From contig CAJVGD010000013.1 in NCBI GenBank assembly GCA_910890315.1, positions 620,001 through 684,000 of the forward strand: 64,000 nt of DNA, read 5' to 3'. The DNA is from Serendipita indica DSM 11827 (Eukaryota > Basidiomycota > Agaricomycetes > Sebacinales > Serendipitaceae). Shown piece by piece: positions 1-64,000 of this stretch. The first letter of the stretch is position 1. Each line of letters opens with the position of its first letter. Made by a program: the position numbers and the translations under genes. The notes below the pieces were generated by a model. That model was not told the DNA's origin. It did not search any database and saw only the letters and a program-made list of their open reading frames with translations.

Positions 1-854
1 GCGCACGGCGATTAGGACTCGTATTTCCGCAGGCCGACCAGCAAGGTCAGTCTCCTCACCTCATGGGTCACCAGACCACAGTTATGCTGACGACCGCATG
101 CTGTTTCAGTAGTTGTACCCGCCCCCCAAGTACAGCCGGCTCTTATTTGGAGGATGCTGGCATCCATCCAGTTCCACTTGCAAACCATCTGGATGACCGC
201 ATCATTGATCTTTTCTTAATTCATGGTCGATTGAAGGCCACTCTCCTTGAAGGAAACGGAATCGTAGCGGTTGAGTCGCCGATAGTTTTTCGTATGTCTC
301 CGCTGGCTCGTACTGTGACCTTTCGTATATATTTTTCTTTCTAAAAAGCGAATAGTGTGAGGTTAGAAGCAAATGGTCGTCGACTCACCTCGCCGAACGT
401 CTTGACTGTGGGAATGGTTTCGACGGGCATTCATGAGCACCATTATGAATATCCGTGAGCTTTGGGTTTGTGCGTCCGTTCCACTGTTTGTGCCTCATCA
501 CAAATCGTGCCCTCGACAGGGTGTGGGACTTGAGCTGAGGACGTAACCCCGTATTCGTCACGGACAAGGCATCCGCGAAACCACCAACTTTGTTACTCAC
601 CTGGAACCAGATGATTATCGCGGCACCATGCAAATAGTCCAGCGCATCCCCTCCCTACGAACAACACTCGGGTTTGGTATAGTTGGCTAGGCGACGACAA
701 GTTCCACGTTCATATCGTGAAGTTGAGGTCGGCTCGAGTTAGCATAACGAGGCCACGAGTAGCTCCTAGACCTGTCGCAGGATATCCGTAGTGTAAGTCT
801 GCACTCCACGGTCTGAGCAACCAAACCGAACGACTTGATAGAAAACCGAATAGA
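1..854. other. Left edge, no confident gene
   Basis: I see no gene I can defend here. A plus-strand open frame of 93 codons at 63-344 contains a short stretch reading DDRIIDLFLIHGRL. It loosely resembles the start of the middle region of fungal Zn2-Cys6 transcription factors, but no zinc cluster, second exon or long domain supports it. The minus-strand frames in 385-633 and 710-922 look like chance frames. Confidence 0.3.
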
Positions 855-2235
855 TTAGACGAATAATAGACGAATAATGAAACTCCAGAACAGGACCATG
901 GATGGAAAGATTCCGCTACCAACGAGGGAAGACGCGAAAGTTCGGTCCGAGAGCATTGCTCTCTGTGAGAATCCGAGTATGTTCATCATCGATGCAGCCG
1001 ACCTAAAAGGCGTCAGCTGAGCGATTTTGGTCGTAACAGCTCAACTTACGATCCAGAACCGCCCGTACCACCGCTCCCGCTACTCGAGTCCTCAGTGAGC
1101 TCATAGCTCCAGACTTCGAGCCAGTTTGCCGTCATCCAATGATCCTGCGAGTTTGTCACGAGAACTTCGTGGTCCGCAGGAGTCCCATCCGCATTCTTTG
1201 CCGACAATCCCGACGCAAAGTAGCGCAAGCATCCCTCGATGACTTGTTGCCATGGTACAGAGGCATTGTATTCAACCGGTTGCGTGTTGGCATTGGCGTC
1301 GAGCGAGACGGTGTATGCCCATGTGTCGGTGTAACAAGGCCCGTAATATGCAAACGCTGAGCCTGTTGCGGACTTTAGCCACCAAAAGAATCTGCAGAGA
1401 TAGGACTCGACCTTGGAATTTGTAGTAAAGCGTTGCTCCTTTGTTCCGAGTAGCTCTGAATGTCTCGTTATTCACGCCCTCTGGGAGAATGGTACCCGCA
1501 TAGAGTTGATAGTCACTCCTGAGGTACAAGGTCATCCGTTGTTCGATTTGAATTCTCCCAGTCATACCAATGATGCGTTCCCGCTGGTCCATACACGATC
1601 GAGTTGTCAATCGCGTCAATATACTGCTTTTTAAGGGTGCCATCCTTTACGTTTCCAAGGACTACGGTGGCGTAATCGAAAGTGAGCGCACTTTGTGCGC
1701 CTCCAATTTTCGTCGTGAGGATCAACGTATGTTGACCTAGCGGGAGGTTCTCGAATTTTGCGAGCTCCTGCGACGTGCTGTCCGCCGTGGTACCTGATGT
1801 AACCGCATTTCCGTCTAGTGTGTACGTCGCAGACATGCCCAGGGTGACGTTGCCGGCCAGGTGAATGGCCGTTCCATAAAATGTGAGTGCCAAGGTGGCG
1901 CCTAGAATGCATAAAAGCAATTTATGAGTTGAATCCATCTCAAAGAGAAACTGACAGACCGTCCATCCCAGTTACATGGGCCGAATGCTCATCGCACCTC
2001 CACAGGATAGCATCGCAGACGACCGACCAGCCCTTGGTATTGTCACTGATACTTCCGGGTGGATTGTAACGTATGATAGGCGAGGTATCATCCACGGTGA
2101 CAGTCTAAGAGTCGGATAATGCGGATATTTTGGACGATGAGAAGGTTGAGGTGGGAACAGCGGATGAAACGGAAAATAGTCGAGTCAGAAAGGAGGGTCC
2201 AAATCGGCTGTAAGACGAACCAAGGGTTGGGACAT
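855..2235 (-). CDS. Membrane-anchored beta-sandwich (galactose-binding-like) protein
   Basis: This resembles a family common in Agaricomycetes: two galactose-binding-like beta-sandwich units, a small-residue linker and a hydrophobic C-terminus. I read six exons: 2235-2221 (putative), 2104-1960, 1901-1568, 1518-1412, 1362-1050 and 1002-855. The small introns begin with sites such as GTATGA and GTAAGT. After splicing the frame runs from MSQPLTVTVDDTSPIIRYN through two strand units containing TLALTFYGTAIHLAG and SAFAYYGPCYTDTWAY, then a Ser/Gly linker, and ends in FPSMVLFWSFIIRLLFV. The last hydrophobic stretch could be a short membrane anchor or a GPI signal. I see no classical signal peptide. 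The first exon is the least certain part, and a different upstream start is possible. Conserved Cys and Trp residues fit an extracellular domain. The ligand is unknown. Confidence 0.7.
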
Positions 2236-2404
2236 CACAATGGTCGAGGCCAAGGTTGTATTTTTGAGGTTGTTAAGTCCGTCGAGTCGGGCTGTTGATG
2301 GCATTTCAGCCGAAGCGTGGGCCAAGTTGTTCCCACACGACGACTTTGACTAGATTCTAGGCGACTGCCTGAGCAGCTAGGATTCATAAGGTTCATATAC
2401 AGAA

Positions 2405-3243
2405 CTAGTACATCAGGAATGAAAGCGTCAGACACAACGCCACGGCCACCACGACACTCATCATCGAAAAGGCAGCGGCTCCCTGCGTCAAAACGACCCA
2501 ATAGAGAAAAGAGACAAATATAACAATACCTCCCCAGCTAAACGCCCACAGCATCGCATTCGAACATAAGTAAAACGGCGCTCGAAGCCCAAATTCTCGC
2601 AACCTCCGTAAACTCTTAGGACCTTCCAACAGCTCTTCAGGAAGTGGATTCCCGTGTATGACCCAGTCGTACAATGCCGTATGTCTCCGTCGTTCAGACG
2701 AATTGACGCTTTCCAGACGCCAGTGCTTAAGGACCAATTCACCGATTTGAGATTCAAGCGAAGCAGCCATATTGATGACTGCAACGGCAGATCCAGCGCA
2801 TCCCAGGTTGAGGATCACAGCGCTGTACATGAACCAGCGCAGCCCGCGCCAAGCAGAGAGAGAATGGCCTTGCAAGTCGCCGCCGCTAGCAAAGACAGCC
2901 GACTCGATGATCTGGTTGAGAGAGATTTGAACTGCGGCGAAGAGTGCAGACTAGGTATCGTCAGGAGAGCCATTCGCGTCGACGGCTTTGTAGATACACA
3001 TACCGTCACAGCAATCGTCTGGGCGAGTTTAATCCAAGACTTGATATCAGACTGGATTGCAGGTGGAAGTTCAGCTTTGGGACGAGTCAATGAAGGTGCA
3101 ATAAGGAGCAGTGAGCTCTTACCTTTGCTAGCTTTTTCCAAAACAACCTCCTTCAAGACAGTTCCAGCCCTTTGGCTTCCACTATTCTGTACGTTGGAAT
3201 CGTTTATACCATTTGGTTGACTTGAAGAGGGCGTCTGGGGCAT
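2405..3243 (-). CDS. Small membrane protein, locus 1 copy (TM1)
   Basis: This is a paralogous family with four copies in the window, function unknown. The N-terminal 40 residues are Ser/Gln-rich. A conserved core follows, including LPPAIQSDIKSWIKLAQTI. There are two membrane regions: one near WFMYSAVILNLGCAGSAVAV, and a C-terminal pair around FVSFLYWVVLTQG ending at SFLMY and the stop. A GTATGT intron at 2951-3003 joins AQTIAVT to SALFAAVQ. A second probable intron at 3075-3122 is exactly 48 nt and in frame, so the open frame reads through it whether or not it is spliced. Paralogues at 36 and 40 kb support splicing there. The gene lies directly downstream of the NACHT-WD40 gene on the same strand. 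No catalytic motif is visible. Confidence 0.75.
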
Positions 3244-3623
3244 AATTGATGGAGGTGAGACTGCTACACGAGAGGGAAGAGCGGTTAGAGTGAGAGAATT
3301 ACCCAGATTATTTGGTTCTTAGAGCTTTATATTATTGCCTCGAGGTGGACGCATGCCCTAATGCTGGCTGGTTAAGACAGTCTCCTGAGCCGTAAAGGCA
3401 GGATAGTTTGACCCGTAACGATTCCGATAGATATGAACCTTTCCCGAAGCACGCAGGACAGCCAATTTATTCAAACAATCCAGATGCCATCGCTCAAACT
3501 ACAATGGCTCTATGTATTCGCCGTAATGAATCTGAGAACAGTCTTCCTTCCATTCCATCCTGAGATTTTCCTACGTTATAGATGAAAGTAACGTGCATTT
3601 AAACTCATAAGCTTCGAATCAAA
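3244..3623. other. Spacer between membrane-protein and NACHT-WD40 genes
   Basis: No coding frame is supported here. The stretch should hold the promoter of the membrane-protein gene and the 3' end of the NACHT-WD40 gene. It is nearly identical to 17648-18027, which marks it as part of the recent duplication or conversion tract. Confidence 0.5.
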
Positions 3624-6600
3624 TCACTCCATTGCGTCTCCTCGAACCTTTGTCCAAGAGGTGCCACACTGAAAGTTGGTAAAGTCAATTTCGGTCGCTC
3701 GGAACGGGCTCCTTGTCGGCATCGTCAGAAGGTGTCGGTATTGAAGCCCATGCCGGTTATCCGGTGGCACCCAAAAGAGATGTTTGTCGGACGATTGCAC
3801 CCAACCATCGTGGGAAAGTGTGCACTTCTCGAATCCAGGTACGCGGATTCTAAGACGAGTTCCTAGTGATGGATCACCAGAACCTGACTCTGCAGGCTCG
3901 CTGTCCTGCTTGGAAGTGGTAATATGCGCAACTAGAAGATAGTCATCAACCACTCGTTCTCAATAAACCAGCCTATACTCACCGATATCCGCATCCCACA
4001 CTCGAATTGTCTTGTCACTCGAGCATGAAATAACATGCGACCCGTCGGGGGAGAATAAGACGGCATTGACGCATCCACTGTGGCCACGAAGTGCTCCCCC
4101 TAACAACTGACCAGTCGCCACATTCCAGTATCGAATGGTATTGTCGCTTGAGCCAGAGACAATTGTTGAGCCGTCTGGCGAGAATGCGATAGAGGTAACC
4201 GAATCCTCATGACCTCGAAGTGGTCCCCCCCATATTTGACCAGTCGTAGCATCCCACAGTCTAATTGTCCAGTCATCCGAGGCAGAAGCGAACCGTAATC
4301 CGTCTGTTGAGTATGCCACCGCATTTACCGATTCAAAGTGACCTCGAAGGGCATCCCCAATTGGATGACCAGTACCTACGTCCCAAATTCGGACGGTACA
4401 GTCAGTTGAGCCGGAGACGAGTCGCAGACCGTCTGGAGAAAACGCAACAGTCTTGAGCGGGCCATTATGACCCTGCGCCTCTCCCACTGGCTGACCGGTC
4501 ACTGCATCCCACACCCGAACGACACCTTCACTTGAACCAGATACAATTTTTGAGTCATCTGGTGAAAATGCGACGGTATTGACCGACTCAACATGACCCT
4601 GGAAAGGCTCTCCCAGAGATTTGCCCGTAATGGCATCCCATAGTCGCACTGACTTGTCATCTGAAGCAGAGACAACTCGCGAGCCATCTTGCGAAAATGC
4701 GACGGCTGTGACCACTCCACTGTGCCCTCGAAGAGGCCCTCCCAGATGCTTGCCACTTTGGACACTCCATAGGCGAAGTGTCCTGTCGTTTGATCCAGAG
4801 ATGATTCGGGAGCCGTCCGGCGAAATGGCGATGTCGTTGATCTGTTCTGTGTGACCAGGTATAAGCTCTCCTAATGGTTGACCACTATCCGGATCCCATA
4901 GTCGAATTGTCTCGTCATCAGATGCCGAGACAATTCGGGTGCCGTCTGGTGAGAATGCGACAGCGTTGATCCAGCTATCGTGCCCTCGAAGCGGTTCTCC
5001 TAACTGCTGGCTAGTGCCTACGTCCCATAGTTCAAGCGTACTGCCGCTCGACGCAGAGACGATTCGTAAACCGTCTGGCGAGAATGCAACGGCGGTAACC
5101 ACCCCATTATGCCCTAGCAGTGGCTCTCCGAGTGGCTGGCCAGTTTCAGCATCCCAGAGTCGAATCGTTTTATCATCTGATCCAGAGACAATTTTCGAGG
5201 CGTCTGGTGAGATTGCAACGTCATTGATCCGCTCCTCGTGACCTCGGATAGGCTCTCCCAAAGGCTGACCAGTTGCCGCGTCCCAAAGTCGAATTGTCTT
5301 GTCCCAAGATCCAGAGATGATTATTGAACCATCTGGCGAGAATTCAACAGCAGAAACTGAGTCTTTATGACCTTCAAGTGGTTTTCCAATGGGTTGGCCG
5401 GTATCCGCATCCCACAGCCGAATTGTCATGTCCCCCGACGCAGAGACCATCCGCGAGCCATCTGGAGAGAATGCGAGGTCGTTGACCCATCTTTTGTGAC
5501 CTCGAAGCGGCCTACCCAAAGGCTGACCACTGAACGCATCCCAGAGTCGTATTGTCTGATCATCCGAGGCGGAGCCAATCCGCGAACCGTCTGGTGAGAA
5601 TGTAACGGCAGAAATCGGTCCTTTGTGACCCTGGAGTGGTTCTCCCAATGGCTGGCCACTTTCTATATCCCACAGGCGAATCGCATTTCCACCTGTGTCA
5701 GAGGCAATATGCGAGCCATCCGGCGAGAACGCAAGCGCAGCCACTGAATATTTAAAGCCTCGGAGAGTCATCAGTAGCCCATGATGCCCTTCCTCGAGAC
5801 CCCGAGTCACTGCGAGGGTATGCTGGTAGCTGTTGAGACACTCTGTACGCAGTTTTGATGTTCCGGGAGTGAATGGAAGCGCAGAAATGTAAATATGTGG
5901 TATGCTTTCTTGGATGGGCACCAAGAATGCCATCATAAATCGACCAATATCGAAAATGCGATTCTTTGTCTCCTCCTTGATCTTTCAGTGGTATAAATTA
6001 TCAGAAAGGAAGAGAATGAAATACTCACACCTGTACGGCGCATCAAGGCTTGGAGCCCAGAAATCGCCCGCGAGACATCCGCTGTCACACTTAGAATCTC
6101 CATCCAGTATAAGACACGGGAACTCCTAATAATGCACCCGAACTCCTCTATTAGCTTTCCACTCCAGTTCCAGCCAGTGCCTGCGACGTGGAATGACCAA
6201 TGAGAGCTGGCGTATCGCAGCCTTCGTGGAATGAACTTTGCTACCCGGGCATCAAGGTCAGGGATCTGTCGATTTAGATAGAAAGATGACTCGATTTGAC
6301 ATATATTGAACTGGAGCCCTTCAGTTCTCGATGTGAGGCAGTTAAGACACCAAGACGCGACTTGACCATGCGCGTTGGCAACGTCGATATACACTTTGTT
6401 GGTACTGCCGACGTACGGGGGGACGGAGCAGCGTCGAAGGTATTCCAAAAAGGTTGGATGACGAAATTGTATCAGGTTTGTCCCCTCATCCGCAACAAGG
6501 ACGCTCCCTAGATTCTGCACCAAAGATCTGACACTTCCGCGTATACCATTATGCTTGAGAATATCGTCTAGATCATCAGGAGTAAATGGCTCGAATGCAG

Positions 6601-8309
6601 CAAGCAGCAGTGCGAGCATTTGAAACATCACCGCATGAAACTTCGGGTCTACGCGCTCAAAGATGAGATCGTATACATCGTCTATATCCCCTCTTTGATC
6701 CGTGGAAATGAGGCGATAATATATTTCCTCCGGAAGGTCCCAGCTTGTTTCACTTGTGAGCATTCGGCATGCAGTACTTCCCCAGATGAATAGCCCATTA
6801 GCCTTCGCAGCCAATTTCTGTATCTTATCCTCTGATAGTATTCCAGAAAGCGCTTGATGTATATAGGCCGCGACGTCGTCAACGTTATCCTTGTGAATGA
6901 TGTCGTGCAAACAGTCCTCCAGCTTGGCTTTGATGGAGAGTGGTCCCAGGACTAATTGAATGATACTGTCTGGCCGGCTTGTCATGAATATTTTGAGGTT
7001 TTTGGTGTTTCGAGCAGCCGTAGCCAGGGTCTCGACTAGTTCCCTTCGCTGTGGTGCGGACTTGCATTCATCGACAGCGTCGATGACAAGAATGACACAT
7101 CCTTGCCGATGACGAAGGGGACCAGAGATGAGTGTTTCAAACTGCTCCTCGAGTGAGGATCGCATGATATTGGGATGTCGCTTCACAGCATTAGCAATAT
7201 GTGGAGCAAGGTCGGGAATATTTTGGGCAAGCTCTCGTGCGATGGTAGAGCAAAACTTGTCTGTGGTTGATGCTTCGCTGGTTGCCATGGAGAAGAAGAA
7301 CTGGCATCCTAGGATACCTCGGTTTCGGCAGGAATCTATCACAGACATTGCAACTGTGGATTTTCCAGAGCCTCCTATGTCACAGAGCCAAAATATTGGC
7401 TTGTCTGAAGCGTTATCATCGGCCCAACGCCAGATTGTCTCAAGAACAGCCCGACGAGTGCCTGGAAGGCATGTCGTGTGGACTGAGTACTGTTCGAGCT
7501 CTACTATTGGCAGCTGGAATAGGGCAGCGGCGTCAAATTTGGACATTTCATCTTGGAATATTAAGCGGGCGTCACATGCTGGATTTGAACGTACCATCTT
7601 CCATAATTCGTAATGTTGACTTGGTAGGCACTTCTATGAACCGAGTTCGTAATATGATAAAAATTCTCAATTTCTCCTGCGCTTGTGGTCAACTTGTGAA
7701 TCAGGCTAGCAAAATATCGCACCATAAACCGGCTATGCCACTCCTCAATATCTTGATTAAGTTTGACGATCTGCCTCTTATCATCTTTTGTTCTATTGAA
7801 CACTTTGAAGACGCCGAGCTTGCTGTGACTCCATTTCTCCTTTAGGGTTGCAAATTCATCATAAATAGTCTCGAGAGACCTACGCCATTCAGCTTATTGG
7901 ATTGACTTGATCTGTTTACATACTTCAAATCTTGAACCAGCGACCGCTGGAATGACTCGTCAATCGCCGACTCATTTGAAGGATATGGCTCAAGCATGGT
8001 GATTTGCTCCTCAAGGACCAAGGTATATCTCTTCAGACGTTGAGCTAGCTCGACCCATTCTTCTTGCCTGATCTCCGTAGCCTGTCGTATTTATTAGGTC
8101 AGGCCGTACGAGTGTCCTCAACCCACCTGTATGACCTCGAGGATTGATTTCATTGTTCTACAAGCTGCCTTCAAAGGGGCAAGTACATCTGACCCTTCTT
8201 CTATCTTCGCTATTCCCGCCAGTAGGTCGAGACTGACAGGATTGTAAACTTGACTCTTGCTTGATGGGTTACGTGGTCCAGAGCTTTTTGGTGAATCAGA
8301 AGTCTTCAT
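3624..8309 (-). CDS. NACHT-WD40 NLR-type protein, locus 1 (NWD1)
   Basis: This is a STAND-type signalling ATPase: an N-terminal helical region, a NACHT domain, a WD40 array and a conserved tail. My exons are 8309-8127, 8081-7924, 7879-7723, 7676-7595, 7551-6029, 5981-3983 and 3931-3624. The NACHT domain shows Walker A GGSGKSTVA (GAGSGKST-like, with Gly for the usual Ala), Walker B VILVIDAVDEC and a sensor-type MTSRPD. The array has 14 blades of 43 residues with a GH-WD rhythm, which would suit two seven-blade propellers. The tail contains LFWVPPDNRHGL and QCGTSWT, shared with the other copies. The long NACHT frame appears to begin at 7597, but that Met lies inside a GTACGT intron. Upstream exons probably continue into the zinc-finger region at 8376-10237 as one protein. 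In related fungal NLRs the WD40 blades are thought to sense non-self ligands; the ligand here is unknown. Confidence 0.85.
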
Positions 8310-8345
8310 CTTCGTACATTGCGGTCACCGGCGATAGGATTTCAG

Positions 8346-10237
8346 TCATTTGCTATGGTCTAGAGTTCTGCTCACCAGTCGCAATCGCTTCCGAAAGCCC
8401 GACTTTGGACCGCTTCTCAACGAGTCCAATTTGTTGTCATTAGTCTCCGAAACCATGCCTTCTGTCGCTAGTCGTACAGATTCAACATCTGAGGCTCGGC
8501 CAGATAGCTCAGGTGTTTGAAATTTAGAAGGCTCTTCGGAAAATATCGTAGCAGCGGGTGTGTACTGATGAAGATTGGTGTTTGTGGGTGGATGCGCAGG
8601 GACGGATGAAGAGCGAGTCACCGAGTCCTCTAGACGTTTCTGACCCGAGTCGACTGGGCAGTAACTCTTCACGTGCTGGTCCATATTCTTCTCTCGAAGG
8701 CTCTTGCCGCTACCAAGGATGATGAGAGAATAATAGAGCGCAGAGGCATACGTACCACCCATCACACTTTGCGAGTGGCTCGGTCTTCCCTGTAATATGA
8801 TCAGAGAGGTCTTTGTGGGTGAAAAATCTTTGCGTGCTGCAGTAAACCCCTGTGAGTGAATCCGCCTGTGTAACTAATCATCGCACCAGTTAGGTTTCCC
8901 GCAATCCCCTGTACAGGTAACCGGCCTTTGCTCGAGATGATGTCGCATGTGGACCCTAGCGTGGTCCAGCCGCTTGTAGATGCTCGGGTTTGGTATTGAG
9001 CGCATGCAGAGAGTGCAAACAAGCGACAGATCGTCGGTGTGGTTTCCAGGTACCTTGGAGAAGAATCCTAGGAGTACTGATTCTCCTTCGATAGCCCCGG
9101 GAATTCGGGCTGCCTCCTCTGCAGAAAGAGTTCGTTCAGCTGTCTGCTGAAGGAACCAGTCCTCGGTTTGAATACGTTGAAGAAGCTGGAGACGTGGTAG
9201 ATCCCTTGGGTTAAGATATACGTCGGAGTGGACTTTCATTCTAGGCCAGCGCTTGCGTCCTGGATTGGTATTCTCGTCGTTGTGACTGTGAAGTATTTCA
9301 TCTGATTCGCTGTCCGTATTCCAGTTGACTTCTTCCCGGTCGGTCTGCGCCGGGTCGGTCGAACCCTCTGAAGGGGCAGGCGAACTAGGACGCTCTAGGG
9401 CTGGATTCAAAAGATGATTAAGTGCGTTTTATCTCTTTGTACCGGGTGTGACCTACGTTTATCAGAATGTGAAGTGACTTGTTGCCTGCATTGGAAGCAG
9501 ATCAGCTCTCTGCCTCGCGCGAATGGAAATGTGAACAAACGATGTCAATATGATCTGCATTCTTGATACATTTTTGTGCTCCTCGATATCAACCCAATCT
9601 GCAAACTTCATCTTTCGGAACGCTCGGCGTGAATCTTCGACCTTGCATGCTCCGGCAATTTTGAGAGCACAAAGGCCGTCGAAAATGTGATCTATTTTCT
9701 CTTGCTGTTCGGAGGGCTCGTATACGGCGACTTGATGACTGACAGCTTCGATACTCTTGCCGAGATCATTGATAAGGCTGTGTGAAGTAAACATTGAACT
9801 TTGTTTTCCGTGATATGACTTACCCAACAAGAACGTCTACCTGGCTGAGCAACAGATCCAGATTTGAGCCGCTTTCATCAACAGAGATTTCCTTGGCCAG
9901 GTGATATACGCAATGTTGAGAAGCGAGAGCGAGGTGATAGAGCTGGAGACCGAATAATGGTACTTTTTGCGACGCGCCGATGGCCCATTTAACATGCATC
10001 GCTGTGAGCCACAGGACAGGCGGGATGGGAGGAGGATTAGAGTTCCAGAACTAATTTTTGGTGAGCTGGATTGAAGGGATTCATACAAGGGCCACGTACC
10101 TTTTCTTTATTCACATTGGCTGAACGCAGAGCAAAGCGACGATTAGAGTGCAACTTCACTGATGGTGAGGACTCACTATCCCCAGGAGGTTTAGACTCTT
10201 GAACCGCCCTTGGGAGTACATTGACATCAGAGGACAT
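8346..10237 (-). CDS. Helical domain plus zinc-finger region upstream of NWD1 (probably same gene)
   Basis: Spliced exons start at MSSDVNVLPRAVQESK (10237). They continue through an all-helical region containing LYHLALASQHCVYHLAKE, then an acidic linker with EGSTDPAQTDREE, and then a cysteine-histidine region. That region has CTLC with two downstream His, then CTGDCGKPN joined to TQRFFTHKDLSDH, then CDG joined to CGKSLREKNMDQHVKSYC. Introns begin GTGCGA and GTACGT, and the joins complete the finger motifs, which supports the model. The last exon ends RKRLRL before a GTGAGC donor at 8375. Splicing to 8309 is in phase and would fuse this to the NACHT-WD40 gene. Read alone, the frame stops at 8346, leaving only 36 bp to the next start codon. 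The exon between the helical region and the linker is the least certain. Role inferred: N-terminal signalling or DNA/protein-binding arm of the NLR. Confidence 0.65.
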
Positions 10238-10336
10238 GATAAGATGAGCGCAGAGTGCGCTACGCCTCGACCAGGTCAACCGCGAGGCCAACGATCAGGC
10301 CAAACAAACACGCTGCTTCCGCCTGACCAGCCCTGC
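10238..10336. promoter_or_regulatory. Divergent promoter region, locus 1
   Basis: Only about 99 bp separate the minus-strand start at 10237 from the plus-strand start at 10337. The equivalent spacings are 91 bp at locus 2 and about 75-115 bp at locus 3. Both genes must share regulatory sequence. No clear TATA box is visible. Confidence 0.5.
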
Positions 10337-11538
10337 ATGCCGTCTTTTCAGGGTCCATTACAAGAGCTATTCCAGCGCGCATCAGCAAGACTAAGTAGAG
10401 CCACTGTCAAAAGTCGTGATCAGGCTGGCCTCCTGATTGAGAGGGCAAAGATCCTCGTTTTGGGCTCGGCAAACCCACCAATTGCCGCTTCAAGCCAAGC
10501 CATCTATGACCCAGCGGCACAATCGGCAATAAATCTGCTCAACACCACCGCTGATTCAATGGAGAACTCCGTCCCTCTAGACGTTCCCTCCAACCCTCGG
10601 ATGATCGCCGATGTTTTCACCCAGCAGACTCGGATACTCGATAGTGCTCACGAAAACATGCGTGGAAAGGTGATGACTTCACGTAAACTATTCCAAAAAG
10701 CTGACCACAGTCACCTTAGATGCCCCCAGGTACCAAGGACGCCACAGTTCTCAAGCAACAAGAGGCAGAATCCAAAGAGCACGATGAACAACGGTCTCTG
10801 CAAGCCCTTCAACAAGTCTCGCAGTCCTCTGTCGTCCGTTCCACCGCCGTGAGTCAAGCCGTGGCATTCGAACTCCTGGATATGGACAACCACGACGAGA
10901 AAAATGTAATCAAACTTGGTACGGATGAATACCTATACTCGGTAACCCTACTCATACAACGTTAAAAGAGCGCGACGTGTTCCCTAGTGGAATCGCCATA
11001 AGGCGCAGACTCGTGGAACTCTACGATGAAAAGTTTCCTGACAGATACTTTGCGTTCAAGCTCTGGTACGAGTTACCAAAGAGTCCGTGCGGCGTCAGCA
11101 GGCGGTTTTGGCAAATAGGAGAGCAATGTGGCGAAGTCCCAACCGAACATTCTCGCCTCTATTTCGTCAATGTCGCTTTACCAAGTGGACCTCCTGGTAC
11201 TCGGCAGTATACTGTCGTAACCGTGTGTCTAGACGAGCACGAGGAGCCATTTCCTGTCGGTGAGTCACTAGCTTCTTGCGGGTTGAGCATGAGCGACTGA
11301 GCGTCGACTCCAAGATTTGCCCGCGTCTGGTAACGTTCCGTGCTGCGACGGCTCGTGTCGGGATATTCATGAACATCTTAAACGAGTTTGGAGCTGTCGG
11401 CCATGGACTATCAAATCTATTCGACCGCTCGGAGCAAACGCCAAAGATTGGTCACTGACTAATAGACGCTTCAACGACGATACACTCGCACCAAACGAAA
11501 ATACACTCCTTGTCTTCGTTTCACCCAAGGTACTATGA
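10337..11538 (+). CDS. Divergent partner protein, locus 1
   Basis: I do not recognise this family. I read four exons: 10337 to about 10669, about 10733-10918, about 10970-11259 and about 11312-11538. The start MPSFQGPLQELFQ is preferred to upstream Mets because MPS-Q is kept in locus 2 and the locus 2b relic. The first part is helical, with LLIERAKIL and QQTRILDSAHENMRG. The second has an aliphatic-acidic motif ending VIKLG. The third holds a conserved block, KLWYELPKSPCGVSRRFWQI, followed by QYTVVTV. The last exon has CCDGSC, a Trp-rich segment and NENTLLVFVSP at the end. No signal peptide, membrane helix or known catalytic motif is visible. The gene sits head-to-head with the NLR gene in every locus. 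Confidence 0.65.
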
Positions 11539-12776
11539 CTTCCAAAGCTAGCGGACAATCTTGTTGACGTAAACCTTTGTACGATTACTGGATTCTGTAT
11601 TCAATGTATTCTAATAACTTCCTCTTATTTAATGTCCAGAACTCTACAACGGCAAGGCGCTCGACAAACCTAGGCTGCACAGTCGTACTAGGGGGAAGTA
11701 TCTGTGCAAATAAACCTTGATCCGCTGTAAATGAAGCAGGAGTACACGAAGGTACAGTAACGGCCACCAATCAAGGGGTGCGGGATCATCGTTGAATGCT
11801 GGAGCGCCTATGAAGGAGAGGATTGGTTCGGATGGCCTTTGGAAGCAATAGATAGCACATAATCTCGGTCAGTTTTGAGTAAGAACTTGTAGCTCTTCAG
11901 GTGGCCTTCAGACATCGAAGATCCCAAATTGGGAATCATCCTAGTGACTAATGTTGCCGGACTTCGTCATTTTGCTTTACTTTATTTCCACAGACGGGTA
12001 CTATCATGACAGAAGATGAATCATACGACATGAACTCGGTTGTCGATGTGCTCCTTCACTCACACGCATCGGTAATTCAATTCCAAATCCTTCGTGTATA
12101 CAATTCCAATCCCTTGCAGATATTAAGGACTTAGATGTTGTCTTGCTATGGGAGGGCGCATCTGGTTACGACCATCAGTGTGAGACGCGTGGCTGCGAGG
12201 TGAAAGCCTCTCCTCTTACCACACCCGTGACGAAGTAGTATAGCGGAAAGTAGAGGTATTTTATATAGAACGTGCATCGGCAAAATCTAAGGAAAGTACG
12301 GGGGTGTTTGTTAAGAGGTTAAGGGCGTTTCGTACGAAATTGTGCTGGAATGTAGGCGACACGTGGAAACAGAATCATGGTAGGCCGAAGATGAAGCATT
12401 CAATTATAAGATGAAGAGAATGCGAGATAATTGAGAGAGAAAGAAGGGAGAGCGTAACGGCGGGAGAGCATGTTCCGGGAAGCAGCAGACTCTTAGACAG
12501 AGGCTAAGGACGGTGAGAAGAGACAACAAGTAAAGCTTTCTCCTGTCACCATACCTCGGTTATACTATGCAACGAGACAAATACCGACCAAAAATGCAGA
12601 CGGCCACCATGAGGTTTTTACGAGCGGATGAGTGGCCTTGGACCTAGGGACAGCCGAGATGGTCAGTGGAAAGAAGAAATGGAATGTGGTCTTCGGGTCG
12701 CTGTATGACTAGGACTGGGTGCCTTCGGCCGTACACTCGTCTTCCCTTGGTATACCGAGGCCGCTCCAGAAGATGA
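11539..12776. other. Intergenic stretch
   Basis: No open frame of useful length and no recognisable paralogue of the neighbouring families occurs here. The sequence contains purine-rich runs around 12.42-12.53 kb. It lies between the locus 1 partner gene and the finger-only gene of locus 1b. Confidence 0.4.
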
Positions 12777-13933
12777 TTAAGACTCAAATTCAGGGCGGAG
12801 GTGCAGGTTGGAGGCGTCCAGCGGCCTGCTTTCCTTAACGAAGTTGTATGATGGGTCCTTCGTCGTAGATTTCATATGGAGTTTCATATGGCGCGTCTTG
12901 TTCTGCACTGTGCAACGGCGTCCGCTATGGGTGCATCAGCCATCAACGAGTGTACCGTCTCAGAAGATACGCACCACACATCGCACTTGAGACCTTGGGC
13001 ATTCAACTTCCGAATCCTCCCAAATTCTCTTTTGGTCGTCTCATTGGAGAATCGGCCGTCAGGATGCCAGTTGAAGTGTCGGCGAATATGTCCAAAGGTA
13101 CGGGGTAGCGAAGAATCGCCCTGCCAGGGTTCGCCTAACGCTTCACATATCTTGCAACGATTTTTCTTTCCTAGGATGATAAACAGGGCGAAAAGGCTGA
13201 TGCTCGTTTCACTGGAGGGCATATTCCTGAGCCTCTCCTTGTATTTGTCCAGAACTTGCTCCTTCTGTTGACTTTGAAACCAAGGAGCTGCTAAAATGTC
13301 TCTCACAAGATCCTGATCGTCCGGTGAAAGAACTTGCATGATGCGGATGATGTCTTCGCTTTCCAGAGTGAGTGGTGAATCCACAATTGTCAACTTGGCC
13401 TGTAACGCAGCGCTGTGTTCGCTCTCTATATCAAGTCTCGCACCCTCGTCCGTGGATACACTCCGGTCATCTTCTTCCTTCTCAGTCTGCGCTGGGTCGC
13501 TTGAACCTTCTGACTGGGGAGGGGAATCAGCCGAATCTAGTACTAGGTTCATCCGTTTTGAAGCGGTGGATTTAGTCTCTTCTAGTGCGCGTGACGTGTA
13601 CTCAGCAGAGTATGGTGTCTGTTGGCGCCTGCGTCAACCGTAGATCAGCTCGCTATCTCAACCAACGGAAAAGATAAAACAGACTCCATCAACGTGAGCT
13701 TGTCGTGGGACGTGTTCCTGCGTTCGTAACCATTAATCCAATCCGCCTGCTGGATTTGTTTATGAGCAGCTTGAAAGGGCAAATAAGGCAACATACCTTC
13801 TCTTCATTCGCTAGAACCGGAATATTCTTAATGGGACATGGCAGCCGTCGTGGACATTCAGCAAATACTCACCATCCTCAGGAGCTTTGGACTCTGGGCC
13901 CGCGCGTACAGGTATACAGTCGTCAAAAGACAT
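12777..13933 (-). CDS. Finger-only paralogue without NACHT or WD40 (locus 1b)
   Basis: This is a shortened relative of the upstream half of the NLR genes. The start MSFDDCIPVRAGPESK at 13933 matches the start exon of loci 1 and 2. The helical exons are missing: the sequence jumps from the first exons to the exon just before the acidic linker. The linker EGSSDPAQTEKEED follows, then CKICEALGEPWQGD with two His about 20 residues on. After a GTGCGT intron the sequence completes CDVCGRRCTVQNKTRHMKLH, a good C2H2 arrangement, and ends RPEFES with a stop at 12777. The chain ends where the other copies continue into NACHT. The 5' splice joins are inferred from paralogues. It could be a decoy, a regulator or a decaying remnant. 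Confidence 0.6.
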
Positions 13934-13999
13934 GAATAGACCTGCGCGGGTTGCGCTATTCCTCGAGTAGGTTTCGCAGTCGGCGCCAATCGATTTGGG

Positions 14000-15345
14000 A
14001 CAAACAACTGCGCTGCCTCCGGCTGACCAGCCTGCTTGCCATCTTATGTGGCTCAATATCAGTACAAAGACAAAAATGGAGAAATCCACTGTCAAAGGAC
14101 ATGTTCAGGCAGGCCTATTGACCGACAGGGCCAGCATCATCAGCTCTTTGAACCCAAAAGCCACTCCCTCAATTCGGCCTGTTAACGATACAGCCACAGG
14201 ATCAGTGGTTGATCTACTCGAATTTGCTACTCTTCAAGTAGAGAATATATGAGGAGCACCGCTGGCTCACGGGTTCTGAGTGATTCACCAAATCCTCAGG
14301 TTCTCGACGTAATCTGCGCCCATGAGAGGTAGATTCTATATCGAGCGAACGATCATGTGTGTACTATCGTAACCACCTCGGCAGACCACCCCGCGAAGCT
14401 GACTGCGATCCCATTCAATAGATATGTCCTGGTGGCGAGGACGCCACTGTTGTTATGACTCGATTATGTTATGTACATAGTGGCCCCTGTGACCGGTGGC
14501 AGAGTCTACGCTCTTAGACTCCCCCCTCACCGCGTCACAGTCACAGTTCTCGGGCAACCAGAGACAGAGAGACATTGATGAGCGAGATGGTTCACGAATT
14601 ATTCAACGTACTTCACAGGTTCCCTTAGTTCCCCGCGTCATGAAACAAGACCTAAACCTCGCCCTCCTAGATATGGACAACTACAGGGGTCATAAAATTC
14701 AACTTGGTCGGCGCTAGTATGTAACCTTCACACTTTTACTTATGCGATGTGAAAGACCGCCGTAGGTTCCATACTGGAACTGCCATAAGGCACAAATTGG
14801 GGGAAATATAGAAAGAGCAGTTCCCAGAGAAATTCTTCGCATTCAAGCTTTGGTATGAACTCTCAGGCAGTCCATGCGGCGTCAACAAACGCTTTTGGCA
14901 AATAGGAGAGCAGCGACGCAAAATCCCAAACGAACATTTCACCTCTATTTCGTCAACGTCGCTCTGCCAAGTGGGCCTCCTGGTACTCGGCAGTATACTG
15001 TCGTAACTGTATCTCTAGATGAGCATGAGGAACCATTTCCTCTTGGTGAGTTCATAGCTTTTGCAGTTTAAGCACAAGTTATTGAAGGGTTTGAAGATAT
15101 ACCTGCATCTGGTAACCTTCCGTGTTGCATCCAATTATGCCGGAATGTTCGCGAGCATCTCAGTCGACTTTGGAGCTGCCGGTCGTGGGTCGTCGACTCG
15201 ATACAACCACTAGGGGCCGAGTTTGATGATTCCTACCCGGATGGCAAACCTTTCAACGATAATACGCTGGTACCATACAAAAATACTCTGCTCATTGTTG
15301 TTTCCCTAGCTCCACCTCCGAACGTGCTGACTTCTGGAGCTTCCT
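14000..15345 (+). pseudogene. Broken partner gene, locus 1b
   Basis: This matches the locus 1 partner along most of its length: a helical segment near 14.07-14.25 kb, the DMDNYRGHKIQLG segment near 14.68 kb, the FFAFKLWYELSGSPCGV block near 14.84 kb and the last exon near 15.1-15.33 kb. The frame is damaged. A TAG stops the conserved block at about 14810, one base is missing at about 14942 relative to locus 1, and the first exon ends early in a stop. No single-base-free reading covers the domain. It is head-to-head with the finger-only gene, so the locus 1b pair decayed on both sides. Confidence 0.65.
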
Positions 15346-16300
15346 GCAGTGTTTGTAGAATTGTGTACATCCGTGGATTCTTTATTGAATATGTTTTGTC
15401 CACGTGATCTTCTATACTTCTAAAGGCTGGCAAGAGGCACTAGATAATGGAGCTTAGAGTACAAGTCTCGAGAGGAAAGGGAATACACGGAAGAAACTAT
15501 GATCTGTAGTAAACACGATATGACTGGAAGATGATAAAATAAACACGAGGGCTGTGAGCGACCGCCAGGGATACGGACGGGAGGGTAAATTGGAGTACTT
15601 TTGAAAGAGCAAGAGCAATACACTTGAACAGTCCGCTCAGGAGCTCACTGCCCTTCAGATCTCCTTGAGAAGTCGACAGTACGCGAGAGCAGGGCAAGCT
15701 TGCCATACGACGCTTGATCCGACACCAAGACAAGTTACGAGCGTTTCCGCCTCTCTCCTCATGTGGTGGATTGAAGCCAAGTGATGTGCCCGAATATGAC
15801 GCCTTAGATGGGGATTAATAGCCCAACGAGGTTTCATCTTGTTGATCCTGGGGGGTCGCTCTCTAGTTATCACCGCACGGCAAGTAACAATCGGATTTCG
15901 ACACCGACTGATCAATATTGGGAGATGTACCTGAGTACCCGTCGTCGTCGATGTCTGGTGCAACGTAGTAGGACCACTAGCGAGCGACTGCATAAACTCG
16001 CTCTGTGACTCGTTTCGCGAACCGAAAGCTAGTGACAAGGAGATTGCGATTGCGATCCCTGAGAGGTGTTAGAATTTGAGGTGGCAGCGGAAAATCCTCT
16101 CCTCATCGGTATAATGCGTTCGCCAAACAGCTTGCACGCGTTCTGGCGAGCGAGCGAGAATATGGTCGAGTAACTCCCCATCAGAAGCATGATGTCAATG
16201 GGTTGCCCAGTTTCGACGACTTCATGACGGGATACAATACTCGGGATGCCTAAGCGTCTGCACCGTGATGAATCGGTCAGCCAAGCCATCAACCAGTGAT
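15346..16300. other. Intergenic stretch
   Basis: Only short, overlapping frames occur, none with a family I recognise or a conserved partner elsewhere in the window. I see nothing I can name. Confidence 0.35.
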
Positions 16301-16479
16301 TTGTTCAAACTCGCCCCGAGAGCCCAAAATCGATCAATGAACTTGGTTTTGACGTTCCTGCGACCGAAGAGCTAGACGGCGACCTGACCTTTCGGCTGGG
16401 TGCGAATGCAGATTGAGCTTGATCTGTTCTCGTCCTCTGGTATACGAATATTATTTGAATTATGATCATATACAATGGA

Positions 16480-16720
16480 ACTGATTGGGAACTGCTCGAT
16501 GCCGCTGCAGGCCGACGGGTCGAAGTCAAATAAGGCAAGTGGAAGACCAGACAAAGCACATTTCCTCTGAACCACAACGGGGCGATCCGACCAAGACCCA
16601 CTACGACAAGCATTTGAAGCTGGTTCTGGAAAAGCGCTTCAAAGGCTGTGCTTATGCCAAGTGTTGGTCACCACTCGCCCAGACACAGTCCATCCATCGT
16701 CGAAGTTCATCAAGTCGGCG
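16480..16720. repeat. Dispersed duplicated segment, copy A
   Basis: This stretch is similar to about 36590-36830, including shared runs around the words cgatccgaccaagaccca and ggctgtgcttatgccaagtg. Both copies lie near a membrane-protein gene of the TM family. No intact frame is shared, so it is probably noncoding or the remnant of a gene. Confidence 0.55.
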
Positions 16721-16808
16721 GTTGATGGCGAGGTGTTCCCACACGACGACTATGACCAATCCAGACGACTGCCTGAGCAGCTATGATTCAGAAGGTTCAT
16801 ATACAGAA

Positions 16809-17647
16809 CTAGTACATTAGGAATGAAAGCGTCAGACACAACGCCACGGCCACCACGACACTCATCATCGAAAAGGCAGCAGCTCCCTGCGTCAAAATGA
16901 CCCAATAGAGAAAAGAGACAAAAATCACAATACCTCCCCAGCTAAACGCCCAGAGCATCGCATTCGAAAACCAGTAAAACGGCTCTCCAAGCCCAAATTC
17001 TTGTAACCTGCGTAAACTCCTAGGACCTTCAAACAGTTCCTCAGAAAGTGGATTCTCGTGTATGACCCAGTCGTACAATGCAGTATGTCTCCGTCGTTCA
17101 GACGAGTTGACGCTTTCCAAACGCCAGTGCCCTAGGAGTAGTTCACCGATTCGACATTCGAGTGAAGCAGCCATATTGATGACTGCAACGGCAGATCCAG
17201 CGCATCCCAGGTTGAGGATCACAGCGCTGTACATGAACCAGCGCAGCCCGCGCCAAACAGAGAGAGAATGGCCTTGCAGGTTGCCGCCGCTAGCAAAGAC
17301 AGCCGACTCGATGATCTGGTTGAGAGAGATTTGAACTGCGGCGAAGAGTGCAGACTAGGCATCGTCAGGAGAGCCATTCGCGTCGATGGCTTTGTAGATA
17401 CACATACCGTCACAGCAATCGTCTGGGCGAGTTTAATCCAAGACTTGACATCAGACTGGATTGTAGGTGGAAGTTCAGCTTTGGGACGAGTCAATGAAAG
17501 TGCAATAAGGAGCAGTGAGCTCTTACCTTTGCTAGCTTTCTCCAAAACAACCTCCTTCGAGACAGTTCCAGCTCTTTGGCTTCCACTATTCTGTACGTGG
17601 GAATTGTTTATACCATTTGGTTGACTTGAAGAGGGCGTCTGGGGCAT
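16809..17647 (-). CDS. Small membrane protein, locus 2 copy (TM2)
   Basis: This is the duplicate of the 2405-3243 gene at an offset of about 14.4 kb, with the same exon pattern and start MPQTPSSSQPNG. The central half is almost identical to TM1. The C-terminal exon differs more, for example ECRIGELLLGHW in place of ESQIGELVLKHW and FYWFSNAMLW in place of FYLCSNAMLW. Membrane regions and the SFLMY terminus are kept. The gene looks intact. Function unknown; it lies just downstream of NWD2 on the same strand. Confidence 0.75.
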
Positions 17648-18027
17648 AATTGATAGAGGTAAGGCTGTACACGAGAAGACAGAGGGGCGAGGTGTGAGAG
17701 AATTACCCAGATGATTTGTTTCTGAGAGCTTTATATTATCGCCTCGAGGTGGACGCATGCCCTAATGCTGGCTCGTTAAGACAGTCTCCTGAGCCGCAAA
17801 GGCAGGATAGTTTGACCCGTAACGATTCCGATAGGTATGAACCTTTCCCGAAGCACGCAGGACAGCCAATTTATTCAAACAATCCAGATGCCATCGCTCA
17901 AACTACAATGGCTCTATGTATTCGCCGTAATGAATCTGAGAACAGTCTTCCTTCCATTCCATCCTGAGATTTTCCTACGTTACAGATGAAAGTAACGTGC
18001 ATTTAAACTCATAAGCTTCGAATCAAA

Positions 18028-21000
18028 TCACTCCATTGCGTCTCCTCGAACCTTTGTCCAAGAGGTGCCACACTGAAAGTTGGTAAAGTCAATTTCGGTC
18101 GCTCGGAACGGGCTCCTTGTCGGCATCGTCAGAAGGTGTCGGTATTGAAGCCCATGCCGGTTATCCGGTGGCACCCAAAAGAGATGTTTGTCGGACGATT
18201 GCACCCAACCATCGTGGGAAAGTGTGCACTTCTCGAATCCAGGTACGCGGATTCTAAGACGAGTTCCTAGTGATGGATCACCAGAACCTGACTCTGCAGG
18301 CTCGCTGTCCTGCTTGGAAGTGGTAATATGCGCAACTAGAAGATAGTCATCAACCACTCGTTCTCAATAAACCAGGCTATACTCACCGATATCCGCATCC
18401 CACACTCGAATTGTCTTGTCACTCGAGCATGAAATAACATGCGACCCGTCGGGGGAGAATAAGACGGCATTGACGCATCCACTGTGGCCACGAAGTGCTC
18501 CCCCTAACAACTGACCAGTCGCCACGTTCCAGTATCGAATGGTATTGTCGCTTGAGCCAGAGACAATTGTTGAGCCGTTTAGCGAGAATGCGAGAGAGGT
18601 GACTGAATCCTCGTGACCTTGGAGAGGTTCCCCCCACGGCTGACCAGTTGCAGCATCCCACAGTCTGATTGTCCAGTCATCCGAGGCAGAGGCGAGCCGT
18701 GAGCCGTCTGGTGAGTACTTCACGGTATTCACCCAGTTCACGTGACCTCGAAGGGGATCCCCTATCTGATGACCAGTCGCTACCTCCCAAATTCGGACAG
18801 TACAGTCTGTTGAGCCGGAGACGAGTCGCAGACCATCTGGAGAAAATGCGATCGTCTTGACCGACCCATTATGACCACAAAAAGCCTCTCCCAATGGCTG
18901 GCCCGTCATCGCATCCCACAGCCGAAGGGTACTATCACTTGAACCAGAGACGAGTTGGGAACCGTCTGGTGAGAATGCGATAGCATTGACCGAATTCTCG
19001 TGACCTCGCAGTGGCTCTCCCAGAGGATTACCAGTAGCGGCATCCCACAGTCGCACTGTCTTGTCATGTGAGGTAGAGGCGATTCGCAAGCCATCTTGCG
19101 AAATCGCGACCGCTGTGACGACCCCACTGTGCCCTCGAAGTGACTCTCCCGACGGCTTTCCGGTCCTTGCATCCCATAAGCGAACCGTCTTGTCGCTTGA
19201 TCCAGAGACGATTAGGGAGCCATCTGACGAAATGGCAACGTCGTTGATCTGTTCTACGTGACCTGGGATAAGCTCTCCTAATGGTCGACCACTGTCCGCA
19301 TCCCACAGTCGAATTGTCTCGTCATCAGAGGCCGAGACAATTTGGGAGCCGTCTGGTGAGAATGCGACAGCGTTGATCCAGCCTTCGTGCCCTCGAAGCG
19401 GTTCTCCAAGCTGCTGGCCAGTATCCGTCTCCCATAGATCAATTGTAAGGCCACTCGAACCAGAGACGATTCGTGAACCGTCTGGCGAGAATGCGATGGC
19501 TGTAACCACCCCATTGCGCCCTAGCAGTGGCTGTCCGAGTTGCTGACCAGTATCCGCGTCCCATAGTCGGAGTGTCTCATCGTCCGACCCAGAGACGATT
19601 TGCGAGCCATCTGGTGAGAGTGCGATGCAATTGATCCGTGCTTCGTGACCTCGGATCGGCTCTCCCAATGGCTGGCCAGTCACTGCGTCCCAACATCGGA
19701 TCGCCTTGTCCCACGATCCAGATATGATTCTTGAACCGTCTGGAGAAAACTGAACAGCGGAAATCGAGTCCTCGTGACCTTCAAGTGGTTCTCCAAGGCG
19801 CTGGCCAGTCTCCACAACCCACAACCGAATTGTCATGTCACCCGACGCAGAGACCATCCGCGAGCCATCTGGAGAGAATGCGACGTCACTGACCCATCTT
19901 TTGTGTCCTCGAAGCGGCTCGCCCAATGGCTGGCCAGTGTTGGCATCCCACAGTCGAATTGTCTTGTCATCCGAGGCAGAGCTTATTAGCAAGCCATTTG
20001 GCGAGAAGACGACAGCGGAGATTGGTCCTTCATGTCCATGGAGTGGCTCTCCTAACGGCTGACCAGTCTCCGCATCCCACAGCCGAATTGCATTTTCACC
20101 CGAGTCAGAGACGATTCGAGAACCATCCGGTGATAGGGCGAATGCGGAGATCGAATATCTGTGGCCTCGAAGCGTCGCCGGAAGTCCATGATATTCCTCT
20201 TCAAGACCTCGTGTCACAGTAAAGATATTTTGATGGTCTTTGAGACCTTCTATGCGTAGTTGTGATGTCCCGGGGGTAAATGGAAGTCCGGAAATGTATA
20301 TATGCGGAATGCTGTCCTGTATGGGCACCATGAATGCAATTATGAATCGGCGTATCTCAATAAGGCGACTTCGCATCTCCTCTTGAACCTTCTAATCCTT
20401 TAGATAACTAAAAAATGGAAACGGTTCACTCACACTTGTTCTGTGTATAAAGGCTTGGAGCCCGGCGATGGCTCGCGGCACTCCCCTCGTTATACTTAGG
20501 ATCTCCATCCAGTGCAGTATACATGAGCTCGCAATGATGCACTTGAGCTCATTTGAGAGCTTTTTTCGCCAAATTTCGTCCGTTTCGGCGATGTGGAACA
20601 ACCAATGGGAGCTGGCGTACCGAAGTCTTTCCGATATGAAGCTTGCTGCCCTGGAGTAGAAGTCGGGGATCTGTCGATTTAGATAGAAGGATGATTCGAC
20701 TTGGCATATATTGAACTTGAGCCCTTCAGTTCTCGACGCGAGGCGGTTAAAACACCAAGCGGCAGCTTGACCGTGCGCACTGACAATGTCCAGGTAAATT
20801 TTAGTGCGGTTATTGAGGACCGTGGAATGGGAGCGGCGTCGAAGATACTCGATGAAAGTGGGAGAGCGAAATTGTATCAATTTTGTGCTCGGATTCACGG
20901 CAAGTACGCTCCCAAGATTCTGCACCAACGCATTGATATTCCCGGGTATACCATTTTGCTTGAGAATGTCGTCCAAATCGTCGGTGGTGAGCGGCTCAAA

Positions 21001-22691
21001 TGCAACCTGCAGCAGGGCGAGCACTGAACACATGATTCCATATGACTCTGGATCTATGCGCTCAAAGATAAGGTCGTATATATCGTCTATCGCTCCACTC
21101 TGGTCTGTAGAGATCAGACGCTCATATATTGACTCGGGAGAGCTCAAGGATGTTTCGTCTGTGAGCATTCGGCATGCAGTACTTGCCCAAATGAATAGCC
21201 CGTTGGCTTTGTTGACAAGCCTCTGCCTCTTGTCCTCCGACAGTATCCCAGAAAGCGACTGATGGATATAGGTCGCGACATCATCGACATTGTCCTGGTA
21301 CTTGACGTCGTGCAAGCGGTCCACTACCTTGGTTTGGGTCGACAAAGCTCCCATGGCTGCTGCAATGACAAGATCTGGCCGACTTGTCACAAAGATTTTG
21401 AGATTCTTGTTTTGATGAACAGCCATGGACAATGTTTCGACAAGTTCTCTTCTCTGTGGTGCGGATTTGCATTCGTCTAGAGCGTCGATGATAAAAATGA
21501 CGCGCTCTTGTCGATGGTGAAGGGGGCCGGAGATGAGCGTTTGAAACTGTTCGTTAAACGGGAGTCGCATGACGGCGGGGTGTCGCTTCACTGCATCGGC
21601 AATATGTGGAGCAAGTTCGGGCATATTATGGGCGAGGTCTCGCGCAATGGTAGGGCAGAACTTCTCGATGGTTGAGGCTTCGGTGCTGGCTATGGAGAAG
21701 AAGAACTGGCCTCCTAGGATACCCTCTGTGCGCCATGACTGCGCCACGGACATTGCGACAGTGGATTTGCCGGAGCCAGCTATATCACACAACCAGAATA
21801 TTGGCTGATCCGAGGCATCGTTGTGGGCCCAATCCTGAATTTCTCCAAGAATAGCCTCTCGAGTGCCTGGCATACATGTATGGTGGATTGAGGAGGCAAA
21901 AGAAGCTACTGTTGGCAGCTGCAGTATGGCAGCAGCGTCAATTTGAGACATTTCATCTTGGAATAATAAGCGGGCGTTACGTGCTGGATTCGAACGTACC
22001 ATCTACCAGAGTTCCTAATACTGACTTGGTAGACCTTTCTATGACCTGAATGCGTGATGCGATAAAAAGACGCAATGCCTCCTGCGCTTGTGGTCAACTT
22101 GTGAATCAGGCTAGCCAAATCTCGCACCATAAGCTGCCTATGCCTGTGGTCAATATCTCGACCAAGTTTGAGGATCTGCCTCGTACCATCTTTTGTTCTA
22201 CTGAACGCTTTGAAGACGCCGAGCTTGCTGTGGCTCCGTTTCTCCTTTAGGGTTGCAACTTCATCGTGCAAAGCCTCGAGAAATCTACATCATTCAGCCT
22301 GTTGGGGTAGACTTGAACTGTTCACGCACTCAACGTAGTCAACTAGCGGCTGCCGGAGTGCCTTGTTTACGGCCCTCTCATCCGAAGGATATGTCTCAAA
22401 TATGGTGATTTGCTCCTCAAGGGCCGATGTATATTTTTTCAGACGTTGAGCTAGCTCGAGCCATTCTTCTTGCCTGATCTCCATAGCCTGTCGTTTTTAT
22501 TAGGTCAGGCCGTACGAGTGTCCTCAACCCACCTGTATGACCTCGAGGATTGATTTTATTGCTCTACAAGCTGCTTTCAAAGGGGGAAGTACATCTGCCG
22601 CCAGTAGGTCGAGGCTGACAGCATTGTAAACTTGACTCTTGCTTGATGGCTTACGTGGTCTAGAGCTCTCTGGTGAATCAGAAGTCTTCAT
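18028..22691 (-). CDS. NACHT-WD40 NLR-type protein, locus 2 (NWD2)
   Basis: This is the paralogue of NWD1 with the same exon plan. The tail is 18335-18028, the WD40 exon 20391-18387 and the NACHT exon 21956-20434, with short helical exons up to a putative start at 22691. Walker A is AGSGKSTVA, Walker B VIFIIDALDEC and the sensor FVTSRPD. Fourteen 43-residue blades are present. The tail and the last one and a half blades are almost identical to NWD1, while the other blades are clearly diverged, so part of the gene was copied recently. Relative to NWD1 about ten residues are missing near residue 32 of the first exon. The open reading of the main exons is intact. As in NWD1, the Met that opens the long NACHT frame (22002) is intronic. 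Confidence 0.85.
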
Positions 22692-22758
22692 CTTCGTACA
22701 TTGCGGTCGCCGGCGATGAGATTTCAGTGATTTGCCATGGTCTAAAATCTTTGCTCAC

Positions 22759-24613
22759 CAGTCGCAACCGCTTCCGAAAGCCCGACTTTGGACCGGTTCT
22801 CGATGACTCCAATTGATCGTCATTCACCTCGGAAACCATGAATTCTGTCGTCGGTCGCATAGATTTAACATCTGAGGGTCGGCCAGATGGCTCAGGTGTT
22901 TGAATTCTAGAAAACTCCTCGGAAAATATCGCTGTTGCCGGCGGGTGCTGATCAAGATCGGTGATTGTGGGTGGATGCGCAGGACGGATGAAGAGCGAGG
23001 CGCCGAACCCTCTAGACGTTTCTGACGCGAGTCGACTGGGCAGTAATTCTTCACGTGCCGGTCCATATTCTTCTGTCGAAGGCTCTTGCCGCTAACAAGT
23101 ATGATGAGAGAGAAGCATTGAGTGCAGAGGCATACGTACCACCCATCACACTGTGCGAGTGGCTCAGTCTTCCCGGTGATATGAGCAGAGAGATCTTTGT
23201 GGGTGAAAAACCTTTGCGTGCTGCAGTAAACCCCTGTCAGTGAATCCGCCTGTGTAATTGGTCATCATACCAGTGAGATTTCCCGCAAGCCCCTGTACAG
23301 GTAATCGGCCTCTGTTCGAGATGATGTCGCATGTGGACTCTGGCGTGGTCCAGCCGATTGTAGATGTTCGGGTTTGGTATTGAGCGCATGCAGAGAGTGC
23401 AAACAAGCAACAGGTCGTTGGTGTAGTTTCCCGGTATCTTGTAGAAGAATCCCAGGAGTACGGATTCCCCTTCAATAGCCCCCGATATACGGGCTGCCTC
23501 CTCTGCAGAGAGAGTTCGTTCAGCGGTCTGCTGAAGGAACCACTCCTCGGTTTGAATACGTTGAAGAAGCTGGAGACGTGGGGGATCCCTTGGGTTAAGG
23601 TATACGTCGGAGTGAACTTTCATTCTACGCCAACGCTTGCGTTCTGAATCGGTATTCTCGTCCTTGTGACTGTGAATTCTTTCATCTGATTCGTTGTCCG
23701 TATTCCAGTTGACTTCTTCCCGGTCGGTCTGCGCCGGGTCGGTCGAACCCTCTGAAGGAGCCGGCGAACCAGCCCGCTCTACTGCTAAGATTCATAAGCC
23801 GTAAGAGATTAGTCTTGTATCTCATAGTGGGCCCGACGCACATCTACTGGAGTGTATTGTCTCCTGGCGGCTGCGTTGAAAGTCAATCAGCTCTCTACCT
23901 GGAACAATGAGAACCTTGAGCGAACCTCGTCAACCTTGTTTCGTTCTGCGACATCCCCCTGCGTTCTTGAATATCAATCCAGTCTGCATGCCTCATACCT
24001 TGGAACGCTGCGCGCGATCCTTCGACCGCGCTTGCCCCCGCTACGTTCAAAGCAGAAAGGCCGTTGAATATACGGTCTAGTTTTTCCTCTTCTTTTGAGG
24101 GGTCGTTGGCGACCGCCTGACTACTTGCAGCCTCGATACAGTCCCCTAGGTCGTCGATGAGGCTGCAGAGAGTCAACTACCATCTTCATTCGAACTCTCA
24201 TGACCCACTCAGCAAGATCGTCGGCCTGGCTTAGTGATAAATCGAGGCTTGAACCGTTGTCATTAGTGGAAATTTCGTTGGCGAGGTGGTGGACGCAGTG
24301 TTGGGAAGCTAGGGCCAAATGATAGAGTTGAAGAGCGAAGAATGGTGCCCTTTGGGACGCTTGGATGGCCCATTTGGCATGTATTGCTGTGAGCCACAGG
24401 ATGGGCGGGATGGATGGAGGATCAGAATTCCAGAACTATTGTCTGTGAGAGGTAATAAGGAATTTAGTATAATGCATAGCATACCTGCTGCTCATTCGCT
24501 GAGACTAGAGTGGAAATGGGTCACCCGGCAGCAAAGGTCAGCGATTACTCACCATCCTTAGCCAATTTGGGCTCTGAAACAGTTCTTGCGAGTGCGTGAA
24601 CATCAGAAGACAT
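22759..24613 (-). CDS. Helical plus zinc-finger region upstream of NWD2, with a frameshift
   Basis: This corresponds to 8376-10237. Exon 1 is MSSDVHALARTVSEPK, followed by helical LYHLALASQHCVHHLANE, linker EGSTDPAQTDREE, fingers CTLC and CTGACGKS, and last finger NMDRHVKNYC. About 22982 a run that reads GGG in locus 1 is GG here, a one-base deletion. It shifts the frame after the last finger, so the finger half no longer joins NACHT in one frame. The splice donor GTGAGC after RKRLRL is still present. Either the upstream half is now a separate truncated protein, or this is a sequencing error in a homopolymer. Confidence 0.6.
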
Positions 24614-24704
24614 GCTCAGGTGCGAGATGTCTCTAGTAGGTTGCGCACCCAGCGCCAATCGATCAGAGCCAAACAACCGCACTTGCCTCCAGCGGACTCA
24701 CCCA
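24614..24704. promoter_or_regulatory. Divergent promoter region, locus 2
   Basis: This 91 bp separates the minus-strand start at 24613 from the plus-strand start at 24705. Its length and position match the locus 1 spacer, so paired control was kept after duplication. Confidence 0.5.
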
Positions 24705-25887
24705 ATGCCATCAATTCAAGCTGAATTCCAGCGGCTGGTAAGAATACTGAAGAAATCCACTGTCAATGATCGTGCTGGGGCAGACCGCTTCATTGATACG
24801 GCTGGCAGCATGGTCGAGGGCTCTACCTCGAGGCAGGTTATCGACGAGTCAGCAGAAGAATCCACCATGAATCTCGTAAGACAAACTACTCGTGAAATAG
24901 AGAGTACCGTCTCGCCCTCCCAGCTACCGAGCAATCCCCTCGACGATCCTCAGTTCATTGCCAATGCAGCGACTCAACAGACTCGGATATTCGATCGCGC
25001 CTACAATATATGCATAAAGGCAAAAAAATTCTCAAACCACCTCACAACGCTGATGATGATCTATCAGATATCTTTGGGTGCCAAGGATGCCACGGCTCTG
25101 AAGCAAAAGGAAAGAAAATCTAAGGATCAACGTCGGATGTCGCGGATCCTTGGACGTGCATCGCAGTACCCCGTCTCTCCTATCACAGCAAATACAGCCG
25201 ATCTCGACCTCCTGGAGATGAACGATTACGATGAAGAGAATATAATCAAGCTCGGTAAGAGAAACTACCTTTAAATTGACTCCTACTTATGCGGCATGAA
25301 AGCTCGGGACAGGTTCCCTAGTGGGGTGTCCATCAAGCAACACTTGATCCAACGCTACAAGGCGCGTTTCCCTGGAACGCACCTCGCGTTCAAGCTCTGG
25401 CACGAGCTTGCTGGTAGTCCATGCGGCATCAGTAAGCGCTTTTGGCAAATAATAAGAGATCAGCAAGGTGAAATCCCAATTACCTATTCCCGGATCTATT
25501 TCGTCAATGTCGCTCTACCAGATGGACAACTGGCCAGTAAATTGTACACGGTCGTGACTGTATCGTTGAATAAGCAGGAGAAACCACTTGCTCTTGGTGA
25601 GCTTCCATCATCCACCGTTTATACCGGCGTGATTGAACTAAGAGTCCAAAGATTTACCTCCTTCTGGTACTGTCTTGTGCTGCGGCGAAGCGTGTAAAGA
25701 CATTTATCAGCATCTCGACCGATACTGTAGCCGCCGGTCATGGACCGTCGAGTCTATACGACCACTAGGAGCCAAGAGCAATGATTATTCACTGACTACA
25801 AGATGCTTCAACGATGATTCACTTGCACCAAACGAGAATACTCTCATCGTCTTCGTTTCCCCGGCTTCATCTCCCAACACGGTGTAA
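24705..25887 (+). CDS. Divergent partner protein, locus 2
   Basis: This is the partner paralogue. The start MPSIQAEFQRLVRIL matches the preferred start of locus 1. It keeps the helical segment with QQTRIFDRAYN, the LEMNDYDEENIIKLG motif, the block KLWHELAGSPCGISKRFWQI, LYTVVTV, and the last exon with CCGEAC and NENTLIVFVSP. Introns begin GTAAGAG and GTGAGC; the first intron may use a GC donor near 25020. No frameshift is seen, so this copy looks functional. Function unknown. Confidence 0.65.
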
Positions 25888-26041
25888 TTCTCCAAGCTTT
25901 TCGCAATCCCCTTGAGGCAGAATCTTGTACATCTGTGAATAGTGTATGTATTTATATTCTCATCATATCCTCTTCTGCATGTCCCGAGGCAAAGACAATA
26001 ACGAATCTGCGGACTGTCTTTTCTCAAATCCGCTTACATTC

Positions 26042-26294
26042 CAGATGAAATCAACGTGTATTTGAACTATTAAGCATCAAATCTAATCTCTCCATCGCGT
26101 CTCCTCGAACCTTTGTCCAAGAAAGACCACATTGAAAGCCGGTAAAAGTCAATTCAAGTCGCTCGGAATGAACTCTTCATCGGCATCGTGAGAAAATGGA
26201 GATGCTGGAGCCCTTGTCGATTCTCCGGTGGCATCCAGAAGAGATGTTTACCGGAAGATTGCACCTGACCATCGTGAGAAAGCGTGCATTCCCA
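26042..26294 (-). pseudogene. Relic of an NLR tail exon
   Basis: The minus strand matches the C-terminal tail exon of NWD1/NWD2, for example the stretch encoding FWMPPENRQGLQHLHFL. It stops abruptly at about 26294, where the next bases match the start region of a partner gene. All NACHT, WD40 and finger sequence that should lie between is gone, so this is the scar of a third module collapsed by deletion. Confidence 0.65.
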
Positions 26295-26296
26295 TG

Positions 26297-27102
26297 AGTG
26301 CATGGTCATCAGAGGACATGCCGAGACGAGTGCAGAATGCGCCACGCCTCTAACAGGTCTAACGCGAGGCCAACGATCGAGGCCAAACAAAGAAAATAGC
26401 TGAGATCATTCATTCTAAGTCTATTCTACTCGCGGGCCGGATTTGGGGGGTGGTTATGAGGGAGAGGACGAAGAGATGGAGGGAGGGGTCTGACGGTGAG
26501 GGGAAGTGGGTGAGGTATCCGGTTCGTTCTTATGGTGTCGGTCCTTTCTGCAACCCCTCGTAGCATTTCGCTCCTAGATCCGACAGGTCGCAAGACCTCG
26601 ACTCTGTAGTCTAGTCGGATTTCCAATCTAAACATCTAAACAAACGCGCTGCTTCCGCCTGACCAGCCCGGCATGCCGTCTTCCCAGGGACCATTGCAGG
26701 AGCGCTGTTTCACCGCACATCAAGGTGACTAACAAGGCCACTTCAAAAGTTGTGCTTGGACCGGTCTCCTGATTGAGAGGGCAAAGATCCTTGGCAGCCC
26801 CACCAACCGTTGCTCCAAATGAAGCTATCGATGAGACAGCAGTACAACCGGCAATAAACATGCTCAACGGCGCCGCTGACTCAATGGAGAACTCCGTCCC
26901 TCTAGACGTTCCCTCCAATCCTCAAGTGATCGCCGATATTTCCCTCCAGTAGACCCGTATACTTGATGGCGCTCATGAGGATATGAGTGGAAAGGGGATG
27001 GCTCCACGTAAACTACTCCAAACAGCTGACCACAATCACCTTAGATGCCCCCAGGTACCAAGGATGCCACAGTTCTCAAGCAACAAGAGGCAGAATCCAA
27101 AG
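26297..27102 (+). pseudogene. Relic of a partner gene, split by an insertion
   Basis: This matches the locus 1 region 10211-10764. It begins in the divergent promoter and start region, runs to 26391, is interrupted by an insert, and resumes at 26645 with the MPSSQGPLQE-like start. It ends at the equivalent of exon 2 (near 27102). Several stops occur and the 3' half is missing. Together with the tail relic it is the remnant of a fifth module. Confidence 0.65.
26392..26637. mobile_element. 246-bp insertion with 7-bp target-site duplication
   Basis: The uninterrupted sequence at locus 1 (10302-10315) reads aaacaaa once. Here aaacaaa occurs at 26385-26391 and again at 26638-26644, with 246 bp between. 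That is the footprint of a small non-autonomous insertion. I see no terminal inverted repeat, no poly-A tail and no clear tRNA-type promoter boxes, so I cannot assign a class. A 69-codon minus-strand frame inside it is probably chance. Confidence 0.55.
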
Positions 27103-28003
27103 GTCTGTTGAAGATTTACCCTTTGACTCTTAGCGCCCACTAAATAGACTTAGCCAATAGTAATAGCTCACGTCGTGACTCAATGTATTTAGGGACGCGG
27201 GACAATGCGGCCGGACTTTACTGGTCTTGCCTCTCACTTCACGCGTCCTAGGTTTTCCACACTATATACTGGTCTTGCCTCTCACCTCACGCGACCTAGA
27301 ATCAACGGAATCAACATTCTCGACCAATGAGCTACATGTACGGTTGCAGTTATGGATGTCAAACAATGAGCTGGATCTGGAACCACTATTTTGTGGAGGA
27401 AACTCTTCTTCTCGGAGGAGACGAGTTAGGAAATAAAGAAGAAAGTAACGAACTGTTGAATTGTGTGCTCATTTGGCGCTGCATCAGAGCGAAAAGGTCA
27501 ACTCCGAATAATCAAATATCGAGGGACACGCCAAGTACCTGAGCTTGTTAATTTCTAGCACGACGTAATAAGGATCACCAGTGCTCGACCAGAACAGCTC
27601 TGACTTGTATTAACACCAATTTGCCCTGCTACGAGTGCGTCGCTCATTTTTGGTTAGCCGTGTTCTCAAGGGCACTAAACGGCGTATACGGGATTAAGTA
27701 CATGCGAGGATGCAGGTTGATCTTTAGCGTAGCGATGCGACCCTCATTGCGAACACGTTGGATAGGACTAATGATGGATAGTTGCTCTTTGCTGCCAAAG
27801 GACGATGGCCGAAGTCAAGGCCTAAGTCAAGACCAAAGCAGGCTGCCAAGGGCAAGGTAATTCGATCATTAAGATCACTCACCATGGCGACCATATTCAT
27901 CGATAAAATGGGTAAAGGAGAGGACCTTTCTACCTTGGACTTCCTCGTAGAATTTTCGTAGGAAAACGATATGTATTATCATCGGTAGACTCTATCAATC
28001 GAG
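27103..28003. other. Unassigned stretch between loci 2b and 3
   Basis: No gene is supported. It begins exactly where the partner relic is cut off, so it is inserted or rearranged sequence. It contains a short direct repeat (27219-27299) and, near 27474, a stretch loosely like a retroelement primer-binding site. This is too weak to call an element. Confidence 0.35.
27219..27299. repeat. Two 33-bp direct repeats, 48-bp period
   Basis: The unit starting tactggtcttgcctctcac lies at 27219-27251 and 27267-27299 with two mismatches. Two copies only; function unknown. Confidence 0.7.
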
Positions 28004-31000
28004 TCACTCGGTTGCATCTCCTCGAATCTTCGTCCAAGATGGCCCACATTGGAACTTAGTGAAATCGAGTCTAATTGGGAGAAATGGGCCCCAAGTCGAT
28101 ATTGTCGAAACATTAGGATGCTGTAGTCCTTGGCGATAGTTGGGGGGTACCCAGAAGATGATTTGATCGGCAGATTTTACCCAGCCGTTGTGCACAAGGT
28201 AACATTGTCCAAGTCCAGGTATGGTGATCCGTAAAGGGATGCCCGAATTAGTCTCCTTGGGACCTTTTTTGGTGATGTTCGTGTCGGCAAGCTGTCTACC
28301 CTCCTTATTTCCATTGCCTGTGTCTAAAGCTTGCACAAGACTGTAAGTTGCTAATGATATGAGACCGATAAGGTGCTACTGACCTATCTGTTCATCCCAC
28401 TGTCCAGATATCTGGTCGTTTGACCACAGAGAAATGGCGGAGACTGGATAGTTGTAACGCTCTTCCAGTTGTTGACCAGTTCTCGCATCCCATATTCGCA
28501 CCGTCTCGTCGCCGGAGCTAGAGATGATCCGTGAGCCATCGGAAGAGAATACCACAGTATCAATTCCACTTTCATGCCCTCGCAATGGCTGTCCCAATGG
28601 CCGTCCGGTCTGTACATCCCAAAGACGCACAGTCCTATCATATGAACCGGAAACTATTTGGGAGCCATCCGGTGAGAAAGCGACAGCAGAAACCGAGCTT
28701 TCGTGACCCCTCAGTGGTTCTCCAGTGAGTTGACCATTCTCGACATCCCAAATCCGGATCGTATTGTCCCTCGAGCCAGAAGCTATGAGAGATCCATCTA
28801 AAGAGAATGCGACGGCTTCAACCCAGCCTTCGTGCCCTTCTAGTGGTGCTCCTGATATTTGGCCAGTTTCTAAGTCCCATATTCGTATAGTCCTGTCTTC
28901 CGATCCAGATACGATTCTAGAACCGTCTGAGGAGAATGCGACGGCCAGAACAGAACCTTTGTGGCCTCGAAGTAAGTCTCCCAATGGTTTGCTGGTTTCT
29001 GCGTCCCATAATCGCAGGCTACCGTCAGCCGAGCCAGAGACGATTCGAGAGTTCTTCAGCGAGAATGCGACACTGTTGACCAGGTCGTTGTGGCCTTGAA
29101 GTGGATCTCCTAACGGCTGACCAGTCACTAAATCCCAGAGTCGAATTGTCCCATCTCCTGAACCAGAAACAATCCGTGATCTCTCTGGGGAAATTGTGAC
29201 GGCAAACACTGAGTCTTTGTGACCTTGAAGTGGCTGTCCTAATAATTCACCAGTTTCCGCTTCCCATAGTCGGATGGTAGTGTCTTCCGAACCAGAGATG
29301 ATTTGAGAGCCGTCTAGAGAAAATGAGACAGTATTTATCCAACCTTCATGCCCCCGGAGTGGCTCTTCCAATGAAAAGCCAGTTTCTGCGTCCCATAGTC
29401 GAACTGTCTCATCGGCTGAGCCAGAAATAATTTGGGAGCCATCCGGCGAAAATGCGACAGCCAGGACTGAGTCTTCGTGCCCTCGAAGTGGGCTCCCCAG
29501 TGGCTGACCAGTTCCAGCATCCCATAATCGCATTGTCTGGTCGTCTGAGCCGGAGACGATTCGCGATCCATCTGGCGATAACGCAAGGGCGCAGATTGCC
29601 CCTCCGTGACCTAGAAGTGGCACTCCCACTGGCTGGCCACTCTCTGCATCCCACAGCCGGATTGTATTATCACTGGAGCCAGAGATAATTCGAGAGCTGT
29701 CCGGGTAGAAAGCGACTGCGTTGACCGAGTTGACATGACCTCGAAGTGGCTCCCCCAATCCCTGTCCAGTGTCCGCGTCCCATAGTCGCAAGGTGTTATC
29801 ATTTGACCCAGAGACGATCCGTAAGTTGTCCGGTGAGAACGCTATAGCGGTAACTGAGGATTTATGTCCTTGGATTTGCTCGCCCAGTGGCTGGCCCGTG
29901 TCGGCGTCCCACACTCGAATCGTGTTATCCGAGGACCCAGAGGCAATCCGTGAACCATCTGAAGAGATTGCGAGAGCGTATATACCACCTTTGTGACCGC
30001 GAAGGATTGTTGGGAGCACGGGGTACGTGTCCCTAAGCCCACGACTCACAACCAGGACCTCGTCGCAATTCTTCAGACTTTCAACACGCAGTTGTGATTC
30101 GGTTGGGGTGAACGGAAGTGCTGAAATATAGATGTGTGGGGCACTCTGTTGTATTGGCAGTGAGAACTCCATCATAAATCGGTGAATGTCGAGAATGCGA
30201 CGTCTAGTCCTCATTTCAAGCTATTATTTGCATCAGCGATCAGAGTGCGCTAAATAAATAAAAAACTTACCTCCCCGTGGAGTGTCAAGGCTCGAAGACC
30301 AGAGATTGCTCGTGCCACTCCGCCTGTTACGCTCAGAATTTCCATCCAATACAAAACATATGGACTTCTGACGATATGTCGAACTTTATATTTTAAAGCT
30401 TTTTGCCAGTCGCTGTTGGTTTTGGCCATATGGTGCAACCAGTGGGAACTGGCATATCGAAGCTTCCTGGGAATAAACCTCGACACTCGAGCCGCGAGAT
30501 CGGGGACTTGCTGATTCAGATAAAAGGAGGACTCAATTTCACATATGTTGAACTTGAGCCCTTCCACCCTTGATGTGAGGTTTTTGAAGCACCACGATGC
30601 AATTTGACCATGTGCATTGGCGATATCGATGTATATTTCGTCACGAGAGTGTGTTTGAGTGATGGGAGACTGTCGAAGGTATTCTACCAGGGTAGGATGA
30701 CAGAAATGAATTAGACTTGTAGTGCTATCCGCGGCAATTATCCCTCCCAAAGCATTTATTAATGCTATGGCACTCCCGCCAACTCCAATATGCCCCATGA
30801 GATCGTCCAAATCGTCGGTGGTGAGCGGTTCAAAGACCGCAGCTATAACAGAGAGCATATTCCACATATTTGTGTGGTACTTTGGCTCTATGCGCCAGAA
30901 TATGCTGTTATACACCTTGCCTATATCTTCAGTCTCGCCTCCTGTGATCAAGCGATCATATAATCTCTGGGGATTTTCCAACATCTTTTCGTCTTTAAGC

Positions 31001-32575
31001 ATTCGGCATGCACTGCTTGCCCAAATAAACCATCCCGACGCCTTTGTGATGAGGTGTTGTCTCTTTTCTTGCGACAGAACTCCATCCAGCGACTGGTGCA
31101 CATAAACTGCAATATCATTGATATTATCACGATGATTCGTGCCATGGAGGCGGTTCTCCAGCTTTCTCCTGATTGAAATTGGTTTCAAGACTGCTTCGAT
31201 GACAGTGTCTGGCCGACTCGTGATAAATATCTTGAGGTTCATAGTTTCTTGAGCGGCTGCAGAAAGGGTCTCGAGAAGTTCCTTTCTCTGTGATCCAGAC
31301 TTGCATTCATCAACAGCATCGATGACAAGAATTACTGGCCTCTTTCGATATTGTAGTGGACCAGAGACCAGCGTCCGAAACTGATCATTTAATGGTCTTC
31401 GCATGATGGAAGGGTTCCTTTTTAAAGCTGTGGCGATGTGTGGAGCAAGTTCGGGAATGTTATGTGCAAGGTCTCTCGCAATGGTGGAGCAAAACTTGTC
31501 AGTGGTTGATCCTTCGCTGGTCGTAAAACAGAAGAAGAAATGACCTCCTAAGAGTCCACTTTCTCGCCAAATTTCCACCATGGACATGGCAACTGTGGAT
31601 TTTCCAGACCCTGCTATATCAGAGAGCCAGAATATTGGCCTTTGTGGCAGGTCATCCTCCGCCCAACGACAAAGAATTCGAAGTACAGTCTGACGCGTTC
31701 CCGGTAAACAGGTACGGTGCATTGAGGATGCCACAGATGCCACTATGGGTAGCTGAATCATGGTCAAAGCGTCAACTTGAGGCGATTAGTGGGCTTCTTG
31801 TATTAAGTACTTTAGCTCACCTTCTGTCAGGATAGCCTTTGTATGCTGCTCAACAACTTGAATGCGAAATGCGGCGAACATGGTTAATGCCTCCTACTCT
31901 CTGTGTGAGATTAAAATACAAACAGGGATGTTCGTACCATGAATTGCCTGTGTCGGTCCTCAATATCGCGGTTGAATTTTCGGATGGAGCCTGCGTCAAC
32001 CTTTGTTTTACTTAATGAAGTAAGCGCGCCAAGGCGACTCCGTTTATGCCTATAATGGGCAACCGTGCCGTGAAATTGCTCCAAGAGCCTATGTATATAA
32101 GCATATTGAACCAAATCAGGATTTTGACGTACTCCACATAACGAATGAGCGGTTGGCTAAAAGCCTGGTGCACAACCCTCTCCTCCTGAGGATACGATTC
32201 GAACGTAGTAATTGTGCTCTCAACAGAGGACATATATTCTTCTAAACGCTGCGCTAGGTCTGCCCATTCCTCTTGGTTGTCGTCGGCGGCCTCTCGTAGT
32301 CAGAAAATGATGTGATGCCCGCTTTATAGACTCACTTGAATGACATCGAGGATTGATCTTGTTGCCCGGGCAGCTGCCTTGAGGGGAGAAAGTATATCTG
32401 ATGCTTCGGCCAGGTTTGCCAAAGTATCAAGCTGGCTCGCAGCCGTAATGTGCGCTTTCCCCTTCCCTTGTGACGAGCTTTCTGCGACAGTCGAACCCCT
32501 GGATGGATCTAGGTCCATAACCCTGGGCGTATAAGGGGGAACGTCCTGGGGTTGGTTAATGGTTGGCCATTGCAT
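28004..32575 (-). CDS. NACHT-WD40 NLR-type protein, locus 3 (NWD3)
   Basis: Third and most diverged NLR. Exons: tail 28350-28004, WD40 30220-28384, NACHT 31775-30271, and short helical exons in 31.8-32.58 kb. Walker A is AGSGKSTVA, Walker B VILVIDAVDEC, sensor FITSRPD. Twelve complete 43-residue blades are followed by a thirteenth that has lost its middle and retains only an edge (YNYPVSAISLW). This differs from the 14 blades of the other two. The tail keeps IIFWVPPNYRQGL and QCGPSWT. The start shown is the first Met of the helical exon; in-phase splicing (GTGAGC donor at 32589) suggests continuation to the upstream finger region. It has no membrane-protein gene directly downstream, unlike loci 1 and 2. 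Confidence 0.8.
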
Positions 32576-32589
32576 CAGCTTACGCTCAC

Positions 32590-33915
32590 TAATTCCTCAT
32601 TGGAAATCATAGTAGATCCAACTGGATTTAACTTTTCTTCCATCGCAATTTTCGCATTCTGAAGCCCAAGTTCAAAGCCCGCATGTTGCACACTCAAACT
32701 GGTGGTCTGGGTGCCAAATGGTCCCGCCGATGATGTACTATGGGCCAAGTCTTCATGGAAGCTTATGTTTGGTCGTGAGCTTATACTGTTCAGACCACCC
32801 TAGGTAAATAACTGACCCCATTCGGCAGCTCCTCATGTGTCGCTCCATATTCCTCTGTCGGAGACGTCTGCCACTAATTGAAGGTGAGATTTGTTTAATA
32901 AAGGAGGGGAATTTCACTTGCCACCATTCACAATTGATCATTGATTCGGCTCGGAATTTTGACCGAAATTTTGACCAGCCTGTGCCTTCCGGAGATTTGT
33001 CCTGGTCGTCTTGTATGCCAGCGCCCTCACTGGTTTTCATAGAACCAGCTAAGCTACTTTTAACACCTTCCTGTTCGCCTTGCATGGGGTCGACTGTACC
33101 TCCGGGAGGAGGTATATCACCCGGTAAACTCGATGGATTTACAACGATTAATGAGGCATCTCTCGATCTGTATCGAAAGTAAATAAGCACTACGGGCACA
33201 AACAAGAAAAGCGAATAACCGGATATCCTTATGAAGATATTTGTTGGCAGTGCTTGTAGTGGGCTCTTGAATGCCCTGTAATTGTGACTTGGTCTGTTCA
33301 AGAAACATATTGTCCGAATCTCTCAAGGAGTTAAACAAGGCACAAGAATTTCGCACTTCGGATGAACCTCCATGAACCATATCGCAGAGCCGTTTGAACA
33401 GCAGGTCGAGTGTATCTTGATAAGTTGGAACGTCATTCATGTCGGTGATGTGTACGACGCCTTTGACACAGTCCTCCCAGTCGACGAGAAGGCTGATTCA
33501 GGCGACTTGTTAGTGCTAATCAGAAAGAAAAATTAGTCTCACTCGCTGAAGCACTCTATTTTTCCATCGGAATCCAGGATGATGAGCTCGTCCACATCGA
33601 ATTCCTTTGCTAAATGATAGAGGGTATGACGCATAGCGAGATTGATATGAAGCATTTGCATAATAAGGAATTTCGAATTGCGAAAGGAATGATCCAGCCA
33701 TTCGATGCGCCGAAGAAATGGTTGGAGAAAGGGTGAGATATGCGGTGGATTTGTTACCCAGAACTTGAGAGTTGACTGAGCAATCAGAGAGCACTATACG
33801 ACTCTTCTTACCGTCTCTTCGTTCACTTGATGGGAACGGATCAGTATAAGTCTCATGCCGATAAGTAACTCTTACTGTGGGACGTGGTAAGGCGAAATGA
33901 CTTGCGATGATCCAT
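32590..33915 (-). CDS. Helical plus zinc-finger region upstream of NWD3 (probably same gene)
   Basis: Putative exon 1 is MDHRKSFRLTTSHS (33915). A helical exon follows that contains HTLYHLAKEFDVDEL, the same signature as loci 1 and 2, then a second helical exon with DTLDLLFKRLCDMVHGG. The linker has PGGTVDPMQGEQE. Only one finger remains: CEW, then a GC-AG intron (32874-32921), then CGRRLRQRNMERHMRSC. The earlier C2H2 unit is absent. An open frame here reads a hydrophobic stretch (ISGYSLFLFVPVVLIYF), but a probable intron covers it, so I do not claim a membrane helix. The final exon ends MISNEEL at a GTGAGC donor, in phase with NWD3. Confidence 0.55.
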
Positions 33916-33990
33916 GAAATGAGAGCACAGTCACAAATTACTGAATTTTAACCAGCGAAATGATGGAAGGCGTTGTCGGCGCGTCAATCG

Positions 33991-35086
33991 ATGGACCAAA
34001 CAAATAATCGGCGCACCTTCAACCCACATCCAATGCCGCGTCAGGGCAGCAAGATATGGAAGACTATCAAGGAACTTGGGGGGGATATAGTGGGGATAAG
34101 ATCACAATTAAAGGTCTTTCTGCACGAAGCTGACAATGTGGCCGACTCCAAGGGAAAAGTCGACTCTGAGGCAAAAGTTGACAATATCACTCAAGAAGTC
34201 GACAGGATGTTCTTAGCTGCAAGTAGCAACGATGAGCGAAAAGAGGCGATCAAAGCTGGCCACAACCGGCTTCTTGAATTGGTGGTAGGCTAGTCAACCG
34301 TTCATGTATCCTCACCCTCAAATGAAATATGTACATCGTCAGGATCAGCCAATGCTTAATGATCTTCAAGCGAAGATGTCGCGGGCCGAAGAGAGGGACG
34401 ACAAAGAACTCTGCCGCACAATAGCTGCAGGATCATTTGATTCCAACCCAAAAGCCAACTTGGGTCCTATCGAACTTCGATCCATGGACGATCATGATCT
34501 AGACCCCATAGAGATTGGTCCGTGCGCGAGGTACTTTGGGATGATCCTAATTCGCTATAGATCTTAAAATATACCCTCATCTCGAAGATATTCGTTATCA
34601 AGTTTGGTCCAAATCCTGTTCAGGAGTACCATGCGATCTTCGGTTCTGGAACGAATTGTCACATTGTGGTCAATTCTCACTTAAATGGGAGCTTGCGCGC
34701 CATCAGGGAATGAATGGGCTCATAGATCCTGGCGTACGTCGTCTCTGGTATGTCGACGCCGGGTTAAGGTCAAAGGAGTATACGGTTGTGACCGTGCGCA
34801 CAGAAGCGGAAATTCCATTTGCAATTGGTGCGTCATAATTTCTTTGCAAGGCTGCAACTGATCATCGGTGCCAGACGTGGAGAAATCATGGAGCTCCTGC
34901 TGCGATAAAAAGTGCCTCAACATAGAAGCGCATCTTAACAACTTGTGGAAGTCACGAGGATGGGTGGTTCGCAACGTGTTACTCGTACAGAATGAGGGTC
35001 CAGTGTCCAAGGAGGCCCATTTCAATTCAGCAAATGCCCTTCCGAACGAAAACTGGCTATACGTCATTATTAAGACAACAATATAA
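33991..35086 (+). CDS. Divergent partner protein, locus 3
   Basis: This is a diverged partner paralogue. It begins MDQTNNRRTFNPHPMPR, or possibly at the internal MPR. A helical first exon follows, then LRSMDDHDLDPIEIG, then an exon with KSCSGVPCDLRFWNEL and EYTVVTV that aligns with the conserved block of loci 1 and 2. The last exon has SCCDKKCLNIEAHL and ends NENWLYVIIKTTI. Frame changes between exons are resolved by short introns. It starts 76 bp from the minus-strand gene, so the head-to-head arrangement is kept in spite of divergence. Confidence 0.6.
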
Positions 35087-35266
35087 CCTGACGTGTGCTC
35101 GAGGAAACACTGTTTTATACAGCGGAAATCGGTCTTCATACCGTATCACCCCAAACTAAATGTACAGTATGGTGGTGGTTGTATTCATATCATTTATTTC
35201 CAAACATTGACCAATAAAGAGTGGGCCTAACGCGTGTATTCGAACAGTTTCCTCTAGTCGAGGAGC

Positions 35267-36146
35267 CTAGTACAGTAAGAAAGAGAGTGTTAGACTAAGA
35301 CCCAATGCGACGGCCACTGCTATCAGAGCGATGGCAGCCTTGACCTGGGTGAGTGCCACCCAGTACAGAAAAGTGAGAAAGATAAACACTCCGCCGACGA
35401 TAAAAGTGAGTGTCATGGACCAAGTAATAAACCCAAAGGACTTTCCAATCCCAAATCTTTGTAATCTCCGTATGTCGGCCTTGTGATCAAAGAACTCGTC
35501 CGTCAGTTTTTCCGTCGCTACCCACGTATATACGGCTTCATATCTCTTGGCCTTTTCTGTCTCCCGCTTGCTCTTTTTCTTGTGCTCGCTGTTCTCTTGC
35601 CGGCTCCTCTCTGCAGCCTCACCAGCTATGCGACGGCGATAATACTTGGTGGCCATATAACCGATATCGCATTCCAGAGATGCCGCCATATTGATCACCG
35701 CGACTGCAGAGCCAGCGCACCCCAGGTTGACAATCACCGCGCCATACATAAACCAGCGTAGCCCATGCCATACGGGTAGTGGGTATCCTTGAGACTGTCG
35801 CCACCGCCAGACATAGCAGACTCGATGATTTGGTTCAACGAAATTTGCACGCCGGCGAATAATGCCGACTAAGAGGTGTCAGTTCTCCGAAGATATCAAC
35901 GCCGCTCAGAGTTACGAACCGTCACGGCGACAGTCTGTGCTAGGGCGATCCAAGAGTCGACGTCTGACTTGATAGCAGTCGGTAGTTTAGCTGGAACATA
36001 CGTCAGTCCTGCTTCTGGTGACTGGGACGGAGTGGCAGACCGTTGATTGCTTTAGTAGAGAGAGTCTCCTTGTCTATGAGTGGCGGTCCTTCAGTAGAAG
36101 GTGATTGCCCTTGTTCCGCCTGGCTATGGGAAGCAGCAAGCGACAT
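35267..36146 (-). CDS. Small membrane protein, locus 3/4 copy (TM3), with a frameshift
   Basis: Paralogue of TM1 with start MSLAASHSQAEQGQSPSTEG, core LPTAIKSD and membrane segments GAVIVNLGCAGSAVAVINMA and FIFLTFLYWVALTQV. Relative to TM1 and TM4 it has an insertion rich in Arg, Lys and Glu after the first membrane segment (near RRRIAGEAAERSRQENSEHK). Around 35797-35805, between GGGDSLKD and YPLPVWHGLRWF, the frame is one base off and no intron explains it. The copy is therefore probably broken, or carries an assembly error. It lies behind the locus 3 partner gene. Confidence 0.65.
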
Positions 36147-36299
36147 CTACGCAATGTTGGGACGTGAGGTAAGAGGTAGTAAAAAGGGAACGGAAAAGTC
36201 TTGACTTTAAAGGCTCGACAAATCCAGCAGAGCCTTCGTTGTCCACGAGGCTCACCGTCATTCTCTGAACAACTAAACGGCGGTTGGGCGTCCCGCCTG

Positions 36300-36830
36300 T
36301 ATTCCGATGAATTAACGAGCCACATCGCTGGGTAGGTGCCAGCATAGTGCCAGACTTGAGTTCGCGGCAGTTCTAGAATGCGATTCCGTTGGCCTTAATG
36401 CGAATGGGTGGCTTCTATTGTCCAATATGAGGTACCTGAATCAAGTCGATGTGGAAGAAGCTCGAGGACGGTGCAATAGGCCAGGATACCTGGAATGCCT
36501 CTTGATAGTTGTGGATGGTTGTCAACGACCAACCTCTTGGACCCGTTCTCATCCCCTGGCATTGTGAATATTATTTGAATTGTGACCATGTGCAAAGGAA
36601 CTAATGGGGGACTGCTCGATGCCGTTCCAGGCCGATGGGTCGAAGTCAAGGAAAGACTAGACAAAGCACGTTTCCTCTGAACCACGACGGGGCGATCCGA
36701 CCAAGACCCACCACGACGAGCATTTGAAGCTGGTTCCGGAAAAGCTGCTTCAAAGGCTGTGCTTATGCCAAGTGTTGCTCATCACTCGCTCAGACAATCC
36801 ATCATCGGACGCTCAGAGTGGCCACCGGGT
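36300..36830. repeat. Duplicated segment, copy B and promoter copy
   Basis: About 36360-36560 is similar to about 40315-40505, upstream of the next membrane-protein gene. About 36590-36830 is similar to 16480-16720. Membrane-protein genes were therefore copied with their upstream regions. No intact frame is shared. Confidence 0.5.
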
Positions 36831-37579
36831 CTATTCAAACCTTCAATCTTCAAATCTAGATAGCATATGAACGTGAAACCTGTGAATTGACCATTAAATA
36901 TTTTGCGTCGGATAGGCCGTCCTCAGTGCAGCCGTCCCAGGTAGCACCCACTGGGCAAGACATGACAACCGAGGATCCATAGTCATCGAAAACTTCTACA
37001 AGCAGCTATATTCAATCCTTGGTAGCGCGAGTAGCCGAGCAAAAGCTGGTCATCCTCGGCTGATGACAGTACATCATACAAAATCACAGGTTAAGTACCA
37101 CCATTAGGCTGAGAGAAGAAGTTTTCAGCGTAACAGTGACAGGTGCGAACTCTATGCACCTTCGAGGTTGATTGTCAAGCAGAGTGGCTCCACGGCATGA
37201 TATAGGCAATGTTGAGACATTCTTATTGAACCTTCCAGCGATCGTTCTTGGCGCTATACTCGTGTTCATACTATGGTGGACAATGGACGACGCTTCGACT
37301 GGCGCAACAAGCGTAATGTGGGCGAAACATAGAGCATCTTCACAGATTCCAATAACCCCAAGTAAATGTTGATACTAGGTAACGTTGTGTATAGACATAT
37401 ACTTAATTACTGATCTTCGCCATCAAAATTTCGTTTTGTGGCGAGATAGAGACAGGAATACACATCGACGCAACTATAAAACTCTTCGAAGGCTCGAAGA
37501 GTCAGAACGACGCGACTCACAACTTTGTTCAGAAGCTAATGATAGTCAGCGTCATCATCTCAGTGACGCGTTCTATGTT
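36831..37579. other. Unassigned stretch with one possible membrane segment
   Basis: A plus-strand frame at 37172-37372 encodes a clear hydrophobic run (LPAIVLGAILVFILWW). I find no exon to join it to with confidence. A second plus-strand frame at 37385-37609 is charged and may belong to it. I do not call a gene. Confidence 0.3.
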
Positions 37580-38007
37580 CTATTTAGTGACTGTCTGCAT
37601 ACGCAATGAATTCTCCCAAAGGGTTGATATTGGGCTTTTTCGTGAATTTATATGAGCGTGTGATGCATCTGGGGTGCCTTGAGCGTTGGAACCTCCTCCA
37701 TGAGAAGAGCCGGGTTCACCCGCCTTGGACGAGTCTTGTATGTTGAGAGTACCAACGCTTTTGGACGTCATCTCTGATCCCATTTGATTAGGATCTGGCT
37801 TGTAACTGGAAGGCACGAGGACGACTGGTCAGTATCGTCCTTCTGGGTACCGTGGAAAGTACGAGCCAGCACCGGCGATGCGTTAACTGTCATAACTTCC
37901 GATACCAAGTTCATCCGCAATGGACGAGTCCTGAACGCTGAGATCGCTAAGGGTGGTAGCCAATGTGAGGGATCGTGTTTGTTGGTGCCGAGGTCCATCA
38001 GCGGGCA
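37580..38007 (-). CDS. Short remnant of the NLR-upstream gene, locus 4
   Basis: A putative start MPADGPRHQQTRSL lies at 38007 with a likely intron after DSSIADEL, followed by a Ser/Gly-rich exon with GEPGSSHGGGSNAQG and a stop at 37580. Position and strand match the minus-strand partner of the head-to-head pairs, but there is no NACHT, WD40 or zinc finger. It may be the degenerate start of a lost NLR gene or an unrelated short gene. Sequence similarity to the other starts is weak. Confidence 0.35.
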
Positions 38008-38144
38008 TAGCTATCGGAGAAGGAGTTCCAGGAATACGGGCTCGGGCTCGACTCTTTGTGCAGAGAGGAAACCACGCACTAAACACTCACGATAATGCAA
38101 CAGTCGCCACGGCAAATGCCACTATTCCGCGAACGATATCACGT

Positions 38145-39081
38145 ATGTCAGACGCAGAGGGCGCTGAGCAGCTAATTCGAGCTGTTGAAGATGGTAATAA
38201 CCAACTAGCAGAGGTATTAAGCTATCTCGTCCCACATGAACCTTCTGACAACTATCGAATAGATATCCCGACAGGATAATCAAACCCTTGAGGCTTCCAC
38301 TGAAGAAGAACGACGAGCCAGAGAATTGGATGAGACTGAACTGGACCGTACTCGGTCATTACACGCAAGCTTGTCAAAACATCTTGACCCCAGACCGCAA
38401 GCTGAGACATGATGTATATCTCCACTCTATAGATAACCAGCTTCTTGAGCCAGTGCAGATCGGTTTGTGGACAAGATCTTTCGTCACAATTCTGACTTTC
38501 CGTAGATAGAAAAAGATTCCCCCACTTTCAATTGCTTCGCCATCATATTTCAGAGGTATTCACCAACTGTTGTCCGGACCGACCTTGGGACTTCCACTTG
38601 TGGGATGAAGTATCGCGGTCGCATAACCCGCCTTCATTTCTATGGCGACTTCGTAGCACACAAGGGTTCAGTGGAAACATAGCTGGAAGTGGCTGTCGTA
38701 TCTGGTTTGCCAACATTGCATTAAAGGACGGTCCGCCCAACAGTATGAGGCAGTATACAGTTGCCACGATATCCAAAGATGAAAACGACTTCGAAGAAGC
38801 GTTTGCAATTGGTAGGGTTGATACATTCTCCGAAGCTGCGTTAACAAGGTCTTTTAGATTTGCAAGGTCCAAAGAGCCCCTGTTGTGACAAGGAGTGTTC
38901 GAACATAAAAGCACATCTGAATGGAATATGGAAATCGTGGAAAGTTCTCAATGTATGGATTCTGGATGAGGACTGGCCCCCACAGCCTGCGTCTTCCACG
39001 CTCGCATTCGACTCGGAAAATCTTTCTGCAAATGCAAACAGTCTCTACGTTCATATCATGTCAGATGATCGTCCAAATTGA
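38145..39081 (+). CDS. Divergent partner protein, locus 4
   Basis: This is a partner paralogue. Helical exon MSDAEGAEQLIRAVEDGN comes first, then an acidic exon with EASTEEERRARELDE, then LHSIDNQLLEPVQIG, then HLWDEVSRSHNPPSFLWRLR and QYTVATI, matching the conserved central block. The last exon contains SPCCDKECSNIKAHLNGIWK and ends ANSLYVHIMSDD. The junction near 38400 needs a small intron or an indel that I could not place. It retains the C-terminal cysteine motif well. The nearest minus-strand start is 137 bp away. Confidence 0.55.
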
Positions 39082-39218
39082 CGCGAGGAGTGGGTCTAAC
39101 TCTCTTTATACCTTCAAACCTGAACGTACAGCATGATGGTTAGTTTATCGTTTAAACATTGACGGCTACAGAATGAGAGGACGCATGTATTCGAACAATT
39201 TCCCTATCACCAAATAAG

Positions 39219-40106
39219 CTAGTATAGTAAGAAAGAGAGTGTCAATCCGAGAGCCAAAGCGACGGCCACCGCCATTAGAGCGATGGCAGCCTTGACCTGG
39301 GTGAGGGCCACCCAATAAAGAAAAGTAAGAAAGATGAACGCTCCGCCGACAATAAACGTGAACGTCATCGACCAAGTGATCCACCCAAACGACTTTCCAA
39401 TCCCAAATTGTTGTAATCTCCGTATGTCGGCCTTGTGATTAAAGAAATCGCCCGTCAGTTTGTTCGTTGCGACCCACTCATATACTGCCTTGTACCTCTC
39501 CGCCTCTTGTCTCCTTTTTGTCTCTTGCCTATTTGTTGGCGCTGGCGCCGTGAGCTGACGATAATACTTGGTGGCCATATAACCGATGTCACACTCTAGA
39601 GATGCCGCCATATTGATCACAGCGACAGCAGAGCCAGCGCATCCCAAGTTGATGATGACCGCGCTGTACATAAACCAACGTAGCCCACGCCAGACCGGTA
39701 CTGGGTGAGCATGAAGGTCGCCGCCGCTATCAGAAATGGCGGATTCAATGAGTTGGTTCAACGAGATTTGAACGGCGGCAAATAGTGCCGACTGGAAAGG
39801 TGTCAGCCCAAAAAGGCCGAGAGTACACCCAATGTTACGAACCGTTACTGCAATAGTCTGCGCTAGAGCAATCCAAGATTTAACGTCTGACTTGATAGGA
39901 TTCGGTAATTTAGCTGAAATGTTCGTCAATCGTCCTCCATCAATGACTGGCACGGCGTGGCGGACCGTCGATTGCTTTAGTAAAGAGATCGTCATTTTTT
40001 TTTGAGGCTTCAGCTTCTGTAGAAGATGGACGTCCCTGTTCCACATGGCTAGGAGAAGCGGGCGGTGCTGCTGCTGCTGCTGCTGCTGCGACGACATTGT
40101 AAACAC
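39219..40106 (-). CDS. Small membrane protein, locus 4 copy (TM4)
   Basis: One frame covers the whole gene and ends SFLLY. Membrane segments match the other copies (WFMYSAVIINLGCAGSAVAV and FIFLTFLYWVALTQV). The single long frame needs two putative introns to be read through. The one at about 39846 (51 nt) is in frame either way. The one ending at 39913 (52 nt) is not. Upstream of it the homologous amino acids (SHVEQGRPSSTEA) lie in a different frame from the one that starts at the Met. A CAG run directly after the start explains how the frames came apart. The true N-terminus is unresolved. Confidence 0.65.
   Translation of the reverse strand: MFTMSSQQQQQQQHRPLLLAMWNRDVHLLQKLKPQKKMTISLLKQSTVRHAVPVIDGGRLTNISAKLPNPIKSDVKSWIALAQTIAVTVRNIGCTLGLFGLTPFQSALFAAVQISLNQLIESAISDSGGDLHAHPVPVWRGLRWFMYSAVIINLGCAGSAVAVINMAASLECDIGYMATKYYRQLTAPAPTNRQETKRRQEAERYKAVYEWVATNKLTGDFFNHKADIRRLQQFGIGKSFGWITWSMTFTFIVGGAFIFLTFLYWVALTQVKAAIALMAVAVALALGLTLSFLLY
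40066..40089. repeat. CAG/CTG trinucleotide repeat
   Basis: Seven to eight uninterrupted units lie immediately after the TM4 start codon, giving poly-Gln, poly-Ala or poly-Ser depending on frame. Confidence 0.9.
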
Positions 40107-40628
40107 TCTGCGGTGTCGGGACGGGAGGTAAGAGTTAGTACAACTTAAAAGAGAAGCAGGGACATTATAAGGGGCGACAGACCAGTAGAGCCCTCGTCGT
40201 TCGCTGTCATTCTCCGAACCACTAAACGGGAGTTGGGCGTCCCGCGTATATTCCGGTGAATTAACGATCCATATGGCTGGATAAGTACCAGCCTAGTGCC
40301 AGACTCAAGTTCGTGGCAGTTCTAGACTGCGGTCCCGGTGGCCTTTGGGAATGGATGGTCCAACGCGGCGGCTTCCAATTGGTTCAATACGATATATCTG
40401 AGTCGATTTGAACTGGAAGAAGCTCGAGGTCAGCGCCATAGGCCAGGATACCTGGAATGCCTCTTGATAATGGCGGATGGTTGTCAATGGCCAACCTCCT
40501 GATAGCATATTGGCGCCCCGATCCTATTCCCACTATGGATCGTATATAACCCTCAGACCTCCACCAAGTGGTTATCTTAACCTGCCGCGTGTAATATTAT
40601 ACCAGGGAACGAGAGACTAGCAGTTATC
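40107..40628. other. Divergent spacer between TM4 and kinase A
   Basis: No gene is supported. Roughly 40315-40505 repeats the 36.4-36.55 kb region. It should contain the promoters of the minus-strand membrane-protein gene and the plus-strand kinase gene. Confidence 0.4.
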
Positions 40629-42946
40629 ATGTCCAACGCGGCCTCCCTTCTAGGTCTCGACGTTCCAAAGAAGGAAGAGGTCGCCACCTTTGAAGCCTAT
40701 GTGCCTGCATTCGACCCCGGGAGGATTCGTGGCCGCCCGAGTTCGTTTATCAGTATCGAAACGAGTGGCACGAGTGATGCAGACGCTTTGCTGCCTGGGA
40801 GCTGGCCGTCGCGCGTCTTTACTTCTGGCGGATCCTCAGCGGCCATGAGTCAAGCAGAACTAGTGGAGGCAAAGAGAAAGCACGACGAGTGGTATTGTGA
40901 ATGGCCTCCGTTGACAGACGGTGAGTTGGATTTCCAAATTTGGAGTGGAGACTAAACTTGACCGCAGACCCTATCGAGCACGTTTGGCCGCCGAACGAGA
41001 TTAATCCCATCCTCACAAACTGCAGCATCAGACTCGACTGGGATGTTCTCGAGGACCCATCTCATGCAGACCTTCGTCCAGGCTTACCATCTAATTGCTT
41101 TCGCGACCAACGGTATTCACCAGCATTGACCCCGCTGGTCAAGCAGATTTACATCGTCATCAATGTATTCGACATTGTAAACGTTCTACCCCCTTATCCT
41201 ATCATCACCGTCACTGCCGCCAAGGACGCAGTCACTTGTTGGGACGTCCTACTGGCCATCCAGAGCTACGTTGCCACAGAGGTCACCCAAAACGTATTTG
41301 ATAGTTTCACCGAGGCGCGTCAAAAGGCAGTTCAAATGAATTTCAAGTACAATAGAAGCGCAGCGAGACATTTGACCACCCGTACACTCGGTCAAAAACT
41401 CCAAATCGGAGATCTATTGGGAGATCAAACCAAGTTCAAGTCGCTAAGCGAAGATCAAGCGCTCGTAGAGCGTATACTCGCCGAAACGGCTCCAGGAACT
41501 CACGCAGCAGGGTTTGGTCTTACGATAGGTGGATTCGTCAAGACCCTCGTGCTTGATCTTCAAATGAGGGAGAACCTGAAATCTCCGTTTTCAGCCCACC
41601 CAAACCTCGACAACGGTTCTACGGTGTTTGTAGACGTCGCCAACGTCGAATTCAAGATTACGGATCGCCAGCCGAGTCCTTTCAAACCTATTGCAATGCT
41701 GGACCAGGAATACACGTTGGAGCAGCTCATGAAATTGCGGCCAGCGGTGGATCTCACTGGTCTCGTCACCATATCCCTCGCGGGCTCGCGAGGACATGGC
41801 GGGTTTGCGACCGTACTATCTGGAGAGTATATAGGGGAAACGGCAAGCCGTACATTGTCACTTTTATATCCGTCTCACAGTCCTCAGGTAGCGATTAAAG
41901 TCCTACGTTTCTCAAAGAGTAGGAACAGCAAGCCATATATCTATGAACGACCACTTGAGCGCGTGAGTGTAACCCGATGCGAGTAAAGGTCCACTGACAG
42001 GTTGTGATTCAGCGAACCCTGCGTGAAATCAACGTGTGGGCGGCGCTTTCTCATCCTCATATTCTACCCTTTTACGGATTCACGACTGACCACGGCGATT
42101 TTCCTTCAATGGTCTCCCCTGTGAGTTTTCAAACCGTTTTCCTGTTCTCTCTTTCTGATTTAGGTTTCAGTGGTGCGAGCATGGAAACGCATTCGACTAT
42201 TTAAGACGCGATGAGGGCGTGTCGTTTGAAGAGCGTTTCCGACTGGTACGTGAAATCTCTCTTAGTGAAGCACATTCCAATTCCTTGTAGACTCAACAAG
42301 TTGCATCCGGCATCCAATATCTTCACGACCTTAAGATCGTTCACGGTGATATCAAACCGGTATGTTCAGCACTACGACAATGAGCAAACCTGACTTTCAC
42401 AAGAGGAACGTTCTAATAGACAGCCAACATAATGCGCTCGTTGCCGATTTTGGTCTCGTGCGCTTGGACGAATGGCAAGGTGCTCGTGGAATGACGACAA
42501 CTTCTATATTCACGGGCTCGGAGAGGTACATAGCTCCCGAGCTCGTCGTAACTCGTAGCAATCCGAACCCGAAAGCTACCAAGGAGAGCGACATTTGGGC
42601 TCTTGGCTGCGTTACAATGGAGGTAGGTACTTGGGATAAAACGCCTACAGTCGACTTACTTGAACCTGCCTAGTTTGTGGAGAATATTGAACCGTATCGA
42701 GATGTCCCGAACCACCTGTTGAAAGAGACGATTCTGGACGGCGAGAAGCCGGCAGCTCAGGGAGAAGGTGAAAACGTACTTGCGGATACCGATTCACCGT
42801 TCTGGGATCTTCTCAGGAGTTGCTGGGAGCACGAACCCAAGGAGCGGCCGCGTATACTGGACATTCGGCATCAGCTACACGCGATTGCGGAGAATTTGGG
42901 TTTCAACTGGAAGGACGAAGTGATGAGAGGGATGTCAGCTTCATGA
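40629..42946 (+). CDS. DUF6699-TKL kinase fusion A
   Basis: Eight exons: 40629-40920, 40968-41842, 41888-41962, 42001-42120, 42171-42245, 42291-42359, 42404-42622 and 42674-42946. The N-terminal part holds a DUF6699-like domain (INPILTNCSIRLDWDV, then VTCWDVLLAI). A tyrosine-kinase-like domain follows: Gly-loop GHGGFATV, VAIKVL lysine, catalytic HGDIKP in place of HRDxKP, DFGLVRL, APELVV and a final RPRILDI. The second intron (41843-41887) begins GC rather than GT and is 45 nt, so the frame also reads through it. Paralogue B has GT at the same site. The other introns are 38-51 nt. It heads a tandem array of three kinases. Confidence 0.85.
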
Positions 42947-43876
42947 GATGGAGCCGAGGTCTGAATCTCGAATCTACTAGAGGTATCGGATAAAAGAACC
43001 CGTTTCGATGGAATATATCGACTCTCGACATTTATCTCTATTAACTGGCTTTCACACATATACGAGTCACACTACCATCAACTTATTCCGGCAAGATCCT
43101 GGTATGCCGCACAGACGCGTCACGATCGCATTCTAAAGCTTGGAGCTGCCCATGACCGTAAGCCAGAAGCGACTTCAACGCATGTCAACCCGTGACCCTG
43201 TATCACTCTAAAAATACATTCATCTTGGAACTGGCGGAGGATGTCACCCTTCTTTATTTGCAGCGTAGCCGCCCTCGTTAGTATCTCAACCAGCAATATT
43301 TTACGAATCACCGTACCAGCAATAGAATTTCTACAAGGAAGTTTGAACCCTGTTATATCGAATAGGTCCTTACTCCATGTCCTATGGCTTTGAGGTGGGA
43401 GGGATTCAAGTCGGGATCAAAGGGGCGCTTGTCAGAAAGGCCGCAAGGAAATCTGTAGACGGAACCTATCGTGATCGAGTGGCGACAAAGGGAGACCAAT
43501 CGCCAGTAGCCTCGAGGCTTAAAATCCCAGCTGTGGCGTACCACAAGGGCTTTGCAGGTCGTAATCTGAGCGCTTTAGAACGCTTATTTGACTGCCTTAA
43601 TCCTTTTTCAAGACGTGGCTATGGCCGGCTGCATGCATCTGGCCTGTAGAATTGTTCCAAAGGACGTTTTTGGACGATGATAATCGATTGTGCGGAGGGT
43701 TCGAGATGGAATGGTCGGTTGACTCGGACGACTCCATCTCCAATCGAGTGCTGCTGCTGATTGCCAGCGTCCAACCTCTCCATTAGGCCTAGACAGGCGC
43801 TTTGATCTCGACATCAAGTATATATACGCACCAGACTCAGGATTGATCGATAAGTTCTTCAACGGAACAAACGATT
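42947..43876. other. Intergenic stretch
   Basis: No supported gene. The minus-strand frames in 43.1-43.9 kb are unrelated to neighbouring families and lack exon support. Confidence 0.4.
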
Positions 43877-46168
43877 ATGCCGCTTTTGCTCGGGCTCGAC
43901 GGCCCAGGATTCCATAGCCAGGGCGAGAATGAGCCTAGAATCGAGGTCTATACACCAGAATCTGCCGGTATGATTTCTGATTTTCGACTGATTTTCGACA
44001 TTTACAAACATCCCGACAGCCAACGACTATGCTGAGTCTGCAACCCCTTCAAGCTCGTCTCACTCCTATGACTCGGGGGGCCGCTCCGTGGCACTGAGCG
44101 GCGCGGAGCTCGTAGATGCAATGAAATCATACGACGCGTGGAATAAAAATTGGCCTTCCTTGACAGACGGTTTGTCCAATGACGGGTCCTGGGTAGACAC
44201 TGAACTTGACCACAGATCCTGACGAGCATGACTGGCCGCAAAACCAAATCAACCCTATTCTCACGGATTGCATAATTAGACTGGACTGGGATGTTCTCGA
44301 GGATCCATCTCATGCCGAAATCCGCGCCGGATTACCGCCTTGCTTTCGTGACCAACGTTATTCACCAGCCCTGACGCCATTTGTGATGCAACTATACATT
44401 ATAGTCAACATCGAGGCCATTCCAAACGAACTTCCATCATATCCTATCATTACCGTTACTGCAGACGGAGACGCAATCACATGCTGGGACGTCCTGCTCG
44501 CGATTCAGAATTATGTCGCCACAGTAGTCCCTCAATCCGTATTCGAAAGCTTCGGTGAGGCCCAAAAAAAGCAAATTCAAGCAAACTTCAAGTATAATAG
44601 GAGCCCTGCGCGACGCTGGACCTTCCGGACACTCGGTAGTAGACTCCAAATCGGGGATTTATTGGGAGATCAAACCAAATTCAAATGCATTTACGAAGAT
44701 CAAGCTCTCGCTGAGCGTATACTTGCTCAAACGGCACCTGAGATCCACGCAGCGGGGTCGGATCTCACTAGGGATGGATTAATCAAGGTCCTAATCCTTG
44801 ATCTGCAAATTCGAGAGCATTTGAAGTCTCCTCCTATGGTGCATTCCCGGCTGGATGTTGATCGCGGCCGCGAAGCCAAGGATATCGTGTTTGGATTGAC
44901 ACCCCGTCCGTTCAAACCTATACCAATCATCGACCAGGTATACACATTGGAGCAGCTTATGAGGCTTCGACCGGCTTTGGATCTTACTGGGAAGGTCTCT
45001 TTGTTTGACCCTACAAAAACGGGCAAACCCGGCGGATATGCAATGGCATATCGCGGTGAATACTTGGGAAAAACGGTTAGTACTCACTTGTTCTGTGCCA
45101 TAATCTAATATCCCTAGGTTGCTATCAAGGTCCTGAGATTCCCGAGGAGTCGGAATAAGCACAAGCCATATGAATATGAGCGATTACTCGAAAGGGTCAG
45201 TACACTAATTCACATTCAAAATGCTTGAGGCTCACTTTAGAAGCGAACTGCTCGCGAGATCAACGTATGGGCAGCATTATCTCATCCGCACATTCTGCAT
45301 TTCCACGGATTTACGACCGAACATGGTGACTTCCCTTCTATGGTATCACCAGTGAGTGCTTTGGATCCTAGTTTTATCAGTTCGTGATTTAGTTGATAGT
45401 GGTGTGATCATGGAAGTGCATTAGACTATATGAGATGCGAGGAAGTATCGCGAGAGGAACGCTTCCAACTGGTGGGTGGACCATTCCTTTCACAGACTAA
45501 CTAATCTCGATATAGACCCAACAAGTTGCATGTGGCCTCCACTACCTACATGATCTCAAGATCGTCCATGGTGATCTCAACCCAGTGCGTCCCTTCCCTA
45601 TCAAGCATACCATCCCTGACTTTTATCAGAGGAACGTACTAATAGACAGTCAGCGCAGTGCGCTCCTCGCCGATTTCGGTCTTGTGCGCCTTGAAGCATA
45701 CGGGATTGAGTCCAGCAGCCCTTACTCCGGTACCCTAAGGTACACAGCACCAGAGTTGGTCGTGACGCCGATCAACCGGCTCCCAAAGGCGACCAAGGAA
45801 GGTGACATCTGGGCGTTTGGATGCGTTGCGCTGGAGGTACGCACTTAACCCACAACTTTCCATATTATTCACCATAAAGCGAGTAGTTCCTCGAGCAAAT
45901 TGAACCATACCGGAATATTCCACAAGGGCTGTTGAAGGAGACAGTTATCGGTGGTCGGAAACCAGCAGCACAAGGCGATGGTTTCCTTGTTGCCGCCGGC
46001 GCCGACTCATCACTATGGACCCTCCTCAATGCTTGCTGGAGTCTCGACCCTCGTGAGCGGCCGTCCATAATGGAGATTAGGAATTACCTCGACGCCGTTG
46101 CGGGAAATCTGGGGTTCCCAAAGCTCAGTTGGAAGGACGAGGTGATGGCAAGGATGTCAAATTGCTGA
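43877..46168 (+). CDS. DUF6699-TKL kinase fusion B
   Basis: Tandem paralogue of kinase A with the start MPLLLGLDGPGFHSQGENE, an extra short first intron, and the same DUF6699-like domain (INPILTDCIIRLDWDV, ITCWDVLLAI). The kinase domain has GGYAMAYRGEY, VAIKVL, DFGLVRL and APELVV. The catalytic loop reads HGDLNP: the aspartate is kept but the lysine two residues on is replaced by Asn (codon 45579-45581), so activity may be weak or lost. The intron that is GC-AG in kinase A is GT-AG here (45075-45118). Other introns follow the kinase A plan. The array suggests local duplication. Confidence 0.85.
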
Positions 46169-46568
46169 TAGAAGCTGGCCTCTGAGACCCTTGGGCATTC
46201 TAGCCTTCTGTCGCCGGGCTATGCCTCTAGTTAATGTATTGATTCGTGTCGAACCCCCCAACCGTTGAGTTACCACGCTCCATCAATCATCTGGCAGGGT
46301 AGCTCAAATTTATCGCGACGAGATCTCGACGGCCATCTCCGAGCTTCCAAGAGCATAGAGTCTTAGTCCATACTTTCAGGGTTCCTTGCTCAAGGATGTT
46401 CACCACGCCAAAGCGAGGATCGAAAAGAGAGGCTGATGGCTCAAAGACTGTCTGAGGCGCATTGTCCTCCATTTGTAGCCCCCGGTGTCACTAACGACGT
46501 GGTTGCACCACGGCCGGCGCCAAATGTGGGGTGACCAAACAACGCAACGCTGCCTCCGAGCGAGGAGC
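46169..46568. other. Intergenic spacer
   Basis: No supported frame. The spacer runs from the end of kinase B to the start of the chimeric kinase C. Confidence 0.4.
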
Positions 46569-48464
46569 ATGCAATCTGGTCAAGGCCGACTACGAGACCA
46601 ATTTGAGACGTATTCGACAAGGATTCGATGGAGTACCTGGAGAAGTCATGCTTTGGCCGAGTTGTTGGTTGAGCGGGCCAGGACCATTGCGTTTGGGCCT
46701 CTGGAGAGTCCTCAAAAAGCATCTCAAACGTCTTCTGTCAATGATACGACGAAGGCACGACTAATCATCGGTATGCTGAATCAAACGACCCAAGAGCTAT
46801 GTGCAATCACGTCAGAAATACCTCAGACCACAGAGGAAGTCAGAAAGATCATGGATAAAGAATCAAGAATACTCAAAGGTGCTCATGATCGGCTTCGCTC
46901 GATGGTCAAGGTCATAGCATATTGACAAATGACACGCATTGACGATTTGATAGATAGATTCAACTGAAGACGACACTATGTACCTCAGAAAAGTGGAGTC
47001 TGGTGATGACAAGAGATCCAGGCGACAACTCCAACGGGTAACTGAGATCTTTGCGACCTCCCAATGGATAGACGACATAAATATCTTCATCCCTACGAGT
47101 ACGTGCTATGATGGAAGCGCCCTATCTTACTCAGTGGTATAGAATTAGGGGACATTGAAGACATTAGATCCGGAATCGCTGACCGACCGCCGAGTCCATC
47201 CGGATCTCTTGAAGAATATACTCTGGAAGACCTCATAAGACTTCGACCGGCTCTGGATCTCTCCGGCAAAGTCAAAGCGGGTTGTCTGACCGAAACCCCA
47301 CGACATGGCGGCTTTGCGACTGTATATCCTGGCGAATACGCCAGTGAAAAGGCTAGTTACCATGATTAATTCTCATCCTTACTCTAATATACTTTAGGTT
47401 GCTATCAAGGTCCTGAGATTTCGGAGGAGTCGGAATAAACGCAAGCCATACGATTATGAGCGACCACTAGAACGGGTAAGTATGCACATGTGGCATCCCG
47501 AATGCTTGAAACTCATATTAGAAGCGGACTGCTCGCGAAATCAAAGTATGGGCGGCATTATCTCATCGACATATTCTCCCTTTTTATGGATTTACAACTG
47601 AATATGGCGATTTCCCTTCTATGGTATCACCAGCAAGTATCTAATTCGATTCTATGACACGTCTGACTCTTTTGTTTAGTGGTGTCCAAATGACAGCGCG
47701 TACGAATATCTAAGAAACAAAGAGATGACATTGGAAGAACGTTTCCTATTGGTAAGTGATAGATCTTGATGAAAACTTGCTAATTGCGTGCAGACGCAGC
47801 AAGTGGCTTCTGGCGTTCAGTATCTACATGACCTCAAAATAGTTCATGGGGATCTCAAATCGGTGCGTCTACCACTATCGCCGGTTTCAAAACCTCACAA
47901 TCACTAGAAGAATGTCCTGATCGACGGCGAGGGCAACGCCCTCCTTGCCGACTTTGGTCTTGTACATTTGGACGAATGGTATGGAGTGCCTGGAATGACC
48001 ACGACTTCTGCATACAGAGGCACACCAAGGTTCACAGCTCCGGAATTGCTCATGACCAAGGACAATCCGGACCCAAAGGCTACCAAAGAGGGCGACGTTT
48101 GGGCCTTTGGGTGCGTAGCACTGGAGGTACAGCCCGATTTATAGTATTCATCAATACTAACCACAAAAACGACCAGTTCGTGGAGGAAATTGAGCCATAT
48201 GAAGACGCTCCACTGAACCAGATGGAATTTCAAGCCGCGGTTCTTCGTGGACAGAAACCAGCAAAGCAAGGCGAGGGTAATCATGAACCCGCTGATACCA
48301 ATTCGTTGTTCTGGAATCTCCTCAATGCATGCTGGGAGCTCGACCCCCACAGACGGCCCCTCATAGCGGAAATTAGGAACTACCTAGAAGCTATTGCGGA
48401 GAAATATGGATTCTCAAAGCTGATTACGACGGACGAAAGGATGGAAGGAGTTTCCTCTTTCTGA
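46569..48464 (+). CDS. Chimeric kinase C: partner-family N-terminus fused to TKL kinase
   Basis: The start MQSGQGRLRDQFE lies at 46569. The first exon aligns with the first exon of the partner family: LAELLVERARTIA matches AGLLIERAKIL, and KESRILKGAHDRLRSM matches QQTRILDSAHENMRG. A second exon (STEDDTMYLRKVESGDDK) joins by a short intron to a linker and then to the kinase. The DUF6699 domain is absent. The kinase has GHGGFATVYPGEY, VAIKVL, HGDLKS, DFGLVHL and APELLM. Two introns begin GC (47352-47397 and 47633-47679). Frames stay open throughout, so the fusion looks expressible. The second and third joins are my inference. Confidence 0.7.
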
Positions 48465-48819
48465 TCCTCTACGCCGAGTGCTGGATCTAACTTCTTTCGC
48501 TGGGTTGTATTTCTATTCAATGTATTGATTGTATTACTCCATATCCTGGCTTTTTCTGGCTGACAGCATGCTCAAGCCTATTGCGGCGAAATCTCAGGTA
48601 CTCCGGGTCGAACCATGTCCAAAATCCAGGACTTGGAGCCGTCCACGACAGCACACCACACTAAAACTCTCTACAAATACCTCCTTTAAACTTGTACGAC
48701 TCTCGACTCGTGTTTGCTTCTCTCTCGGAAGGAGCAGAAGACTTCGCCTTCTTCATTTCTCCGCATCTTGTAGCCCACCTTGCTCAAGTCTGTCCACCAT
48801 CAAACTCCTCTAAATCATC
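48465..48819. other. Boundary spacer between accessory and conserved regions
   Basis: No gene is supported. Beyond it the window has no further member of the NLR, partner or kinase families. Confidence 0.4.
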
Positions 48820-50288
48820 ATGCCAGCAAATCAAGCTACCCAACGAGAGTCGTACCTCGTTATTGGCGGTTGCGGCTTCCTAGGACGACACATCGTCGAA
48901 GCCCTTTTGAACCGTGGCGAGCAAGCTGTCGCAGTCTTTGATCTTGTCCAACGACATCACGATAAAAACGTCCAGTTCTTCACTGGAGATCTCTGTGAAG
49001 CCGCCGACCTGGCCAAAGCCATCAAAGGCGTGAGTTCTGCGCCTGAAACGATATTGTAAAGCCGGGCTGACGCTTTTTTCTTGCTTATTTCTTAGTCTCG
49101 TGCCACCACCATTTTCCATACCGCGTCGCCCATGCATGGCGCCAATAACCCCAAGCTTTGCTGGCGGTTAATGTCGACGGCACCAAGGCTGTTATTGCCG
49201 CGGCACAAGAGCACGGCGTCAAGACGCTCGTATATACCTCGAGTGCAGGTGTTACGTATACCGGAGGCAATTGCATCGACGTCGACGAGCGATTGCCGGT
49301 AGTTGACGCGACAAATGCGTACGATACCTATAACCTCACCAAAGCTGAGGCAGAGAAGCTTGTTTTGGCCGCAAATGGACAGGGAGGTCTCAAAACTGTC
49401 GCTTTGAGGCCTTCTGGTATCTTTGGGTACGTCCCTTCATTCAACCCCGCCTTTTCCGGAGTATGACCCCATTCGTTTAGCCCCGGCGACCGTCAAAATT
49501 TTGAAGGACTCGCTAATGTCATCCGAAGAGGTCAAACGAAATGGCAAATTGGATACAACGACAATCTCTGGGACTGGACCTATGTCGGCAACGTCGTGAA
49601 AGCACACTTGCTCGCCGCCGACAAGCTCGTCACTGAAGCGGGACCCAAACCACGGGAAGAGCTATGCGACTATGCGCTTCCTACGATTTCGCTCACCACG
49701 CACGAACACCGCGTCCCAACGTCTGCCGCACGGCCTCTTGGACCAGCCATCGCGCCCGTTCCCAATGGTCCTGCCATCGAAGCCGCATTTAATGATCCCG
49801 ATGCGAAAGACGACGTCCGAGCCGTCTGGCGAACGCGCTATGACCCGCTTACGGAACAAAATATCGAGCGCGAGCTCGAGTACCCGCTCCAAGCAGCTGG
49901 TCAGGCGTTTTACATTACAAATGGCGAGCCGATCATGTTCTGGGATTACGTTCATGCCGTGTGGAAGGAGATGGGGCACGTCCCAACGAGCAGGATTGTC
50001 ATTCCAGCCACAGTTGGGTTGTGGCTTGCGACGGCTGCAGAGTGGTGGGCGTGGTTGACGGGAAAAACGCCCGGGTTTACCAGGGAGCGTGTTGGATACT
50101 CTGTCTCGCATCGTTGGTTCAATATCGAAAAGGCGAGACGTGTCTTGGGATACGAGCCCGATGTAGGTATCCAAGACGGCATCAAGATTTCCGCCAAGGT
50201 ATGTTGTTCTTTATCGCTCTAACACTCATCTGACTTGTCTTAGTGGTACTTGGAGTCAAAAGGCGTCAACGCCATCACTCCCGAGTAA
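48820..50288 (+). CDS. ERG26: Sterol-4-alpha-carboxylate 3-dehydrogenase-like (3-beta-HSD family)
   Basis: This is an NAD(P)-dependent short-chain dehydrogenase of the Erg26 type, acting on carboxylated sterol intermediates in ergosterol synthesis, presumably at the endoplasmic reticulum. The dinucleotide fold has GGCGFLG. The catalytic Tyr-x3-Lys is YNLTK. Later motifs include ITNGEP and SVSHRWFNIEKAR, with a C-terminal membrane-like WLATAAEWWAWL. Exons start at 48820, 49096, about 49484 and 50244; introns begin GTGAGT, GTACGT and GTATGT. One point is off: between NNPKLC and AVNVDGT, near 49158, the frame is one base short and no intron fits, so either a base was lost or the sequence has an error. 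The family also has non-sterol members. Confidence 0.8.
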
Positions 50289-50664
50289 GAGTATACGGTC
50301 GCTCGTCTCGCTAGGCTATACTATTTCTATGCTACCTATCCTCGGATGAATTCAACTCTTAAACTCGACTAGTAAAACGCATCGGTTTGGTTGAGAAACG
50401 GTACTATAGGTTTGCTATGAGACATGACTACATATACAGCTTCGTACATTTTGTGGACAACTTTGCCAACGTGCAAGAACTGTCCGGAGGCGTAAGTAAC
50501 GGGATGATTAGGGATTATCCGAGTCCATTATTTGTTTTTGTACGCTTTGATCCATACTTGAGGTCAGCTTTAGACAACGGTTGTGGAGCGAGGATGCGTA
50601 GCATGAGTAGTGGATTCGTTCTCAGGAACAATGGAGAAACTAGATCAACCAATCAGTATAAGCA
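50289..50664. other. Convergent spacer
   Basis: Three-prime ends of the dehydrogenase and the HAM1-like gene face each other. No gene is supported; the plus-strand frame at 50387-50767 is probably chance. Confidence 0.45.
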
Positions 50665-53638
50665 TCATGTACGAGAGAATGAAACGTACGCAGCGCTCCT
50701 CCATCCTTCACCCTCAGTAGCAAGTTCTTCCTTTTCGCCCTGCTTACGGATCCATCCACGTTCATGACCGACGTCTGGAAGGAGCATCGACTCGCGCTTG
50801 GGCACAATCTTAAACGTGCTATTGCGCTTGGCCTTGGTCGAAGTCGGAGAGGGGCTGCGGTTCGAAGCAGCAGTTGTGCTTCCAGCGGCAGTCGTCGAGC
50901 CATCCGTCTTGTTGGTAAAGGCCGTCTTGAGAGCGTCAAGAGTGGAACCATCGCTTTGCTTGGCGTCTGTGACGGTCGAGCGAACCTTGACTGGAGACGA
51001 TGTGAGACCTGGTTCTTAATACTGGAAACGGGTACATACCAAGTTCGCGATCGGCCCATTCGAATCCGGAACGAAGACCATCCTCGATGGCCTTGGCTAC
51101 TTGCCTCTTGATGAGACTAGTGGCAAGAGGGCGGAAGGTCTTGTAGAGGAGGTCGTGGCGGCTGTCGCGAATGCTAAACTTGAGCGAGTCGACCTTGGCA
51201 TGCACGTTTTTGACGCGGAAGAAGCCACCTTTGCCGCTCGACTGGGTGTTAACGATCGTAACGGTCGCAGTGATTCCACGGCCACCAAGGAAGACGTCGG
51301 CGATACCAGAGTCACGGAGTTTCTACGACCAATGAGCTACGGCTCAATCCAAAACAAATGCTACATACCGGGAATCCAGCCTTCTTGTGGAAGTAAAAGG
51401 TGACGTCACGCATGTCAGCCTGGATCTGGCTGAGAGTCAACGTGAGGGTGTGGTGGTACTCGTCCTTGATGGTAGAATAGGGCGACATCTTCATGTGCGT
51501 CTGAGCAGCAATCTCGACAATGTTGGGGAAGAGATTACGGCCTTGTAAGGTGAGATTCTCGATGACGAGATCCATCTTGTCGTCGGTATACTCGATGCGA
51601 GGAATTGGCACGTAGCCAACCTTTTCGACAAGCGTTGGCACGATTACTTGACGAATGTCTCTCCACAACTATAATTGGGTTAGAGGGTGAAGAAATGTGG
51701 CAGGAAATTACGTACGCCGGCTTTCCAGACAATCTTTCCGTTTTCGCCCATGAGGAGATCCTTGACAAGACCGGCCCACTGGTCAGCCAACTTGCGGTTA
51801 AGAGGATCGACGGTCCATCCATCAACCCAGTCCTTTCCGCTGTCGACGAGGAGCTGACGGTGGCCGCGGTAGCGCTCGTCGAAGAATTCCTTAGCCTGGT
51901 CGTGGAAGAGTTCCTGCGACTGCGTGTTGAATTGAGGAGTGAGGATGAAACCTGGCTCCATGAGGGTCTAGAGGCGATCAGCATCAGACCAATTGAAGAC
52001 GAAGAAGAGACATACCCTGCGAACAAACTTGTCGACACGGCTCCACCATGCGCGGAACTGCTCGTCCTCCTTTGCGTCGTTCCAGATCTTCTGCACGGCA
52101 TCAAAAGTGGGATCAAGGCTCCTTCCGTTAGCGAAGCGCTCCAAGAGAACGCGGAGCTCTTGCCAGGCTTGTTGGAGAATGGGGTCGTTGCTGAAGAGAC
52201 CGGTGGCCGTCTTCGTCTGGTTTGCTCCAACACCCTTGGCTTGCTTGAAGTAGGCTTCGACAGTCGAGAGAAGCCATGAGATGGCATCTTGGTAGGAAGG
52301 ATGCGATTGGCATTCAACAACCACCTGAGAGGCGTTAGAGAAATCAGGGATTGTAGGAGGATGCTTCACCTTCTTCATGCGCCAGACGAATTGGTCACGG
52401 CGCTCCTTGGGGAACTCTTCGTTGAAAAAGTCCTTTGCGCGCTGTGCCTCGTCGCGAGCACGCTGTTTGTGCTTCTCTGGAATCTTGCTAGAAACCTTGT
52501 CGACGGTATCGCCGACCTTTCTCTTGGACTGTTCCTTGGTGACAGTCGAATCTTCGCGAGGATCTGTGATTCCGGGGTCGGCTTTGATCTCTTCCTTCTT
52601 TGCGGTGGCTGCAGCCGAAGCAGCATCGGTCAACTTGCTAGTGGTCTCTCGGAATCCATCGCGGTGAAGGTTGACGTCCTGGTCGACGTTGGCAGCGACT
52701 TGTTGGCTTGGTGGAGTGACTTCGGCCTTGTCCGCCGCTTTGGCCTCTGCATTTCCGAGTCCCTTTTTGAAGGCACCACGGAAGCCATCCCGGGTGATGT
52801 CGACGTCTCCTTCAAGAGAAGGAATAGTACCGTCGTTCTACGACTGGTTAGAGAGACGTGGCAATGGAGGTGGACGAATGACGTACAATTCCAGTTGGGC
52901 TAGCGGCCGCATCGTCGACCTTTGCCATACGCTCTGGAGCAGGGCGAGCACGCTCTGCAGCGCGGCTGGCACCTTGAGCGAACATATCACGGCCAATGAG
53001 GGTGAAATCTTGGACGAGCTTGCGGGCCTCCGAGTTGGTCAACAAGAGTTGAGCGAGTGTGCGCAAGTGCTGGACAGCCTGTTCGCTATCCCTCTTTGCG
53101 TCATCCTTGTTCGGGAGGGCGGCGTCGTCGGGAACGGCCGTCTTGGTGTGCTTGACCGCGCGGTCGCGGAATTGCTGAGAAGAGGTGTGGTAGATGAATT
53201 GTTGGGCGACTTCATCGGCATTCTTTTCTTGGAATTGGAGTCGTGTCTATTCAAGGGCGTCAGAGCCCCGACCTCGCAATGACGAAAGAGTGGAGAGGGA
53301 AACCTTACCGTCTCGAGAATAGCACGCACGTCCTCGACGAGCTTCTGACCTTCTGGACTGAGCTTTGAGACGTCTACGGGGGACTTTTTGATAAAGTACT
53401 GGAGGGTCTGGTCGATTTGGGCATTGTCGGGCATGCGGCCTGCTCTGAACGCTTGGATGACACCGTAGAGACGCATCTAGGGTTACAAAGGACGTCAGGT
53501 TTGTGAATGTAGCAACACAAATGGCATGCATACCTTGCGGTCAACGTCCTTCTCGAGAGCCACCTTGTCAGTGGGATTTGTGACGGCATTCTTGCCGGGG
53601 CTTGAAGTGACTTCCTTTGTTGCAGTAGGAAGCGACAT
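50665..53638 (-). CDS. HAM1-like protein (HAM1_N/HAM1_C, formerly DUF5923/DUF4449)
   Basis: This is a large fungal protein of the HAM1-like type, probably about 900 residues. The start MSLPTATKEVTSSPGK lies at 53638. The N-terminal half is helical and charged (QIDQTLQYFIKKSPVDV, LLLTNSEARKLVQDFTLIGRD), with a low-complexity Ala/Lys stretch and repeats such as DVDITRDGFRGAF and DVNLHRDGFRETT. The middle has FFNEEFPKERRDQFVWRMKK and LFSNDPILQQAWQELRVLL. The C-terminal part (WRDIRQVIVPTLVEKVGYVP onward) contains the conserved TLTLTLSQIQADMRDVTFYFH segment and ends AYVSFSRT. Several short introns split it. The C-terminal domain is thought to be lipid-binding; the biological role is not established. 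Confidence 0.8.
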
Positions 53639-54052
53639 GGTGATGAATTACTGTTGTATTAATGAGATTAGTCGTGAAGGGTGGACGGGGGAGAGTCCAA
53701 GTTGTACGGGTGCCAAGGTTGGTCTCTGCTCCTGGGCTTTATCCAGTTTTCGGGACCGCACCTGAAACTCTACGCAATGCTTTGAATACGCAATAGCCAG
53801 GACCTGTCACACACAGCTCCACGATTTCGTCGTATATCCAATGAGGAGCTCCAGCTCCCGGTGGCTCTTGGAATGACGCAGAGCACGATGGTCATTGCCA
53901 TCGGGCATCGACGGTAATTATTCAGAACTAGAAACGTAAAAATCGGAAATGATGCAAAAGTCGGAATTTGTTGTCCGGCTAGGGCGTTTCTGGACAATGG
54001 CCTCAGAACGTCCTGGAACGTCTGCCATCATCTTTGACTACAACCGCGACAA
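53639..54052. other. Divergent spacer
   Basis: No gene. It holds the promoters of the HAM1-like gene (minus) and the small conserved gene (plus). Confidence 0.45.
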
Positions 54053-54479
54053 ATGGCTGAAGAATCAACGACAAGACTCGCTCTCCCAGCTCCAGAAGAC
54101 GTCAAGGACGACGACAAGACGACGCTCGAGCTCAATTCAACCATTAAACTCGACAAACTCGGGGTGAGTGGCAGGTCCACGAGGTTTCTAGGGTATTGCT
54201 GACACTTGATTAGCCCATGATCGTCAACTCTGATGGTGTACGTTGACTATTTGATTGCTGACGGTGGCTCATTGCCCTAGACGATATCACGAATCTCCAA
54301 TTGGCAAGAAATGTCCCAGCTGGAAAGAGACAGAACAGTCCGAATCCTCTTGAAGAGAAATCAGTATGTGGTTTACACCCCATCGATGGCCTCTAACGGT
54401 CCACAGGATTCGATTAGATTATCTGGGCAATGCACAGAGCAGCGAATCGCTAGATAAAGCTGAGAATAAACAAGAATAG
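54053..54479 (+). CDS. Small conserved protein with NSDGTISRISNW motif
   Basis: Four exons: MAEESTTRLALPAPEDV to KLDKLG (54053-54163), PMIVNSDG, then TISRISNWQEMSQLERDRTV to LLKRNQ, then IRLDYLGNAQSS, ending ENKQE with the stop at 54477-54479. Introns begin GTGAGT, GTACGT and GTATGT. The core (VNSDGT, W-x-M, ERTVR-like, KRN) matches a small family that I recall as widespread in fungi, with no experimental function known to me. The first residues are disordered and acidic. No signal or membrane segment. Confidence 0.75.
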
Positions 54480-54724
54480 CTTTTATTTGTGTGTTTAAGA
54501 GTGTTGTATCAGCAGGGGTCCAATTTATTCCATATTTCCAGAATGCATAATTCGCACCGCTAGTAAATTCCTGCCTCTCCCGTTTGTATTGCTTATCAGA
54601 GCTGCTTTAAATTCGTTTGCTGCTATTTTCCGAGGTTACCAGCCGCGACAAGCCGACATTGGGGGAAACCAAACATGCCCTCGACAACTTTCACCTTGAC
54701 CTCATTCTCTTTTCAACATTACAG

Positions 54725-56640
<1,916 letters not shown>

Positions 56641-57199
56641 ACCCTTCCGTCCGTGTGGCCCCCCTTTTTGCTCGTGTAATTATATGCTCGATAATGGATA
56701 CGTTTCATGGCATCGAGGAATTGACTGCCGGTGTTGATACGCCTGATCGTTCTTCATTAACAACAGAGTTTGCTAGTATTACTGATCGCTGCCCGAGGTG
56801 GGCTACACGTGCAGGGAGCATTGACCCAGCGTGGCGGGTGTTGGCTACGGGATTGAGGAACGTGTTGAGAAGATCAGCAACGCGGTTTGTTTCCTGAGAT
56901 GGCGTTGCAGTTGGCTGCAATGGGCCTTTTTGCCAATTTCTGGCAGCGGGGGGCAAAGGGCAGCATCCCAGACGTGTGATGCTCATGGAAAAGCAAATGC
57001 ACAGCTGTTTCAGTTGTTTCCGAGCCCACTATATAGACGCGCCGCGAGGGGAGCAGCAGCAGCCTCTTGTACTCGACCGCATTGGCTGTTGGGCCCAGAT
57101 TTAACTCGACAATAATTCAAGCAGGGGGTTGTTCGTCGCCTACAATTCTTTATTTGTACTACCAGAACAAGCTCTCTTCTCGTTTGCGACGTGGGGACC
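56641..57199. other. Intergenic stretch
   Basis: No gene. A TATA-like word (tatatag) lies near 57030, about 170 bp before the next start codon; it could be the promoter of the KIN4-like gene. Confidence 0.4.
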
Positions 57200-60100
57200 A
57201 TGCACAACGGCGGCGACGAGCAAGACGCGCTCCGGCCAGCGCCAGCACGCTCGCAGCATCACGGACAACAACAGCATCAGCAGCAATCCTCGTCTTCGCG
57301 CCGTCAACACGGCGGCGAGCCGCATTTTGATATCAGACAGCACCCCGCTGCAATCGCCTACGCCGCGTCACATCCAAACCGCACGATCCCAAAATTTGGA
57401 CCGTATATTCTTCTGCAGACGCTTGGAGAGGGCGAGTTTGGCAAGGTCAAGCTCGGGTTGCATTCGCAGTGGGCTGAAGAAGTCGCCGTCAAGCTCATCC
57501 GGCGCGGGAGCGTTGAAAATGAGGTTCGGATGCAAAAGATTCGACGAGAAATTCAGGTTCTCGAGGTGAGTTTGCACGCTCGACGCCCTTTTCGCTGACG
57601 GGTGTTTTGCTGACGAGACGACCCCCCAACCAAACGCCGCCCAGACGCTCAAACATCCGAATATCGTAAGACTTTACGAAGTCATTGAAACCGACAAGTA
57701 CATCGGCATCATCCTCGACTATGCTTCTGGCGGAGAACTCTTCGACCACATTCTCGCCCACCGGTACCTCAAAGAAAAGGATGCGCGTAAACTATTTGCC
57801 CAGCTCATCTCCGCGGTATGGTATATCCACCAAAAGAAGATTGTCCACCGCGACCTCAAACTCGAAAACTTGTTGCTCGATCGCAATCGCAACATCATTG
57901 TCACCGACTTTGGGTTTGCGAACCGGTTTGAGCACAAGTCGGACGATCTGATGCAGACGAGCTGCGGTAGTCCGTGCTACGCCGCGCCGGAACTCGTGAT
58001 CAGCGAGGGCATGTACGTGGGCTCTGCCGTCGACATTTGGTCGTGTGGTGTTATCCTCTATGCCATGCTGGCGGGCTATCTGCCCTTCGACGATGATCCG
58101 GAAAACCCAGAGGGCGATAACATTCAGCAGCTCTATCGGTACATCCTCAACACTCCCCTGACCTTTCCCGACCACGTCTCCGCCGAAGCCAGGGATCTCC
58201 TCCACAAAATGCTGGTTCCCGATCCAGCACAGCGCTCGACGCTCGCGGCAATCATGGAGCATTCGTGGCTGCAACCATACGCCCATTTGTTCACACAGTC
58301 CATCGAAGAATCGGAGAAACTCTCCAAGGAAATGCAAGACGCCAAGCGACACCAGTATCGCAAGCAGATGCGCGAGAGGGAAAGGGAGCAGGCCCGCCAG
58401 GCGCGTGCGCAGGCGCAACGCCGCGAACATCATCAGACGCATGTCATCGAGCCCTCGACATCCTCCCGCGACGCCAGAGCTGCCGCAGACCGTTTGTACG
58501 ATCCCAGTGCGCCACCCGGTGGTTCTGGCGCATACACGCAACAGGATCGTACGGGACGAAGAGCCGTAGCGTCTGCGATTGTAATGCCCTCATCGCCACC
58601 GGAAGATGACCATGTGCTTTCCATGACCAGCGAGCCATTCCCCGAGCCGATCGTCTCCGCTGTTTCTCCCTCCAATGCCGTCGTCGGATCGCCCGTCGAG
58701 CTCGGACCGTCGCAGGCCGCGAGAGATAGAAAGGCTTCGACAAAGTCTCACAGCTCGAAAAAGGGCCAGAGTTCAAGGTCTCCCACGGCGGAGAGCGGCA
58801 TCGGTGCCTCGCCGGTGAATGGTGCTGCCGCTGCTGGAGCTTCGAACGCCCAAAAATCAAGCAAAAGGCTGGAGGATTTAGACATACTATTCAGCTCGAG
58901 TATGATGATGGTGCAGAAGTACAACCATCTCCGCCCACGCCACCAAGACCGTCCTCGAGGAGCCGCGCCGCTGCAGCGGCTGCTGAACTGCCGAGCGACA
59001 TGGCAAACCTCAATCTCAATGGTACCCAACCCGAAGGAGACTTTTACTTTGCGAACGCAGAAGCTTCCAAGCAGTCACCGACCAAGTCGCGAAGAAGCTC
59101 GACGGCGTCACGTCCGCCGGTACCCATACCAGCCGTCCCTGCGATTCCACCGTATACGACTGGTCGTCGCGGATCGAATGCATCTCCGGTTCTTGCGAGA
59201 AATGCTGCCACCGATCCCGGCCCGGGATGGGATCACGCCCAGCAAGACACAGGTGACAGCTCCGCGACAACGCCAATGGAACAGCCTACTCCACCTCCGG
59301 AGCCTACATCGGCAAAGATCAAGTCGCGACCGAGTTCTTCCTCTGGTCGAAGGCATGTTCGGGGAATTTCCATTGACCGGATAGTTGGCTTTGGCAAGAT
59401 GATTACTGGTGGTGGAAAAGACACGACAAACGCGACGACAGGAGACTCGAGCCCTGTGACGGGAAGCCCGACTGTCAGCAAAGGCTCTGGTCTCGGGAAG
59501 CGTTCGTCGTCGAGGTCAGGACGAAAGGGTGGAGAGGTCGCGCCGCCTCTGAACCAGCAAGAGGCACTGGAGTCCAAGTCGTCTGTGGGACCGCCAACGG
59601 AGACGACTGAAGGTAGTTCGACTACGGTTGCCGCTCCAGTACCCACGACGCCTGGTGAAACGCCCAGCAACGACGTCTCGATGTCAGAGTCGACTTCTGG
59701 CTCTGTCAAGAGCAAGAGAAGAGGTGGCAAGGCGCTGAGTTTGATGGTCGACCCGATTGTCAAGATGAAGGATCGCTCAAAGAACCGTGCCTCGGTCACT
59801 GTTGGTGCCGAAATGCCATCCAAGGAGGATAGAAAGGCCAAGATCACTTCCACTCCTATCAGCGCCCAACCTGATGCCGATACTGCGCCCACCCCGTTCC
59901 CAGAAAAGACGGAGAGTTCGACAAACGTAGACAAGCATGGCACGACTGGCAAACAAGGGTGGCATTTGCCACTCTTCCGCGATGCGTCTGTGCGCGGGAG
60001 CCAGCGTGCGCAAACCCAACGAGCGCCAGCCGCTCCCGTCGTCCTCCCAATTGTCTCTCCAACACAAGCAGAGCAGATCGATCCATATCATGCCGGTGAA

Positions 60101-61366
60101 GCCCTCACTGGGATGGCACCGACCGGAGCGACGACGAAGAGTCAGGGTGTCATGGATTGGTTCAGGAAGAAGAGTCTTGCCAAGGAGAGAAGACGAGCTG
60201 GTAGTGTCACTGAGCCTCCTTCCATCATGCCTACCGTCACTAGTGGACCTATCATGCCGACAAACGATGCAGAGGCCGAGCGTGCTGCCGCGGTGGAGCG
60301 GGATGCTACTGGAGATAGGGCAAAGACACCTACGCAATCCTCAGCGCAGGAAGAGGCAAAGACACCGACTCGAGGATCGTTCCGCAAGGGCAAGAACCCA
60401 CCTAGTGTCGTCGTCACCGCAGCGACAGACCCTGCACCGAGCAACGCGTCGCAAAAGGAGTCGGTCAATTCTTCGTCAACGACGCCCAGTCGGATGGACC
60501 GTGTTGTCGGGGCCATCAAGAACGTGACGCATGTTCCTCCTGCTGTCAATGTACCTACCACGAGCAAGCGCTCTGGTGGCTCGTCTGGCGCTTCGTTCGG
60601 TGGCAGCTCTTCGGGTGGAGCATCATACAACAAGCTTGCTCTGCGCTTGCATGATGGTCCCGTGGATCCATCGACTCTTAGCACTGCGCCTCCGCAAGAG
60701 ATTATCGCCCAGGTTCTTGAAGTCTTAAAGGCACTTGGAATTGAGTACACGAAGGAGTCAGAGTTCAAGTATCGATGTGTGCGACCGAAGAAGAGGAAGC
60801 ATGGTGCACGTGAAGCGTCTGGCTCAGGCACTGGAAATGGCACGACCGCCTCCACTTCCGGCAACGGGGTGAGTACTACTATCAAGAAAAATGTGAATTG
60901 TGAATAACTCTATCGCCAGCTTGACAAGCGTGGCCTGCCACTCCCAACTTCGACCTTTGCCTCGACTGGAAATATGTTCAAGTACATTATGCGTCGTAGC
61001 TCTTCCCAAGCACCGCCCGCACCAAATTTCGGCTCGAGCGCACCGATAGCGTTTGACGAGGATGCATTAGACCTTGGCACGCCAACAGCCGAACCCACTT
61101 CTTACGAGGCGTCCTCTTCAACGGAGCCAAAGGTTGAGCCCATCTACGGAGACAAGACGGACCAACACGACGAAGTCCGCTTCTCTGTTGAAGTCACCAA
61201 GATTGATCGACTGGACGATTTATTGAGTTTGGACATTCGACGTCTCAAGGGCAACCTGAAGAGCTACAAGTTCTTGTACGACATTATCCGAGAGTACGTT
61301 TTTTCCTATCAGAAAACGCCCAGACTGATTCCTTCGTCCAACAGGCGCTGCAACCTCCAACGATAA
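57200..61366 (+). CDS. KIN4: KIN4-like Ser/Thr protein kinase with C-terminal KA1-like domain
   Basis: CAMK-like kinase. A Gln-rich N-terminus precedes the catalytic domain: [38 protein letters not shown], a [11 protein letters not shown] activation loop and [20 protein letters not shown] long low-complexity Ser/Pro/Thr-rich middle follows. The end reads [19 protein letters not shown] and LYDIIRERCNLQR, which looks like KA1. Introns: after VLE (57567, GTGAGT), a late one at about 60870 (GTGAGT) and one at about 61294 (GTACGT). Near 58815-58894 the frame changes; an 80-nt intron beginning GTGAAT and ending TTCAG restores it, but a one-base error is an alternative. Budding yeast Kin4 acts in the spindle position checkpoint; the role here is inferred from family only. 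Confidence 0.8.
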
Positions 61367-61760
61367 TCCTATGGTCCCTTTATTGGCGGCCGCTCACAGT
61401 CCCCATCTTGGCTTCAGATCTGCCCACTCTGGTTTTACATCTAATGGTCCCTCTCGTGCACATGTTCTTCCTGGCTACGGCTTGCTTGTATGACTTTGCA
61501 GCTTGGTTCGCTCTGGTGCCTTAGCGTCGTAGCAGTCTTTTTTGGTATTGCCTGATCTCAATACACCATAGATATCTAATGCAGATCTTGTCGCTCACAT
61601 AGATTTACCTTAGACCCCGCTTCGGCCCGATCTGGACCATCTTGACCAGCCATCCGAAGCGGCCACTCGTCCAATGGCAGCACTATCAACAAAGGGCGTC
61701 TAAACCCCTAAACTATCAGCGCCCAGTTTCACGAGTTGGAGCGGCCCAGTACTTACAACT
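61367..61760. other. Intergenic stretch
   Basis: No gene supported; it should hold the promoter of the dynamin-like gene. Confidence 0.4.
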
Positions 61761-64000
61761 ATGGCAGAGCCGATTAGTATAACGATTGCAGCGGTCACAG
61801 CGGTAAGATTCTGTCCCCTCGTTCGTCCAAGAAACTCACAGCGTCTCGAGGTGCTCGGCGCCGCCAAAGGCATCGTCGCCATGATCGACAAAGAGGAGCA
61901 CCAGAAACATCAGAAGAATGCATCAGTTACCGATCTTGAAGCATCTGTCAACGCCCTCAAGGAGGACATGAGCAATTATGGCCTTTTCCTGAACACGATG
62001 TTTGCGGAAGATGCCAACCAAAGAGCACGCATAAGGCTCTGTTCGAGTAGGTGGTACTATAAATCTTGTAAAACAACTGATGCGTCGTAGCCCCGAGGGC
62101 TGTGAGGCTCTGAATCACCTGGATGTCTCCCTCAAAGCCGCACAGCTCTTGCTAGAGCAGAATGAGGTGATAGAAACCACACTCTCCGCGTCTGAATCCA
62201 CTAGAGTTGGGCCGGTCAAACGGCCCCCTATTGGGGAGCTGGTAACATCGCTCTTTCGCACCACGTTGACCCCAAACGATGGTACCATCGACAAGCTCAT
62301 GAGCACAACCAAGGATGTAGACATATGCCGCGGCAACTGCAACCGCTCGTTCAAGCGGGTATGGAACCTCTATCAACTCTATCAGCAGCCTCCGAACCGA
62401 CAAGCGTCTATAACCAGCATTCGATCCGACGGCATCGAAGGTGCCTTGGATGATGTCGAATTGGCGTTCTATAAACGACCTTTTTCTGTATCCGCGGAGG
62501 GCAGTGTCCGTGTCGCGTTCAACAGCCTGTCCATGTTGAACCGAACCAGCGAAAACTCAACGAAACACATGAAGCTGATGAAAGACATTGGTCACCGGTG
62601 GGCACAGAGTGGGATGGATCGAAATGATTTCCTAGGCCAACCTGGAAAACCCATTTCCAAGATCCAAGCCCTTGGAAGGCTACAAACGTCTCTGTTCGAG
62701 CTAATTTGGAGTGGTACGATCGAGCAGATGAAAAGGCCTCAAAACATCGAAATTCTGGCTCAGGAGAAGTCGGAATTCAAAACCGAGCTGTACGAGCTTG
62801 AAAAGGCACTCCAAGATGCAATTTTGCGAGCCAAAAAAGAGAGATTCGCCATCGCTTTCTGTGGAATGGTCAAAGCTGGGAAGTCATTGTTCCTCAACGC
62901 GCTCATTGGCGAACCTATTCTGCCATCTGATGGTGAGCATTTATATCTTCACCGCTTAATCTATCTAATGTGGTACCATAGAATTACCATCCACCGCCTG
63001 GCCGTGTCGGCTTCGCCATGTTCCAGGCCAGACGACGCCGATGCTTACTTACGACGAGGGGCCGTTTATCTCCGGCCTAAAGGCGCTGCAGAAAGCGAAA
63101 TATGGTCATCGACTTAGGAACTACCAACCTCCTTCCGAAGATACTTTCGATGCAATATTCCAGGATGAAGATGTAGCGCCACCGACAGAAGAGGAGGTCA
63201 AGCTCAGGGAACTGTACGCATCTTGGGTTGACCTTCATGCTGTGACAAGGAAGAACCTAGAAGAATTCGAGTCTCCATACTATGTCTTACCCAAGTCAGC
63301 AAAGGGACACGAGGACGTTAAGAGATTGGTGAGTGAGACGTTATTCTTTCCAGGCGTCACTTATTAGCTCTAGCTAGGGATTCTAAACGACATCATTCGA
63401 CTCTGCTTCCGCTTCAAGCTCGTTTTCAAGATGGATGATGTCGAGTGGCCATTACTGACCGTGGAATTCAACTCGCTTCGTGACCACCCAATGGACGGCA
63501 TATACGAGGTGAGGCTTTAGCTGTATGGCACGATCCCTAAGCGACTCAAATTATACCAGTTTATAGACCTCCCGGTACGAATGTTCCGCATAAATCTTCT
63601 TTTATCTTATTATCTATAGGGGGTTGGAGAGCAATTTGAAACAGTATGTCAATGATGAAATTATGAATGCGTATTCACGTCGTATATCCACAGTTCAGCT
63701 TCGAGGCCATGGTTCGACTGGTAGCAAAGGACTCAAACGCAATTGTACCCATCATCTCATTCAAAGAATTGGCCCGCAGGCAAGTACTCGAAGGCTCCGT
63801 TTCCATCAGTACTCATCATTACTCAGTGATTGGAAGAAGCTACCGGACACTGTATCGAGTGGATTTGGTGCTCGAGCAAACATTGTCATCTGCACTCATC
63901 TGTAAGTTTTGCTCGCGCGTCGTCCGTAGCTAATTGAGCCCAGGGACCAAATTCACGGCGAGAACCTCAACGAACAATTATCAATCGTTAGCAAGGTCTT
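61761..64000 (+). CDS. Dynamin-like GTPase, N-terminal fungal STAND-type domain, cut by window edge
   Basis: The start MAEPISITIAAVTA at 61761 resembles the N-terminal domain found on many fungal STAND proteins. A helical region follows (SLKAAQLLLEQNEVIE onward). The GTPase part has P-loop GMVKAGKSLFLNALIG, a following LPSTAW (switch-type Thr), FIDLPG, where splicing completes the DxPG motif, and CTHLD as the base-specificity motif. Exons are separated by 45-60 nt introns, one of them GC-AG (63780-63826). Such proteins in Agaricomycetes are usually poorly known and have been linked to membrane remodelling or innate-type defence only by analogy. The C-terminal part lies beyond 64000, so completeness cannot be judged. 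The intron near 62050 is uncertain. Confidence 0.75.

What the first reader, a model, noticed from the sequence alone, without database searches (positions are those of the whole stretch)
2405..40106. Repeated head-to-head NLR-partner module with a membrane-protein gene
At loci 1, 2 and 3 a minus-strand finger-NACHT-WD40 gene faces a plus-strand partner gene of one unknown family. The start codons are only 75-100 bp apart, and a small membrane-protein gene of one family lies nearby. Loci 1b, 2b and 4 are partial or decayed versions of the same arrangement. Seen directly: pairing, spacing and paralogy. Inference: the genes act together, as paired NLRs do in plants. The partner family does not match anything I recognise.
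Basis: partly seen in the sequence, partly recalled or inferred. Interest (0 to 1): 0.85.

Follow-up and report, generated by a model that had tools for sequence, protein, structure and literature searches.

The report
Fungal gene pair with swappable sensors
In the genome of what is probably a root-dwelling fungus, genes of an unknown family sit back to back with genes that mostly start with one particular unknown domain, while the rest of the second gene has been exchanged between immune-receptor and enzyme types, which suggests a two-part alarm unit that can be plugged into different sensors.

Summary
The pairing is real and reaches beyond the window, but the conserved unit is not 'NLR plus partner'. 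In the window's own genome (probably Serendipita/Piriformospora indica) the partner's C-terminal domain occurs at 11 places. Eight copies read full length, three of them in the window, and all eight have a divergently transcribed neighbour (a fragment at one). In six, that neighbour starts with one 150-aa helical "companion" domain; neither companion nor partner has a Pfam match above cut-off. What follows the companion varies: NACHT-WD40 (four), a STAND-like ATPase with TPRs (one), a PARP-type ADP-ribosyltransferase (one). One NACHT body is 92.5% identical in DNA to a NACHT gene with another N-terminus, the match starting at the NACHT exon; the PARP body has close kin without the companion. 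So bodies are exchanged while companion and partner stay together. Finger and membrane gene are not part of the core. Most likely mechanism (inferred): the body senses, companion domains cluster and engage the neighbouring partner, as in fungal nwd2/het-S-type units, though no shared motif was detected. Plant paired NLRs are a poor analogy: the partner has no NOD domain. Function is untested; other fungal genomes could not be searched.

The parts
3624..10237 (-). Locus 1 companion-domain NLR: exons 1-2, companion domain (10050-9573), finger region (about 9400-8376), helical linker, NACHT exon (7551-6029), WD40 exon with 14 repeats (5981-3983), C-terminal exon
   Evidence: gene model, first two exons by hand; Pfam; companion alignment
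10337..11538 (+). Locus 1 partner gene, 4 exons (10337-10669, 10720-10918, 10969-11259, 11315-11538), 348 aa, exon edges set by hand
   Evidence: DNA read; open frame; no Pfam match
2405..3318 (-). Locus 1 membrane-family gene (C-terminal part clear; frame interrupted)
12887..13633 (-). Locus 1b finger-type ORF, no companion domain and no NACHT
   Evidence: no Pfam match
13971..15404 (+). Locus 1b partner, decayed (stops and frame breaks)
18028..24613 (-). Locus 2 companion-domain NLR, 15 exons; companion domain 24435-23956
   Evidence: Pfam
24705..25887 (+). Locus 2 partner gene
   Evidence: open frame
16809..17761 (-). Locus 2 membrane-family gene (frame interrupted)
26638..27102 (+). Locus 2b: broken copy of the N-terminal part of the locus 1 partner (81% DNA identity)
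28004..33856 (-). Locus 3 companion-domain NLR (companion 33763-33285; NACHT exon 31775-30271; WD40 exon 30220-28384); start codon uncertain
   Evidence: companion HMM
34033..35086 (+). Locus 3 partner gene (alternative starts 33960, 33963, 33991)
35267..35878 (-). Membrane-family gene beyond the locus 3 partner
38249..39081 (+). Locus 4 partner, C-terminal half readable; no companion found beside it
39222..40097 (-). Locus 4 membrane-family gene, longest open copy (292 aa from a Met, several hydrophobic segments)
46524..48464 (+). Gene model with the partner's N-terminal helical domain ahead of a protein kinase domain (tentative)
   Evidence: Pfam Pkinase E=2e-29

Best explanation
A two-gene signalling unit. 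Gene A carries an N-terminal helical companion domain followed by an exchangeable body, usually an NLR (NACHT-WD40, or a STAND-like ATPase with TPRs), once a PARP-type enzyme. Gene B, the partner (a probably helical N-terminal segment, a short acidic motif with consensus MDDHxxxPI, and a C-terminal domain with CC-x3-C-x5-H in all seven aligned copies), is transcribed divergently from it. Shown: the pairing, the homology, open frames under purifying selection between loci 1 and 2, and exchange of bodies. Inferred: the NLR body oligomerises on a ligand, clusters companion domains, and these recruit or activate the partner made by the neighbouring gene, which carries out the response, probably regulated cell death or non-self rejection. 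It would work like nwd2/het-S, PNT1/HELLP or gasdermin/protease two-gene clusters of ascomycetes.
For: Three protein queries and an HMM scan of the held loci find the companion domain at seven places; six face a full-length partner head to head, and the seventh (C10) keeps only 48 bases of the pair's start region. The three paired copies outside the window are diverged: companion 26-47% identical to locus 2, partner 38-53% to locus 1, so linkage has outlasted long divergence. Body exchange: the C40 NACHT groups at 100/99 support with a NACHT gene that gave no companion hit; the two are 92.5% identical in DNA from the NACHT exon on, with no significant companion or partner match upstream of that gene. 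PARP bodies at C5:588k and C8:14k match at 87-88% in their best exons with no companion hit there. Companion and partner distances over six pairs correlate, r=0.87, 5 of 720 permutations as high. dN/dS between loci 1 and 2: 0.20 companion, 0.35 partner. Companion modelled as a helical bundle, pLDDT 84. Fungal precedents: PMC3321046, PMC12881547 (passages).
Against: No expression, interaction or phenotype data. Common descent of one ancestral pair explains much of the linkage and of the correlated distances. No homology between companion and partner was detected, unlike the shared amyloid motif of nwd2/het-S. Partner fold unresolved (pLDDT 52); no match to a known executor. Locus 4 and a second tandem copy at C2 are partners without a companion of their own. 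The C14 and C2 neighbours are not provably companion domains. The C13 (PARP) gene model needed a forced start, and its partner's full-length frame was not the top-scoring path in most settings.
Confidence: 0.5

Rival explanations
1. The partner is a brake, guardee or antidote: it binds and silences the companion protein (or is watched by it), and loss or modification of the partner releases that protein. This would be a guard or toxin-antidote pair rather than receptor and executor.
For: Tight divergent linkage and co-inheritance fit this equally well; a PARP-type enzyme as one body could be an effector that needs restraint; partners without a companion exist (locus 4, C2) while the one companion copy without a partner body, C10, was not shown to be a complete gene.
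Against: Most bodies are sensor-type NLRs. The companion domain takes the N-terminal place where fungal NLRs carry signalling domains (PMC4986451, passages). No toxicity data.
Confidence: 0.25
2. No joint function: one ancestral divergent gene pair was copied as a block, and a shared promoter in a compact genome keeps the halves together.
For: Loci 1 and 2 are largely one segmental duplication. NLR loci here recombine heavily. Short divergent spacing may be common in a 25 Mb genome; its background rate was not measured.
Against: The two genes stay together while the downstream body is exchanged and at companion identities near 26%; both are under purifying selection between loci 1 and 2.
Confidence: 0.2
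3. Plant-type sensor/helper NLR pair.
For: Head-to-head orientation and close start codons.
Against: The partner has no NOD and no repeat domain, and the neighbour is not always an NLR.
Confidence: 0.03

Closest known systems
nwd2/het-S and related STAND-effector gene pairs (HET-S, HELLP/PNT1, sesA/sesB) of ascomycetes
   Same: Two adjacent genes, one an NLR with a distinctive N-terminal element, the other a smaller separate protein; divergent in P. anserina; the repeats of the NLR vary (WD, TPR, ankyrin) (PMC3321046, passages)
   Different: There the two products share a short amyloid-type motif and gene orientation varies between species. Here no homology between companion and partner was detected, all eight full-length partner copies have a divergent neighbour, and neither domain matches a Pfam model above cut-off
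Fungal gasdermin / protease-receptor two-gene clusters (HET-Q type)
   Same: A constant activator domain joined to varied sensor bodies, beside its separate target gene (PMC12881547, passages)
   Different: No protease domain and no gasdermin match in Pfam here
Plant head-to-head paired NLRs
   Same: Divergent, closely spaced gene pair
   Different: Both members are NLRs in plants; the partner here is not. Head-to-head NLR pairs are rare in Sordariales (13 of 225 two-NLR clusters; PMC12258605, passages)
Swapping of N-terminal domains on near-identical NODs in fungal NLRs (Dyrka et al. 2014, PMC4986451)
   Same: Near-identical NACHT body under two different N-termini (C40 locus against C40:168k)
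   Different: Here the N-terminal piece stays linked to a whole neighbouring gene, and the body need not be an NLR

Membership tests
Fungal NLR (NACHT-WD40 class) | NACHT or NPHP3_N ATPase with P-loop plus C-terminal repeats | tested here: met
   Loci 1-3 and C40: open frames with NACHT and WD40 repeats; Pfam WD40 was run on locus 1 only, the others read by eye
Fungal NLR-executor two-gene cluster | NLR gene adjacent to a smaller separate partner gene, conserved over copies | tested here: met
   Five NLR-type loci in one genome (loci 1-3, C40, C5); other species not available
Fungal NLR-executor two-gene cluster | Shared signalling (amyloid) motif between NLR N-terminus and partner | tested here: not met
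   Profile comparison E 0.68 (partner C-terminal domain) and 0.14 (partner N-terminal domain) against the companion; short low-complexity motifs would escape this test
Fungal NLR-executor two-gene cluster | Partner is a known death-inducing domain (HeLo, HeLo-like, gasdermin, SesB, patatin) | tested here: inconclusive
   No Pfam match above cut-off (the C14 copy gave one weak GNAT hit, E 0.045); remote homology is not excluded, partner model pLDDT 52
Fungal NLR-executor two-gene cluster | Activation of the NLR triggers the partner and cell death | not testable with these tools
   needs experiments
Plant paired NLRs | Both members are NLRs | tested here: not met
   Partner: no Pfam domain at E<=5 in three copies
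NB-ARC/STAND-TPR (body at C5:1628-1631k) | Nucleotide-binding STAND ATPase plus TPR repeats | tested here: inconclusive
   TPR_12 E 2.9e-28, above cut-off; ATPase only below cut-off (nSTAND_NTPase5 E 1.2e-5, AAA_16 2.6e-5), P-loop GSPGSGKT read by eye
PARP-type ADP-ribosyltransferase (body at C13:513-514k) | PARP catalytic domain above the Pfam cut-off | tested here: met
   PF00644 E=1.7e-6, 28.1 bits against cut-off 26.7. Open frame from companion to PARP at three intron penalties with a forced start at the companion exon; earlier runs gave no path through that exon, and middle exons and start codon are uncertain
dsRNA-binding domain (body at C14) | Match to a dsRBD profile or structure | tested here: not met
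   by-eye resemblance only; no Pfam or PDB support

The most novel reading that the evidence does not exclude
A mobile 'sensor socket': a cassette of partner gene, divergent promoter and companion-domain exons moves as one piece and is spliced in front of different bodies (NACHT-WD40 more than once, STAND/TPR, PARP, perhaps others), giving each new sensor or enzyme a ready-made downstream partner. It would be a new way for a fungus with a very large NLR repertoire to rewire immunity or allorecognition, built on two protein families without assigned function.
Probability: 0.4. Interest if true: 0.78.

Novelty: new variant of a known kind. Interest (0 to 1): 0.62.

Why it matters
For P. indica a 2014 survey counted 274 NLR candidates, the most of any fungus in that set, and only about 15% of basidiomycete NLRs had an annotated N-terminal domain (PMC4986451, passages). 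A 2022 survey found virtually no basidiomycete NLR amyloid-like motif co-localised with a matching effector motif (PMC9815663, passages). This unit would give one class of basidiomycete NLRs a concrete, linked candidate downstream partner in a root symbiont, and so makes the question 'what do these receptors signal to?' directly testable. The exchange of bodies behind a constant domain-plus-partner is also a natural experiment on modularity.

Tried and rejected
Plant-like NLR pair: rejected, the partner has no NOD. Membrane gene as a third component: rejected as core; with one query its family has no hit at the C40, C5:1.63M, C13:510k, C14 or C2 pair loci, and its recurrence in the window goes with duplication. 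Finger as core: rejected; it is absent from the C40, C5 and C13 gene models, and a 52%-identical finger stands without a companion hit at C1:2391k.

Beta-grasp (ubiquitin-like) reading of the partner C-terminus: by eye only; the model was poor (pLDDT 52). dsRNA-binding body at C14: by eye only, not supported. SesB/alpha-beta-hydrolase reading of the N-terminus of the C40:168k gene: by eye only, no Pfam match. C14 and C2 neighbours as companion relatives: not shown (profile E 0.05, probability 1%), although the two resemble each other (52%) and the C14 partner is a clear relative (E 1.3e-11). C15:396k companion-like gene with C2H2-like fingers: weak (HMM E 0.013, where a reversed-sequence control gave 0.027; hhalign E 1.8e-4, probability 48%). 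It has no partner hit in the 10 kb held and would be an exception to the rule if real.

The chance calculation ignores common descent and is not used; that call also used a mistyped C13 start, corrected. One search used wrong exon edges for the locus 1 partner and is replaced. The NACHT row looks out of frame and is dropped; one search covers that region (dN/dS 0.28). One search also gave 1.33 for the short helical linker (192 codons, dS 0.14), not followed up, and stopped at the last segment because dS was zero there. Companion fold: best Foldseek E 0.3, none at E<=0.001; best sequence-profile match in the PDB a helical protein at E 0.043; the model contains 18 intron residues read as protein.
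Full report
Setting. The window is part of contig C13 of a 24.7 Mb genome in 55 contigs. Eighteen exact matches to the back-translated C-terminal RSIDELD-stop motif, none to the reversed pattern, a motif reported for 25 proteins of Piriformospora (Serendipita) indica with a genome near 25 Mb (PMC3192844, passages), make that fungus the likely source; this is inference. In the NACHT search 91 places were scored out of 218 candidates, all 91 over the cut-off.

The observation. At window loci 1, 2 and 3 a minus-strand gene and a plus-strand partner face each other. A splice-aware model joins the N-terminus, NACHT and WD40 in one open frame at loci 2 and 3; at locus 1 the first two exons were set by hand and the frame checked, the other 13 exons matching locus 2. 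Loci 1 and 2 share a duplicated block of 82.7% identity that ends at 10053/24438, at the start of the companion exon. The nearest DNA relatives of the locus 1 partner inside the window are the broken copies 2b (81% over 478 columns, N-terminal part) and 1b (75.5% over 445 columns, C-terminal part), not the locus 2 partner (67.6% over 663 columns, C-terminal part). So even between sister loci the partner has a history of its own.

The two protein families. The N-terminal 150 residues of gene A (an exon beginning FWNSxPPxIPP, then a second exon) form the companion domain. Six further copies are 26-61% identical to the locus 2 copy. No copy tested has a Pfam match above cut-off (for locus 2, C40 and C5, with a few weak sub-threshold hits; for C13 and locus 3, none at E<=10). 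It is modelled as a helical bundle (pLDDT 84, pTM 0.80) without a significant PDB match. The partner is about 300-350 aa, four exons at loci 1-3 and C40, three at C5: a probably helical N-terminal part, an acidic motif, and a C-terminal domain with seventeen invariant columns in seven copies, among them C122, C123, C127 and H133. The more distant C2 copy has one residue more between the cysteines. Three partners have no Pfam match at E<=5, and the profile found nothing in the PDB at E<=10.

Genome-wide test. Partner queries found the C-terminal domain at loci 1, 1b, 2, 3 and 4, C40:2226k, C13:510k, C5:1632k, C14:189k and two tandem copies at C2:1471-1473k: eleven places. Two more places, 2b and 46.5 kb, hold only the N-terminal part. 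Eight copies read full length: loci 1, 2, 3, C40, C5, C14, one C2 copy, and C13 (for C13 the full-length path was the best one in one of eight settings). Companion queries found loci 1, 2, 3, C40, C5, C13:512k and C10:490k (one search missed locus 3); a C15:396k candidate seen later is at noise level. Six of these seven companion copies face a full-length partner divergently, with 99, 91, 176, 106, 151 and 475 bases between predicted start codons (the C13 start was set by hand). The seventh, C10, keeps the companion exons and 48 bases of the start region but no partner body; its downstream gene was not modelled. At C14 a clear partner relative also faces a divergent gene, 357 bases away, whose first part is not provably a companion. 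At C2 a fragment 52% like that C14 neighbour lies divergently upstream of the partner copies. Exceptions: locus 4 and the second C2 copy have no companion of their own, and the possible C15 gene has no partner. The searches take single proteins, exon by exon, so counts are lower bounds.

Bodies. Loci 1-3 and C40: NACHT-WD40. C5: a P-loop STAND/AAA-like ATPase, below Pfam cut-offs (best nSTAND_NTPase5 E 1.2e-5), plus TPR_12 (E 2.9e-28). C13:512k: cysteine pairs that look zinc-binding (by eye) and a PARP domain; the frame from companion to PARP stays open at three intron penalties when started at the companion exon, but earlier runs gave no path through that exon and the middle exons are uncertain. 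In a tree of 39 NACHT rows (48 sequences before identical ones were removed; 40 NACHT stretches were fetched, not all 91) the C40 NACHT pairs with C40:168k at 100/99. The four companion NACHTs do not form one clade: the tree needs four changes of the label, starred branches force at least two, and all 500 shuffles were as low; much of the tree is unresolved. DNA identity between the two genes is 92.5% over 1195 columns, from C40:2228777, 15 bases inside the NACHT exon, to the end of the fetched stretch, with no significant companion or partner match upstream of the other gene. The C13 PARP body has relatives at 87-88% in the best exons at C5:588k and C8:14k, where no companion hit was found. 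Direction of transfer is unknown.

Selection and co-inheritance. Between loci 1 and 2 dN/dS is 0.20 for the companion (144 codons) and 0.35 for the partner (333 codons). Companion and partner distance matrices over six pairs correlate at r=0.87; 5 of 720 relabelings reach this. This fits co-inheritance and does not by itself show interaction.

Partner N-terminus elsewhere. At 46.5 kb the partner's N-terminal domain (this copy as query: E 1.5e-16 at C40, 1.5e-9 at locus 1) precedes a protein kinase domain in a modest-scoring gene model. If right, this domain works with more than one C-terminal part.

How it probably works. By established knowledge NLR bodies oligomerise on ligand and their N-terminal domains signal. 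In several fungal systems the target is the product of the neighbouring gene (PMC3321046, PMC12881547, passages). The companion domain is in the signalling position, and the partner is the gene that stays with it when the body changes. I therefore favour companion-to-partner signalling, with guard or antidote as the main rival. No step of this was tested.

Known or new. Literature searches showed, among the rows listed, no paper that describes this pair. Only listings, abstract beginnings and passages of six papers were read, and the library lacks most subscription journals. Paired NLR-partner genes and N-terminal swapping are known in fungi. New here are two unassigned protein families, a constant divergent orientation, a basidiomycete host (inferred), absence of a detected shared motif, and bodies that include a non-NLR enzyme.

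Noticed in passing
window 40581-46165: Two tandem genes with kinase-like exons; the first carries a DUF6699 domain (Pfam E 1.1e-16) and the second is its paralogue. A third, shortened relative at 46.5-48.5 kb carries the partner's N-terminal domain in front of its kinase.
   Followed up: partly
window 3627-3959 and 18031-18363: The C-terminal NLR exons of loci 1 and 2 translate identically although synonymous divergence elsewhere in the genes runs from about 0.14 to 1.1, which suggests recent patchy gene conversion.
   Followed up: partly
C40:165.8-169.5 kb (L068, L062): A NACHT gene with another N-terminal region (by eye alpha/beta-hydrolase or SesB-like) has a NACHT part 92.5% identical in DNA to that of the C40 companion NLR.
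   Followed up: yes
C15:396453-399090 (L016): A gene with a possible distant companion domain and two C2H2-like fingers lies directly upstream of a distant member of the window's membrane-protein family.
   Followed up: partly
C2:1473794-1475515 (L069): The same protein-level string appears in opposite orientation on both sides of the companion-like fragment, as if an inverted repeat or mobile element had inserted there.
   Followed up: no
window 26395-26640: Read by eye, an insertion of about 245 bases separates the start region from the body of the decayed 2b partner.
   Followed up: no
window 57105-61366: Long overlapping open frames in a GC-rich stretch (up to 59% GC per kb), not examined.
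   Followed up: no
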